64,000 nt of DNA from Scenedesmus sp. ARA3 (Eukaryota; Chlorophyta; Chlorophyceae; Sphaeropleales; Scenedesmaceae), in the NCBI GenBank assembly GCA_004335835.1, contig RWJK01001724.1, positions 1 to 64,000 of the forward strand, given 5' to 3'. Positions 1 through 64,000 of the stretch are shown piece by piece. Numbering within the stretch: the first letter of the stretch is position 1; each line of letters begins with the position of its first letter. The translations under genes were made by a program, and so were the position numbers. The notes beneath the pieces were generated by a model that worked only from the letters and a program-made list of their open reading frames with translations, was not told the DNA's origin and made no database searches.

Positions 1-1556
1 CGCCAACCGCACATTCAAACAACCAAAAAAACCTCGCACCTCTGCTGTGGCTGCCTCACACAGCGCTGCCACCTTCTCCTTGTCCAGCCCAATCACGCTG
101 ACCATGCCGCCAGCCACACAATATATCAAGCAACTGACAAACAACTTGTCAGTAACACGGCTATGCAGCCCGCACCTCGGCCGTAGCTGCCTCGCACAGT
201 GCGGCCACCTTCTCCTTGTCCAGCCCAATCACGCTGACCATGCCGCTGCGCGCGGCATCAGCAGCGGCCTGCATGCTCTCGCCGCGCAGCTTCACCAGCT
301 TCAGCCCGTCCTCAAATGACATGGCGCCTGGCAGCAGCAGCAACGCACGCAGGTGAGAAGGTACACCACGACAATGGCGTGTGCTATGCTTGAGGCGGTA
401 CAATGTGTTGCATGCTATGCAATGTAAGGAGAGGTGGCTTGTGCCGACTCTGCAGCTGTGGCATGCCCAGGGGCAGCTGGCGCGTGGCAGGGGCACACTG
501 CACACACACAGTCAACATAGCCTGTTACAGGCACCACAGAACAGCAGCAAATGGCTAGAACTGGCCGCAGGACAGCAGCACACTGCATTACGCGCACCGA
601 AGGGCACTGCAAGCTCAGCAGCGCCTACAGCCTCTACAGCTTTCCATCAGCAGACAAGCACCAAGCCCAGCCCAGCATTCCGCCTGATCTGAACGTGCAA
701 ACTGAGCCTGATCTGCCGCACAACCGTGTCAGCGCACCTGCGAAGGCCACTGCAGTGTACTCTTCCAGGCTGAACGCCGCAGCGCATCCACAACGTCCAC
801 CAGAACAAGCCCACACCACCAACACGCCTATGTTGTTACAAATCTACTGGCCCCACCTGCGAAGGCCAGTGCGGTGTACTCTCCCAGGCTGAGCCCAGCA
901 GCCACGTCCACGCTGTCCAGCAGTGCCTGGCCCTCCGTGGCACGCAGCTTCTCGACAGCAGCAAGGCTGGCCACGTAGATGGCAGGCTGCAAATGAAAGA
1001 AATGACAGGTGTAAAAAGATAAGCACGGCACTGTTATATGATGTCCAGACATGCTGGTCAACAGGGGGCGGTGGGTTCAGCGCGTGCAGCAGCTGGCCCA
1101 GCTGAAGCAGGCGCGGTGCGGCTGGAGCAGCGAGGACGCAAGTGGTTCGAAGGGACGACTGTGTGTGCGTCCTGCGCAGAGTGCTGCAGAACAATTGCTG
1201 GGCAAAGAAAGCAGCGCCTACACCTAGCTTATGCACAGCATCTTCACTGCCGCCAGGCTGGCCATGTAAGTGGCCGGCTGCTGGGAGCAGGGGTGCGATT
1301 GCTGGGGCCCAAAACATGCAAGACAGCAGGGGCCTGTAGTGTCAATGACTGCAAGTAGCAGGGGAAGTCAGTGCTGCTGCGGTCTACCTTCAAGCCATAG
1401 CTGCTGCTGCTACTGCTGCTGCTGCTGTTCTAGTTGCATTTTGTGTTTACTGTCACCGCTGTTGCTGCCCTTAGTGCAGTTTGCTGCTGCTGTTGTTGCT
1501 GACCTGGCTGACTGCTGTGGTGTCCAGCTTCTCCTTGGGGCCCTCCACACACACCT

Positions 1557-1592
<36 letters not shown>

Positions 1593-2324
1593 GCGGCGGC
1601 AGCAGCAAGACACACATGGTCAGGGTTCACACAGCCGCAGGGCAACGCTTGGCGGCAGCAGATGACAACGCGCGGCAGGGCAGGCGTGCTGCATTGGCAG
1701 CTGCAGCAGCCCCACATGAGCTGACCCAAGTTGTTGCAGCATGTCTAAGCATGAGCATCAAGGCATATATCATCAGGAGCACACTCATCACAGACAGCGG
1801 TGTCAGCAAGGCATGATTGGCATTGCCACAGCCGCACCTTCAGTAGGTCATAGCCAAGGATGTCTGCTGCGAGTAGACTATCTATAATACAAGTTTGCGA
1901 GTAGAATACCTATCCTACAGCTTTGCGAGTAGACTATTTGTCTTACAGGTTTTTGATTTGGCTACCTATCATACAGCTTATGAGGTCAACCTGTTGCAGG
2001 CAGCTACAGGATTAGCACCAGCCGCACCTTGAGCAGGTCATAGCCCAAGATGTCTGCCGCCTTGTCAAACAGCTCCTTGGCTGCGGGGCACTCCGCAACC
2101 AGGTCCTGCAAGGGAAGCACAGCACACAGCATGACTGGACGTATGATGCACGGCCAAAAGGTGCAGTGTGGGAGCGCAAGTTGCAGAGTATGGGAACTTG
2201 CTGAGAGGCCAAGTAGCTGATGCACTGTTGAGTTGCGCAGTGGCTGCCGCGCGCTTCAGACAACTTGCGCACAAGCTGCCAGCACAATCGTGTACATATG
2301 CATTCAAGTGTTAGGCCGGTTAAT

Positions 2325-2357
<33 letters not shown>

Positions 2358-2886
2358 CTGCTGCGCACCTTGGCCATGCCCACTGACTGTGCGCCCTGGC
2401 CAGGGAAGAAGAAGGCAGTGGTGGGCTTGTAGTCGGCGAACTTGGCGTCAGCAGAGGCCTGCAGGCAGGAAGAAAGAGAAGGTGCAAGTGTGCACCCCGT
2501 GAATTTCATCGTTAGGTGTGCCAAAAAGCCACAATGTATGTTCGCTGCAGGGTGGGGTTGCTGCAGCATGTACTGGCGGAGCAGAGGTGCCCTGGCAATT
2601 GTGTTGTACTGCTTTCGGCGACCCTCAGCTGTGCTGCATGCATTGCTGTGCTGCATGCATTGCAATCGTGTATGAAGCGTGTCCTCACTAAGCAGCTACT
2701 GCTGTATGCACAAAGCCTGCTGTTCACCACGGCAGCAGCCTGCACACAGCATTGCCTCTCAGGTGGCAACATAGCAACGCTGACTCAACAGGGCTTCAGG
2801 CGCTGACCACTTGCCTGAGCACGCAGAGTGGCCAGCCTCCTGGGAGCCTGTGGCCGCTGGGCCTTGAAGGCGCCGCTGCAGCACAT
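1..2886 (-). CDS. MCAT: Malonyl-CoA:ACP transacylase, plastid (3' end outside window)
   Basis: Transfers malonyl from CoA to acyl carrier protein, the entry step of type II fatty acid synthesis in the plastid. Exons on the minus strand: 2886-2815, 2458-2369, 2105-2028, 1554-1504, 986-857, 327-176; all phases match. The 191 residues in the window hold PGQGAQ (about 43-48), the nucleophile motif GLSLGEYTAL (Ser about 130, GLS replacing the bacterial GHS) and the conserved Arg in VKLRGE. The catalytic His and C-terminus lie beyond base 1. The first 24 residues are basic and Ser/Ala-rich, like a transit peptide; I chose the ATG at 2886 as the first in the frame that splices correctly. Intron 1 uses a GC donor (CAG|GCAAGT). 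Introns 3, 4, 5 and 6 contain diverged copies of neighbouring exon edges. It is divergent from mS34. Family identity is secure; exon edges are inferred. Confidence 0.93.
38..112 (-). repeat. Echo of the 3' edge of MCAT exon 6
   Basis: This repeats the last 69 coding bases of exon 6 plus the GTGCG donor, 136 bases downstream in the following intron. It differs at 6 of 69 positions, all third-codon and synonymous. Confidence 0.9.
736..785 (-). repeat. Echo of the 3' edge of MCAT exon 5
   Basis: A copy of the active-site-Ser end of exon 5 and its donor, offset 119 bases into intron 5. It reads SLEEYTAVAFAG against SLGEYTALAFAG, so it has both silent and replacement changes. Confidence 0.85.
1254..1281 (-). 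repeat. Echo of the 5' edge of MCAT exon 5
   Basis: An acceptor-side copy lying 291 bases upstream of the true exon 5 start, in intron 4. It reads PATYMASLAAV against PAIYVASLAAV. Confidence 0.75.
1556..1590 (+). repeat. CAG array, about 12 units
   Basis: On the MCAT transcript strand this is a CTG run immediately upstream of the exon 4 acceptor at 1554. Confidence 0.9.
1831..1870 (-). repeat. Echo of the 3' edge of MCAT exon 3
   Basis: A copy of the last 11 codons of exon 3 and the GTGCGGCT donor, offset 190 bases into intron 3. Four codons differ, all synonymous. Confidence 0.88.
1867..1977 (+). repeat. Minisatellite, unit about 28 bp, four diverged copies
   Basis: Successive units share the core TTTGCGAGTAGA followed by CTATC and TACAG-like ends. 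It lies inside MCAT intron 3, next to the exon 3 echo. Confidence 0.75.
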
Positions 2887-3435
2887 CAATGAGGCAGTTG
2901 ATCGAGTGCAGTGCGGTGACGGGCAGCAGCAACCATAACGCCCGAGAGCCAAACGCAAAACCGACGACGTGGGCCCCAAAATGCATGTTTTAGAAGCTAG
3001 TAAGTGCTTTAATATGCATAGTCTGCATTGAATAGCAAGCGATCGCGCACCATCGGCTGACGGTACGCAGCTGTGCCTGCATCTTGATCAGTTTGAAGGA
3101 AGCCGGCACAAGGGTAGGGCAGAGAAAGGTGACGTGAAAGGGATGATCGTTACCTTTAGCGTGCAGACGAATCCTGCCTACCAAAGCCCTCCAGTGACAC
3201 CTGCAGGACTGCAATGTCATCTTTACACGCAGGCGACTTGCACAGCGCAACTTCTCATTGATAAAGCATACTTGTTCCTAAAACTATTGGTCACGATCAT
3301 TTGTGTGAAGGTCCCAGTTGCCTGCTGTATACTGCTGCTGCTCCACACTGCCTGCTGCTCCTGCCCGAGACAGGACACGCTTTTACCTGCTGAATCCATC
3401 GCACATAGCCCTTCTTCGAGCGCATCTGACTTCAC
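2887..3435. other. Intergenic region between divergent MCAT and mS34
   Basis: This 549-base gap separates two outward-facing starts and must hold both promoters. I see no convincing TATA box and no other gene. Confidence 0.6.
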
Positions 3436-4022
3436 ATGAGCCTGCTGCAGCTGCTGCTTAAGCCAGCAAACCGCAACTTGCTAGAGGTGGTAAGCCACCT
3501 GCCCAAGTTGGGAGTAGGCAGCAAGGTCACACGCAAGGCCTGGGAGCCGTATGGAGACTCGTATTGGGAGGTAGTTGCAGTGAAGCCGAGGACTGAGGAT
3601 GGCAGCGCTGGAAAGGTGGGCTGCTGCTGCCACTGCTGCTGCTGCTACTATGTGGTGTGCTGCTGTTGCTGCACTAGCTCATGAAGGCCTCTTTGAGCTT
3701 GAGAGTTTGCATCACCGGCAGATGACAGCGTGTTGCATACAGGTGTGCACTCATGCTGTGCGTAAAGCAGCATAGCGTTCTAGCTCCAAGTAATTGCTGG
3801 CACCCCACATCTCTCAGCGGCTGTTAGGTTGCCAGTACTGCACAGCTTTCGTCAGAGAACAGGCCCATCATGTCGCACCAATGGTGAAACGTGGTTCACA
3901 TATCAAATGTATTACAAGGAGTCAACATACATGCAAGCACTCCCTGCAGCACAAGGTGCCATGCAACAGCTCATGGCACAGCATGCCAAGGCCGCATCAA
4001 GCCTTGTCTCTCCAGCGCCTGA

Positions 4023-4119
<97 letters not shown>

Positions 4120-4331
4120 AGGTGTATGGTGTGCTGACGTGGCGCGGCCAGCGCGAGCAGAAGCCGCGGCTCATCAACGGCCGCGCCAAGCGCGTGTGGC
4201 GCTGGCTGCCCAGCCAGCAGCAGCAGCAGCAGTATGTGCCTCTGGCCAGGGAGCTGCAGCGGCAGCAGGACTTGCAGCGGCTCGCAGCGCAGAGAGCGGA
4301 AGCAGCAGCAGGCCAAGAGGCTGGCAGCTGA
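3436..4331 (+). CDS. mS34: Mitochondrial ribosomal small-subunit protein mS34
   Basis: A structural protein of the mitochondrial ribosome small subunit (MRP-S34 family). Two exons, 3436-3615 and 4122-4331, join in phase 0 to give 129 residues. Exon 1 carries VGSKVTRKAWEP and SYWEVVAVKP. Exon 2 opens VYGVLTWRG and continues into a basic stretch with RVWRWLP, following the family order (VTR.W, then YW+V..V+P, then G.LT..G). No obvious long presequence is seen, though the Leu-rich first residues could act as one. The single intron holds about 31 CTG units ending directly at the CAG acceptor. The tail is Gln/Ala/Arg-rich. The start is the first ATG of the frame. It is divergent from MCAT. Confidence 0.85.
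4025..4119 (+). repeat. CTG array, about 31 units, in mS34 intron 1
   Basis: An uninterrupted GCT/CTG run ending at the exon 2 acceptor (CTGCAG|GTG). It takes the place of a polypyrimidine tract. Confidence 0.95.
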
Positions 4332-6328
4332 CACACTGCCGGGGTGGGCGGGTAGTTTGCAGTGTGCACTTTGAGAAGAGGCTGTTGCTAGCAGTGCAAG
4401 TGAGGGGCTAGTGTGGCTGAGCCATTTGTGCGGCTGCCCACCCTGTTAATTGGAAGCAACTGTGTCCAGCAATCGCACCTAGACAGGCTGCCTCCAGATA
4501 GCTTGCAGGTTGTGGTTCTGCTCTGTGTGCATATAGCTGCAGCGGCAGCCGGGCAAGCTGGTAGGCATGTCGCTTTTGTTCTGCCTATCACGTGTTTTGT
4601 GCCAGTACCCGCAGTGGCGGCTGTCCACAGTTGTTATGTGCCTAGGTTGGAGGCAGCAGTAGACGCCATTTGCTGAGCTCTGCAGTTCAATGTTGAACGA
4701 GGGATGCATTTCAACGCATCCAAACAGGATAGCATTACAACCTATGGTTTGTTAGACATCAGAGTGGTGCTCCCTGCAGGAGGATTGGCGGCTCTGTGTG
4801 AGCTGCAAAGGCAGCAGCTGGCTGCTGCAGCTTGCATGTGTTGAGCTGCAGAGACAGCAACTGTCTGCTTGCGATGTCACTCAACGGTGGCTGGCCTGCT
4901 TGTAGACTGAAGTGGCGCATCCGGCATGCCCTACACCAGCACTGCAGTCAGATGTTGCTATCAGCGTTTGTGGCGGTTGGGCCCAACAATGGCTCAGGTT
5001 TGCTGTTTGTTTCTGGTTTTAGAAAGCAGGGACTTCAGCAAGCATGCCATGCAGTGCACATGGTCAAGCGATACGGGGACTTTTGAGGAGGCTGTGCCTG
5101 GTTGCTTACCCGCAGCAGGCACCTACAGTTGGAGCTAGCTGAGCACAGGCGGGGCAGCAATGGATGCATGGCATATGCGCAGCAATGTGTTTTTGTCAGA
5201 GGGCACATGGTGAACGGCAGACAAACGACTGTGCTGCTCATGCTGCATGCTGCAGCTTGTCGCACCCGCATCTGCATCCGCATCTGCTAGGAGGCTGCTC
5301 CTGCGCATGCACGTTGCAACTTGAAGGGGCTGCATCAATGCAGCCATGATCGTACTCCTGGTAACAACTAAAGAAAATGTATCATTAAAAAAACCTGAGT
5401 TCAGCCATGCCGCCGGCAGGAATGATTCCCCTTTCTATGCCCCTGGCATGTGAGAGCAGCGCAGCCTGCATGTCTGGATCGCGGAGATCATGAGAGCAAT
5501 CTCTTGCCAGCGATTGGCACGTGTTGTGACTCACGCTGTGCTGGGCCACTGGCCCCAGTGCTGGTAATTTTGGCAACACACTGGCCCGGGCTCTGTCCGC
5601 ACTGCGGCAGGGGGCACGTTAATGCCGACCTGCAAGCTTCACCCATATGGAAGCCGTCTCCGCGTACTATGCTTTACTTTGCGATGTGTAGTGTCGGGAT
5701 CTGTGCAACACCAGCGAAGTCTTGGTCGGACGAAAGGTCGACGACTGTCGACATCAGTAGAAGCAGTCGGCTGAGCAGGAGACAGTATACCATTGCCTGC
5801 GGCGACATCAAACAGTGCCACAAACATGCTAGAATGGTTTCACGTGCTGATTTGGCACGAAATCCTCTGCAGTTCATCGCTGATGTTTCGAAGTGAAAGT
5901 CAGACTGAACAAGGGTTGGGGTTTTTGCATTGTCATGTTGCGTGCACTGTACTTGGGCATTTTCCTGCAATGGGTGTTCATGAAACACGTTAGGAAAGTT
6001 TAACCAGATATTGCAATGGAACAGGACCTCTTTTGATCTTCGCCTGCCCGCAATGCAGTCATTGGTTTCTTCGTTTCGCGACAGTTCATAGCCTATTATT
6101 ATAGAGCGTCATAGTTCTGCCGGGTAAGATGCTGAGCATCGCAGCCCAGCTAGACAAGGGCAAATAGGCCAACACGCATTTTCATTGGCCTGCTGATGCA
6201 TACGCGCGGCATCAGGCCGTTCAACACGTTATACATCACCTACTCAACTGCTTTCCGGCCTCTTGTGTTTGCACAGGGCCCATCTGAAGGCCAGCTAAAC
6301 ATTACGAGAGTGCGCTGGCCACCACAAC
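4332..6328. other. No gene recognised (mS34 3' region, Q-rich 1 upstream region)
   Basis: About 2 kb downstream of mS34. Short reading frames exist on both strands, but none shows a known domain or consistent splice pattern. Confidence 0.5.
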
Positions 6329-7071
6329 ATGTCGAGCACGGATACAGCCTCCGATACAGACGTTTCAGACACCAATAAAGATATTGGAAGGCGCCCCATG
6401 GGCACAGGCGTGTTCATCAGCAGCCTGTGCCTACAAGAGCCCAGTGAGGTCGAGCAGCACAGCTCGCCTGGCTACGGCGATGCTACAATACCGGCTAAAA
6501 CCGGAGCTATAAGGCGATCATATGACGCCTGCGGGAGCAGGGCTGACCGTGCCAGAGTAACCTGCGCTGGCCCTGACGCCTGCAACCCATGTCGCACTGC
6601 TGATGGCAGCAGCAGGTCTGCACCCCCGCCACCCCCACCCCCACCTCCAGCACCCCCACCCCCTCCCCCTCGTACGCAGCTGTACAGCAGTAGCAACCGG
6701 ACCAGCCTGGAGGTAGCACACCCCTTTGCTGCAGCAGCAGCAGCAGCAGCAGGGCCATTCGCCGCGCCCTCAGCACGCAGCAGCCTAGACAGCATGCCGC
6801 TCGCATGCCTGCAGGCGCAGCAGCAGCAGCAACGTGCCAGCATGGATGTCAGCAGCCGCCGCTGCAGCATGACGCTGATTGTGCCGAACTGGGAGTGCAG
6901 CACAGCAGCTTATGACGCTGCGCCTTATGATGCTGCTGCCAACGGCTTGATCAGCCCTGCAGCAGGAGGTGCATGGTGCAGGGACCAGAGCTACACGCCA
7001 GCAGCACTAGCTGCACAGCAGCAGCACCTGCTGCTAAGTGGACCGTTGCAGACGCCTACTGGCTGCCACAT

Positions 7072-7112
<41 letters not shown>

Positions 7113-7578
7113 TCACCGCGCAGCGCGCCGCAACGTCGCCAATGCCTCTGCTGGTGCCTGTGTGCACTGCAGCAGCAGGCAACCAGCCCCTGCAGATGCA
7201 GCAGCAGCTAATGCAGCAGCAGCAGCAGCAGCAGCAGGTGGTGCTGATGTCCAGCCCCATGCCGTCAGCTGAGTACATCTTCTTTGACGACTGTGCACCC
7301 TCCTATGGCGGCCACCACATGAATGCAATCAGCGCCGGCACAGGCTGCAACGCATCAGCTATACCCAGCGCGCGCAGGAGCAGCTTCTGCTCAGATCACC
7401 ACACGCTGCCGCTGCTGCCAGCCCCCAGGCAGCGCCCAGCTAGCTTCTCAGCTGACACCCGCTACAACCAGCAGCAGCAGCAGCAGCTGATGATGTTGGC
7501 AAATGGGCAGCAGCTATCTGCAGCAGCAGCCGCTGCCTGCAGCAGCTCCTTGAGCTGCCCGCTGCCAATGCTGCTGCC

Positions 7579-7619
<41 letters not shown>

Positions 7620-8414
7620 TGCTGCTGTGCCAGGAGATGGGCTTCGGCGGCCAGCAGCCAGCTGCAGTGTGCAGGCCGTCACTGGACGCTGCAAGCTTCC
7701 AGGGCGGCTTGATGCATGAGGTGCCTGCAATGCCAGTGCCGACAACACTGCAGCAGCAGCAGCAGCGGCAGCAGCAGCAGCTGGTGATGTTTGGCTTGGA
7801 TGCCGCCAGGGTGCCAGGCAGTCCTCTGCCAGGCCTGATGCTGCCAGACATGCAGAGCAGCAACCAGCAGCTGCAGCAGCAGCAGCAGATGTGCATGCCG
7901 CTCGGTGCGGCAATGGTGGGCTGCGATGCCCAGCTGCCAGGCAATGCTTCACCACTGGCCCAGGTGCGGCACCAGCTGCTGCTCTCCCTGCTTGCATTCC
8001 TTTTTCATTCTTTCTGGTGTCAGACCATGGGATCGTGATGCTGTGGCTCATACTGGCTCAAATGGTGCGGGGATCCACGTGCTCTCCCTGCTTGCATTGC
8101 AGCCGCCATCGGGGCATCACCCGGGGGGTTTGTAGTTGAGCTGATGCGGCTGTTGATACCCAGCTTGCCATGAGACTTGGCCGCCCCTGTTTGACACCAG
8201 CGCTTCGCCTCATGACAAGCACACATCTCAGCGCAAACGTATCATGAACATGCTGAGGTGGCTGTTTCGACGAATTTGCATGCAGGCACCCGCCGACCTT
8301 GGCGTTGCAGCAGCACAGAGCAAGCTGCAGCAGCTGCTGCTCGACAGCAAGCTGGTCTCACAGTGGCAGCAGAACATCCAGCAGGAGCTGCTGCAGCTGC
8401 TGCCGATGCCCTGA
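6329..8414 (+). CDS. Gln/Pro-rich low-complexity protein 1 (possible transcriptional regulator)
   Basis: I do not recognise a family. Exon 1 (6329-7963, 545 codons) joins in phase 0 to exon 2 (8286-8414) to give about 587 residues. Features in order: an acidic/Ser N-terminus, a long Pro run (about residues 98-114), Ala runs, the hydrophobic motif CSMTLIVPNW (about 184-193), and at least six poly-Gln tracts separated by hydrophobic LLLP/LMLP patches. The last exon encodes an amphipathic Leu/Gln helix ending LLQLLPMP. The start is the first ATG of a long open frame. The composition resembles activation or condensate-forming domains, but no DNA-binding domain is visible. It shares composition and a short motif with the Q-rich protein at 53.9-55.8 kb. 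The second exon is inferred from splice phase. Confidence 0.72.
8050..8100 (+). repeat. Echo of Q-rich 1 exon 1 donor region
   Basis: It repeats ACTGGC..GGTGCGG and the intronic GCTCTCCCTGCTTGCATT (7981-7998 and 8081-8098) at an offset of about 100 bases. Confidence 0.75.
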
Positions 8415-10362
8415 AGCTGCCAGCTCCATGATTGGAAGGCGCAGCTGCTGTACGGCACTGTGCGCGGTTGACAAGTACCGTCCGCCAGCGCTTTTGGTGC
8501 ATTTGTGCAGCAGTACACGGGTTCAGCAATCTCTGCTGTGGTACGATCACAGGCGTAGCGAAAAGCCAGGGTTCATGGTGCAGAGCATTACTGCAGAGCC
8601 GCCAGCCTGCATTTGATGTTGAGTGTTTCACGCACTGTGCAAAAGCACCAGCCGATTGTCGCTTGCCGCGTGTGAGCATGAGGCCACAGCGTTGAGCACG
8701 CGGATCTGTTGATATTCTGTGTGTGCATAACGCTCTGCTCAGCGCAATGCATTGCCACCTTTGGCACCGAGGGCAGTTCTCCAACTGCTCAGGTTTTGTT
8801 TGTGTGCAGCTTTGCTGCAATGATGGGACTTTTGGTCGGCATTTAGCACTTGTGCCGCAGGCCCGACTCGATGCACACTGTGCAACCAGCGGTGTTACGA
8901 TCTGTAGGGGCTCTCTCTGAGCCCCAACACGTCCCCTGTATCTGTTACAATATGCAGCACAAGTCGTGTGGCTGTGTTGCATCTAGCTCAACACCATCCT
9001 TTCACGTACACACACAGCGACAGCGCTGGGCAGAGTCACGCTGCTGCTGTCCAAATGGACGCGTTTTTGCGACATGCTGCATGCACATGCAGCTGTCATG
9101 TTTGGTGAGTTTTGTTCGCTTGTTGAGTGGCGCAGCTGCCATGCAAGCTTCAGTGTCCAGCAATCACATTTTATGTGTGTCCAAAGGCGGAAGCAGCACT
9201 TTTGAGGAACAGCGCTGCCGACGCCTGAAGGTGCACATGTGGCTGCATGTGGTTTGTGGCAGTGTTGGGATGATGCTGTTGCTGCAGAGCGCAGCTGTAC
9301 CAAGGATGGACGCCCACCGCATGTGAGAATACTGGGCAGGTTTGTGTGTTTGATCACTGCACTCGTAGCGGCAGGGAATCCCCTGTCTGATGTGATGTGA
9401 AGTGTTGTGCTGCAGTATGCAAGGGCCGCGGCAGGCAGGGCGGCATCGCCACTTCTTGTTTTGGCGAGGAGTTGCGTGCTTTCTTTTGGGAATGAATGAA
9501 TGAAGGGAGTGCTGATGTGCGGCTGTTGTTAGTGGTTGGATGTGGACCTTAGGTATGCAGCTGCGTGCATGGCAAGAGTGTTTTTTTGGGGTGTAGCTGG
9601 TAAACAATGGAGCAAGGTTTTCTGTGCCTGTGGATGGTTGTCTGTGCTTCCGTGTATCTAGTGGTGTCGAGTTGAGCAACAGCAATGCCTGTTGATATGC
9701 ACATACGGCCAACTTCCGAGAAGCACCCACCAGTTGCTTCAGCTTACCATTGCCGTGCACTGCTTCTGGCCTGGTGTTGTGATACGTTTCCGGGAACAAA
9801 CCGCTCAACGGGAGAGTGGATGGCTGGCATTAGTCGTTGTTGGCGGGCGCTGTGCGGTGTGGTTCTGCTTAGCTGTTGGAGGAGTGTTGGAAGCAGACAG
9901 CAGTAAGACGCTCTGCTTTGCACGGAAGCTAGTGAAGTGAGGTGAGTGCTTGAAAGTGCTGGGCGCTGGCTGCTGCTGCTGCACTGCATTACAAGCGCCT
10001 AGGAAACAGACACACACTTGCCTGTGGGTGTGCTGGCAACCGCTGAACAGGGCAGGACTCAAGCTGCATGTTCAACATGAGGTGGTAAGGTTGTGTTATC
10101 ATCGTGATGTGGGCCAATGGCGGTGGGCTGAACTCGTGGCGTGCTTGGCTTTGTGCCTGCATGCAGCTGGCTGCTGTTTCCTGCTCTGCTTTGAATGCGG
10201 ACCGGCTAGCTGGCGGCTGCACCTAGCTGCTGTTTGTCTGCTCACGTGGATTTTGTTGACAGCAGGAAAGCCGGCAGCACTCCTTTGTACTGCCGTGTCG
10301 CCGCTGCAGTCCCGTATGACTTGTGCGGCTTTTCAGGTGGCACATACTCTGCTGTGTCACCT

Positions 10363-10672
10363 GTTGCTACTAGTACTATTGCTGCGTGCATTGCCAGCTA
10401 CGAGATTGCAGACATGCATCAGCATTCACCGGGTTTGAACCGTCACTGCAGGCTGTTGCTGTGCGAGCTGCTATTATTGCTGCGTGCATCGCCCGCTGCT
10501 ACTAAATTGCATGCATGCATCAGCATTGATAGGGCCTGGACTAGTTTTGTTGGCTGTTGCTGTGCGAGCTGCTACTATTATTGCTGCGTGCACCGTCAGC
10601 TACTATGTTGCATGCATGCATCAGCATTGTTCGGGCCTGGACTGGTTTTGTTGGCTGTTGCTGTGCGAGCTC
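10363..10672 (+). repeat. Tandem repeat, about 101-bp unit, three copies
   Basis: Each unit runs from GCTACTATTATTGCTGCGTG through GCATGCATCAGCATT to GGCTGTTGCTGTGCGAGCT. Copies 2 and 3 are closest; copy 1 is more diverged. Confidence 0.88.
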
Positions 10673-11117
10673 CGGCTGTATCTGTGGAAGCCTGCAGCAG
10701 CCTTTGGTGAGGAAGCACTGGTGTTGTTATTGGTGTTGCGATGAGCGTTATAACAGCCTGCTGCTCCTTGAAAAGCACAGGCATGGGCAAAGCGGTGCGC
10801 CTCTTGTTGCATATCCCCATATGCCTCTACGTGTGGCTGCCGCTACTTCTTCGGTGTAATGCCAGGTCAGAAGCAGCACATCAGTTTTGCCGCATTGTGT
10901 GCGGCTCGCCTCTCCTGCGCAGCACTTGCATGGCATGTTCTGCAGCCACGCACGCACAAAAACATGCTGCCGTGGCTCAGTAACAGCTGCCGAGTGAGTG
11001 CTGTTGCCCACCATTGTCCGAGTTATCTGCTTTGGGGTGCGTCGAGGGTTGTATTCTGCCAACAAAAGGTGTGGCCAGACAGCGTGCAGCTCAGCATCAT
11101 CACACAAACCATTTTTA

Positions 11118-11151
11118 TGGGAAGGACTTGATGGATTTAAAGTCCTTCCCA
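11118..11151. repeat. Perfect inverted repeat, 12-bp arms, 10-base loop
   Basis: The arms TGGGAAGGACTT and AAGTCCTTCCCA flank GATGGATTTA. No adjacent gene end is recognised. Confidence 0.9.
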
Positions 11152-11737
11152 AGACAGGAGGCACGGCATGTTTGCAGGTGCCTCACCTTTCCTTCACCAT
11201 TCTGCTCCCAGGGTTATAACAGGCCCATGTGTGAGAGCCTGGAGGCAGAGCTTGGCTTCTTTTCCTGCGCTGAGCATTTTCCTACGTTTGGATATACACT
11301 TACAACCCATATGTATGGCATGCAGGCATTACCTGGTTGAGCTGTGTGCATGCAGCTCTTTTTGTATTATATCAGTGGAAGCAGTACTACCTGAATCATT
11401 TGGGCTGATCTGCATTTGTGCGTCTTCTCTCGTTCCTGCCTCTTCCTGTGGTGTCCTCTTCCTTCTGTTCTACGTCCGGGCGATGTTATCTGGTTGCGTA
11501 TGGCTGCTGCTCTTTTGTGACAGTGGTGCAACATGTCGTCCGTCACAGGAAGGCTTGTCTGGCGCGGTTGCTGGTTATCGATGCATGCTGTGCAGCATGC
11601 CAAGCTGCCGCTGCATCATGCCCGCTGTGTTGCTGTGGAAATGCTGCTGCAAAAGCATTCTTGCTGTGTCCCTGGCGGTCTGAGAGTGAGCTTGTCAGCA
11701 AGGGCATGAGGCTGCTGCAAGGGCAGGCTTTCTCACA

Positions 11738-11890
11738 GCAATGTCCGGCACCATGGCAATGTCGGGCGCCACAGCAATGTCGGGCGTGTGCTGCAGTCTG
11801 TGGCATGAATGGCGATGGCAGTGTGTGGCGGTGATAGTCTGTGGCATGAATGACGGTGACTGTCTGTGGTGGTAGTCTGTGGCATGAAAT
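11738..11890 (+). repeat. Short tandem repeats (CAATGTCSGGC and GTCTGTGGCATGAAT units)
   Basis: Three CAATGTC.GGC units are followed by three to four GTCTGTGGCATGAAT units with GGCGGTG-like spacers. Confidence 0.75.
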
Positions 11891-13200
11891 GCATTGTGTC
11901 TCTGTTGTGCTTGCCCAGCTCAAACCATGCCCAATTGAACTCATGGTAAGAGTTCATGCGAGGCGTTGCATTCTTACAGTTGCTTGCCATTGTGCCATGG
12001 CAACTGGTTGAGAATTGCCAGGACAGATGTTACGCTGTGTCAGCTGCTGTTGCATGGCGTCTTTTGCTGCCGAGTGCTACTACTAAGTTTGACATATGGT
12101 GCAGGTGTTCATTAGAAACACAGCACGCGACATGAACACCTCTTTGGAAGCCCTGTGTTGCGCAGCATGCCTGCATGATACAACAGAATCAGCTTGATAT
12201 GCTTGATCCTGTATCTTATCTGTACGGCAGTTGGGGGCTGCAGCGCACACCGACAGCTGTGCTGTGCTTCCAGCTGATGCCAGCAGTGTCTTGGAACCTT
12301 GCTGCTTTGTGTGTCTCCCTGTGTTGCCTGCTGCAGCCTGTGGCATGCCTATTGCATTGGTGCTTTCTGGCACTTAATCAAACGGTTGTCATGCATTGAT
12401 TAGTTCAAATAGTTAAGCTAGAGTAGCTCTAAATAGGTTGGCGCAGGTGATGCTGTAGCACGCACTTGTGCATGCCCTACGCGTCGCCGCATGAACTGAT
12501 GATTGTGGTTGTATGCTGACAGTTTTGGTCTCTGCTCGAGCATATGCCAGCTTGAGCAGCTGTAGTTGTGGTTGTAGCACAATGACAGGCCAACGCATTG
12601 ATGCACGTTTGCAGCGTGAGGTTGAGAGAGGTGAACTTTGAGACACTTTTGCATTGTTGACGGTGCATCGTCCATGCTTGCAAGGCAGGCAGCAGGCGTA
12701 AAGAATCCCTTCAATGCATGCTTCCTCCATGAAACTGCTTTTGTTGCCTACTTTGAACTGTTGCGCATCATGCAGCTGTTGCAGATGACGGGTTTGAGGG
12801 GCGGCGCGGCTGCTGGCCTGTGTTGTTGCTCAGTATCAGGCAGACTTGCTAGCCTGGGTGGTTCAAAACTGTACATCAATTGGCACCACCTGCCAGCCCA
12901 TTGTCTGTGGACACAACTTTGTCAATGTAAGCACTACTGTTCAGCTGTTGTACAGGGGATGGGCATACCAGCGCAGGCATCATATACCTCTCAGTATGTA
13001 ACACGTGCCGCTGTCACTTTTCATCTACCCTGACGAACCCATCACTTACTGCAACTACAGCACACGCTTGCACCTCCCGTCATGGATTGCCTGTGACATA
13101 TGTACATGGCCACTGCAAGTACATCTTGCTGGTACATGTTACATCACGGCAGCATCCATATGCTTGATGATTAGTCCAAAAGTCGCATGTACCACCATAG

Positions 13201-13205
13201 TTACA
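13201..13205 (-). terminator. Candidate TGTAA poly(A) signal for UVDE
   Basis: TGTAA on the minus strand about 330 bases after the UVDE stop. The placement fits green-algal genes; it is inferred. Confidence 0.4.
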
Positions 13206-13536
13206 AAGCTAGAGGCCAGATATACATAACTTCAACTTCAGATTGCACACGTGCAAAAGCAACTACGAAAGCAGCCCTGCAGCTAGGGAGTGTCATGCTG
13301 CACCATGCTGATAGCACGCTGCCAAGAGCAGCATAAAACACATTTGAAATCTGACCCAGGCCGCTGCCAAGGCAAACCTTGCCGCCCATATCAGCAGCTG
13401 CAGCATGTCACCGTGTGCCAACACACAATGCAGTACAGCTGTGGCATGCATGCACAGCAGCAGCCGTACTGCCCCTCTACTCTGCCAGCAGCGGCAGCAC
13501 CCAATCCGATAGCCAACAGCTACTGCACACATTTCT

Positions 13537-14331
13537 TCACGCATCTTCTTCCTCCTCTGCTACACCACCCCCCTCCTCCTCTCCCTCCTCTGCCGTACTC
13601 GCCTCCGCCGGTGGCAAATCAGGCCCAGCAGTGGCATCCCCAAACTTGCTGTTGCGCAGCCGCGGCCGCACCTGCCAGCCGTGCAGTACTGCCTGCCTGT
13701 ATTCCAGCAGGGTTAGCTCCTTTGCTTTTGCCTCGATCATGACATCAACCTGGCCTTCTAGACCGTACAGGTTGACGGGGCCGTCGATGTACTCTGTAGA
13801 GCAATCGGTTAGTGGCAGAGCAGCACACGACATGTTGGTTTGTGATGGTGCTGTGCCATGTGACAATCATGACGCCAACCTGGCCTTCCAGGCCGTACAG
13901 GTTGACGGGGCCGTCGATGTACTCTGTGTTGCAATTTACGGAGGGAGTGGGAAGACAGTAGAGGGTGTGTGAAGGTCTGCTGTGCCATGTGAAGGGAGAC
14001 ATGGCAAGCGACATGGATGAGGCAAGAACTGGTGTCAGCAGCCATCTGCAAAGATTTCAAGGCAACACATGCCTGGCCTTGACATCTGATAACTGATAAC
14101 ACACAGGTGCAATTATGGTCCAAGCTACTGCGGGCACACACAACGCCAACATGCTCCACACGTCTATGCACAGCTGCACACTGCTCACTGCTGCACACTG
14201 CTGACTACTGCGGCTGCTGCAATGCACAGCCTCTCACCGGAATGTGCGCTGCGCCGCTTGGCGGGGTCCTCTGGGCACTCCGACCAGTGCACCATGGGCC
14301 GCACACCTGGTGGCCACGTGGCCACAGCAGA

Positions 14332-14376
<45 letters not shown>

Positions 14377-14643
14377 GCATGCATTCAGCACAAGAGGCAG
14401 CATATAAGCCAAATAACGAACACATGCCGCGTAGAAACAGAAGTGCCAGCATCCAATTTCAAGGTTACTATCGATCTAAACCAAAAACTGCCAGTCGTGC
14501 AGCTCTTTCAGCAATAGTGTAGCGCTCCATCTTTGAAACCCTGCTGGTGGTGAGAACCTGACACGCCCTCTAATAAAGCAGCTGCATCATGCTGCTGCTG
14601 TTGCTGCTGCTATTGCTGGTTCTGCTGCTGCTGCTGCTGCTGG

Positions 14644-14679
<36 letters not shown>

Positions 14680-15214
14680 TGCTGCTGTTGCATACGTATG
14701 GAGGTGCGGCGGCTTACTTGAAGGCCTCCTCCTGTGTCTGGCCGCCCGTGCAGAACTTCCAGTGGTGGAAGTCAAACACAATGGGGATGCCTGCAGCAGC
14801 AGCAGAGCGGCGATGCATTGAAACCCAAACCAGCCTGTAGAGCCAGTGGCAGCTAGGCTGCTGTGCGTGTAATGCAACCATTCAAGTCGACACGTGTGGC
14901 GACTCGGAGCACAGTGGGATCCCTTTGTGATGCAGCAGCATATGCCATAGCAACCATGCCCAACCACTGACTGACGTTCAACGCAACCCACGTTCCGAAA
15001 TCTGACTTACAGCACCTACGCACTACAAGTTACAGCACTACGCACTTCTAATCCACCGCAATACATTTCAACAGACAAGCCAGCAGCCTGCCCCACCTAC
15101 CTGTGAGCTGGTGCACCAGCTGCAGGTCAGCCACGCTGTACTGGCTGGCCCTGTCATCATTTTCCACCGTCAGCCGCGCTTTGCAGTTGGGGCTCAGGCG
15201 CTCGTTGACCACCT

Positions 15215-15246
<32 letters not shown>

Positions 15247-16119
15247 GCAAAAGTCACGATCACCGCATCCACCACCGACAGCCAGCTACTTCTACACGTA
15301 GTGACAGTGCCTGCTGCACCAAAGCGCCTGAAGCACCAGCAGCAGCTGTAGCACCAGATGCGTCGGCATGGTGAGCATGCTGTGTGCCAAACTCAGCTTG
15401 TAGTGGGTGCCGCAGCAGCACCACCACACACTCACAGCGCTACTGCTCGTCCCTATGCACAGCAGCACCCTGTATCTTTCATATCAATGCAACGCCGGTG
15501 GCAAGCTGCTCCTGGAAGCATGGAGGCCACATCCTGCGCCAAGGCACCAAGTCTGACCCAGTCAAACCCTGGTCAACACCCCTTGGTCAACCCTGGTCAA
15601 CCCTGGTCAAACTTCTCTGCCCACCTGTGCGAAGCGGCGCAGCGTGTCCTCCTTGGGCCCTCCGTAGGTGCCGCCCACGTGGATGTTGATCTTGTTGTAG
15701 GGCGAGGCGGGCAGGAAGCCCATCTCGTCAAAGATGCGGCTGTGCACCTCCAGCTCGGCCACAGACTGCGTCACCCAGCTGCAAAAGATGATAGGAAACG
15801 TGTGTAAGCGCGGGGCGTGTTGAGCGGGGCAGGACCAGTTCTGAATGATGGCCGAGAGGGCCAGGGCACTGCTGACACATGTGAAGGATATTTGCACTGA
15901 AGGACGCCACAGCACTGTGTGCATGCTCTGTCTTGAACTTTATTGCGGGAGCGTCAGCATACGAAGCATAGCTACTAGCTAGTAGCGCTGTGTAGCGATC
16001 TTCGCGCTTCAGCAGAAGCACTCACGCGGGGCGCTCCCCTGCTATCTTGCAGAACTCTGAGGGGTGGAAGGTCAGCCTGTGGCCCAGCTGCTTGGCCAGG
16101 TCACCCGCGGCACGCAGCG

Positions 16120-16178
<59 letters not shown>

Positions 16179-16766
16179 CGATAGCGCTTGACGACCGACA
16201 GCAGCATACAGTAGCTGGCTTGACAGCAATGCACACAAGACAACCCATCCAGAACAGGCCATGAAAGGCTACTACTCAGTCAGGGGGCTGCCCTACCAGC
16301 AGTCCAAACAACCTGCTGCTCACAACAAAGATGAAATGGCGCCGTGCAGCCCTCACAGCCTTGACAGCAATGCCCACAAGCAAAAACCATCCAAACAGGC
16401 CCCAGGCCCCCAAAAGGTTGATCAGCATTGCACCGGCATTGTACCGGCAATGCAAGAAGCAGAAGAAACCTCCGCTGCTCACAACGAAGCTGCAGCAGCC
16501 TCACCGCCTGTATCTCCAGCCAGTCTGGCAGCTCCTCCGGCTTGTAGCTGGTCATCCAAGGCAGGATGCAGCTGGACAGCCGAAACAGCCGGATGCCGTG
16601 CGCCTCGTTCCAGCGGATGAGCGGCAGCAGATCGCTGCAGCGGCACAAGGCAACGCAGGGCAGGACGATGTTGGGGCAAGACAACACAACAAGATGAGTG
16701 CAGGCAGCTGGAAGACACACACGGTGAAAGCGCATGCTAAACAAGGCCACACACTTTCGCCACGCC

Positions 16767-16798
<32 letters not shown>

Positions 16799-17230
16799 AC
16801 CGTGCGTTGGCCAGCGCCAGCTCGCTGACCTTATCCAGGCCCCCCGGGCCGTCCCGCGTCTTCTTCACGCAGTCGCGGCTGTTGAACACATCGTACTGGC
16901 GCTGCACGCGGCAGCAAAGCAAGCGAGAGGCAGAAGCAGCTGAGCATCAGAAGCCACAGCAACCTCATCAAATCAGCAGGCAAACCTTGAAGAAGGCAGT
17001 GCTGACAGTGTATACTACTGTCTCACCGCTACATGGGACTGCAAGGATAGTCTGCTGCACAGGCCAATGCATACACATGTGCTTGGCAACTGGCACAGCT
17101 GCACTGCAGCCCACATAACGTTGGCAGCAGCGGCAGCACAGCATGTGCCAGCGCACCATGGTCATGCACAGGCAGGCGTAGCCCAGGTTAGGCAGCAGCT
17201 TCAGCTCAGCTGCACGGCTGCTGACATCAC

Positions 17231-17267
<37 letters not shown>

Positions 17268-19124
17268 TGTACCCGGCTGGCTAACAGTCAGGCCCTTCTC
17301 TGCCGCTGCAGCAGCAGCAGCTGCCGCCTCTGCTGCACCCACATCCTCTTGCTTGGCCTGCTCCGACTTGAGCTGCTGCTCCTCTTGTGTGCTGCAGAGG
17401 TTTACTAAACCTCCTTCAGATGGCAGAGACTGCAGCCACACCTGCTGCCGGAAGCTGCCCAAACCAGAGGTGCGGCACAGTGCCTGGCTGCCACTGGGCA
17501 CCAGCTGCACCTCCCCTGCTCCCTGCTGCTGCTTGCTGCCTCGCACGCCAGCATCATCAGCAGCGGCAGCAGTGTCTGCGGTCTGGTCCTGAGGGGGTCC
17601 TGACAGCCTGATCCCAGTCTGGCTGTCAGGCCCATCAGCAGCAGCAGCAGCAGCAGCAGCAGCCTGAGCTCCTGCCTGGTCCACTAGATCAGCCCAGTGC
17701 TGGCTGTTGCTGCTGCTGGTGAAGAGTGAGATGTGGCTGTAGCTGCCAACTAGGCTTGTCAGCTCGCCAAACACCCCTTGCCGTGCCTCCTCTGCTACCT
17801 CTGCTGCAATCACCTTCTTGGTGCGACGCACCGGCTTCACAGCAACAGCAGCAGCGCCGTCAGCACCGCTGCTGCCATCTGCTGCTGCTGCTGGCTTTTT
17901 CCGCTGGCGCTTGGGCTTGGGCGCTGCATAGTCAGCATCAGCTGCAGCGTCATCATCTGCTGCTGCATCATTGTCTGCTGCTGCGGCTGCTGCTGCTGCT
18001 GGTGCACTCTTACGCCTCTGCCGCTTGGGCTTTGCTGGTAGCGCTGCTGCTGCTGGCTGCTCCTCTGCTGCTGCTGCTGCTGGCTGCTCCTCTGCTGCTT
18101 CTGCTGTCTTCTTCCTGCTGCGCCTCTTGGACTTCACCAGAGGCTGCTCTGCTGCTGGTGGTGCCGCTGCTGCTACTGCGGGCTCGCCTGCTGTCCAAAG
18201 ACTTGCTGCTGCTGGTGCCTCCTCATCTGCTGCAGCAGCTGCATGCTTGCGCTTCCTGCCACGCTTGCTGGCTGCTGGTGCTGCTGCTGCTGGCTCAGTG
18301 CCATTTGCAGCAGACAGGGATGCCACCACAGCACCATGCAATGGCATAGCAACAGGGCTGCTGGCAGCAGCAGCTGCTGCTGCAGCAGCCTTCTCCATCG
18401 CTAGCTGTGCAGCAGTGCCCCGCTTCACGCTACTGCTCTTCTTGAGCTTGCGGCTAGCTGCAGAGGACTGTGGCACAACAGGAGCAGCCTGCTGTTTGTC
18501 ACCATCTGCTGCTGGTGCTGCTGCTGCTGGATTCTCTGCTGCACTCTTGCTACTGCTCTGCTGCTTGCTCCTGCGCTTGCCACTGACGTTGGCAGCTGCT
18601 GCTGCAAGAGCCGCCAAGTCTGCCTCAAGCTGAGAAGGCATGGCTAGGCCCTTATTCCCTGGCTTGTGCTTGATAAGCTGCTGCTCTTGTCCATCATATA
18701 GTAAGCGGCGGCTGATGCCATGCCTGGCAGGCAATGCTGCTGCTGGGTTGGCTGCTTGTATTGGTGTGGCAGCTGCTTCACTGCCAGCTGCAAAGCCATC
18801 CTGCTGCATGCTGCTACTGTGATGACTGAGGAGGCGATACTGCACGAAGTTCACTGGCTGCCTGTCTGCGATGCAATTGGGAAACACAGCCTGGTGCTGG
18901 TAAGCAGCAGTACTGCTACTGCTGGTGTTGCGGCCGCTACGATACGACACAACCCGGCTATAAGCTGGATTGGAGAAGTTAAAAGTCAGGTTTGAGCTGT
19001 GCCGCAACAGAGGAGCTCTTGACCGGCACAGGTAAACACCGGAACAGGCGTGTGGCTGATGATGTAAACGCCTGGAGAGCGTCTGTGTGCAGCCACGTGC
19101 GCTGCTCAGAAAAGAAGTGCGCAT
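13537..19124 (-). CDS. UVDE: UV-damage endonuclease (UVDE/Uve1 family) with long basic N-terminus
   Basis: Cuts DNA 5' to UV photoproducts to start alternative excision repair. Nine exons, all phase-consistent: 19124-17157, 16901-16801, 16634-16505, 16120-16026, 15778-15625, 15212-15101, 14790-14718, 14332-14238, 13793-13537; 994 residues. The TIM-barrel domain starts near residue 645 (LGYACLCMTM). Expected metal and catalytic motifs are GHRLTFHPSEF (about 746-756), ENDD (833-836), DFHHW (860-864), VHWSE (892-896) and MIEAKAKE (about 928-935). It ends in an acidic Glu tail. The first 40 residues are Arg/Ser-rich, like an organelle presequence. Residues about 180-440 are Ala-rich with repeated basic clusters such as KPKRQRRK, like histone H1 tails or AT-hooks. 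Exon 9 has an upstream tandem echo. CAG/CTG arrays flank several splice sites. Confidence 0.93.
13868..13928 (-). repeat. Echo of the 5' edge of UVDE exon 9
   Basis: A copy of acceptor-side exon 9 (58 of 62 bases identical) 130 bases upstream in intron 8, with its own AG. GCTGTGCCATGTGA flanks each copy, so the duplicated unit included intron sequence. Reading from the echo into the true copy hits a stop. Confidence 0.93.
14337..14375 (+). repeat. CAG array before UVDE exon 8
   Basis: About 12 units. On the transcript strand it is CTG ending at the exon 8 acceptor. Confidence 0.9.
14589..14693 (+). repeat. CTG-rich array in the 5' part of UVDE intron 7
   Basis: About 100 bases of CTG with TTG and TTC interruptions. 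On the transcript strand it is CAG-rich, close after the exon 7 donor and complementary to the CTG run at the other end of the same intron. Confidence 0.9.
15217..15246 (+). repeat. CAG array before UVDE exon 6
   Basis: About 9 units. On the transcript strand it is CTG a few bases upstream of the exon 6 acceptor. Confidence 0.85.
15566..15612 (+). repeat. Minisatellite of CCCTGGTCAA units in UVDE intron 5
   Basis: Four to five near-copies of a 10-11 bp unit directly beside the 3' end of exon 5. Confidence 0.8.
16124..16172 (+). repeat. CAG array, about 16 units, before UVDE exon 4
   Basis: On the transcript strand it is CTG immediately upstream of the CAG acceptor of exon 4. Confidence 0.92.
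16219..16402 (-). repeat. Tandem duplication inside UVDE intron 3
   Basis: CTTGACAGCAATGC.CACAAG followed by CCATCCA.AACAGGCC occurs at 16219-16258 and 16359-16402, an offset of 140. CTGCTCACAAC.AAG flanks recur nearby. Confidence 0.8.
16768..16798 (+). repeat. CTG array at the start of UVDE intron 2
   Basis: On the transcript strand it is CAG running directly out of the exon 2 donor (GTGAGCAGCAG). Confidence 0.88.
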
Positions 19125-19712
19125 GCCAGATCACGAAATTGCCCCATGCACCGGCGAAGAGGCTGCTGCTGATGCTGTGCGGGGTCGCAGTGCAGTGGAA
19201 AATGATATGTGATCGCAAAAGTGAGGGCCAAATCACGGCTACGATTGTGCAAAACAACACGATAACGCCTCAGCAATCGCCTGAGCCCTATAATGGCTGT
19301 TGTGACGTGTTGCTTGTGCCTAGCTGCTGCCACGTCACAACCCTGGACCACCACAACTTCATTACGACAACCTGAACACAAATGTTGCGATTGCATCATC
19401 TTGAAATCTCATCCTCAATTCCCTTGTGATCTGTGTGCAACACAGGTGAGGTGTGCGTCACGTGCAGATGCACGCATCCGCACTGCAGGCATGCAGCTGT
19501 TGCAACAACACCAAACGGCTTGTGCTGGTAGTACCGGTGCAGTGCCGGCAGACGCTTTGCGTAAGATCTCACACCAATGTCTGCAGCCACGTTACTGTCC
19601 TAGCATCTGTACACCTGTACTGCCTGCCCGCCCTTCAATTGTACCACGTGCGACATCGGCAGCATGGTTGTAGCGTAAGTCCACATACTGGTGTAGTGCA
19701 TTGCACAGCCGC
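19125..19712. other. Intergenic, UVDE upstream region / CFAP418 3' region
   Basis: A 588-base gap between two genes on the minus strand. I see no gene. Confidence 0.5.
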
Positions 19713-21356
19713 TCATGCTTGCGAGTCATGCCCTCTGCATATCCACCGCAGCTGGTGCCCTGCTTGCTCTGCAGCATCTGCTAGCTTGGTAGGCCTGCTG
19801 CAGCTGGCCCAGCTGCACTGGCAGCACATGGCAGCGCTGCCCCTGCAGGGCTGCAGCTTTAAGGAGGTCTGCGCTGCCACGCCGTAGCTGTTCCTGAAAA
19901 ACATGTAGTCCACATCTGCTGCCCAGCGCGCATCTGCATGCCTGCAGGGCAGCACATGCAATAGGACCTGTTGGCACATGCTCTACATTGACGCTGGCTG
20001 CAACCGCCGGCGGTAACACCCGGTGTTATGCCCCGCAATTGCAGCTGGTACATACCAGTGGGACGGGGCTGCTCTGACATGCCATGCACTCTTTGTGCCT
20101 GCATTGCCAACAAGACTGCTGCTTGGTACAACTGCTGACCACTGCATTCCTGTCATGCATCAGTGCACCAACTGAGCATCGCCTGCAGCATTCTCAGGCT
20201 GACATGCGAATACTGACATGCAGCGCTTGAAGCAATGCAAACTTCAGCTTGCAGACCTACCAGAGCACTTGGAAGTCGCAGCTGAGGCACTTGAGCCTGT
20301 CGCAGCAGCAAGGAGCTGGCTGCATGGGCCGGCAGCACCCTCTGCCGTCCTTGCTGCCACCCAAGTAGATGCTTGAGCACTTTAGTCTGCAGCCGCACAC
20401 AAAACATAATGGTTAGGAGCTGCTACTGCTACGGTGTGGAACCACAGCTTGTAGATGTGTCCGCTTCTTCTGCGTTGGTGTGTGTATTCACGAGATGCAG
20501 CAGCATCAGTGTGAGTCAGCTGCAGCTTTTGACAAACGCATCCTGGAAGCCAAGTACAGGGTCAGTCCTGCTGCATGTTCAACCATTAGTGCAAACTGTT
20601 GCTGGTGACATTCACCTTGCTGATGTGCCTCCTGAAAGAGAGGTTACTGCTGGCCTGCCTGTGCAAGCTGCTGTGTTGTTGCCCTGCAGTAAGCACCACG
20701 CCCGACACAACTCAGCTCCACGCATGCCATGCGGCTGTGTTGCATCATCAGCCACATAGATCTTCACCCAGCCACGTGTGCAGGAATGACGGCAGTGCTG
20801 TGTGCAACAGAGCACAGCGAGTCGGAACACGCTTCCTACAGATCCCGACCCAGCTTTTGCAGCTGAAACCTGCTGCTGCTGCTTTTACTGCTGATATTTG
20901 ACCATGCATCTGGTTATCACTCTATTTTGGCTGTGATGCAGTCACCTTGGATGCTTGCTCCTGTTGCAACAGCGTGCTGTCTTCTTCCCTCAGCTCATTG
21001 AGCAAGCATTCCAGGTCATCTGGCTGGCACTGCCGATGCCGCTGTTGCTGCTGCTGCTTCTGCTGGTGTAGCTGCGAGACACCTGACTTCTGTGCTGCGG
21101 CCTGCACAGTACACGGCAGGGTTAATCCACAGAACACTCATCATGCTGCACGACATGCAAGCATGAGAATAGTGTGCTGCAATGCCTACAAGTTCACAGC
21201 TAGATGCTTTACCTGCAAGGCAGCCTTTGCGGCATGGCTGCTGCTGATGTTTGTAGTTGCTGTTGTGTGACATGCAACCGGCCTGCTCACTGTAGGCAAG
21301 TCTGCAAGCTCCTGCAGCAAGTCGTCCACCAACTGCGGATGTTTTGCTACAGCCAT
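19713..21356 (-). CDS. CFAP418: Cilia and flagella associated protein 418 (C8orf37 homologue)
   Basis: Homologue of human C8orf37/CFAP418, a protein of the ciliary base and photoreceptors. Resolved exons: 21356-21291, 21101-20946, 20386-20261, 19941-19713. One or more exons between 20945 and 20387 are not resolved. The N-terminus has the paired acidic-Leu motifs QLVDDLLQELADLP and DLECLLNELREED. The Cys-rich C-terminal domain keeps CSSIYLGGS, CDRLKCLSCDF, DYMFFRNSYG, CCQCSWAS and GHQLRWICRGH in the human order and spacing. A Gln-rich stretch separates the acidic motifs. It starts at the first ATG and diverges from the EF-hand gene, with about 330 bases between starts. An Ala-Ala-Leu-Gln microexon at about 21224 is possible but not needed by phase. 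Confidence 0.88.
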
Positions 21357-21684
21357 GCCGCCCTGCAGTGGCAACTTTCAACCTGGTTTCCACAATACGC
21401 CACAAACTAACCTACTTCAGCTGCTGGCTGCTTCGTCAAGTAGCTTAGAGGCTGGAGCACGCTGTCACACAGCAGATGGACCGACGTTGACTGTCTTTTC
21501 CGAAAATTTCAACGGTGATGTTCAGCACGCAACCCATTCCAAGCTACGTTATGGATCTGTTCGGATTATTTAAATCGAATTCATCACGAAGTGCGCGTCA
21601 GTTGCACCAGTGCGATCGTGCCACAACAGCAGATTACCATTCACTATCATCATCCACTCATCTGCCTTCCACAGCGAGGACGCC

Positions 21685-23207
21685 ATGCAGGTGTGCCATC
21701 GACAGCGTGTAATAATCCATCATCAACACCATTTCCTGAACTGTCTGCTGCCTGCTGCAGCAAGCACAGCAAAGACGTGCCAAACTGACAGATGCAGAGA
21801 TCAAGGAGCTCAAAGAGGTGAATACAGTCCGCAGCCTGCAGCTGCATGCACTTTCACGCAGAAACAAATATATGGCTGCTTTGAGCATGCTATTCAGGTA
21901 TTTACAGAGCCGGAGCAACGCAGCAGACCACGAAACAGTGCGGTTGAACACGCACTGTAAGACAGCTGAGCAATGCCACACCCACTCCACATGTGACCTG
22001 CTGCTCAGCTCTGCTGTACATGCCCTTCACAATGCTGCTGCAAGGTGTTTGACCTCATGGATAAGGATAAGGGAGGGACGCTAACTGCAGAAGAGGTGGG
22101 TTGCTGAGCTGTATGGCCGGCCAGCAATGCAGTGTAATGCCACAGACAACAGCACACACATTGCACTTCCAGTACACCAATATCACAGCTGCCAAGCGAC
22201 CAGCCCAGCATTTTTTGCATACTGCCTACCATACTCCAAATTCAGCAACCTTGAAAAGCAGCAGCCTGGCTCTGCAAGCAGCCAAGACCTGCTCATTACT
22301 CAACCTACTAGCCTGCAAGCTGCCCACCCGCCCACCCAGTTGTGCAGCTACAACCCAGCTCCTGATGCTTCTGCACTCGCAACCCTGTTGCCACCCCTGA
22401 TGCTACTGGCTCCTGCCGCTCCTGCCAGGTGTATGAGCTGCTGCAGCTGCTGGGCATGAAGAACGTGCGGCTGGACGATGTGCGCCAGATGATCTCAGAG
22501 ACAGACAAGGACGGATCAGGCTCCGTGGACTTTGAGGAATTCCTGCAGGCAAGGACACACATCAGCAGCGGCATGCAGACAGCAGGCAGCCGCATGAGTC
22601 CTGCAGGATTTGGGGACAAATGGTACGTCTGTAGCTGGAGGAGAACGGCACATGTTCACCTAGTGCCTCGGACACTGGCCAGCAATTTCTAGTTCGACAG
22701 CTGGCATGTGGTTCTGCCTGCAGGTGGCATCCAAGAAGCAGCAGCTGCCCTACAGCAAGGCCGATGTGCTGCGCAGCTTCAGGGTGTTTGCAGACAGAGG
22801 CGCACCACCAGGGTGCATCGTGCCAGAGACACTGGAAGCAGCGCTGGTAGGCATTTATGACGCAGCTACAGCAGCAGATGCACAAACTGTAACGCCCCAT
22901 GTATGCCAGTTTGTGTGACAGGGGCGGGGTGTAGGGAGATACACTTGGTGTACATGCTGAGGATTGCACAAGAATGCACGTACGGCCTAGCTGCTTCATG
23001 CAGCGCCCATGAACACATCCTGCTGTTGCAGATGCCTGCGCTTTGATATGCTCTTGTCGGTACCTGCCGTTTCCGCGCTTGCAGCTGAAGCACTGCCAGC
23101 ACATGCTGGATGCTGATGAGATCTCACGGCTGGTGCACACGCTGGAGGTGCAGCCTGATGGCTACATACACTTCAAAGACCTGGTGCAGCTGTTCATGAA
23201 CACTTGA
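21685..23207 (+). CDS. Calmodulin/centrin-like EF-hand protein
   Basis: A Ca2+-binding regulator of calmodulin/centrin type. Secure exons: 21761-21817, 22045-22095, 22429-22548, 22724-22846, 23085-23207, all in phase 0. The proposed first coding exon is 21685-21690 (Met-Gln), giving about 159 residues; another start, such as the ATG at 21551, is possible. It opens with KLTDAEIKELKEVFDLMD. Hand 1 (DKDKGGTLTAEE) is near-canonical, with Gly at position 5, and hand 2 (DKDGSGSVDFEE) is canonical. Hands 3 and 4 (ADRGAPPGCIVPE, VQPDGYIHFKD) have lost ligands and probably do not bind Ca2+. The intron after hand 2 uses a GC donor (CAG|GCAAGG); reading through it hits a stop. It is divergent from CFAP418, which may point to a ciliary role (inference). 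Confidence 0.82.
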
Positions 23208-23328
23208 CACGCGCAGCAGCTTGTGCATGACAGCTGTACCATGCGCTACATTGACTGCTGCAGTTGATACTCTACTGGCACCTGCGATGGCCTGTTGAAC
23301 CAAGTGGAAAGGAAGGGGATCAAATGGT

Positions 23329-23333
23329 TGTAA
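23329..23333 (+). terminator. Candidate TGTAA poly(A) signal for the EF-hand gene
   Basis: TGTAA about 120 bases after the stop, in the convergent gap with the fibrillin gene. Confidence 0.5.
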
Positions 23334-23706
23334 CATACAGTTGTCGTTCTGCTGCAGTTGTCCTATTGCCCTGCATCCCCTCACCCCTGCCCACCTGAGA
23401 GTGCCAGATGTGCCAGCAGCTGCAGCTGCAGCCGCTGTAAATACAAGCGCCTTGTCAGCAGGCTCTTTGGCGACATCCTGTTGGGGATGTTTCTGTCCTT
23501 CGTGTTCCATTATTTGGGGGCGCCTGTGGATTATAGCCCAGCGCGTGCTGTTGCTGCGTGTGGTGCCACTCCGTACCAGGGCTGCGTGCCACGCCAGTCG
23601 ATTAGCAAATGTCCTGGCCACTGCCACTGCCTCAACCAGCTCATCAGGCTGCAGATTGATGTCCCAGCACAGCTGCTGGAGCAGCCACATCATAGTATGC
23701 ATGATG

Positions 23707-26230
23707 CTACTGCTGTTCTGCCCGCCGTGCCACAAAGATGCTGCCCTTGTCGCCTGCAGGCAGCAGCAGCAGCAGCAGCAGGAACAGGTCATCGGCAATG
23801 AGCCTACCAACACACCACGCACGGCAGCAGCAGTGCCTCAGCCAGCTGCACGAATTCAAACCGGCATGAACTAAGCATTGGCGAATGACATTAGGCAAGA
23901 CAGCACGGTGTCCACAGCAGTGCCTGCGTGTCCACCTTTGGAGATGCGCAGGTCTTCATCCAGGTAGAGCGTGTCGATGTAGCCGCTTGGCGAGAACACG
24001 CCAATTGCAAAGGGCACCCTGCACAGGTCAACGCACCAGCAATAACAGTTGGCAGCAGCCCACTGCTGTAGCCATGCATGCAGCGCTTCAGCCAGCCACA
24101 GCCAGCACAGCCGTAAAGCAGCGCCACTGTGGCGCCGCCACATCAAGTTAACCAGGGAGGCTGCCAGCTCAACCTCGGACCACACACAAGTGCACGGCAA
24201 CAGCGGCGCAGTATGCAGGTCCACCCAAAGAATGTGTTTTCAACAGCTGCAGGCTGCCTGCCTACCTGAGGCTGCCCCACTTGAGCTCTGCCTCCTTGAA
24301 GGTGGCAGTGATGCGCTCGCCAGCCTGTGTGGGTGTCACCTGAGCAGGGCCATCTACATTAATGACGCCCTCCTTGCCAAACGCCTCAAACCTACAGCAG
24401 CAGACATCACGGGTCTTGCTTGAGTCTTGGTTGACAGGCTAAGGCGGTGTAGGCGGCATGTATGTGTTGATGCTGTTCAACGCACAAATATTGTAAGGAA
24501 CGGATGTGGCTGCACGCAAGAGATCCATGGGACTGCATGCTGCTGTGCACAGGGAACCACTGGCAGGAGCAGCGCACAATGTGATACACATTATGCGCTA
24601 CGGCTGCTGCTAGTGAGGTAAAAGCTAGCATTGCTGGCCATGGCAGCTTGTGCCAGCTGCGGTGCGGCCCCCTGCGCAGCACTTGCAGCATGCTGCCACC
24701 CCATCCGCTCCACACTGCTGCTCACCGCGCCTGGTTGCCCACCCATCCCCGCTTGGTGTCAAAGGTCTGGAACTGCCCGCGCGCCTTGACCGTCTGCCTG
24801 CTGTCAGCCTTGCGCCCCACAGCACTGCCTGCGATGATGGGCACATTCCTGTAGCAGCGGCAGCAGCAGCGGCAGCAGAAGTAGCAGCAGCAGCAGGAGG
24901 AGGTGCGGCACAGTCAACAGAACGACAGGTGACTTTGCAACTAGACCAGTGGGAGCTGAGCTGCTGCCACTTCAGGAGTGCGAAGGTGCCAGAGTACCCA
25001 GTCCCTGCCAGCCTTGGGTCTTCCTTGTTGAGGCACGTGTTGGTAGGGACAAACTGCACAGCTGACACAAGGGGTTTAAGCAGTACCTAGAATGCTGATG
25101 CAGCCGGCTGTGCGCTGGCTCTGATTGCTGCATCACGATCAGCCAGCTGGCAGAGGATGCTGTCACTACAGCAGTACAGGGCTGTTTATTTTCTGCTGCT
25201 GTCAGTCCCTTCCTGCAAGCCGTACCCACTTGTAGAAGAAGTCGTATGCAGCAGCCAGCGCTGTGTTGAGCGGGGAGCGCTGCACATCACCCTTGGCACT
25301 GTCTGGCAGCGTATACAGCAGCGCCCACCTGCAGCCACACCAGCAGCCACACAGCAGCAGTCAGGTGCACAGCTGCATACCAGACCGCCGTGAAAGAGAT
25401 GGCCAAACCAAACAACACTAATACTTTCCTGCTGCGTCGAATCTAGAATGCAATTGTTGCGGGAGTGCACCCTGCTGTCATCTGCTGCTTGGCTTCAAGT
25501 GCACAGCGCCAGCGCCCAGGCCAGACCCCTCAACCCAGAAGCAACCAGAGAGCCGCTGCATAGCACGCTGTTGGTGGCGCTGCGGCTGTTGCAGGCAATG
25601 CAAGCACGGGTCTTGTACAAGCCCCACCTGCCATTGATCAAGTCAGACTCTGCTGGCCTCGGGGTGGGGTTGGCTGCCTCCAGCTGCCTCACCAGCTGCA
25701 GCAAGCTGGCCTGCAGCGTGGGGTCGTCTGCTTCCTGGGCACTGTTGAGCCTGCGACAGTTGCACGAGCAAAACTCAGGTACAGCTGGACTCAGCTATGC
25801 TCCATCTGCTGTTTATAGTGCAGCAAGCATTGCATGTGATGACAGAGAGTGTATAAGTGCCATTGCGGGTATGGGTATGTGTGCTGTGCTGTGCTGGGCC
25901 AGTGTGAGATGTTTGTGCCGCACCTGGTGACGGTCTTCACCAGCTCTGCCTTGAGGCTGTCTGTTGCTGTGGCCTTGGCAGCATGCACCTGGACATATAC
26001 ATTTAAGCGTTAGCACACCCAGCACTCCCATCAAGTTAGCACCATAGCAGTGGCAAACATGCCGTGCTGGCCTGGCAGAGATGTTGTAGGACAGCCCCAC
26101 TCACATGCATTCGCCGTGCGACTCGATTGGGTAGCAGATATGTTGTTTGAGCAGGTATGGCCGTTGCTGATCCTGCTCTGCTGCTGCTGTGGCATAGTGC
26201 TTGCCTGCGAGGCAGGTGTGACAGTGCCAT
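23707..26230 (-). CDS. Plastid lipid-associated protein (PAP/fibrillin)
   Basis: A fibrillin-family lipid-binding protein of plastoglobules or thylakoids. Nine exons: 26230-26105, 25988-25924, 25750-25628, 25328-25230, 24848-24726, 24391-24266, 24018-23936, 23753-23707, all phase-consistent across eight junction checks (eight exons listed carry the whole 263 residues). Order: transit-like start MALSHLPRRQALCHSSSRAG, helix with LLQLVRQLEAANPTPRP, INGRWALLYTLPDS, ALAAAYDFFYK, RGQFQTFDTKRGWVGN, then the family signature IDTLYLDEDLRISKG and the C-terminal GDKGSIFVARR. The signature spans the last intron, which confirms that junction. The last intron ends in a transcript-strand CTG run. Start choice rests on the splice-compatible frame; exon 1 is the least certain part. 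It is divergent from the transglutaminase-like gene and convergent with the EF-hand gene. Confidence 0.88.
23761..23781 (+). repeat. CAG array before the last fibrillin exon
   Basis: On the transcript strand it is CTG seven units long, abutting the acceptor at 23753. Confidence 0.85.
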
Positions 26231-26591
26231 GCTGGTTGTGGATCTGCTGGTGATGTAGACGGCGCAAGCAAAGCCAGAGAATAAACACAAACAGGCAGCA
26301 GAAAGACGAGATAAAGCAACCTTGCTACACCCAGCGTTTACTTGCTCTTGTACTCGCCCGAACCCTCCCGTGACTGAACCGCTCAGTTTCAAGTTTTCAG
26401 CCAGAGGATCGTGAAAGCGTACCATTTTCATCCCTCCAGCTTCATCCCGCTATATCTGTCTGATCCATGTTCTGATTCCTTTGGTGACTGTCGAGCTGAC
26501 ATGAAGCAGTACCAACTGGCCATGCTGATTCTGTTGTCCATCTGAAAGCAGGACATCTGACTGCAACTTGCTGCAGACTAATCCAACCAAT

Positions 26592-28814
26592 ATGAGTATA
26601 GTAGGATGTGCTGTAGCTGCGGGGATCTGTCTGCTGGCAGGCTGGACAGTCATACGCAGGCTGCAGCATGTGTCGACAACAGCACCATCAGGCAGGGGCA
26701 GCGAGCTGCAGGAATGTGTGGCATTCCTGCAAGAGCATATGCCGGAGCGTGACAGGAAAACAGTAGACCGCAAGTTTCTGGTGCACCATGCGCGGCTGGC
26801 ACTAAAAGCACGCAGGGCAAACAGCTGGGCTGCAGCAGTGCCATGGGAAGTGTTTCTAAACGATGTGCTGCCCTACCGCAATTTGGACGAACCCATCGAC
26901 ATTGACTGGCGCTCACTGTTCCTGAAGCGCTTTGGACCGATGGTGGCTGATGCTAGCAGCCTAACAGAAGCAGCCCAGCTGCTGAACAGGTGGGCCTTAG
27001 CACACACCAACACACCTGCTGACAGATTGGCAGTGCTGTCGACCTCACCCCTGCAGCATACGCGTGCATGCACCAGTACATGCTGTGACTATGTGGATGC
27101 TTGCGCCAGCAGCTGGAAACCCCGAACCTGCATGTACCTGTTGAAGCACGCACACAGCTCAAACCTGCAAGGCATACTCTGCTCTTTTCCCGAGGCACTC
27201 CCTTGGCCTCACTTTGCACCTGTTTCTGCTTATCGCCAGAGCCGACCCCTGTGCTTACTAATGTTGCTGGTGCCTCTGCCTCTGCTGCTGCAACTTGCAA
27301 AACAAATACCCCCAGGGACATCTGGAAGATCTGGGGCTTGCACTTTGTGCCTGACAAGTCGCCTGAGATCATGTCGCCAGGGCAGACATTGGCTGCAGGG
27401 TATGCCTCCTGCACAGGGCTGTCCATCTTCCTGGCAGATGCCTGCAGGGCGGTGGGCATCCCAGCACGCGTAGCAGGTGCGGCTGCGGGGTGACGCTAGC
27501 GCTAACAAGTAGTGGGGCAGACTGCCGGACAATCAACGCTCACTGGTGCTATCTCTGGGGCAGAGATGCATGCACTGCAATGACTGCAGGCGCGCCTCTG
27601 TGCCTGTCGGCACAGCACTGCATGGTACGCTGCCAAGTGTTGGTACTGCAGTCTGTGCGGGATGTACTGATAAAGTTCTGCCCACCGCCGAATGGCCTGA
27701 TAAGCTGCACCTGTTAATGTTGCTGCTGCTTATTGCTGTTTGCAGGCACGCCCAGCTGGGTGCAGGACCGCAGGGACAGCCCTGATGAGCGCTTCAACAA
27801 CCACAACTGGGTGGAAGTGTATGATGGCAGCGGCTGGTCCTTCACAGGTGATCAGCAGCCAACGGGTGTTTTGAGTATAGAGTTGGTCGTAGGAGCAGTG
27901 GTAGCGGCTGGGCCTTTTCCGGTGCACAGCAGCACAGCAGCGTGTGTGGTGTTTGTTTACAGCGTGGCAGTGATGGCAGTCATGGCAGCAGCTTTCAGAC
28001 GAGCTGGACATCTCTGTGGTGTTCAGTGGAGTTGATGCGCCAGCATGACTGACTGCTGTTGTTGTCACAGTACATGCTGCAAAGCCAGAAGCTGAGTTGG
28101 TGAATCTCTCTGCGGTGACAGTGTCATGCTGTTGAAGTAAACCTCCCTGGGCAAACGTTGGGTGATCAGCTGCTGTGCACGTACACGTTCATGCGGGCGC
28201 CACAGCTGCATGACTACCCGCCTGCTACCTGCTGTGCTGCTGCTTGCAGGTGCGTGCGAGTACAACACCGCAGGTGAGCAGCAGCTTTAGGGAAGCTGGT
28301 CCTGCTGCCAGTAACGCGCAGGCAAGCCAGACAGCCTTGCACCAGTGCAGCAGTCTTCCGCAGCTTGCCGCGCCAGACCTTGTGCATGTCTCAGCCACGT
28401 TTGCTTTGAGCAGTCACATCCTTTCATAGTGTTTCCATCCCCCGTCTGCAAAGATTTGGTGGCGCAGCTGCATACCTGCAGCTTGATGTCTGTGCAGTCA
28501 ACCAGAGTGAGGCGCCGCCTCGGCCATGCTGTCTATATTACGATCCAGTTCTACCTGTCTGCCCCTCTGTCCAAATTTCTGTGCAGGCTTGAATCACACC
28601 TGGTTCTTCCCACAACCAGCCAAGGGCCAGACACCAGGCAGCCACTGGCACGCCATCTACGCAGCATCTTACAGGCAGACGGGGCTGCCGTTCCCGCTGG
28701 CATGGGCACCAGAGGACGAGTCAGTGCCTGGCGTAGACGTGACGCAGGCATACATCGATGCGCCTGTCACGTGGGCACCCACAGCAATGGCTGCAGCGGC
28801 TGCAGCAGCAGCAC

Positions 28815-28848
<34 letters not shown>

Positions 28849-28894
28849 GGGAGGTGCTGGAGAAGCAGCGGCACAGGGGCTGGCTGTGGCGTAG
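26592..28894 (+). CDS. Membrane-anchored transglutaminase-like protein
   Basis: A papain-fold transglutaminase-core protein. Such domains cross-link or cleave at Gln/Cys sites; the substrate is unknown. Exons: 26592-26989, 27316-27476, 27746-27847, 28250-28273 (a 24-base microexon) and 28587-28894, phase-consistent, 330 residues. It starts with a hydrophobic anchor (MSIVGCAVAAGICLLAGW). The likely nucleophile is Cys165 in YASCTGLSIF, a typical CRAxGIPAR helix follows (CRAVGIPAR), and the likely His is 206 in FNNHNWVEVY. The usual Asp after the His (GW..FDP) is not seen; the sequence reads GWSFTGACEYN, across the microexon. A conserved-looking block GLNHTWFFPQPAKGQTPG follows. The C-terminus is a poly-Ala run. 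It is divergent from the fibrillin gene. Confidence 0.82.
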
Positions 28895-30620
28895 AGGTGT
28901 GTCCAGCCAAGTCAGCCGTGTACAACGCAGTAGTATTGACCCTCATATCTGCTTGTGATGGACCATCAGAAGCGAGCATGACTAGTACCTGTGTGGCCTG
29001 ATGTGTGTGACCTGCAGCAGTCCTTTCATTGATCAGGCGCACATTGCACAAACCAGTCTCAACAAGCCGGGGTCCATGATGGAGCATTGCTCCGAACTTC
29101 TGCCGCGCCATTGCAGTGCGGGGCTGTTCTTGCTATGGCTTGATTGGTAATTGATGATGAAGCTGGTGTCAACGTGTGCTCTGTGGCAAACATTGTGACA
29201 GCTGTACTACAGTGTATATCTGCCGCAGCATTGCGAGTTGCAGGCATACACACTTTGCAACAGCTGCATGCAACATAGTGCGCACTCACATGTGCTGCAA
29301 CAATGTGAAGCCATGGTTGGGTGACGCACGTTGATTGTTGCAGGCGGGCAGCTGTTGTCTGGTACCAGACACCAATGCCCAGGATCCGTTAAGACATTGT
29401 TACAGCAGAGCAGCCAGTTCCACTGTTCCATGTACATGTGAGGGGCCTGCACTCAGGGGTAAACACCATGCGACGCGCGCCTTCCCTTGCACTGCACGAC
29501 CCCAGCCGCAGCGTGTGCGCACATGCATGACGCATGGAAATATGGATATTCACCTTGCCGCATGTGCAGCGCACAAACAATGCAACTGAAAGACTGCAAG
29601 TCTTTTGGGTAATGCCAGGTCCCTACTGTGATAGCTGTGCACTGCCTGCATGCAACGGACGCAAGCACAGCACGTTGGCCAGCAACTTGCTTGAAGATTG
29701 CCTGAGCTGGCATACAGCACCAATCAACGAACACCAACAAACAGCGCAGGCTAAGAAGTAGCAGCGCTGCTATTCTTTTGACCAAGCCACAGTAGCTGAG
29801 CCTCTGCAGATTTGGCTCCGCAGCAAGCAGCCACGCCCCATAGCTTTACACACATCACCATCACTCAAAACATGTTTCAGCCTATCATACACGTGTGTCA
29901 GGACGTATATACACAATGGCAGCAAGTTCAAAACAAGTAGGTACTGCAACGATGTGCCTGCCGGCACCGGATGGCACTGACTAACCACAATTACTGCTGG
30001 AATGGCACTTGCAGCAAAGCATCACTGCCCGTCATCCAACGGTTGGCAAGCAAGCCTCAGCAGAATTTGCTGCATGAATGCTGCACCAACAAATGCAACA
30101 CTGCCAGCCAGGCCTGAAAAACCACATGACAGCAATCCAGTCGCAACTGGCTGCTTGCAAGGACGCTGTGTGCCAAGTAAAAACAGTGTAGACGATTCCA
30201 CCAATGCTGGTCTGCCAGCTGTCCAGCTGGCTGCAGGGATGGTGTGCGTACTAACAACCAGCAAAAAGTACACTCATCAGAACCGTCCACTGACACTCAT
30301 CACACACAGCACACGAGCCACTGGAGCCCACAACAACACTGAGTTCTTGCACCTTGTTTAGCACAGTGCAAGTGCGTCTCGGCTCAATCATGCTCTGCCT
30401 CTGCTTGACACCATTCAAAATTTAACCACTCATGCAGCTGTGCTTGCACAGACATAGCGTTCATGCCACATGCAGCTGCTCCATCACACAGATGCAGGCA
30501 CAGCAAGTTGCCTGGTCTACTCGCTCATGCACACCACCACTCAGCAGTGCGTAACAAGCAGTTGGCAAGTGGTCCAACCTAGATTACCTGCTCTCTCACT
30601 CGCTTACATGCAACAAGTTA
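28895..30620. other. No gene recognised
   Basis: About 1.7 kb between the transglutaminase-like gene and the convergent cytochrome b5 gene. Both 3' regions lie here. TGTAA on the minus strand at 30604-30608 lies just past the cytochrome b5 stop. Confidence 0.5.
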
Positions 30621-31286
30621 TCATTGCTGCAGCTCGCCAATGTAGTATGCCTGCAGCTGCCGCCATGCCACCGGATAAGGCCTGTGGATCTCCCTAAACT
30701 CTACGCTGCAGTCGCTGCCCAGGTGTGCCAGGATGCTCAGCACAGTGGTGACCTGGCAGCCACTGTCCCAGCCTGGGTGACTAACCAAATGCTCTGTTAT
30801 ATCATATACCTTGCCATCAACTGCAATCCAGCCATCATCGCAGTAGCGGTGCTGTGCCACGTCAGCTAGGGTCCAGCTGCGGTTTAGCTGCCGCAGCTGT
30901 CGCCGGGTGAGCTTGGGGTCGTGCTGCAGGACTGGCCGCTTGAGCTGCCAAGCCTGATGCGTGCCGCTGCTGCTGCTGCTGATGCTGCTGCTTGCTGACA
31001 GGTTGTGCTGGGTTGCCTCAGAGGGAGGCCGCAGCACTGGGCTTGCTGCTGCTTGTGAGTGGGTGGTGTGCTGGTAGCTAGTCAAGCTGTCTGTGCTACT
31101 GCTTGGTGATAGAAAGCCGCTGCTGAAGTGCTGCACTATGTTGTGCTCGCTGCTGCTGCTGCTGATGCTGCCTGAGACACTGCCTGTTGATGCTGGCCCC
31201 TTGGGCAGCGTTGCGCCAGTGAATGGACATGATAGGAACTGCTGCTGCTCGTCATTCGACAATATCAAGGAGGCGAAAGGGCACAT
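30621..31286 (-). CDS. Cytochrome b5-like heme-binding domain protein
   Basis: A small electron-transfer or heme-binding domain at the C-terminus of a Ser-rich protein, 221 residues, single exon, from the first ATG of the frame. The domain (about 140-221) reads WTLADVAQHRYCDDGWIAVD, then KVYDITEHLVSHPGW. The first axial His is in HPGW (HPGG is usual) and the second is probably in EIHRP. The N-terminal 130 residues are poly-Ser low complexity. No membrane anchor or partner reductase domain is seen, so it is probably soluble. The partner is unknown. It is divergent from NOL12. Confidence 0.85.
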   Translation of the reverse strand: MCPFASLILSNDEQQQFLSCPFTGATLPKGPASTGSVSGSISSSSSEHNIVQHFSSGFLSPSSSTDSLTSYQHTTHSQAAASPVLRPPSEATQHNLSASSSISSSSSGTHQAWQLKRPVLQHDPKLTRRQLRQLNRSWTLADVAQHRYCDDGWIAVDGKVYDITEHLVSHPGWDSGCQVTTVLSILAHLGSDCSVEFREIHRPYPVAWRQLQAYYIGELQQ

Positions 31287-32007
31287 CCTGCTGCTGATGA
31301 TGCAGGCTGGAAGCTGGCGAGTGCTGCTTGTGCTGCTGCTTGCCGCTGTTGTAGCAGGACTGTGTGCCACCGTTGGCGGGAGTTCCACACCGTAATGCAG
31401 TGTGAAAGATAGCTGATAACAAATCAACGTACTGATGAGCAACACTCATTGCTTTTGTGTCAAATCAAACGTATGCAATGGGCGCTGTCCGGGCGGTCCG
31501 CTGCAAAGGTCCACCTCAGTGTGGGGCACTGGGTCCAGTCTCAAACAGAGGGGGGACCAGCTGAGGCAAACACGAGCATTTAGTGCATGAATAATGAAAG
31601 CATGATTGTATGATTATAACAATCTGCCGATCATCCACTCCACGCCGTGCGCAGTGATCAACCAGAGACACTGGGACGCAAGCGCATCACAAGCCTTTTC
31701 TTGCCCAAGAAAAACGACAAACAAAGTCTCAAAGTCTAATAGTGAAGTTTGAGGGCATGCTGGACATGCCGACAGCAGTCCCAGAATTTTGCCTGTTATT
31801 GTGTGGTGACTCGGCAATTTCCAGGATGAAAACTTCCTATATCACCTTGAAGTGTGTCGGACATGGTTTTTCATTACTATCGTGTGTCGACCCGGTTCCT
31901 TCTTGCGTAGCAAGACTCCTTCAGTGCTTGACTGCCTGCCTGCAAGGCTGCCTGCTTATTCTTCGACAAGGTTCACAGTGTTGCATATCCTCTTTTCAAT
32001 CTTGTAA
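31287..32007. other. Intergenic region between divergent cytochrome b5 and NOL12 genes
   Basis: A 721-base gap that must hold both promoters; it includes GGTCC/GGACC-rich patches near 31490-31560. I see no gene. Confidence 0.5.
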
Positions 32008-32237
32008 ATGAAGTCGCTGTATAGGGACTATGATGCCCTGGCATACAACCCCAAGAGCATAGGGGAAGAAAGAGGTGCCATCAACTATGTGAAGAAGGCC
32101 AAGCAAAGACACAAAGGCGTAGAGATTACATTTGATCCCAAGGCTCACAAGTGAGGAACACTTGTAAGCATGGTGCTCAGCCTTGCACCAGTGCAGACGC
32201 TGCTGCCGCTGCTGGATTGCTGCCGCAGCAGCAGCAA

Positions 32238-32284
<47 letters not shown>

Positions 32285-33192
32285 CTGCTGTTGCTGCCAT
32301 GCAACCATATTCTATGCCCTTTTCTGGATGCGTAACCCGTGCCTGTGCATGCAGGGACTTTGTAACAGGCTTCAGGAAGCGCAAGCAGCAGCGCCGCAAG
32401 GAGGCAGAGAAGTGAGCACAGGCTGGCACCTGTGAAGAGCTAGCAGGCAGCTGCCAGCCGCCAGCCCCCTGCTGCTGCTGCTGCTGCCTGGAAGGACTGC
32501 AGCCATACAACCTGCAGCACAATCCAATAGCGATAGCAGCTGCCGAGCCTCGTGTGAGCAGCAGGCACAAGTTGTGCAGCAACTGCTACTGCAGACTAAC
32601 AGTTGTGTGCTGGTCCAGTCTTGTTGTATAAGCTAAACATGTTGGTGGCTATTGACCAGTGTTAGTGCTGCACGGCGGCTAACTGCTGCCCCCGCTGCTG
32701 GTGCTGCTGCAGGCAGAACACCAAGAAGGCGAAGCAGCAGCGGGTAGAAGACCGAGCAGAGGTGCGCTGTGCTGGCCTGCGGCACACGGCTGCTGACTCT
32801 GCTTTATGTTGAGACATCTGCATTTCAGGGGCGGTAGACGCACCACAGCTTGACGCAGCCGAGCACAGACTCACGCCTAGCAGCAATGCGCCTGGGTCTG
32901 GCCACATGCTGTGCGTATGATGATATTGTAGGCGTGCATTGGCAGTGCCTCCTGAAACAGCTGCGTGTGGCAGTTGCCAGCACTGCAGCGCCAGCATAGC
33001 AGCTTTCAAGGCAGATAAGCAGTGCATACGCATTGCCCTGCTCTTGGCGGGCCACACGGGTTAAGTACGCCTCTGCTCCTGCTGACGCTGCTGCCTCCAC
33101 ACCTTGACAGAGGCGCAAGGAGTTGAAGCACAAGCTGGGTTTGCCTGAGGACTATGGCGTGCAGGGCAGTGATGAGGAGCAAGGTGGGCAGC

Positions 33193-33225
<33 letters not shown>

Positions 33226-33833
33226 TATGTTCCTGGTGTTCATTGCGGAGTAACCGCAGGGAATGCTGCGCAGCCAGCAGTTGAAGCAGCAGGTTCTCAC
33301 AAGCAAGCTGGCAGCAGCTTTGCTAAGGCATGCGCTGCGTGATGGCTGGCCGTGCTGCGCAGCAACGTGTCAATCATACACGGCACAGCTGCGCTTGCAA
33401 GTCAATGCGCAGCATCCTCCACACCCGCTCTTACACAATGCATCATATGCTCGGCTGCACCTGTCTTTGCTGCTGCAGCTGCCCCAGACCCTGACGCAGC
33501 AGCAGCCAAGGCGCAGGTGAAGCAGTACCAGCAGGAGGGCTTCACCACCACAGTGTCTGTGGTCAATATGAGCATGGGGGACAGGTGAGGCGGCACGGTT
33601 GCTGCTTGCCTTGTTGTTGGCCAGGTTGTAGCGCTGCTGCTGCTGCTGCTGCTGATGTTCCTGAGGATGTGAAGGTCAGGTCAGGGCTGCAGGGCTGTTT
33701 GTTGTTACTAACTGGGCTGATGGTGTGTGCCTGCTGCTGCGCTGGTGCTGCAGTGATGACGAGCCTCAGCAGCAGTCGGGAGATGAGGAAGGCGAAGAGG
33801 AAGATGAGCAGCAGCAGCAGCAACGGCAGAGTA

Positions 33834-33867
<34 letters not shown>

Positions 33868-34021
33868 CTTGCAGCCAGGCGCTGCTGGGAAGCAGCTACA
33901 TAGCAAAGGCAAGGCAGGCGGCGGCAGCAGCAAAGCAGGCAGCCTAAAAGCAGCTGGTGGCAAAGTGGCGAAGGCAAGCGGGAAGCTGAAGCAGCACCAG
34001 AAGAAGAAGCACAAGAAGTAG
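32008..34021 (+). CDS. NOL12: Nucleolar protein 12 / Rrp17-like ribosome biogenesis factor
   Basis: A nucleolar RNA-binding protein, with 5'-3' exonuclease activity reported for yeast Rrp17, needed for pre-rRNA maturation. Exons: 32008-32150, 32355-32411, 32713-32761, 33111-33183, 33479-33584, 33754-34021, phase-consistent, 231 residues. The family core is GVEITFDPKAHK, DFVTGFRKRKQQRRKEAEK, then a Lys/Arg coil (TKKAKQQRVEDRAERRKELK) and the later FTTTVSVVNM strand. The C-terminal third is acidic, then poly-Gln, then strongly basic, ending KQHQKKKHKK, as nucleolar targeting tails do. The intron before exon 2 carries a CTG run. A CAG run follows the stop. Confidence 0.9.
32239..32282 (+). repeat. 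CTG array in NOL12 intron 1
   Basis: About 14 CTG units on the transcript strand, some 70 bases upstream of the acceptor. Confidence 0.9.
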
Positions 34022-34030
34022 AGCTGCTTC

Positions 34031-34035
<5 letters not shown>

Positions 34036-34084
<49 letters not shown>
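34036..34084 (+). repeat. CAG array in NOL12 3' UTR
   Basis: About 16 sense-strand CAG units starting 15 bases after the stop. A TGTAA at 34213-34217 could be the poly(A) signal. Confidence 0.92.
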
Positions 34085-34085
<1 letters not shown>

Positions 34086-34584
34086 CTGGCATTAAATGAT
34101 GATCATGCCGGTGTTTGGACGGAAGCTGCTTTGCAACCGGCACTAGGCAGCAGACTGATGTGGTTGCCCAATGAGCCTGTCATTGGCTCGAAAACGGGCT
34201 GTGTTCCTGTCGTGTAACACACAAATTGTGATGATGAAACAAGAGCTACTATGTCTGTGGAAGTATGCTTTGCAAGAGTGTTTGTTGTCATGCCGTGCCA
34301 GACGACTCGGGTGGTTGTGGGCTGATGCACTTCACGTACCCTTGACCCTTTGCCAAATGGCGTTTGGACTTGTAGGTGCACTGTCACACCAAGTGTGTCA
34401 CCACCAAAACCCTGGACAACTTGATCTACATATTTCACGTCACAGAGCTTGTTGATATGCACTCGTGCTACCAGCTGTCACTGTATAGAATCTAGCATTG
34501 CTAGCAAGCGCCAAAACAAGCCGGGCAAGCTTTGTACAGCTGCTTTCCCACTCGTCCAACACGGCTTGTCTTTATCGCCCCGAC

Positions 34585-34868
34585 ATGCCGCAACAATCCG
34601 TTGCAATAGTTGTGTTTGCGCGAATGCCAGTGCCCGGAAAAGCAAAGACGCGGCTGGCAGCTGGCGTGGGCCCTGCAGCAGCTGCTGAGTTCTACAGGCG
34701 GTGTGCTCAGCTCCTTTTCCACAGCGCTTACAGGTGAGCAAAAAAGCGTCAGCAATAACTGATGTTGTTTGTTGTATGCTGCTTAAGTCAGCCAACCACA
34801 TGCAGCACTCTGCGTTCAATTTGCCACAGCAGCAGCGCATTTTCTGTTGCTGTCTCAGGCAGCAGTAC

Positions 34869-34914
<46 letters not shown>

Positions 34915-35985
34915 GCCAGTCCTTTCATGGCATGGTGCAGCAGTACAACGTATGAACCATATAATGCTGCATATAGTCACTGATTGCCAGGGGCCACCAG
35001 CTGTCGCTGCATGGCCTGAAAAACATCTACATCTAGAAAGTGTGTGGCACGCTGTGGCTGATCATCTCAACTCGCCCTTTGCACTCATCTGCTCTGCAAC
35101 CTTTGAATGTCATGTTGCAGATGCGCCTCAGCAGACGCACTCGTGTTCTGCTCGGCTGCAGAAGACGTGCCTGCCATGCAGCACTGGCTACAGCACAACA
35201 GCACACCCATGCCAGTGCATGCGCAGCAGCAGACGCCTGACCTGGGGCTGCGTATGCTGGCAGCTCTCACAGCAGCAGCAACAGGCACATATGGCAACAG
35301 CGGTTTAGCGTTGCAGGAGCCACCTGTGTGCCAGAGCTGCGGTGAGGGGGCAGCTGACACAGCGGCACAGGATTATGGTGGCACAGCAGCAGCAACAGCA
35401 GCAGCAACAGCAGCAGCAACAGCAGCAGCAACAGCAGCACCAGGACCTGCAGGCAGTGTCACACAGCTGCAGTCGTGTGGGCCTATGCATCAGCAACAGG
35501 CTCAACACCCAGGGGAAAGAGAGCTGCAGCAGCAGTGCAAAGGCTACAGCGCTGTGATGGTGATCGGCACAGACATCCCTGACCTCTCAGCAGCAGTGCT
35601 GGATGCAGCAGCAGCGGCCCTCGCCACACATGATGTTGTGCTGGGCCCTGCGCGTGATGGAGGGTTTTACCTGATGGGGTTCAGGACAGAAGCCCTGCTG
35701 AAACCTGAGGTACAGTCTGGGCAGGTGTTTGAGTCGGTGCAGTGGAGTACTGACAGTGTGCTGCTGCGCACAATGGCTGGGGTTCAGCGGCTGGGCTTGC
35801 GGTTGGCACCCACAGATACATTGCCAATCTTGCAAGATGTTGACACCTTGCAGGACTTGCAGGCCTGGTATACACAGACGGCAACACAGCAGCAGCAGCA
35901 GCAGCAGCAGCAGCTGCATGCGGAGGTTGCAGACAATGGCAGCAAGCGCGGGCAGCACAGCGGACAGGACTGGTTTAGGGTTTAG
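34585..35985 (+). CDS. DUF2064 glycosyltransferase-like protein
   Basis: Belongs to the DUF2064 / TIGR04282 GT-A-fold family (nucleotidyl or glycosyl transferase-like; substrate unknown). Two exons, 34585-34733 and 35121-35985, phase-matched, 337 residues. The N-terminal loop is VVFARMPVPGKAKTRLA, the acidic metal motif is IGTDIPDL, and the family signature is GPARDGGFYLMG, followed by VQWSTDSVL. Between the N-terminal half and IGTDIPDL lies a low-complexity insertion of repeated Ala-Ala-Ala-Thr (35385-35440). A poly-Gln run sits near the C-terminus. The family is common in bacteria and sporadic in algae. The first ATG of the frame is used. The intron holds a CTG run (34869-34911). Confidence 0.87.
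34869..34911 (+). repeat. CTG array in the DUF2064 intron
   Basis: About 14 units on the transcript strand; here it lies mid-intron, not at the acceptor. Confidence 0.88.
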
Positions 35986-36095
35986 TGCAGCAGCACAGAC
36001 GGCTGCTGCTTGAGCACACGTGTGAGCTGCTTGAATCACACTAGCGGCACGCATGCATGCGTGGGGTTCAGCTGCAGCTGCACGCCCCGCCTTGC

Positions 36096-36189
<94 letters not shown>

Positions 36190-37347
36190 GGATGGCACAA
36201 CAGCATCCTACGCAGCTGCTGTTTGATGATCAGTGCAGCCTGCTGGCTAGCTGGAAGTGAGGCGTCATGTGCCGTGTGACGCAACCACTATACAGATATG
36301 GTGCCTGCAGCTGCAGGCCAACAGCATGTTGGTTATGCAGGCGGTGGCATCAGTTGCATCTGGCCCCGGGCTGCCGCTTGAACAGTGTGAGGCTTGCCTG
36401 GTGAGGAGGCTGGGAGTGTCTGTCGGTTGTCCAGCACGATGTTTTCAGCGCAAATGTTGTGCTAAGTGTTGTGGTATAGTAGCTGCTTTGTCACTGCTTC
36501 TGAATTGAAGAATTTCACACAATATCACAGCTGCTGCATCATTTGACTTTGCTGCTGCCACTGCTGCTACCGCTGCCGCGGCTTCCTTGCAGGAAGAGCA
36601 GCTACATCACATGTGCTGCGCTCCCACCCGGTGATGGCAGCTGTTGTGCAGCCGCTCACTTGGAGCGTTTATGGTACAACTGGTGTACCAGGTATCTGAT
36701 GCAGGCAGCCAACAGTCCGGAAAGCAGTGGCCGGCATGCCGCATAGCGGCTGAGCCATGCCCCACCGCCGAGAATGGCAGTGCTGCAGCCGGCTGCCACA
36801 GCTACCACCAATATCTTTGCAGCAGCACGCTTGTGAATTGCCGAGTAACTGGTGAACCTTATGGTTTGGGGCTACTGGTGGTCATGCAGCTTACAACTTC
36901 AAGATGTATCAAGTTGATGCGTGCCACGCAGTGTCGCCAGGATCCTAGTTTTGTGTGCTGCACCTTTCACAGCCTGGCAGCACTGCTGGTATTATACAAT
37001 TGGGTAACCTATCCCATCATGCTATGTACAGGCGAGAGTAGCTGCTGATGGGGGTTGCTTCTCACATTCAACGCGTGGCACATCGCAGAGTTGACCATGC
37101 CAATCTCGACGCACTGACTTCCCGCAGCGCAAATACTCAAACCTTCAACATGAAACTGAATGGCGGCAATGAGTTTGTGATGGATCCGGAGCAATTAATC
37201 AAAGGGTTGTGGTTTTGTGGCCAGATCAGCGGGCATCTGTCGGTGCTCTTATTGTGCACACAGCTCTCTGAGCACTTACACACGCTCATCAAGCATCCAC
37301 ACCTGTTCGTCTGCTTTTCGCGGCACTCGCACCCACAAACAGCAAAG
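35986..37347. other. No gene recognised (DUF2064 3' region, PsbTn upstream region)
   Basis: About 1.4 kb. Apart from a 30-unit CAG array I see no gene. Confidence 0.5.
36098..36187 (+). repeat. CAG array, about 30 units
   Basis: An uninterrupted CAG run about 110 bases after the DUF2064 stop, probably 3' UTR. Confidence 0.95.
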
Positions 37348-38041
37348 ATGCAGGCCACCATCAGCCGTGCCACCGCTGTGCGCCCCGTTGCCAGCGCCCA
37401 GAAGGTGCAGAAGCCTCAGGCCAAGGTGCGCGTAAGGCTTCGTCAGTGCAGCAACGCAAGCTGCCCGCTGGCGTGTCCTGTCCAGATCCTTCACCGACAC
37501 AGCCCCATTGGTGCAGCGTGGATAAGCTATAGTTTGATTCAGCGACATTTAGCACGATGCTGCAGCTCCAGGCTTCGGCAAGCCGCAGCAGGGTCAATCC
37601 CAGTGCTGGTGTGCCACCCTCCCGGGACAGACTGTCTGGGTCAGCCGAGCCATCTCAGCACTGCACATACAGCCACAGCGAAGTCAATTGCGCCCAGCGT
37701 ACACCGACAGCAGTTTCGGGAGCAGCTGCACCCAGCAGCAGCAATCCTTTCTCAGTCAAGGGCAGGACAGCACATAGCTGCCTTTCATCAGTGCAACCTG
37801 CCAATGGTCTCCTGGCTCCTGCCTGGCTTTTCTGGCTGTGTCTTACGGCTCTGCGTTCTTCCTCGTTCTTCTCTTTTTCCTGCAGCCCCAGGTGAACCTG
37901 GCCAGGGCTGCCGCTGCTGCCTTCACTGCCGTGGCCCTGATGGCCGCCCCAGTGTTCGCCGCTGAGGGCGACGTGAAGAACGTGGTGTGCGCATCCAACC
38001 CCACCGCCAAGATCTGCCTGAAGGGCAGCTACCAGAAGTAA
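37348..38041 (+). CDS. PSBTN: PsbTn-like 5 kDa photosystem II lumenal peptide
   Basis: A very small nuclear-encoded thylakoid peptide. Exons 37348-37431 and 37886-38041 join in phase 0 to give 79 residues. The first half is a basic stroma-targeting region (MQATISRATAVRPV). It is followed by an Ala-rich lumenal signal ending APVFA, with cleavage expected before AEGDVKN, leaving about 26 residues. The mature peptide holds CASNPTAKIC, the same CX8C block as plant PsbTn (CVTMPTAKIC). That block and the twin targeting signal are the evidence; the rest of the mature part is too short to compare well. TGTAA occurs at 38491. The codon bias is strongly GC-ending, as expected of a highly expressed photosynthesis gene. 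Confidence 0.78.
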
Positions 38042-39330
38042 ACAGCTGCTCCAACAGCAGAAAATGATGCAGCCGCAGTAGCAGCAGCAGCGGGCTGCGC
38101 CTGCAGCACAGCAGCTGCAGCAGCAGTGGGAGCTGGAGTGCAGGAGTTCGATGCAGCCGTAGCACTGCATCTGAGCAGCGCCTGCCTGCCAGCATAGCAT
38201 GGCGACCGGTGCAGCTGGTGCATGTCTGTGCTGCTCAAGCGTGTCTTGCTGAAATCACCCTATGGTGCAGCTACAGTACCAGAAGGGCATGCAGCACTGC
38301 CATGATTGCTGGGTAGCAGCCGTGGAGGTCAGCGCTGCTGCACCCTTGGTGTGGGCAGCGCCGCCAACGTGTGTGTGTGTTTGGTGCTTGTTGGGCAGCT
38401 TGTGTCGCCGCTCTGGCACGTTTTAGTGTGTGTACATGCAGCGATTGCAGGAACCTCGGTGTGTGATAATCACTTGGTGCTGGGCCTTCTTGTAACTGTT
38501 GCATGCTCTCCTAATTTGGTGTGTCAGAGTGGTTTCAGCAATGGCTACAGCAGCAGCAGCAGCAGAGCAGCCTGCAAGGCAGGTCCGAACTCGGCACAGG
38601 ACAGCCTAGCAAGCAGTAGACAGCAACCTGCTGGACTGGCAGGTCACAGCTGGACTTCTGCGTGTGGAATTACATGCAGTGCTGCATTGAGTGCAGTCGG
38701 CTCATCATGCATATGCTAGACCCTTGGGCACACTGGTTATTGATGGTTTCCAGGTGCCTAACAACACCAATCTGATGACGACAATGACAGGTGCTACAAT
38801 GCAACGCTTGCAGCACAACAGACAATGCCAGCCACAGCGCAGTGCGCACAGCTCTTCAAGCAAGCACACAGCAGTAGAAGAGCCTCTTCTGAGTGCAACA
38901 TCTGCATAAGAATGAACCTAAACAACTGTAGCACACGTGCACACGCACAAGGCTACAAGATGCTGTACCATGGTGGTACTAGGACCAGTGACTGCATGAT
39001 GCAGCAGACACATGGCAACATACGGCTCTTGCCAAGCAGTGCCGCCGCTGAGGTGACTGTATACCAACACCACATCAGTGAACATGCAAGAGCACAGGCT
39101 CAACAACAGCCTTTCACAATGCCGTATGCTGCATAGCTGATGCCTCTCGACCAGATGGAGGCTCCACAGCTGTGGATGACCGCCGCGATTACAACGTGAT
39201 GCGTGATACTGTGTAGACTGTGTAAGTGACGTCGCCACAGCTTGGCACGCCGGCATCTCACGCTGAGCAGCCTGCGGCAAGCCCTGCAGCTGCACACCAG
39301 TTGCTGCAGACTCTGTGCAGTGCACAGGCA
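38042..39330. other. No gene recognised between convergent PsbTn-like and ubiquitin-fold A genes
   Basis: About 1.3 kb. Both 3' regions lie here; TGTAA on the minus strand at 39189-39193 may end ubiquitin-fold A. Confidence 0.5.
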
Positions 39331-41538
39331 TCACTCCTCGTCCTCCTCCTCACTGCTGAGCGCAAACTCGTCCGTGATCTGCAGCAGCAGGAGCAGCAGC
39401 AGAAGCAGCACCAGCAGCAGCAAGCAATGGGCAGCAGCGTGTGTCAGTGTGTATATGTGCATGCTGGTGCAATCAATGCTCGCTCAGGGAGAGCAAGACA
39501 AGGAGTGCCCATCATCGAAACCTGCAACAACATCATGCCTGGAAGGAGCATGCCTGCTTCACCATAAGCAGTACAGCCTGCCGCACGCCTGAACTGATGC
39601 TTGGCCACTGCTTGCAAAGCATGATGCAATGCACATGCAGTAGCAAACACGCGGCTGATCTGCAGCAACTTGACACCTTCCGTGCCGTGCCAGATGCAGC
39701 AGCTGCGGCAACACCACTCTGCCCGCCCGCCCACCCACCTGCCCGGACGCCCGCCCCCTGCCCGCCTGCCTGCCTGTTTGCCTGCCAGCCAGCCTGCCTG
39801 CCCCAGCTCACCCTGAGCCCTCCGCCACCAGCTCGATGCGCATGCACCACCACACTCACCCTGCCCGCTCACAGCAGAGTATCTACAAGCAACATGCAAC
39901 ATCCCGGTCAGCAGCAGCTCACCTTCCAGCCCTCTGCCACCAGCTCAATGCGCACCACCACACTCACCCTGCCCACTCGCCACAGAACATCTGCAATCGA
40001 GATGCAATCCTTTTGTTAAAAGCAGCTCACCCTCCAGCCCTCCGCCACCAGCTCGATGCCCACCACCGCACTCACCCTGCCCGCTCACAGCAGAGCATCC
40101 TGAGAGACCAGCATTGCTTGCAGGTGAATGGTTGTGCATTCACCATGCCTAAAACAAGCATGGCAGGCACGGGGGAATCTAAAATAACTGTCATTTTGCA
40201 TCTACAAGCAACATTAATGCCTTTGTCAGCAGCAGCTCACCTTCCAGCCTTCAGCCAGCAGCTCGATGCGCACCACCGTGACCACATCACCCTCACCCAC
40301 GCCAGCATCAGCCAGGGTGGCGTCTGGCGCCAGCAGCCGGCCCCTGGCAGCAGCAGCAGCAGCAGCAGTGGCAGGAGTCCATACCATGCCATGACCTCAT
40401 GCAGTGCCAAGTGCAAGAGGGCCAGAAGCGCCTCTGCATACACAAACAGCAGCTGTCATCATGGTATGCGGCTGCAACCTTCTTGGCTGCCAGAGGTTCT
40501 GTGGACATTGAAAACTGCAGCAGAGCCAGGAAGTTCCTGAGCTACTTTGGGATGTCAGTGCGCAGCACCAGGCAGCTGCTACAAGCTCCTGTTCACTTTC
40601 CTCAAGCTGCCGTTGCAACAGCAGCATGCAACCTCAAACGACTAATGCATTATCCAAGCGCAGCTTGCACGGCATGCAGCGCAGATGTGCCAACCTCACC
40701 ACATGGCAACCAATAGCAAGCAAGCACTGTCTTGATCTTGGCTGAGTCGGAGGTGGTGGCTCACCTGCACAGGGCCCGCTGCCAGGGCTCCTCAAACTTG
40801 TCCAGGCGCACCAGGCCATCCTCAGGCGGCCAGTTGAGCTGCGCAGCAAGCTGCAGCAGGCACGCGCGCACAGCAGGCACAAACAGCAGCTGTTTATATG
40901 CATCCGTTTACGAACATCAAGCACAACAAGTAATGGGCAGTTGAGCTGCGCAGCAAGCTGCAGCAGGCGCATGCACACACCAGGCACACACACCAAGCGC
41001 AACAGGTGAGGTGCAGGCTGGAGGGAGAGGCAGGCTTTGGGAAGAGGCAGGCCCTGTAGATGCTTGGCTGAGATGCGTACTGCTGTTCTACTGGTTGTGC
41101 GTGCTCAAACGGCAAGCTGGTGCAATATGCATTTGCAGATGCACTGAATGTGCTGCTGTCCAGACCACCAGGCATGGCAGGCTTGGCTACAATTGCCCTT
41201 CGGTCAGTCACTGACTGCAGTGCAATTACAGTGCAAGCAACACTGGCATGCAGTGTGCATTTGTACTGTTTCAATGCAAGAAACAGCAGCAGGACACCTG
41301 TTCATGTGTCAAACCAGGATGTAACATGCTGCCGGCATTTTTGAGCAGAAGCAGCAGTCCTGTGCTTGTGTGCTGGCAATGCTCCCACCGTGTCCATCAA
41401 TGCTGCCACAGTAGAGCTGCCTGCATCATCCACGTCCAATGTGACAGCCTCCAGGCATACTGTGTCAGTCTTGGTTGGTGCTTTCCAATACAAAGACCAG
41501 GTTTCACGCTGGATGCGAGGCTGAACCTTGATCTGCAT
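39331..41538 (-). CDS. Ubiquitin-fold protein A (acidic tail)
   Basis: Not a family I can name. Exons 41538-41389, 40850-40765, 40343-40241 and 39378-39331 are phase-consistent and give 128 residues. It starts MQIKVQPRIQ. A second strand and helix (EAVTLDVDDAGSSTVAALMD) follow, then PW.RALCRGRLLAPDATLAD and GVGEGDVVTVV, matching the ubiquitin order (K-helix, Q-R-L-x-x-GR-L-x-D-D-x-TL). The end is ITDEFALSSEEEDEE with no Gly-Gly, so it is probably not conjugated. It may be a scaffold or adaptor domain (inference). The third exon's donor side is echoed three times and the second exon's acceptor side once. Start at 41538 is the best ATG; an upstream in-frame ATG at 41610 exists. It is divergent from the SRPBCC gene. 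Confidence 0.72.
39720..39801 (+). repeat. GCCTGCC/GCCCGCC simple repeat
   Basis: A pyrimidine-rich simple repeat inside the last intron of ubiquitin-fold A, next to the first echo copy. Confidence 0.8.
39803..40097 (-). repeat. Three tandem echoes of ubiquitin-fold A exon 3 donor edge
   Basis: Copies at about 39803-39880, 39915-39990 and 40024-40097, spaced 102-112 bases. Each repeats the exon end (VVRIELVAEGW) and a GTGAGC-type donor of the true exon ending at 40241. The units share more with each other (through CAGCAGAG.ATC) than with the true exon. Confidence 0.9.
40938..40993 (-). repeat. Echo of the 5' edge of ubiquitin-fold A exon 2
   Basis: The first 31 bases are identical to 40831-40861, covering the acceptor and LAAQLN codons, 107 bases upstream in intron 1. 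Homology continues more weakly through the intron side. Confidence 0.92.
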
Positions 41539-41963
41539 GCTGCTGCTGTTCCGGTTGGTGCTGCTGATGCTGCTTTGTGCCCCACGGTGTCGCGACAGGC
41601 AGCGAAGCACGCTTGTTCAGTGATCTATCCTGAAGCTGTCGGTGCTTTTGCATGGACAAGCAAACTGCATTGCGGCTAGACTGCTTCACAGGCGGCATGA
41701 TGCCTGGCAAAACGAAGAGCACAGCGTGCTGCGAAGTCCACCTGCCTCGGCTCGATCGATTTCACATGAACCAGCTTCTTCTGACAGGTAGAAAAACATT
41801 CAAGTCAAACGAGGTTGCCGATGCCGATGTTGGTTAATTTGGGCATCATCAAAACACTGGTCCCGGCGACGGACGTGTTGGCAGTACATGGGTAGGCCAT
41901 GCCTAGTCATGCGGCGACTCAATAAAAGTTTGATATCAGCATTGATTATACACTTTAGCAACC

Positions 41964-43300
41964 ATGTTCAGCACCGTGTGCAAGATAGACACCGAACTGG
42001 TGATTCCCGCCAGCCCAGCACAAGTCTGGGCTGTGTTCGGTGATTTTGCTAATTGGGGTCAATGGAACGACTTCATGGTGCTGCCTATCACGCCCAGCAA
42101 GGTCGGAAAGCCCTGCAGGGTGCTCTTCCATCTGGACGGTGGCTGCATCAAGCGCAGCGTGCACGACCCAGAAGTAAGATACTTGCTATGAGTAAAGAAA
42201 CCGCATTCATGTGTCGCCAGCAGAATGACAACGCAGCCCTTCATCGGCAGCAGCAGATGTAGCAGTAGTATCGGGTGGACCACAGTACTGCATCTCCGAC
42301 AGTGTTGTGTTGCTGGCCAGATGGCAGCGACATGGGCGATATGCTTGCAATATATCAACGATGTACCCTGATGAATGCAGCTGGAGAGCTCAGCAGCCAA
42401 CCACCATCGCCACAGCAGCAGCACCACCAGACAGCACCAATGTTTATGCACAGGAACTGCATGTCAACTGATCTCGCTGCTGTGAAAGTCCAAACCTTTG
42501 ACCAACAGCTTGTGAAACTTGCGCCTGAATTTGCTGGCATTTTTGCTGCTGTTTCAGATCATGGTCCTTGACAAGGACAGGGAGCTGCGCTGGAAGGACT
42601 ACAGAGGCATCATATTTTCACAGTTCTTCAGGTGCGCACAGAGCGCATACTACAGCATTCAGAGCAACTAGACTTGCAGGAGCACCAAGGACACGCTGCA
42701 GCAGTCATTGTTCTGCAGAGGGAAGCTGCCATATCCTGTGGCCGCCACGCCACAGCAATCCGAGGTTTACTGCAGCTGCCCTGTGTCCTGCAAGCTGGCC
42801 AACTGCCTGCAGCATCCATCTTACTCCAGCAAAGGGATATTGAGCTGTCCCCAACATAATCACCTTTTAACACCACCTGCTGCATGCTGCACACCACGCT
42901 GCTGTACACACCCTTCCCCCCTTAACGCAGCGGCAGCCACTGGTATGTGCTGGAGCTGCTGCGCACCATTGACCCACCAAGCAGCACCTGCTGCCTGCTG
43001 TGCACCATGCCGCTGTACACGCATCCATCTTGGTTCTTTGCTTTATTTAAGAAGCCGTATAATACTGTCATTTTACATGCCCTTGTTTCCTGCAGGGGCA
43101 GCCACTGGTATGTGCTGGAGCCGCTGCCCAACGGCCACACCCGCTTTGTGCATGGTGCGGAGATGATGGGCCTGGCCATCCCTTTCCTGCAAGCCACCAT
43201 GGCTGCCACGCTCAAGGGCTACAAGCGCTTCAACCAGGCGCTGGCCGACGAGGTGGTGCACAGGAGCAGGCGGCAGACTGGGAAGCGCGCGGTGGCGTGA
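41964..43300 (+). CDS. SRPBCC (polyketide cyclase/START-like) family protein
   Basis: A hydrophobic-ligand binding helix-grip fold protein; the ligand is unknown. Exons 41964-42173, 42558-42631 and 43096-43300 are phase-consistent and give 162 residues. The N-terminal signature is VIPASPAQVWAVFGDFANWG with WNDFM. A strand with ELRWKDY and then GSHWYVLEPLPNGHTRFVH follow, and the long C-terminal helix is ATMAATLKGYKRFNQALADE, as in the family. No targeting peptide is evident. The tail is basic (HRSRRQTGKRAVA). The 5' edge of exon 3 is duplicated upstream, and the stop-codon region is duplicated in the 3' UTR. It is divergent from ubiquitin-fold A. Confidence 0.88.
42872..42966 (+). repeat. Echo of SRPBCC exon 3 acceptor edge and flanking intron
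   Basis: GGCAGCCACTGGTATGTGCT at 42933 repeats 43098 (offset 165). The intron side (ACCTGCTGC.TGCTG..CACC) repeats at 42875 and 42981. Confidence 0.9.
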
Positions 43301-45486
43301 GGCGGTTGGTGCTGGCAGGGATGCTGGCAGGGAGCAGGGATCTGCAGAGGAGTTGCATGCTGATGAGATGGCGCACAGGCGCACGCGGCAAACAGGGAAG
43401 CGCGCGGTGGCGTGAGTTGAGTTTGACTGTTGCTGGCAGGGATGCTGGTAGGGAGGAGGGGCCTGTAGGGGGCTGAGGGATGGGCGGCTAGTGAGGGGAA
43501 GGAACTCTATTCTGAGATTGCAGGGGCTGAGTGCGCGAGTGCATGAGGTGTGTTACTTTGTTAGGGACAAGCAGACATGCAGTGCTACTTTCTTCAGACG
43601 CCTGTCAGGCAGGTTGGTGTTGGGCTCTGGGGCTGGTAGGTTGCTTGGGATGCGAGTTGTTTGTTCATGACTAACACGGAATATGTACAGTTGAAGCACA
43701 CCAAACATGAGCATTGAGTGTGCGGGCTGCAAATGAGATGTGCTGACTGAAAACGATGTGTGCTGGCTGCGAATGATGGGTATATTGACGCGGCAGAACT
43801 GTGTATAGCCTTGCCACGACACTGCTCATGCAGCGTCGACAAGAATAACAGTGTTGTTGTCTATAGTGTCAGTAGCATGGCCAGCAGCACAGCTCAGCGC
43901 CTGGTGCTGCATTGGGTGCAGGCGGTTTGTTCTTGACACGCTGTGCATAGCTTATGTTGTACATGTGTCCAATTGTAGCCCCGGCAGCTCTGCTGCAGTG
44001 GCGGGTGCCATGCAATATGCCTGCGATGGTTCTCAGCCGTTGAACATATGATTTGTGAATGCTAGGTGTTGTCTGTACATGCTGCAGCCACTGTGTCTGT
44101 GCAGACACGTGTGCAGGACAATGTGCAGTGCCTTTGATGTATCTCAGCATGTCATGGGTGTATGGACCACCAACTGGCTGCGTGTGGCGGTGTTGCATTT
44201 AGAGGTGCAACATGGTCCTTGTGTGTGCTGAAACAAGCTGGTGTGAGTTAACAGAGTACAAAACGTATGGGATGGGCTGTACAGTGCTGTTTCAGTGTGG
44301 AATGCTCATGAATAAGTTACTGTGTGGTGCTATGGCAGCCATGTGCAATGGTGAAAGGCTGCTGCTTCTGCAGTTTCTTTGCAGTTCAGTGTTACTTGCT
44401 TTGTATGATGGCCGGTGGGTGCTGCTGTGTGTTCTTGAGGCAGGCTGGCGACAGTGCTGCTGTCTTGTCAGCTGATCGGCGTGTAAAGATGGACAGTCTA
44501 GCATGAAAAAGCAAAGCTCGGCCAGACGACCCCCCCCCGCCCTGAGCCTCCCGGCGCAAGTGGGCTGCCCATGTAAGCACGTCCGTCCAGCAGCAAGGCA
44601 TCATATCATCATGCGAAGTTCTCCTGTAGGCGCAGAGAAGATTACAGGGCAGGGTCGTTAGGGGTCCTATGGCGGGACCACCTGTGACCCCTGCCCCCCG
44701 TCTTCAAGTAGTCCTGGGTAGACCGTGGTGTAGGTTCCAGTCATGACAAGGTCACTCGCAGCGAAACACAGACAATCAAAAACACACCGGGCATCAGTGA
44801 AATTCCGTAATCGTTGTTGCATGTGGTCATGAGTGCACACAAGTAGTCACAGTCGGTACGTCAACGTCAGCGACGGCATGTGGATCTGTGTGCTGCCAAC
44901 CCTACATCTGGTTGGGGAGATGGCTGCGGGAGCCAGGCTGCATGGTCATGGTAATAGCTAGGGTTGTAATTACATGTGAGGAAAGCGTGAAGAGAACAGC
45001 CTGTGTGACCACGCAATCAGTACAACGCAGGTGTACATGTACAGCAGTACAACCCAAAGTGCATACCAGCTGTTGCATATGCAGCCGTTCCTTGATTCTT
45101 GAACGTTTAATATGTTCTATATCATGTTGTCTCAGGTATGTTGGACACAGATTGATCGCCATTCAGGCGCGCACTCACAAACATGCTTTGTACCGACAGG
45201 CAGCACTCTCGCAAGCACCGTCTTGATGGAAGCAACAGGCTTGGGCAGCGCTGACCAACGCAAGCTCATGCTGTATTACCGCAAGCGTTTATCTACGCCA
45301 AAACAAGGAGTCATGGGCTCTGCCGCAAGGATCGCACTGGGGGATGTCCGGCACACCCAACAATTCGTTCCCGCCGAGGGACAGCCTGGAGCCTTGCTGC
45401 TGGGTGCTTATGGTAGTGATTGTAAATGCATAGATTAATATAAGCCGACCTGTCACAGTAACAAACCGAGCAGCAACACTTCGGCC
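43301..45486. other. No gene recognised, with one compositionally distinct island
   Basis: About 2.2 kb. Around 44520-44760 the sequence loses CAG triplets and becomes rich in C and G runs (CGACCCCCCCCCGCC, GGGACCACCTGTGACCCC). I could not assign it to a known RNA or transposon. A frame at 45220-45438 has no recognisable domain. Confidence 0.45.
43374..43462 (+). repeat. Echo of the SRPBCC stop-codon region
   Basis: GGGAAGCGCGCGGTGGCGTG, including the stop, and the following GCTGGCAGGGATGCTGG repeat about 111 bases downstream in the 3' UTR. Confidence 0.92.
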
Positions 45487-46807
45487 ATGGGTGAGCATTC
45501 AAGCAGCTTGCACTGCAGCTGGCACTGCAGTGCCTTGAAGCAAACGTATTCTGGGTTTTGCTGAACACAGACTGACTTGACTGATTTTCTCCTGTTGGAA
45601 AAGTCTAGTAGCGGAAGGTTGAAGTTGCAGGTGAAGTGCAAATGCTGTTGCACCACTTGGTGCACTAACACCGCTGCTGCTGCTGCTGCTGCTGCTGCGC
45701 GTTGTCGCTGCTGCTGCCAGCTGCTTACGGAGGACATGCTGCAGTGGCAGACCTGGGTCTGCAGATCTTTGTCACCCTGCGCAAGGGCAAGTCGTGGCCG
45801 CCAAGCGCATGTGACGTCAGGTGTGCAGCAGCAGGCCCAGCACCAGCACGGCAGCAGAAGCAGGAGGAGAAGATCCAGCACAAGCATGCCGTGCCAGTGC
45901 AGCAGCCGCAGGAGGAGGTGCAGCTTCTTGCTGCCCTGCATTAATGTGGCTGCCTCGTAGCACCAACACTGGCGGCACTGCGACAGGCTCCCTAGCTCAC
46001 TTGACATCAGCAGTGACGATTTGAGAAAGACAGGCTCACAACATCTGCAATCAACCCTGTAATTGTACCTTTCCTGTCAAATATCCCCTCCTCGCGTGTC
46101 ACCAGGGTGCGTTACGACCAGACCATTGCTGACGTCAAGGCTGCCGTGGCAGAGAAGATGGGCGTGCCGGCTGAGCAGCAGCAGCTGTTCCACCACAAGC
46201 GAGAGCTGACGGCAGCCTACGACAGCAGGACGCTGCTGGAAATGAACATGCACACAGGCTTTGCGCTCAAGGGATACGACCTGGTGCGTGGCGCTGGCGA
46301 TATGCGACGCACTGCTGGCATGCTGCTGCAGCGTGGCTGCTTGCATTGAATGGCCAGGGGTAAAATGGCTAAGGGTTGGCTGTGCAACACAGTTTGACGG
46401 CATGCAAGCATGCGCACACAACTGATGGAGACTGTTGACACCAAAGGCACTTGCGTCTGGCCATGGTATAAGCTGTGCATGCTGCCTGTTGACGGAAGGT
46501 TTTGGGACATGGTGTTTTGGTTGGTGCCCTTACCCAAACCACCATGGTAAGGCCTGGCTGGATTATCTGTGTTGCAAGCTTGGCAGTCTACAGCTACAGC
46601 TGTGTTTTCGGACTGAGTGTGCTGGGATTGTCTTAAGCCAGGCATCTCTGACCGTTTCTGCTGCTTGCTGTTGCTTGCTGCTGCTGCTGCTGCTGCTGGT
46701 GCTGCTCTGGCTGCCGCCTGCTGCTGTTGCAGTCTGAGGCGCCTGACTACTGGCCGCCTGTCAAGGAGACAGACGAGGGCCTGCGGGAGGAGGACGCTGA
46801 CGCATGA
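45487..46807 (+). CDS. Ubiquitin-fold protein B (acidic tail)
   Basis: A small ubiquitin-like domain protein, 118 residues. Exons: 45487-45490 (ATGG only), 45721-45820, 46106-46283 and 46733-46807, phase-consistent. The domain runs LQIFVTLRKGKSW, RYDQTIADVKAAVAEKMGV, PAEQQQLFHHKRELTA, then YDSRTLLEMNMHTG and FALKGYDL, matching ubiquitin strands and helix. The tail (APDYWPPVKETDEGLREEDADA) has no Gly-Gly, so it is probably an integral domain, not a modifier. The 4-base first coding exon is inferred from a GTGAGC donor and the required phase. Exon 2 follows a CTG run and a CAG acceptor. Confidence 0.8.
45673..45699 (+). repeat. CTG run before ubiquitin-fold B exon 2
   Basis: About 8 units on the transcript strand, a few bases upstream of the acceptor at 45720. 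Confidence 0.85.
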
Positions 46808-47870
46808 CGCCCCCTGCTGCTCTTGAACCGATCCAGTCAGCAATGACATGCTGAGAAAATAGTCTCTCCGTAAAGCATGATCATGCACAGCAGCAGTGAG
46901 GCTGTTGGTGGTGTCTAGCTTCTCTCCCTGCTCGTACATGCAAGACAACTGTGAGTTTCAAAGCAATGCAGCTCACTACGTTTTGGCCACCCTTGGCCCC
47001 GGCCTGCTGCTGTGGATCGTGATTGACCAGACCTGCAGCAATTGTCTGACCACTTTGTGCCAAGGGCTCAGCTTCCTCACCATGACAATGGCAGCAGTTG
47101 CCTGGTTGGGGCCGTACACCTGACAGGTGTACACGCTATTGATTTGTACCTTTTGTACTCTTGATCGCGGCATGGCGCGGCATGGCAATCGCTCTTGCTG
47201 CAAGAGGGAAAGCCACAGTTGTAGCACTTGTATCTTGCCGTGTCTGCTGATCTGTTTCACATATTGCACTGCAGGCGGCATGCCACAGCCACCACACCAA
47301 CAACTATTATGGTGGCGGCATAACGGCCATCAGCCACAGACGTTGCACAAGATGTTGAGGCACGTGCTAGTGCACTGACAGCTTGTAACAGCTGATGACC
47401 AGTATTGCCCTACAGCTAGCAGTAGCCCCGCCTTCTGACGTCTTCTACTGCCAACTTGAAAAACCAGCATCGCACCGTGCCTTGCGCCTCAGAACCGGAG
47501 GCCAAAATGGCTGCAAAAACGGCGTGCGGCATTTCTACGCCATGCTAGCATAACACGCCCGCCGTCGTCCAGACAGGCAAGCTGCCAACCTCCGCCGCAA
47601 ACAGCTGACTGCTCAACCATCTCAACCAACCGTGCATAGCACATGCCACCTTCCGCACAAATTCAGAACAAGCAGCACATCCTGCGTGAAGCCGAACTCT
47701 TCCAGTGTCTCAACTCAGCTTCTCAGTCAGGCGTCAACATGCCTGCCCAACAGCACAGCTGTTGTCAAACCCAACTGCCAACACACAACCTCCATACTGA
47801 ACTGCACACACCCTGCAAGCATACCTCCAGTGCAGCGTTCATCCGAACAGCAGCCTCACCACCTCTTTCT
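46808..47870. other. Convergent intergenic region
   Basis: About 1.1 kb between the 3' ends of ubiquitin-fold B and CURT1-like. TGTAA at 47384-47388 is a possible poly(A) signal. I see no gene. Confidence 0.5.
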
Positions 47871-48954
47871 TCACCACCTCTTGCTGCTCTCGTTGCCAAG
47901 CTCACCGCCAAGCTCCTCCGCCAACTCATCCAGGTCATGCAGCGCACCAGACACGCCATCAGCAGCAGCAGCACCGCCGCTGCCACCCTGGCCATAGCCA
48001 CGCTCCGATGCACTCGCCTTGCCGCTGCTGAGCGGCTCGTCCATGGCAGCAGCAGCGCGCCGAGCCATGTCCTGCAGGTCGTCATTCATGTGGCTGCGGC
48101 TGCCGCCGTTGCCGGAGCTCTTGATCTGCTGCGGGGTGCGCCCTGTGATATTTTCAATGGTCAGGTCAGCTGCCAGGTCCTCACGGCCCTGTGCATACAG
48201 CAGGTACCTGCAGCAGCAGCCAGAGAGAAGCAGAATCGTCATGGAATGCAGTCGTTTGATTGACATTTGGGTAAAGGATGCAGAATGATGCATGCAGGTC
48301 CACGCCGCTCTCCACGTACAGCATGTACCTGCAGCCACAATTACAGCAGCAGCAGCCAGAGAGAAGCAGAAGCATCAAGGAGTGCAGTCATTGACTGGCA
48401 TCTGGGTCAAGGATGCAGACTGGTGCATTCGGGTCCTGGCTGCCCTCCGCAGTGATGGCGGCGGCAGCAGCAGCAGCAGCAGCAGCTAGGTATGCAGGTA
48501 TACAGTTTGGCCATCTGGGTGAGCAATGCAGAATGCACGCAGCATGAGGCCAGTATTGTACACTGCCTCGCACACATCCACCTCCCTGCCTTCCCCTGCA
48601 CCTGCAAGGCCTACCTACTCATCAGTGCTGAGATGTGCAAACACCTTTGGTACAGCCAGAATTTCATCATTTCCAGAACTGTTAGCAGCCCGCCTGGCAG
48701 CAGCATTGTGCGCCCCACCTGATGATCAGGTGCGCTCACTATTACAATATCATGTGCAACGGCGTATAAGAAGCAACACTGACGGCATTGTACTATATAC
48801 AGCCAGACTGGCAGCAGCAGTGCGCCCCACCTGAAGAAGAACCAGGCGCTGAAGCCGAAGCCGACGAGCTTGAGTGCGGGAGGGATCAGCGGCACGCGCT
48901 CAATGGCATCCAGCACGGCATTGGCCACATACAGCACAGCCAGCGCACCTGCAG

Positions 48955-48990
<36 letters not shown>

Positions 48991-50014
48991 TTTCAGGCCT
49001 CCAGCCATGTGCACACACACTCAACCAGTGGGAACATAGCAGCGAGCCCTCGCGCGCAGTGGCTTCAATCAACACCTGGCACAGTGCAGTGTGTTCAACA
49101 GCTGGTATGCAGCGTTTCATTGCAGTTGTGGCGTGGGCTGCAACCTGCCAATTTCCACTGACGCAACGGCCAGGCACAGCCGAACCATAGCAGCAATGTA
49201 GCACAGGCATAGCCGCAGCGCCGTAGGCCAGCGTGGGATTGCGCTGCCCAGCGGGCCATGCCTACCCTGCTGTCCAATGATTCAACCAGTGCAGCACACA
49301 GACACAGCCGGGGCCTCACCGGCGCCGTAGGCCAGCGTGGGGTTGCGCTCCTCTGCGGGCCAGCGCTGCCAGCGCTCCACCAGGTTGTTCCAGCCATCGC
49401 GCAGGCTGGCGCTGGGGTCGTCATCATAGCCGGTGCTGTAGCCCCTGTAGTTGCTGAACCTGCAGCACAATTGCGATGCGTTAAATGTTAGTTTGAGGAA
49501 GGGTCCCGGCACTGTTTCGGATAGTATGAGCCACAACAGGATGAGCGCAGTTCGTTGGAACAGACTTGGGCAAGGTTGGGGACGCAAGCACAGCAAGCAG
49601 GAGGCATGCAGTGCAATCGTGCGTGTGATGCAAGGAGGCAGGGCTGTGCCTGCTTCAGGGTTTGGCATGCCTTGAGCCATGCACAAGCAGATGGTGCAGT
49701 AGGTCTGACATTGTGCATTGAGGCACTAAGCTGAAGCAATGTGTGGTCACATAAACACAATGCACTGCCACATGCATGCAGCAGCAACCTGGCCAGTAGC
49801 CTGATATGCATGCACACAATGCGCAGGCTGTGGTGCTGCCTCACCTGTCGGTTGTGCTGCTGGTCTGGTCCTGCCTTTCACCCTCGCGGAAGTTGACACG
49901 CACGCTGCGGCGCACAGGCACCACGCACAGGGTGTTGTTGCTAGGGCGCACTCGCACCAGGCCTGCTGCTGCTGGCCTGGTTGCACTGCTGCCAGCTACG
50001 GAGTGAACCTGCAT
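47871..50014 (-). CDS. CURT1/CAAD-domain thylakoid membrane protein
   Basis: A curvature-thylakoid-1-like protein; such proteins bend grana margins. Exons 50014-49845, 49459-49320, 48948-48831 and 48207-47871 are phase-consistent and give 254 residues. A basic, Ser/Ala-rich transit region (about 1-50) precedes the CAAD core: GWNNLVERWQRWP amphipathic helix, GALAVLYVANAVLDAI (membrane helix 1), RVPLIPPALKLVG, then FGFSAWFFFRYLLY (membrane helix 2) and GREDL. The C-terminal 90 residues are polar and Gly/Ser-rich with an acidic LDELAEELGGELG, unlike short plant CURT1. Whether it is CURT1 proper or another CAAD protein is open. Three of its exon edges are echoed in the introns. Confidence 0.86.
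48309..48430 (-). repeat. Echo of CURT1-like exon 4 acceptor edge and intron
   Basis: The block at 48196-48297 (TACAGCAGGTACCTGCAG, then CAGCCAGAGAGAAGCAGAA) recurs 121-136 bases upstream on the transcript. It still reads RYMLYVES against RYLLYAQG. A partial third copy lies at 48508-48540. Confidence 0.9.
48694..48726 (-). repeat. Echo of CURT1-like exon 3 donor edge
   Basis: CTGGCAGCAGCA..TGCGCCCC followed by ACCTGA repeats the exon 3 donor region at an offset of about 114 bases in intron 3. Confidence 0.82.
48958..48990 (+). repeat. CAG array before CURT1-like exon 3
   Basis: About 11 units; CTG on the transcript strand, just upstream of the acceptor at 48948. Confidence 0.9.
49218..49258 (-). 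repeat. Echo of CURT1-like exon 2 donor edge
   Basis: GCGCCGTAGGCCAGCGTGGG and following bases recur 104 bases into intron 2. Nine codons align with two differences, both silent. The GT donor itself has been lost in the copy. Confidence 0.9.
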
Positions 50015-51329
50015 GGTTGTGTTGCTGTTTGAAAGGTTAAGTGCAAGCTTCTTATAAACGAAAGATTGTGTGTACGATTCGTGGCTTGTGGAGCCAGCAG
50101 GTGGTGCTTTGTATGGGCAGCAGGCCAGCTGACTTGTCATCTTGGAGCAGGGTGAAGCACCCCCGGGTCATTCGTTGGACCTTTGGATATGCTGCTGCGG
50201 TTTCCGAACAGAAGTAAGGCCAAAATATTATTTCCTGACAAACGTTTGCCGTGCGGCGTGTTGTGCGCACCCTCTACTGCATGCAAGATGATTGACGTCA
50301 TCAGGCTCGCCAAGGTGCCGTAGAGCTGCGCTCCCTAAGCAAGCACCCGTGTAGTTTCCACGAGTATTATAAAAACGACTGTCTTTGTTTGAAAGGAGTT
50401 GGACGTCGTCAGGGGTATATCCCCGCCCTCATGGCCGTGACAGGGTGTCACGGCAGTACAGCGCAGCAGTACAGTCTTCCCCCTGCAAATCAAGCAGCCG
50501 CGATGATAAGGCCAAGAAACCAGAATAAAAGGGTACCCACGAGTGTATTACCGGCTTCTGATAAGTGATGCACCAACAATGCAGCTGAGGCTGCAGTATG
50601 AGAGGTGCTGCCAGCTGGCCTTGACTCAAGGTACGGTACGCAGCACTGCTGTGTCCTGGTTCAAAACCTGGGACCCAAGCATGGTACACGGTGCGTGCCT
50701 GCATACACCTGTCCTGCAAAAAAGAGGCTATGCAGCACGCACACAACACGATACACCCTTCACAATAGTACTGGCTGTAGTAGTGAAGTACAGCAGCAGC
50801 CTGGTAGCACTCACCGGCTGCCTCGTCAGTCAGCCAAACTTTTGCAACGGAGTTGGGCCAGCATTCAAGCAACAGTAGGCATGCTGCATGCAAAGCCCCT
50901 CGCTCCAGGCCCAAAAACCTGCCTGATCACTTCTGAAGAGCAAAAAATGGTCTCCACAGCAGCAACGCGGCTTACCGGTGTGCCTGACTGTGTTGCTGAT
51001 TGCATGCACATGCACTGCCGCACATGTGCAGGCAGCTGCAGAGCTTCCAGCCCTGCTAGCAGCGCTGTCGCAAGCAAGATACACTTCCGCCGAATTCAGC
51101 CTCAAAACAGATACTGCAAACCCCCGCACATGCAGCTTGCTTTGTGGCTGCAATGACACACGACAATGTGCACAAGCTGTTGCTCAAGGCACTGCAGCTG
51201 ACATATCACAATGCAATAGTAGGAGCAGCACGATACAACAGCGGGTGCCGTCAGCACTGTGTGTGGCCATTACCGTGGGAACTCAAAATTTCCCTTTGCC
51301 GCCTTCCTTTCCCATCATGGCATGCCACC

Positions 51330-51950
51330 ATTCAACGGCTCTGTGACATTGTGTCAAGGCAGGCACAAGACAGCAGCAGCTCAACAAGGGTACCCTCGCC
51401 TTGGAGGTATGCACCACGTGCCGCATGTGCTGAAGTTATGCCACGCATGTGTATATGCGCTGGTATGCACCATGCTTCACAACGCATGCACAGACAACTG
51501 CATGGTGCTAGGCTCGCTGTCAAGCAGTAAGGCAGAGCGTCACAGAATGTGAGCCTTGCCTTTTCTGCTCAAAAGTGTGCTGCCACAACCAGGGCGATAA
51601 GACAGCATTCAACCTTCACCCACTCCTGAAACCAGCAAACAGATAATGACGCTCGCCGTGCATGCCACTGCTCTGCGTCCGTGCGTCCTAAATTACACAC
51701 GATAATGCACATGCGGATACTCAATCGCTGACATACCACTATACAACTGCTCTGTCATGCTGAGGCAGCAAGTGCCATGCAGGCGCAAAACAGTTGCAAC
51801 TCAGCATGGTGCCCTCAACATGGAGGTAAGCACCATGCGCCGCATGTGCTGCAGCTGCCAGCCCAGTGGGCAGCGCAATTACAGGTGCGCCAATATGCAG
51901 AACGCACCACAAACCATGCACATACAAATGCATGATGCCTGTTCTTGCTC
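51330..51950 (+). repeat. Diverged direct repeats, about 400-bp spacing
   Basis: Both units contain GGCAC/GGCGCAA-A-ACAG, GTGCCCTC-like, TGGAGGTA.GCACCA and GCCGCATGTGCTG in the same order. Confidence 0.6.
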
Positions 51951-52237
51951 GCTTTCAGGCAGCCAGATAGGGCCCCACAGAACGCCAGCATTGCATGTCT
52001 CTGAAGAGGCATACCATTGCAAGTACAACGGAAACAGACAACGATTGTTCGACGCTGACTGCTAAGGACCAGGGAACAGATACAGCCATTCACACGCATG
52101 CATGTTGCTATGCGGCCCAAATGGCACACAAGTGTGCTGCAGCAGATGCTCAACTGCCGCCACATCAGATACAGCAGCTCTGTCATGCGTGGCAGCACTC
52201 GCCAGCCACAAACAGCAGCTGCTCAGGAAGAAGTAGT

Positions 52238-52277
52238 ACTTGCAGGAAATGCAGCCATGCAGCCATTTCCTGCAAGT
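52238..52277. repeat. Perfect inverted repeat, 14-bp arms, 12-base loop
   Basis: The arms ACTTGCAGGAAATG and CATTTCCTGCAAGT flank CAGCCATGCAGC. It could form a hairpin if transcribed. Confidence 0.92.
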
Positions 52278-53943
52278 GTGCACTGCATGCCGTGCACGCG
52301 ACCTTTCCAGGCTGCCACACACACACAACAGCCGTGTCGCCAAACCAACAAGGGCGAGCGTAACAAAAGATTGAACAAGCACAAGCAACTGCCAGCCTCA
52401 AGTCAAAGCTGCAGAAGCACGGACAACAACCAAACCTGTCCATTAGGGACTATGAACTAGCAGTTTTGTAAGAGAGGCAATCAACTGCAGCTGCCCTGTC
52501 CTCAGCAGGGCACCGCTGCAAAACGGTCAAAACCCCATAAAAAAACCCACCGGAACCCCAGCAGCAAACAGACATGTGATGCACCGCACACGCACATCCT
52601 TCTGCTGCACAATCTTACATGCAATGCGTCCTGGTTCCATCCGCATGCATACGATGGATCCAGTGCCCTTCAGTCGCAGCTGCCCCCGCTTTCCTGCAAG
52701 CAAGCTGCCACAGCAATCGGCGTGCATCCAGGGAAGTGGCATGCCTCCGTGTGTGTCAGCAATACAACCAACCAGCCCCCATCGTACACACTCTACGCAA
52801 ACAACCCACATGTCACCGTACCACGACTTCTGACAAACCGTAGACAGCACTCTTCTAGCTTGGCAGCACGCCAGCCTAATAGCAGCACACGCACGAGCTG
52901 TGAACTGCTTCAAATGCAGCTGCATCAACACAACGTGCACAGCTCCTGGTGGGCTGAGAGCTCCCGCAGTGAGACCTTTGAAGGAACGCATGTAAAGAGA
53001 TGCATTAATCCATGAAGTTAGACCATCAGTCTGCTATCAGGAAACCTTGGTTGGCCACAATTGCAACCCATGACATGCTGACTCACCAGCACCTTCAAAC
53101 TTCACTCCGAAAGAAGGAAGCAGCTCCCCAACTGCTTCCATTTTACAGCACAACACCCCGTGCTATTTCCATGCTGAGCACAAGTGCTGATTCTCCTGCC
53201 CTGATGCATCAGCCTAAGTAACGAGTGCTGCAAGCACAGCACACATCTCCCATACTTTGCTACTTTGCAATGGATATGTATACCATCAAGGTTCCCCCAG
53301 TTGCTGTCCACCACTGTCGGAACACGCACCAGGCACAGTTGCACCCACGCCCCACCACTAAGAAACTCATTCCACCCAAATACCATAGACCACCGCATCA
53401 TTACACGCCAAAGCATGCCATGCAGGCACACACTGTAATGATGTGGCTCAAGTTGCAGACAGCTGCTGCAAAAGCCACACCCTACCCACCCCTCCCATCA
53501 AGCGCAGCAGACAGCCTGCCAGCTGTGAGAGCAAGCAGAGCTCCAGCGGCTGGTAAAACAGCGCTACGTGCCCCTGCTTTTACAACCCCTTTCTGCCCAC
53601 ACGGCACCGCTGCAGCTGACAAAGCACTGCAGCCACTCCAACATGCCAAGCACACAGCAACTACACAAGCAACACCGTATCTGTGTGATGCTGCCATTCA
53701 CAATGCAATGTGCTGCTGGCTCAGAGGCATGCAGGATGGGGCTCACAGCCACTCGGCCACACCTCTGCCAAACCATGCATCCAGGCCGATAATCGGCACA
53801 AACTCTGCTACACAGCACCCCCCCCCCAAGACCCACCATGTACCACCTAACCCCAGCTGCAACGTGTTTCCAAACCACACCAATGATTCCCCGGCCAACA
53901 GCCAATCTACCAGGTGAACAGCGCCATGAGCCGCATGCTGTGT

Positions 53944-55169
53944 TCACAGGGGCAGCAGCTGTAGCCAGCCCTCACATGTCTGCACCCTCACGCCTCCGCC
54001 TGCGTGTTGCAGGCCCTGCTGCTGCACTGGCGCTGCTGCCATCCCTGCCGGCGGAACTGCTGCTGCTGCTGCCGTGTACGTTTGCATGGATACCTGAGCG
54101 GCTGAGGAAGCAGGCGAGCAGCAGACCATGCCACTGCTTAAGCTGCTGCTGGCTGCTGCGATGCTGCTGTACTGCTGCGGTGCAGCAGCGTACAGATCAG
54201 CTGCAACACTGCTGTACTGCTGAGGTACAGCAGCATGGCTGCTGTAGTTCTGAGCTGCATCGTTGCTGCTGCTGTATTGCAGGCCAACAGGCTGCTGCTG
54301 CAGAGGGCTTGAATGAGCAGCAACACCTGTGTAGAAGGCGTCTGTGCTGAGGTTGGCTGTGGGTGCTGCTGCTGCCTGCAGCTGTGTCAATCCACCCATT
54401 CGCTGCCTGAGCTGCAGCAGCCTCACAATCTCTGCATCCACGGCCGTTGCTGCCGCTGCGTTGTCGTTGGCGGCAGGTTGCTGCTGCTGGAGCTGCCGCT
54501 GCTGCAGCTGCTGCAGCTGCAACAGCAGCTCTTGACGCTGTTGCATGTCGCTGCTGCTGCTGCTGCCTGGTGATGCATACGTGGTACCGGCACCTGCTGA
54601 CAATGCCTCAGGCTGCAGCAGCAGCTGCTACTGCTGCAGCTGGTGTGCGGCGAACCCGCCAGCTTGCACTAGGCTGATTTGCGCAGCGCTGCTGCCTGCA
54701 AGTGTCGTGCCAGGCAGCACCGTCTGCCAGCTGCCTGCACTGCTGTCGAGGTTGCTGCTGTGGCGCTGTTGCAGCTGCAGCTGCTGCTGCGTCTGCAGTG
54801 GCAGCGAGCCCAGCTCCATGCTGCTGCAGCAGCTGCTGCCATCAAATCCAGCAATGGCAAGTGGTTGGGTACCATGTGCAACTACTGCATGCATTGGGGC
54901 TGGCTGCAAGGCAGGCCTAGGGCTCAGTAGGCCCTGTGCTGCAGCAGCGCTGTCAGTCGAGGGCTGCACCTGCATGTGGCGAGGCGCTGCCCCTGGCTGC
55001 GATGTCATCTGCTGAGCCAGCTGTGATGTCATCTGCTGCAGCAGCTGCAGCTGCTGCTGCTGGTGCTGTCGCTGATGATGGTCAAGCTGCGGAGGGCTTG
55101 CATTCGGCATCCAAGCAGCAGTAGGCTCAACGCCTTGCTGAGGTGCACTGCAAGGTTGCGTGGAGAACA

Positions 55170-55200
<31 letters not shown>

Positions 55201-55788
55201 CCTGTCTTGTATTGCCATCGGCATGCTGTGCACCATCGGCATGCATGCAGGTGACCTGGCGCTGCTGTCGTTGCCATAAAAGTTCAGAGCTGCTGCCTCA
55301 CTCGGTGTACCTGCCCTCTCGCTGTCACATGTTGCTGCTGCAGCAGCAGCAGCCGCGGCTGACGCGCCGAGCTCTGCGGCCGCAGCGGCAGTTGCTTGGA
55401 CAGCTGCTGCTGCCTGTTCTGCAGTGATGTGTGCAGCAGCCCCATCGCCGGCAGCCTTCATCCAAGGTATGACCAGCACAGTGGCGCTGCAGTACTCATC
55501 AATGTTGCTGTGCTGCATTGTAGCAGCTGCTGCTGGTGCTGCATGTGGAGGAGAGGGCCGTGGAGGTGGTGGCGGTGGTGGTGGAAAGGGTGGCGCTGCG
55601 TGGTACTGGTTGGCTCTGCTGCTGCCAGCAGTGCTGTTGCTGGAGTTGCTGCTGCTGCTGGCTGGGCGGACAGGTGCAGCCCAAGGGTGCTGCTGCTGGT
55701 GCTGCTGTTTGTTGACAGCATTGGCTGCAGAGCTGAGCCCAGCGTTGTTGCTTGGGAAACCAACATCTTGACTCCAACTAGCTGCCAT
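53944..55788 (-). CDS. Gln/Ala/Pro-rich low-complexity protein 2 with in-frame TAG
   Basis: Not recognised. From the ATG at 55788 the frame runs 386 codons to a TAG at 54628-54630, then continues in the same frame for 227 more codons to TGA at 53944, with unchanged Gln/Ala/Tyr-Ser composition (for instance repeated QQYSS). The N-terminal part holds a Pro run, the motif CSATVLVIPW (about residue 110), Ala runs and poly-Gln; the part after the TAG holds LLLQLQQLQQRQL and VDAEIVRLLQLRQRMGG. The TAG sits in a CAG context (CAGCAGTAGCAGCTG), consistent with a single C-to-T change. Alternatives: the gene truly ends at TAG, readthrough, a pseudogene or sequencing error, or a 57-base GT-AG intron (54669-54613) that removes the TAG in phase. 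Function is unknown; it may be a regulator by composition. Confidence 0.65.
54628..54630 (-). other. In-frame TAG inside the Q-rich 2 frame
   Basis: The stop is flanked on both sides by CAG codons and followed by a long compatible open frame. Confidence 0.9.
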
Positions 55789-57197
55789 GGCTAGCCGTAC
55801 GAACAATAGCACAACGCGCTCGAACCCCTGTAAACACAGCAGTTGTAGTGTTTATGATGCGAATATTATTGTGTTGTCGCCGCGGTGAGCACGAGCAAGC
55901 AGGGCCGACCAGCTGGCGACAGCAAGCACAAAGCACGCAGAGAGTCTGCGTTTTGCCAGCAACCGCTCGCGGCTTATATCAGTGCAGGTTATAGTATAGG
56001 TACGCACCTGCGGAGTGATCAGGCTAGTCAGGCTGCCCCAGGCTTTGCATCATGCAGTTGTTGCCACATGCCTTGGTTCCGTCCAGCACTTGAAATAGGA
56101 GGCCGTATAGTGACCTGGCGTTATGAACAGATGCAATTAAGAGCACTTAGACTATACTCGGCATGTCAAGGCAATTGACTGGCTGTTTGGCATGAACAAG
56201 GCAGTGTAACCAGCGAAATCTTTTCGTATCCCAGGCTGCCCTTTCGCAGATGTCTCGCCGTTTGTCGATTGCACGATATGTTCAAGTCAATAAGTGCTAT
56301 GTTTGTAGTGGAACTATTCCCAGTTGCCAGGCTCTCTCAGCCCACTGGGCTTGGCGTAGACCCTCACCACGCTTCTGGAGTAATAGCAGCACGAAATGGC
56401 CGAAGAGTGATACTGTTGGGCTAATACTTTCACAATATGCAAATTCACTGATCATTAGTATGAATTGCGCCGTACGAGGGTGGTTAGCTCCCCTCTTGCG
56501 TGCGTCAATCCGCAAGCCTTGCAAGGTGGTCACCACTGGCCCAGTGGGGCAGAGTGGTTCAACCAATGGTTGTATGCGCCTGCCAACGCCAGTGCACAAA
56601 CGTTGCTCTGCTGCAATCCAGCCATAAGATGTGATCAATGCAACGTCTTCCAGGCGCAGACAATGCTAGCAGCAAATGCTAAATTGAAAAAGCCAACGCT
56701 GCCGAAGCAATACCTGTCGTTTGCAGTTGCTGGCTTTAAGGACGAGAAGACCACAACCCTGCCATGATTTCACTGCATATGTGCTGCTGGACTTACAAAT
56801 TCGTTTTTAAATGAATCTAGTGAGACAAGGCATGCTGTTTCAGTGCTCTCTAGAAACCTGAAGTGAGGAACATGAACATGTTGCCCCTGTGCAGTGTCCA
56901 TTCGTGCAGCATCTTCTCCGCTATTGCAGTGTAAGGATCTGCACCTAAACATGGACACGTCACAGGCAGTGGTCACGCACGGCATAGATGCTGATGCTTG
57001 ACGCCGAGGTTGACTGAACCCGCACTGTGTAGAATCAGACCCGACACGACTACACACAAAGCGCACTTCCGTTGGCGGGAAGCTAAACTTTATCGCATAT
57101 TCTGCAAGTATAATATTGATTTGGTTTAAGTCCGTCCCCGCTGTTCAAGACGAGGTTCTTCGTGTCACTCCTTGCTGCTGCTGTGTTGCTGCTGCTC
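55789..57197. other. Divergent intergenic region, no gene recognised
   Basis: About 1.4 kb between the starts of Q-rich 2 and Nudix. It is less CAG-rich than its surroundings. Open frames at 56250-56640 show no known domain. Confidence 0.5.
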
Positions 57198-58367
57198 ATG
57201 GCAGCTGAAGCAACCTCGATACAACAGCCATCAGCAGCAGCAGAATCTGCAGCAGCATTACAACCGGGAGCACCCGAGAAGCTGGGAGCCGGCCTTCTGC
57301 TGTGGTGAGGGCCTGTGATTTTTGAGCAGGGCCGGAGGGCCGGAGGGCACACGTCAATCACCATGCAGCTGCCATACCCCTGAGACCATCCTGCTGCATC
57401 AATGCAGCTGCTCATGCACTTACCAAAACCTGCTAGCGTTGTGTCTGGCGAACACTGTGCCCCTGCACTGCTCAGTACTGCTCACAGCTGCACATGCTAT
57501 GCACGCCATGGCAGTAAACATCAACCAGCGCTGCGCGTGAGTGCTGCTGCAGCTGCCAGGGCCAGGTGCTGCTGCTGAAGCGCAGCAGCAAGCACAACGA
57601 CCAGACCTGGGGCCTGCCGGGCGGCAACGCTGAGTCAGCAGACCAAGGACTGTTGGCCACAGCGCAGCGGGAGGCACATGAGGAGCTTGGAGCAGTGCCT
57701 GCGTATGTAACGCGGGCACAGATTTTGACCAAGTGAGTGCATCAGAAGCAATGTAGTGCTTGCAGGACAGCATGTGCAGACAAATAGTATAGCAGCGGAG
57801 TGCACAAAAGCAGATGTGTGCACGTGTCAGGGCAGCCTGGGAGCTGACCATGCTAGAGTTGTGGCGTCTGTGCAGCTGCTGTCGGGTATGGGGCGGGTCC
57901 AGTGTTGCAAAGCTTGAGAAAATGATTGCTGCATAAACTGAAGGCGTGTAAGCTGCACTATGCTGTCAGAAAAGGGTGCACATGATGGACAATAGGTATA
58001 AGTTGCGCAGCGCTTTCTGTAGTTGGAGCATGCAGCATAAGCGCGCCTTGCCTGCTGCCTGCTGCTGCTGCTGTTGGTGCTGCTGCTGCCCCTGCTGCTG
58101 CTATGCAGGCGCGGCAAGCGCAACCAGAAGCACTTCACCGTGTTTGTGGCAGACGTGCAGCCCAGTGCAGCGCAGCAGTATGTTCCCCGCCTCAATGCAG
58201 AGCACAGCGAGTGGCGCTGGGTACCCTGGGAGCAGGTTGTGGCAGCTGGCAGCGGCGCAGCAAATGAAAACCAGTTGCAGCTGCACCCTGTAGTGCGCCA
58301 GCTGGCACAGCAGCATGCACTCGAGGTGCAGCATGTGCTGCAGGCATGTCAGCAGCCAGAAGGATGA
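57198..58367 (+). CDS. Nudix hydrolase
   Basis: Hydrolyses nucleoside diphosphates linked to another moiety; the substrate is not determinable. Exons 57198-57304, 57553-57732 and 58109-58367 are phase-consistent and give 181 residues. The N-terminus is Ala/Gln-rich without a clear signal. The domain begins LGAGLLLCCQGQVLLLKRSS, then TWGLPGGN. The Nudix helix is GGNAESADQGLLATAQREAH followed by EELGAV: the REXXEEXG core is intact, but the spacing to the first acidic residue is one longer than GX5EX7REUXEEXGU, and that residue is Asp. Later strands HFTVFVADV and WRWVPWEQV and the terminal LHPVVRQL are typical. The last intron ends in a CTG run. Confidence 0.88.
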
Positions 58368-60669
58368 CCCCTTTTTCATTGCGGCACAGCAGCACGCATA
58401 CGTTGTGTGAGGAATCACACAACTGCTGACAGCCTGGAGCTGTTTGTGCTGGTTTGCTGCTGTGGCAGCTGGCACAGCAACATGCATGTCAGCAGATGCT
58501 GCTGGCAAGCAGCCGCTGTTGCAGCACCACCCGTCTGCAAGCCAGAATGTCCGGCTCAGCATACGAGCTGCTTCGGCAGCAGTACACAGCATCCGATGGC
58601 GCTGGAAGCAACACGAGGCAGCCGACAGCACGAAGCCTGCGGAAGGGAATGGGCTCTTGAACACAAATCTTGGACACAACACAGCGCCTCATCATTGGAT
58701 CACCAATCAAGCCATAGCAACAACGCCAATGGCCCTGCGCCAAATTGGAGCGGCAATCACAGCTGATGCATCCTGCAGCTGACCCATGTGCTTGGACACT
58801 ACCCGCCTGTAGTGAGGCAGCAGGCACAGCAGCAGCAGCTGGCTACAGCGGCATGCTTGTATGTGCAGATGAGTATGCACGCCACTGCCGGCACCGAGCA
58901 GCACACCAGCTTGCAGTGGGGCACTGGCCTCAGAGCTGCATCAGCCCTGCAAGCAGCAGCAGCCGCTTGATCACAGAGCTTTGCTGTGAGCTGGCGCCAG
59001 CTAGCCATGTGAGTACGCATAATCTTGCATTATGCTTCACTGCAAATTCTTTCACTGCAACTCATAACAGCTGGCGCGAGCTGGACTGCCTCTGCAACAC
59101 AAGCAACTGCATGTGCAGAGTGTGCTGGTGCGCTGCGTATGCAGGCCTGCTGCAGCCCAGCCATGCAGCGGCCGCAGGGCTTGTGTTGTGTGCCAGCACA
59201 GCATGCTGCATGCGCATCTGGCGCCTGCTTTCCAGCGGCTCGGCCATGGTGGCTTTGTGTAAGAAGCAGGTGTACATGACGCAATGCTGCAGTGGTCGAA
59301 ACTGCAATGCTTGCATGAGGGGGGCCAGCACTGGCAAGGCTGCCAGCCAAGTGACTTGCTGCACGTGTGTGTCCACAGACCAGATGCATTTGGGAGCCTG
59401 CAAGCGAGAAAGCGCATCTGTGGATTGTGACGCTGATGAGTGTGCTGCAGTGCTACAGTTGAGCGTTGGAGTCTGACTCAAGTCGCAAGCCAGTGTCGGT
59501 ACAGTGCTTCATAGAACATCAGATTGTTGCTGCAGGCTTTTGCACGCTACTACTGGAGGCAACTGCCAGTATCTTGGAATTTCAACTGCTGAGCTGACTA
59601 TAATGCCCTTGAGACAGCTGCATGACCAACCGGAATCCATTGCTGTCAACATGGAGTTTGCAAACTGCACTTGCAGAGTTGCTGTGAGAATCAATGTCAC
59701 TTTTCTTGGCCTGTGGTGGCATCAATCGCTATCCGCCGTTTTCAGTGTCCACTTTTCTCTGCAATGCTCTAGCAGGATCTTAGCCGCTTTTTTATCAGAC
59801 CAATACTCACATCAACCTCATACTTGAGTGCTCAGCAAATGGAACGGAGCGTTACACTCCTGCTGTCTCACAGCGCACTGCTGAAAAGACAAAGAACTGG
59901 CTGCTCAACTGCTACAGCTGACGATGGTGGACAACCCATCTGTAAAGCATACCAGACTGGCAGGCCAGCATGATAGCACGGCCCTGAAAAGCCACACATG
60001 CACGGCTCTCCATACAATACACCTAACCCTGTGGACAGGCCGGCTGCAGTGGCTGCAGCATCGCGTGTCAGCCAAACCTGACAGCTCGCCGCTGCTCACT
60101 GCTGCGGTGTGGTTGCTGCTGTGGCATAGTCGCTGGCACATCCACCGGGAGGGTGAGGTGCCAAGACACTGCCAACCGCTGCACCAAGACAGAAGCAGGG
60201 AGCCCTTGCAGCCGTTGGTGCAGCACTACCAAACCGAAAACTGCTGCGGTGGCGCGCGAGGCTCCTGCTGATACATAGCACGCGCTGACGCCTCGGCTGC
60301 TACACGCGGCTAGAGGTCATCTGCGCATCCCAGCAACGTTGTTGCATCACATGAGGATGGCAAGAGAGCATTTACCTGCACAAAGAGCAGCAGCAAAGGC
60401 GCAACACATGTCAGTGATTGAGTCAGGACCGCCCGAACGCTACTGTTAAGGACTAGCAGCAAGAAAGCGAAAGCAGCAAGGCTGCCAACATGCTGGTGTC
60501 CGGAGGGAGCAATTGCGCTGTTGTCCTGAATGTGCAGTCCTCACTGCCTTGTACACAAATCATCCCAAACAAGACGACACCCGTTTTACCGCCCAGTTCA
60601 ACACAGTGCAGTCGCCTGCAGCCCCCAAACCCAGCCACTGCTCCAAGCTTTCATAAGACACATTCTCAC
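58368..60669. other. No gene recognised (3' regions of Nudix and PsaF)
   Basis: About 2.3 kb between convergent genes. A 243-codon Cys-rich frame at 58745-59476 has no domain and was not called. Confidence 0.5.
58463..58840 (+). repeat. Two echoes of the Nudix C-terminal coding region in the 3' region
   Basis: AGCTGGCACAGCA.CATGCA with CATGTCAGCAG at about 58465, and CCTGTAGTG.GGCAGC with GGCACAGCAGCA at about 58806, resemble 58286-58360 of the last exon. Confidence 0.65.
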
Positions 60670-62724
60670 TCACCGGGGGCTGACAGTGATGTTCTCGGCC
60701 TTCTCTGTCAGGGTGTTGGCCCTGAGCTCAGCCACCACCTGCACGGGCCAGGTGGCGCCCTGCCAGGTCAGGCGCAGCGCCGCGGGCACGTCGATGATGA
60801 TCTCCTTCTCAGTGGGCTTGGCCTCCTCGGCCTTCACCTTGTTCAGGTACAGGCGGCCCACGTAGCCGATCCAGCCGGCCACGTACAGGAAGCCAAAGGT
60901 GGGGATCTGCGCAGGTGCGGAATGACGGGACAGAAAATGACAGGATCAGAAGTGCAGGAAAGTCAGGGAAGGTTGACAGGGGTGTACAGGTGAGTCGGCA
61001 TGAAGTGGCTAAGTACTGCTGCTGTTTTGGCTGCTGAGCGCCAGGCGTTGCGGGATGCTGATGGTGATACTGCCCCTGCGCGTCGCTGCTGCTGTTGATG
61101 TCAGTGAATCACATCACTATAATTTGCCAGCAAAAACCAACTGGCTGCCACTGCGCTGCTGCTGTGCTGTCTGACATTGCTGCTGCAGCCGTAGCTCCGC
61201 CGCTGTCAGTTCCCGTCAGGCCACTGCTTGCCAAGCATGACCCCCATTGTCCTGCAAGTGCTGCAGCTGCTGCTAGCACACAACAGATCGCTGGTGACAG
61301 TCCTGCTGCTGCTGCAGTGTTCCAGCTGCTGCAATGTTCCAGTGACACGGCTGCACTTGTGGAGCTCCTGCTGGACTCCCTGCTGAAAATTCTTCGCCAC
61401 CCAGTCGACCACCAGGAAACAGCAGACCCCACCACATACATGCACGGGTCTCACGTATGCTTGCTAACATGCCACGCCGCAAGCAGCAAAACAGCAGCAA
61501 ACTACACGAGCGGGGTACTCACGAACACCTCTCCAGCGTGGCCGTACTTCAGGGCCAGTCCTGGGTCGCTGATCAGGTGGGGCAGGCCGTCAGCGCCGCA
61601 CAGCAGGCCGGCCTTTGCGTAGTTGGCAAAGCGCTTCTCAGTGCGGTCAATGGTGGCCTTGAGGGCGATGGCAGGCGCGCTGTCAGCCTCATACTGCGGG
61701 TGTGGAGGGTGAAGGTGAAGGAAGCATGAGGGTCAGAAGCAAGGGTGAGCTGAGGGTGAGCGGCACATGATTGCCGACAATGTGAGAAGGGTTGGCATGC
61801 GCTATATGATGGAGGGGTGTGCCCATATATGCAACGGGCGATCGTGCAACTGATCATGCTGCTTATCCTGCAAGCACTGCTGCTGCACATCAGGACCATG
61901 CATGACACGCTGCTGTTGTGATCACGCATCAGCTGTGGTTAGCACCAGTCACTCGACCAGTGCTGCTGCTGATGCTGTAGTGGACTGCATGTTCTGTGAT
62001 CACCCATCTGTATGTTGCTGCTGGCAATGTGGCAGCGTTGCTGCTGCTGGGTTGCCAGCACTGCCGCTGCTACTGCTGCTGCAAGTCCCTGCTGCTGATT
62101 TCCGCGCATGGACGCTGCTGCTGCCCACAGCAGCTGATGTGTGGCTGCAGTAGTGTCAGAGAAGGCCATTACAGGCTGCTTGCGTGTTCATTGGGCCAGA
62201 TCCTTCCATGACTGGGCTGGATCTGGCAACCACCCTGCAGGTGTTTCTGCTGTGCAGACACGATCGGCTCTTTAGAGCCTACCACGGCCCTTGCAGCTCC
62301 AGCGCGGCTGATCGTGCTGAACTAAAATACAATATATCTGATCCCGTGCTCGCGTGCATGCTCACGTTCTTCAGGCGCTTGTTCAGGCCCTTGACCTCGT
62401 TCTTGAGGCGCTTGGCATATGCCTTGCTCTCGCTGCATGGGGTCAGACCGCTGATGTCTGCCTTGGCTGCATCTGCCTGACCAAAGGCCAGCACTGTGGC
62501 CAGAGCAGCAGCTGCGACGGCCTTTGACACCTGGCTGTCCTCCTTCTGTGCTGCGCACACCACTGCCCTGCGCACAGGCTGAGCCTTCAGGGAAAGCCTG
62601 GCAGCCTTGCTGCAGGACACCTGCGAGGCAAGAGCGTGTCTGTCATGAATCTATCACGGGAGGGGCAAGAAGCGTTCAGGGTGCGATCACACACCTGCTG
62701 GGTGGAGCGGAGAGCGGCTGCCAT
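60670..62724 (-). CDS. PSAF: Photosystem I subunit III (PsaF)
   Basis: The plastocyanin/cytochrome c6 docking subunit of photosystem I. Exons 62724-62695, 62620-62366, 61693-61523 and 60906-60670, all phase 0, give 230 residues. A stromal transit region and an Ala-rich lumenal signal end at AKA before DISGLTPC (Asp65), leaving a 166-residue mature protein, the usual size. The Lys-rich docking helix carries [56 protein letters not shown] and GHAGEVF follow, then the membrane helix [24 protein letters not shown], and the C-terminus AENITVSPR. The two lumenal Cys are present. Codon use is strongly biased, as in highly expressed genes. It is upstream-divergent from the reductase at the right edge. 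Confidence 0.98.
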
Positions 62725-63961
62725 GGTGAATATAGGTGTATGGAGACGTTCTGCGACCGAATGCAGCGTGAGACGCGCCCGTTGAGTACCTTCGAGTGCT
62801 GGGTGTTACATCTCTGCTGATCGATGTTTTGGGGCTTGGGTTCAGACACCTGCCCGTGCAAGCTTCCGAAACTGCTTCTTGTGCATATAAAAAGCAGTTT
62901 GAATGTGTTGTGGCCGGCTAGCGGATGGTTTGGCTGTAGCCGTGCTGAACATCCACACGATTACTGCTGTGCCAAGCACCTTTACGCATGGCGCGGGACA
63001 CGATGCATTCATCGGTGATGGTTAACTGTTCTTTATGGCAGCTGTGAGGTGGTTCACAACCTGTCCACCAAGTACATCAGGCCTGGCCTGCACTGCATAC
63101 AGGCCTGTAGCAACATGCTAAGCAGCGGATTGTGATCCTCCCTTCTCAAGCACCAGATTATATTCATACTTTCTTCTGCAAGCTGGTGGGCAAGCTGGTT
63201 GCCAGGGTATGCTGTTACTTGGGCAGAGCGGGCATAAAGCAGGGTGGGTTTGTGTGCAAACACATAGTCAACTACGTCCGCCATGCAAGCCGGCCTCACG
63301 TCTGCTGCTGAGTTCAATGCGAGTGTCTCATATGGGCGAAGCCTGGTGAACAAGCTGTTTACTGTCACAATAAACCCAGCACCTGTGCATGGCAGGTCAC
63401 ACTTGGCGCTGTAGCAGCAGCAGCACTACAACTGATTGCAAGGGACTGCAGGTGCTGGGTTGTGTTCATTATCATGACTGTGAGTCATCTGCTGCTGACT
63501 TTCATCACTGGGATTGGTACAGCTGCTAGCACGCCGCACCCGAGGGGCCCAGGGCTGCACCCTCTCGCATCGCACTGGAGTCAAGCTGGCTTGCAAGCAG
63601 CCATGCTGCTGATTGCAAGCAGATGGCTATATGCCTGCTGTCTGATGTGAGGTCAAGATAACCTTTGCTGTGTTCTGCCAGGCAGGGGGCAGCTCACCAA
63701 GTGTTATAAGCAGGGTTGAATGCCTGGTTTCAAGCCCAGTTCGTACAACATTGAAGTTGGACTTCTTCGAGGAGCTTATTGCTGATGGCTGCTGTCATTT
63801 ACAGGCCAAGTCGCAGGGGATCCAACTGAGAGCATCCTCCAACCAATTTTGGAACAGCCAGGAACTGCTGCTGTCATGCTCGTGTTCCCACAAGCCTGAC
63901 TGAGTGGTGCTTAGCAACTTTTGTTTTATTCTTCGGTACTATCGCTATTCAAACTACTGCG
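62725..63961. other. PsaF upstream region and promoter of the right-edge gene
   Basis: About 1.2 kb. CATATAAAAAGC at 62884 resembles a TATA element on the plus strand. A 104-codon minus-strand frame at 63054-63368 has no recognised domain. Confidence 0.45.
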
Positions 63962-64000
63962 ATGGCCTCTGCCTGCGTTACTGGCGCGACGGGCTATGTC
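63962..64000 (+). CDS. Start of an NAD(P)-dependent epimerase/reductase-like protein (cut by window edge)
   Basis: Only 13 codons lie in the window: MASACVTGATGYV. VTGATGYV is the TGxxGxx dinucleotide-binding loop of extended short-chain dehydrogenases (epimerases, dihydroflavonol-reductase-like enzymes) at the expected distance from the start. Nothing more can be said about the substrate. Confidence 0.6.
   Translation, partial: MASACVTGATGYV

What the first reader, a model, noticed from the sequence alone, without database searches (positions are those of the whole stretch)
1..58840. Echo exons: junction-spanning tandem copies of exon edges inside the adjoining introns of many genes
At least ten exon edges in six genes (MCAT, Q-rich 1, UVDE, ubiquitin-fold A, SRPBCC, CURT1-like) recur as diverged copies about 100-290 bases away. 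Geometry is constant: donor-side copies lie downstream of their exon, acceptor-side copies upstream. Most keep a usable splice dinucleotide. Two more genes show the same at their stop-codon region. Each copy must come from a tandem duplication spanning an exon-intron junction. This could be a general way this genome lengthens introns and makes decoy splice sites; I do not know a description of it at this density.
Basis: seen in the sequence. Interest (0 to 1): 0.9.

Follow-up and report, generated by a model that had tools for sequence, protein, structure and literature searches.

The report
Exon-edge copies from local tandem duplication
In this green-alga-like genome about one in ten predicted exon ends has a worn copy of itself inside the neighbouring intron, best explained by ordinary short tandem DNA duplications that happen to cross the exon border and make introns longer, without clear sign that the copies are kept as working decoys.

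Summary
In 256.6 kb (window plus 20 other stretches of the same genome) 35 of 368 predicted splice edges have a diverged copy, the best one 76-422 bases away in the adjoining intron. Shuffled sequence gives 0 local repeats against 153.

The copies come from direct local tandem duplications (27 of 77 clusters at offsets of 100-139). They are not clearly aimed at exon edges: if units fall at random and coding damage is removed, 51-58% of detected genic ones should cross a junction; 31 of 49 (63%) do (P=0.15 against 55%). They decay neutrally: mismatches fall 57/53/108 on codon positions 1/2/3, as for a free copy plus an exon changing only at third positions. Splice dinucleotides survive at the neutral rate (29 of 35), and using the echo would frameshift or stop the protein in 32 of 35. 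Introns with echoes are longer (median 514 against 330), partly because long introns have more room.

One residue is unexplained: 11 of 35 copies match their exon at 95% or more beside nearly unrelated intron sequence. Exon-biased gene conversion is my leading idea. Gene models are predicted; no RNA data or second assembly was available.

The parts
175..298 (-). MCAT exon whose donor edge is copied; donor GT at 173-174 (the exon probably runs on to about 322)
   Evidence: HMM exon 161-298, ends adjusted by eye; 16 viewed relatives of 88 hits run C.AAT.EV into the same GAG|GT
35..110 (-). echo of the MCAT donor edge (92% over 76 bases, offset 136)
857..986 (-). MCAT exon; both its donor (857) and acceptor (986) edges are copied
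735..803 (-). echo of donor edge 857 (81%, offset 119)
1210..1281 (-). echo of acceptor edge 986 (69%, offset 291)
2028..2105 (-). MCAT exon with copied donor edge
1829..1870 (-). echo of donor edge 2028 (88%, offset 190)
1868..1979 (+). 28/56-bp tandem array inside the same MCAT intron (not an exon edge)
7980..8098 (+). Q-rich 1: weak donor-edge echo (19 identical bases, offset 100)
13537..13793 (-). last UVDE exon as predicted; acceptor edge 13793
   Evidence: Pfam UvdE on the neighbouring upstream exons
13866..13992 (-). UVDE acceptor echo; near-complete 130-bp tandem unit (exon part 93%, intron part 67% identical)
16219..16401 (+). UVDE intron-only repeat, two copies of about 42 bp, offset 141
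39793..40309 (-). ubiquitin-fold A: array with three echoes of donor edge 40241 (offsets 210, 318, 429)
42927..42965 (+). SRPBCC acceptor echo of exon 43096 (92%, offset 165)
42871..43020 (+). intron-side partner of the same SRPBCC duplication (39 bp twice, offset 111): one unit held intron plus exon edge, and a 54-bp indel came later
43244..43471 (+). SRPBCC stop-codon region duplicated (80%, offset 115); the HMM called a GC donor here, counted among the 35 edges
48174..48448 (-). CURT1-like acceptor echo and intron repeat (offsets 121 and 136)
48686..48837 (-). CURT1-like donor echo, mostly intron side (offset 114)
49218..49362 (-). CURT1-like donor echo, splice GT lost in the copy (offset 104)

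Best explanation
Short direct tandem duplications (offsets mostly 80-250 bp, peak 100-139) occur throughout the sampled genome. Those that land inside an intron, or cross one exon border, leave the mRNA unchanged because splicing can still use the outer, original site, so they are tolerated; those inside coding exons mostly are not. With exons of about 170 bp and introns of about 340 bp, more than half of tolerated genic duplications must cross a junction. The spare exon edge then lies in the intron, decays neutrally, and the intron is one unit longer. Further duplications, deletions and small indels break up the intron-side homology. Shown: direct orientation, collinearity, junction share, neutral codon pattern, splice-dinucleotide survival, longer introns. 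Inferred: that the outer site is the one spliced, that duplications are fixed neutrally, and the DNA-level mechanism (slippage, flap or break repair), which I could not determine.
For: Offsets peak at 100-140 bp and none lie at 2-5 kb; 27 of 77 clusters at 100-139, median 133. 153 direct local pairs against 0 in shuffles and 12 inverted, 11 of them palindromes. Simulated random units: 783 of 1386 tolerated ones cross a junction; 51-58% after detection; observed 31 of 49, P=0.15 against 0.55. Mismatches by codon position 57/53/108 over 35 best pairs: third-position share 0.50, P=0.95 against one half; 55/51/103 without two doubtful GC-donor edges. In the 17 pairs with alignable intron side, exon divergence 0.125 and intron 0.192; copy divergence at codon positions 1 and 2 is about 0.099, equal to half the intron value. 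Splice dinucleotide kept in 29 of 35 (27 GT/AG, 2 GC), neutral expectation about 0.82. Echo introns longer. Weak intron similarity still found in 7 of 16 pairs whose block stops at the junction.
Against: In 16 of 35 best pairs the homology stops within 14 bases of the splice junction; neutral simulations with all ages give 13-25%, and 30-39% only with large indels and young duplications removed. 11 of 35 exon parts are 95% or more identical while their intron side averages 0.66 identity (random level 0.56); simulation gives 0.86-0.90, or 0.65-0.71 if young duplications are missing, but then only 9-10% of pairs should be that well matched (P=4e-4 against 10%). Pairs of 90% or more identity are commoner among edge clusters (10 of 33, two gene-end cases included) than intron or intergenic ones (2 of 31), P=0.02 (counted, tested). 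14 of 15 pairs of 90% or more identity cover under 0.6 of their offset, unlike simple simulated duplications (4-22%). Edge share would be significant against the 32-40% of the set-aside simulation.
Confidence: 0.76

Rival explanations
1. Echoes are functional: exon-edge decoys are kept by selection, for example to slow or divert splicing to unproductive isoforms.
For: Exon part plus splice consensus often stays similar where the intron side does not; 29 of 35 copies keep a splice dinucleotide; 32 of 35 would give frameshift or stop if used, as poison sites would; my gene-finder labels several echoes as exons.
Against: No codon-level constraint; dinucleotide retention equals the neutral value; where the intron side aligns, the copy evolves at the intron rate.
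Confidence: 0.08
2. Exon-biased concerted evolution: gene conversion, or repair templated on the conserved exon, keeps refreshing the exon part of an old duplication while the intron parts drift away.
For: Patchy identity: exon 0/44 and 1/52 mismatches next to intron divergence 0.23 and 0.20 in L025; 11 of 35 exon parts at 95% or more beside nearly unrelated intron; copies in one three-copy array share derived letters (L027 alignments, by eye).
Against: Three of 17 pairs show the reverse (exon more diverged than intron: L010 4155, L026 6052, W 43284). Conversion should also homogenise introns. Missing young duplications may create part of the pattern.
Confidence: 0.12
3. Assembly or haplotype artefact: two alleles joined head to tail.
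For: The MCAT intron is broken between contigs in the repeat; MCAT copies 35/171 differ at six sites, all third codon positions (by eye); four fetched loci hold short N runs, gaps or withheld bases.
Against: No second allele of three window stretches (1-2500, 30000-31000, 42600-43140) in the assembly, CAG-tract hits aside; pooled divergence is graded and neutral over 35 edges; duplications also lie in intron interiors and between genes.
Confidence: 0.03
4. Insertion of introner-like or other mobile elements with long target-site duplications.
For: A dispersed SINE-like repeat (40 matches scored, the window's own included, of 162 candidates; a 14-bp flanking repeat in L039) sits in two echo-bearing introns (window 40106-40155 and the end of C460).
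Against: Dispersed repeats cover 0 to 5.1% of each locus; the SRPBCC echo intron has no other match in the genome; intervening sequence is often the homologous intron itself.
Confidence: 0.03

Closest known systems
Tandem genomic (internal gene) duplication, Rogers 1989; Gao and Lynch 2009; Hellsten et al. 2011 (known here through passages of PMC4974935 and PMC3443670; the Gao and Lynch paper was not held)
   Same: Direct, adjacent duplication inside genes, providing extra GT/AG sites; the potato RdRp case also duplicated an intron-exon structure and had a separate 83-bp duplication within an intron (passages).
   Different: Those papers treat creation of new introns. Here an existing intron is lengthened and, as far as predicted, the mRNA is unchanged; density is about 1 in 10 predicted splice edges.
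Intronic minisatellites / local tandem repeats
   Same: Some introns are arrays of three or more units of about 90-210 bp (ubiquitin-fold A, C460 MCAT, L026 6052).
   Different: Many are two diverged copies with broken homology, not homogeneous arrays.
Duplicated (mutually exclusive) exons
   Same: Copy of coding sequence with splice site in the intron.
   Different: Copies hold one exon edge and part of an exon, and show no pooled coding constraint.
Introners / intron-generating transposons (PMC9860276, passages)
   Same: Mass intron change, reported mainly in rapidly evolving lineages such as green algae (passage).
   Different: No dispersed family shared between the copies.

Membership tests
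Internal tandem duplication in genes | direct orientation and short range | tested here: met
   153 direct local pairs against 12 inverted, of which 11 are self-palindromes; none at 2-5 kb
Internal tandem duplication in genes | copies adjacent, homology about as long as the offset | tested here: inconclusive
   median block/offset 1.0-1.06 for pairs under 85% identity but 0.31-0.51 for better-matched pairs
Tandem-duplication intron gain (Rogers model) | AGGT-bearing exon segment duplicated and a new intron formed between the copies | not tested
   No ancestral gene structure was available
Introner | introns or insertions similar to many others in the genome | tested here: not met
   SRPBCC echo intron matches only itself; dispersed coverage 0 to 5.1% per locus; other echo introns not searched genome-wide one by one, except the MCAT and ubiquitin-fold ones
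Mutually exclusive duplicated exons | whole exon with both splice sites and coding constraint | tested here: not met
   one edge and part of an exon in the alignments; third-position share 0.50, equal to neutral-copy expectation
Functional decoy splice sites | copies kept above the neutral rate | tested here: inconclusive
   dinucleotides 29 of 35 = neutral; but exon parts outlast intron flanks in about a third of pairs
Functional decoy splice sites | used in transcripts | not testable with these tools
   no RNA data

The most novel reading that the evidence does not exclude
Exon sequence acts as a template that keeps its own intronic echo young: after a junction-crossing duplication, exon-limited gene conversion (or transcript-templated repair) refreshes the exon edge and splice consensus while the intron flank drifts. 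That would give this alga a standing reservoir of near-perfect second splice sites at up to one in ten exon edges, and a ratchet that lengthens introns.
Probability: 0.12. Interest if true: 0.75.

Novelty: new member of a known kind. Interest (0 to 1): 0.42.

Why it matters
Introns of Chlamydomonas relatives are unusually long and lack the usual 60-110 bp peak; the paper PMC8226300 (passages) says whatever mechanism drives intron length there is likely evolutionarily ancient and the advantage of long introns unknown. A high rate of 100-140 bp tandem duplications, tolerated because splicing ignores spare exon edges, is a simple candidate that can be counted in any assembly. Practically, echoes look like exons to gene finders (my own HMM called several as exons) and can coincide with contig breaks, as at the MCAT locus. 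Whether the density is unusual among eukaryotes could not be tested here: I had no other eukaryotic genome.

Tried and rejected
Rejected: chance or low complexity (2- and 3-base repeats masked; shuffled control gave 0 pairs). CAG tracts as breakpoints: cluster ends lie near such tracts less often than random (0.09 against 0.17, sd 0.04). Haplotype join. Mobile element with long target-site duplication. Coding constraint on the copies: six of six third-position differences in the MCAT 35/171 pair suggested it, but the pooled count did not. My first enrichment test (31 observed against 9.7) was rejected as unfair, because it moved homology blocks rather than whole duplicated units. A simulation with secondary tandem duplications (edge share 32-40%, homology stopping at the junction in 10-23%) was set aside because fresh secondary duplications dominated its detections.

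Led nowhere: one search failed on an import; one search was an empty script that names a system path in a branch that never runs and opens nothing; Gao and Lynch 2009 is not held. Literature searches (search listings, plus passages only of PMC4974935, PMC3443670, PMC9860276, PMC8226300 and PMC5966456) listed no paper whose title or abstract start describes junction-crossing echoes in algae; that is limited to this library, these words and the listed rows.

Rows dropped: of 153 pairs, 77 clusters were kept for counting; best pair per edge (35 of 51, score >=24) for the main statistics; core exons had to be >=50 bp with log-odds >=12 nats (204 exons). MCAT 35/171 was not counted as an edge because the HMM ended that exon 14 bases late; CURT1-like 48174/48295 and 48686/48800 and Q-rich 1 also did not enter the 35. 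Two of the 35 are doubtful GC donors (W 43284, really the SRPBCC stop region, and L029 6723); leaving them out changes nothing.
Full report
WHAT WAS TESTED. The window is bases 1-64000 of a 119,168-base contig (C1320) of an 87.3 Mb, 1567-contig genome. The gene set is that of a photosynthetic eukaryote; green alga is my inference. I fetched 20 more stretches (192.6 kb) and pooled them with the window (256,567 bp).

THE OBSERVATION. In the pooled sequence, masked for 2- and 3-base repeats, local direct repeats peak at offsets of 100-140 bp and none lie at 2-5 kb. 153 pairs with offset 40-600 and score >=26 stand against 0 in shuffled sequence and against 12 inverted hits, 11 of them palindromes.

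GENE MODELS. No annotation was available, so I trained a two-strand HMM by iteration, starting from long open frames and from a splice consensus (AG|GTGCG, TGCAG|G) that I had read off the window by eye. It therefore did not discover that consensus, although it refined it. Its proteins match Pfam, but it makes small false exons and calls some echoes as exons. For the MCAT exon, the 16 relatives I viewed (of 88 hits) run into the same C.AAT.E|V donor, which supports the exon end in the window as the true one. I used 204 confident exons with 368 splice edges.

HOW COMMON. 35 of 368 edges (9.5%; 19 donors, 16 acceptors) have at least one copy, 51 edge-copy pairs in all, the best copies 76-422 bases away. 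Two of the 35 are doubtful GC donors. No cluster lies on the wrong side (0 of 77; expected 2.8). Four pairs looked like exon-interior copies in non-coding sequence, one of them the MCAT edge missed by 14 bases. Of 77 clusters, 31 cross a splice edge, 2 a gene end, 18 are intron-only, 13 intergenic, 11 exon-exon, 2 other.

IS THE EDGE TARGETED? That test is unfair: a duplicated unit is longer than what survives of it. Placing whole units of the observed offsets at random in these gene structures, and allowing only those that leave the coding sequence intact, 783 of 1386 cross a junction. After simulated decay and detection by the same pipeline the share is 51-58%. Observed: 31 of 49, 63%; P=0.15 against 55%, 0.057 against 51%, 0.28 against 58%. 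One further simulation, with secondary duplications, gave 32-40% and was set aside for the reason given in Tried and rejected. Intron-only density (18 clusters in 98.7 kb of intron state) is like the intergenic density (13 in 89.9 kb).

DO THE COPIES WORK? In 35 best pairs mismatches fall 57, 53 and 108 on codon positions 1, 2, 3. A free copy plus an exon that changes only at third positions predicts one half at third positions; the share is 0.50 (P=0.95; P=8e-7 against one third). In 17 pairs with an alignable intron side, exon divergence is 0.125 and intron 0.192; the copy's own rate (positions 1 and 2: 56 mismatches in 853 exon bases, 0.099 on two thirds of the sites) equals half the intron value (0.096). 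Splice dinucleotides survive in 29 of 35 (27 GT/AG, 2 GC), the neutral value at that divergence. Using the echo would cause a frameshift or stop in 32 of 35 cases. These are the marks of decay, not of maintained decoys.

INTRON LENGTH. Introns with an echo: 25, median 514; without: 114, median 329.5; P=9e-4. With any local duplication: 31, median 558; without: 108, median 324. A long intron has more room for a copy, so part of this is expected. In the MCAT intron at the end of contig C460, copies of the same donor edge follow each other at 210 and 140 bp, and both contigs end inside this array; the last C460 copy and the first window copy overlap in sequence at 90% identity, so they may be one piece or two.

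WHAT DOES NOT FIT. In 16 of 35 best pairs homology stops within 14 bases of the junction although the exon side is well matched; neutral simulations of all ages give 13-25%, rising to 30-39% with large indels and no young duplications. Seven of these 16 still hold weak intron similarity (P<=0.02 on 60 shuffles), so at least those were probably fuller duplications. But 11 of 35 exon parts are 95% or more identical with intron sides at 0.66 (random level about 0.56), where simulation gives 0.86-0.90, or, with young duplications absent, the right intron value but only 9-10% of pairs that well matched (P=4e-4 against 10%). Young full-length duplications are nearly absent (1 of 15 pairs of 90% or more identity covers its offset). 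Short N runs in four fetched loci (gaps or withheld bases, I cannot tell which) and a contig break in a tandem array make it possible that the assembler collapsed near-identical repeats, but that does not obviously explain exon-limited identity. Exon-limited gene conversion is the leading idea; selection on the copies is the next. Three of 17 pairs show the reverse asymmetry, which favours patchy conversion over selection.

KNOWN OR NEW. Tandem genomic duplication inside genes, and its role in making introns, is established (passages of PMC4974935 and PMC3443670; Gao and Lynch 2009 recalled and cited there, not held). What I did not find in the searches listed is a description of junction-crossing copies at this density in an alga, or their link with intron length. 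The open question of what sets intron length in Chlamydomonas relatives is stated in PMC8226300 (passages); Tetradesmus obliquus, a possible relative by GC content (57% there, about 56% here), has mean introns of 462 bp (PMC5966456 passage). The species of this genome was not identified.

LIMITS. Gene models are predicted; about 0.3% of the genome was examined; stretches were taken from long contigs and from contigs named in earlier searches, not at random; no RNA, no second assembly, no other eukaryote for comparison; simulations use simple substitution and indel models.

Noticed in passing
window 40106-40155; L031-L049: A dispersed SINE-like repeat (about 130 bp by eye, 3' end TGTCATATTAC, often truncated at the 5' side), 40 matches scored of 162 candidates; one copy (L039) has a 14-bp flanking direct repeat.
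   Followed up: partly
window 1-250 and L010 (contig C460, last 430 bases): The MCAT gene appears split over two contigs whose ends lie in the same tandem array, so C460 and C1320 are probably neighbours.
   Followed up: partly
window 10374-10671: Three-copy array of a 98-101 bp unit in a stretch predicted intergenic.
   Followed up: no
window 51318-52204: Old direct repeat of about 410-420 bp offset, next to a stretch with strong strand skew (GC skew -0.23 in 52001-54000).
   Followed up: no
whole window: Many CAG/CTG tracts (up to about 32 units at 4025 and 31 at 36096), some predicted to code for long Ala or Gln runs; duplication ends are not enriched near them.
   Followed up: partly
L019 3730-5775; L021 4183-7702: Exon-exon repeat clusters, i.e. 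duplications apparently tolerated within repetitive coding sequence.
   Followed up: no
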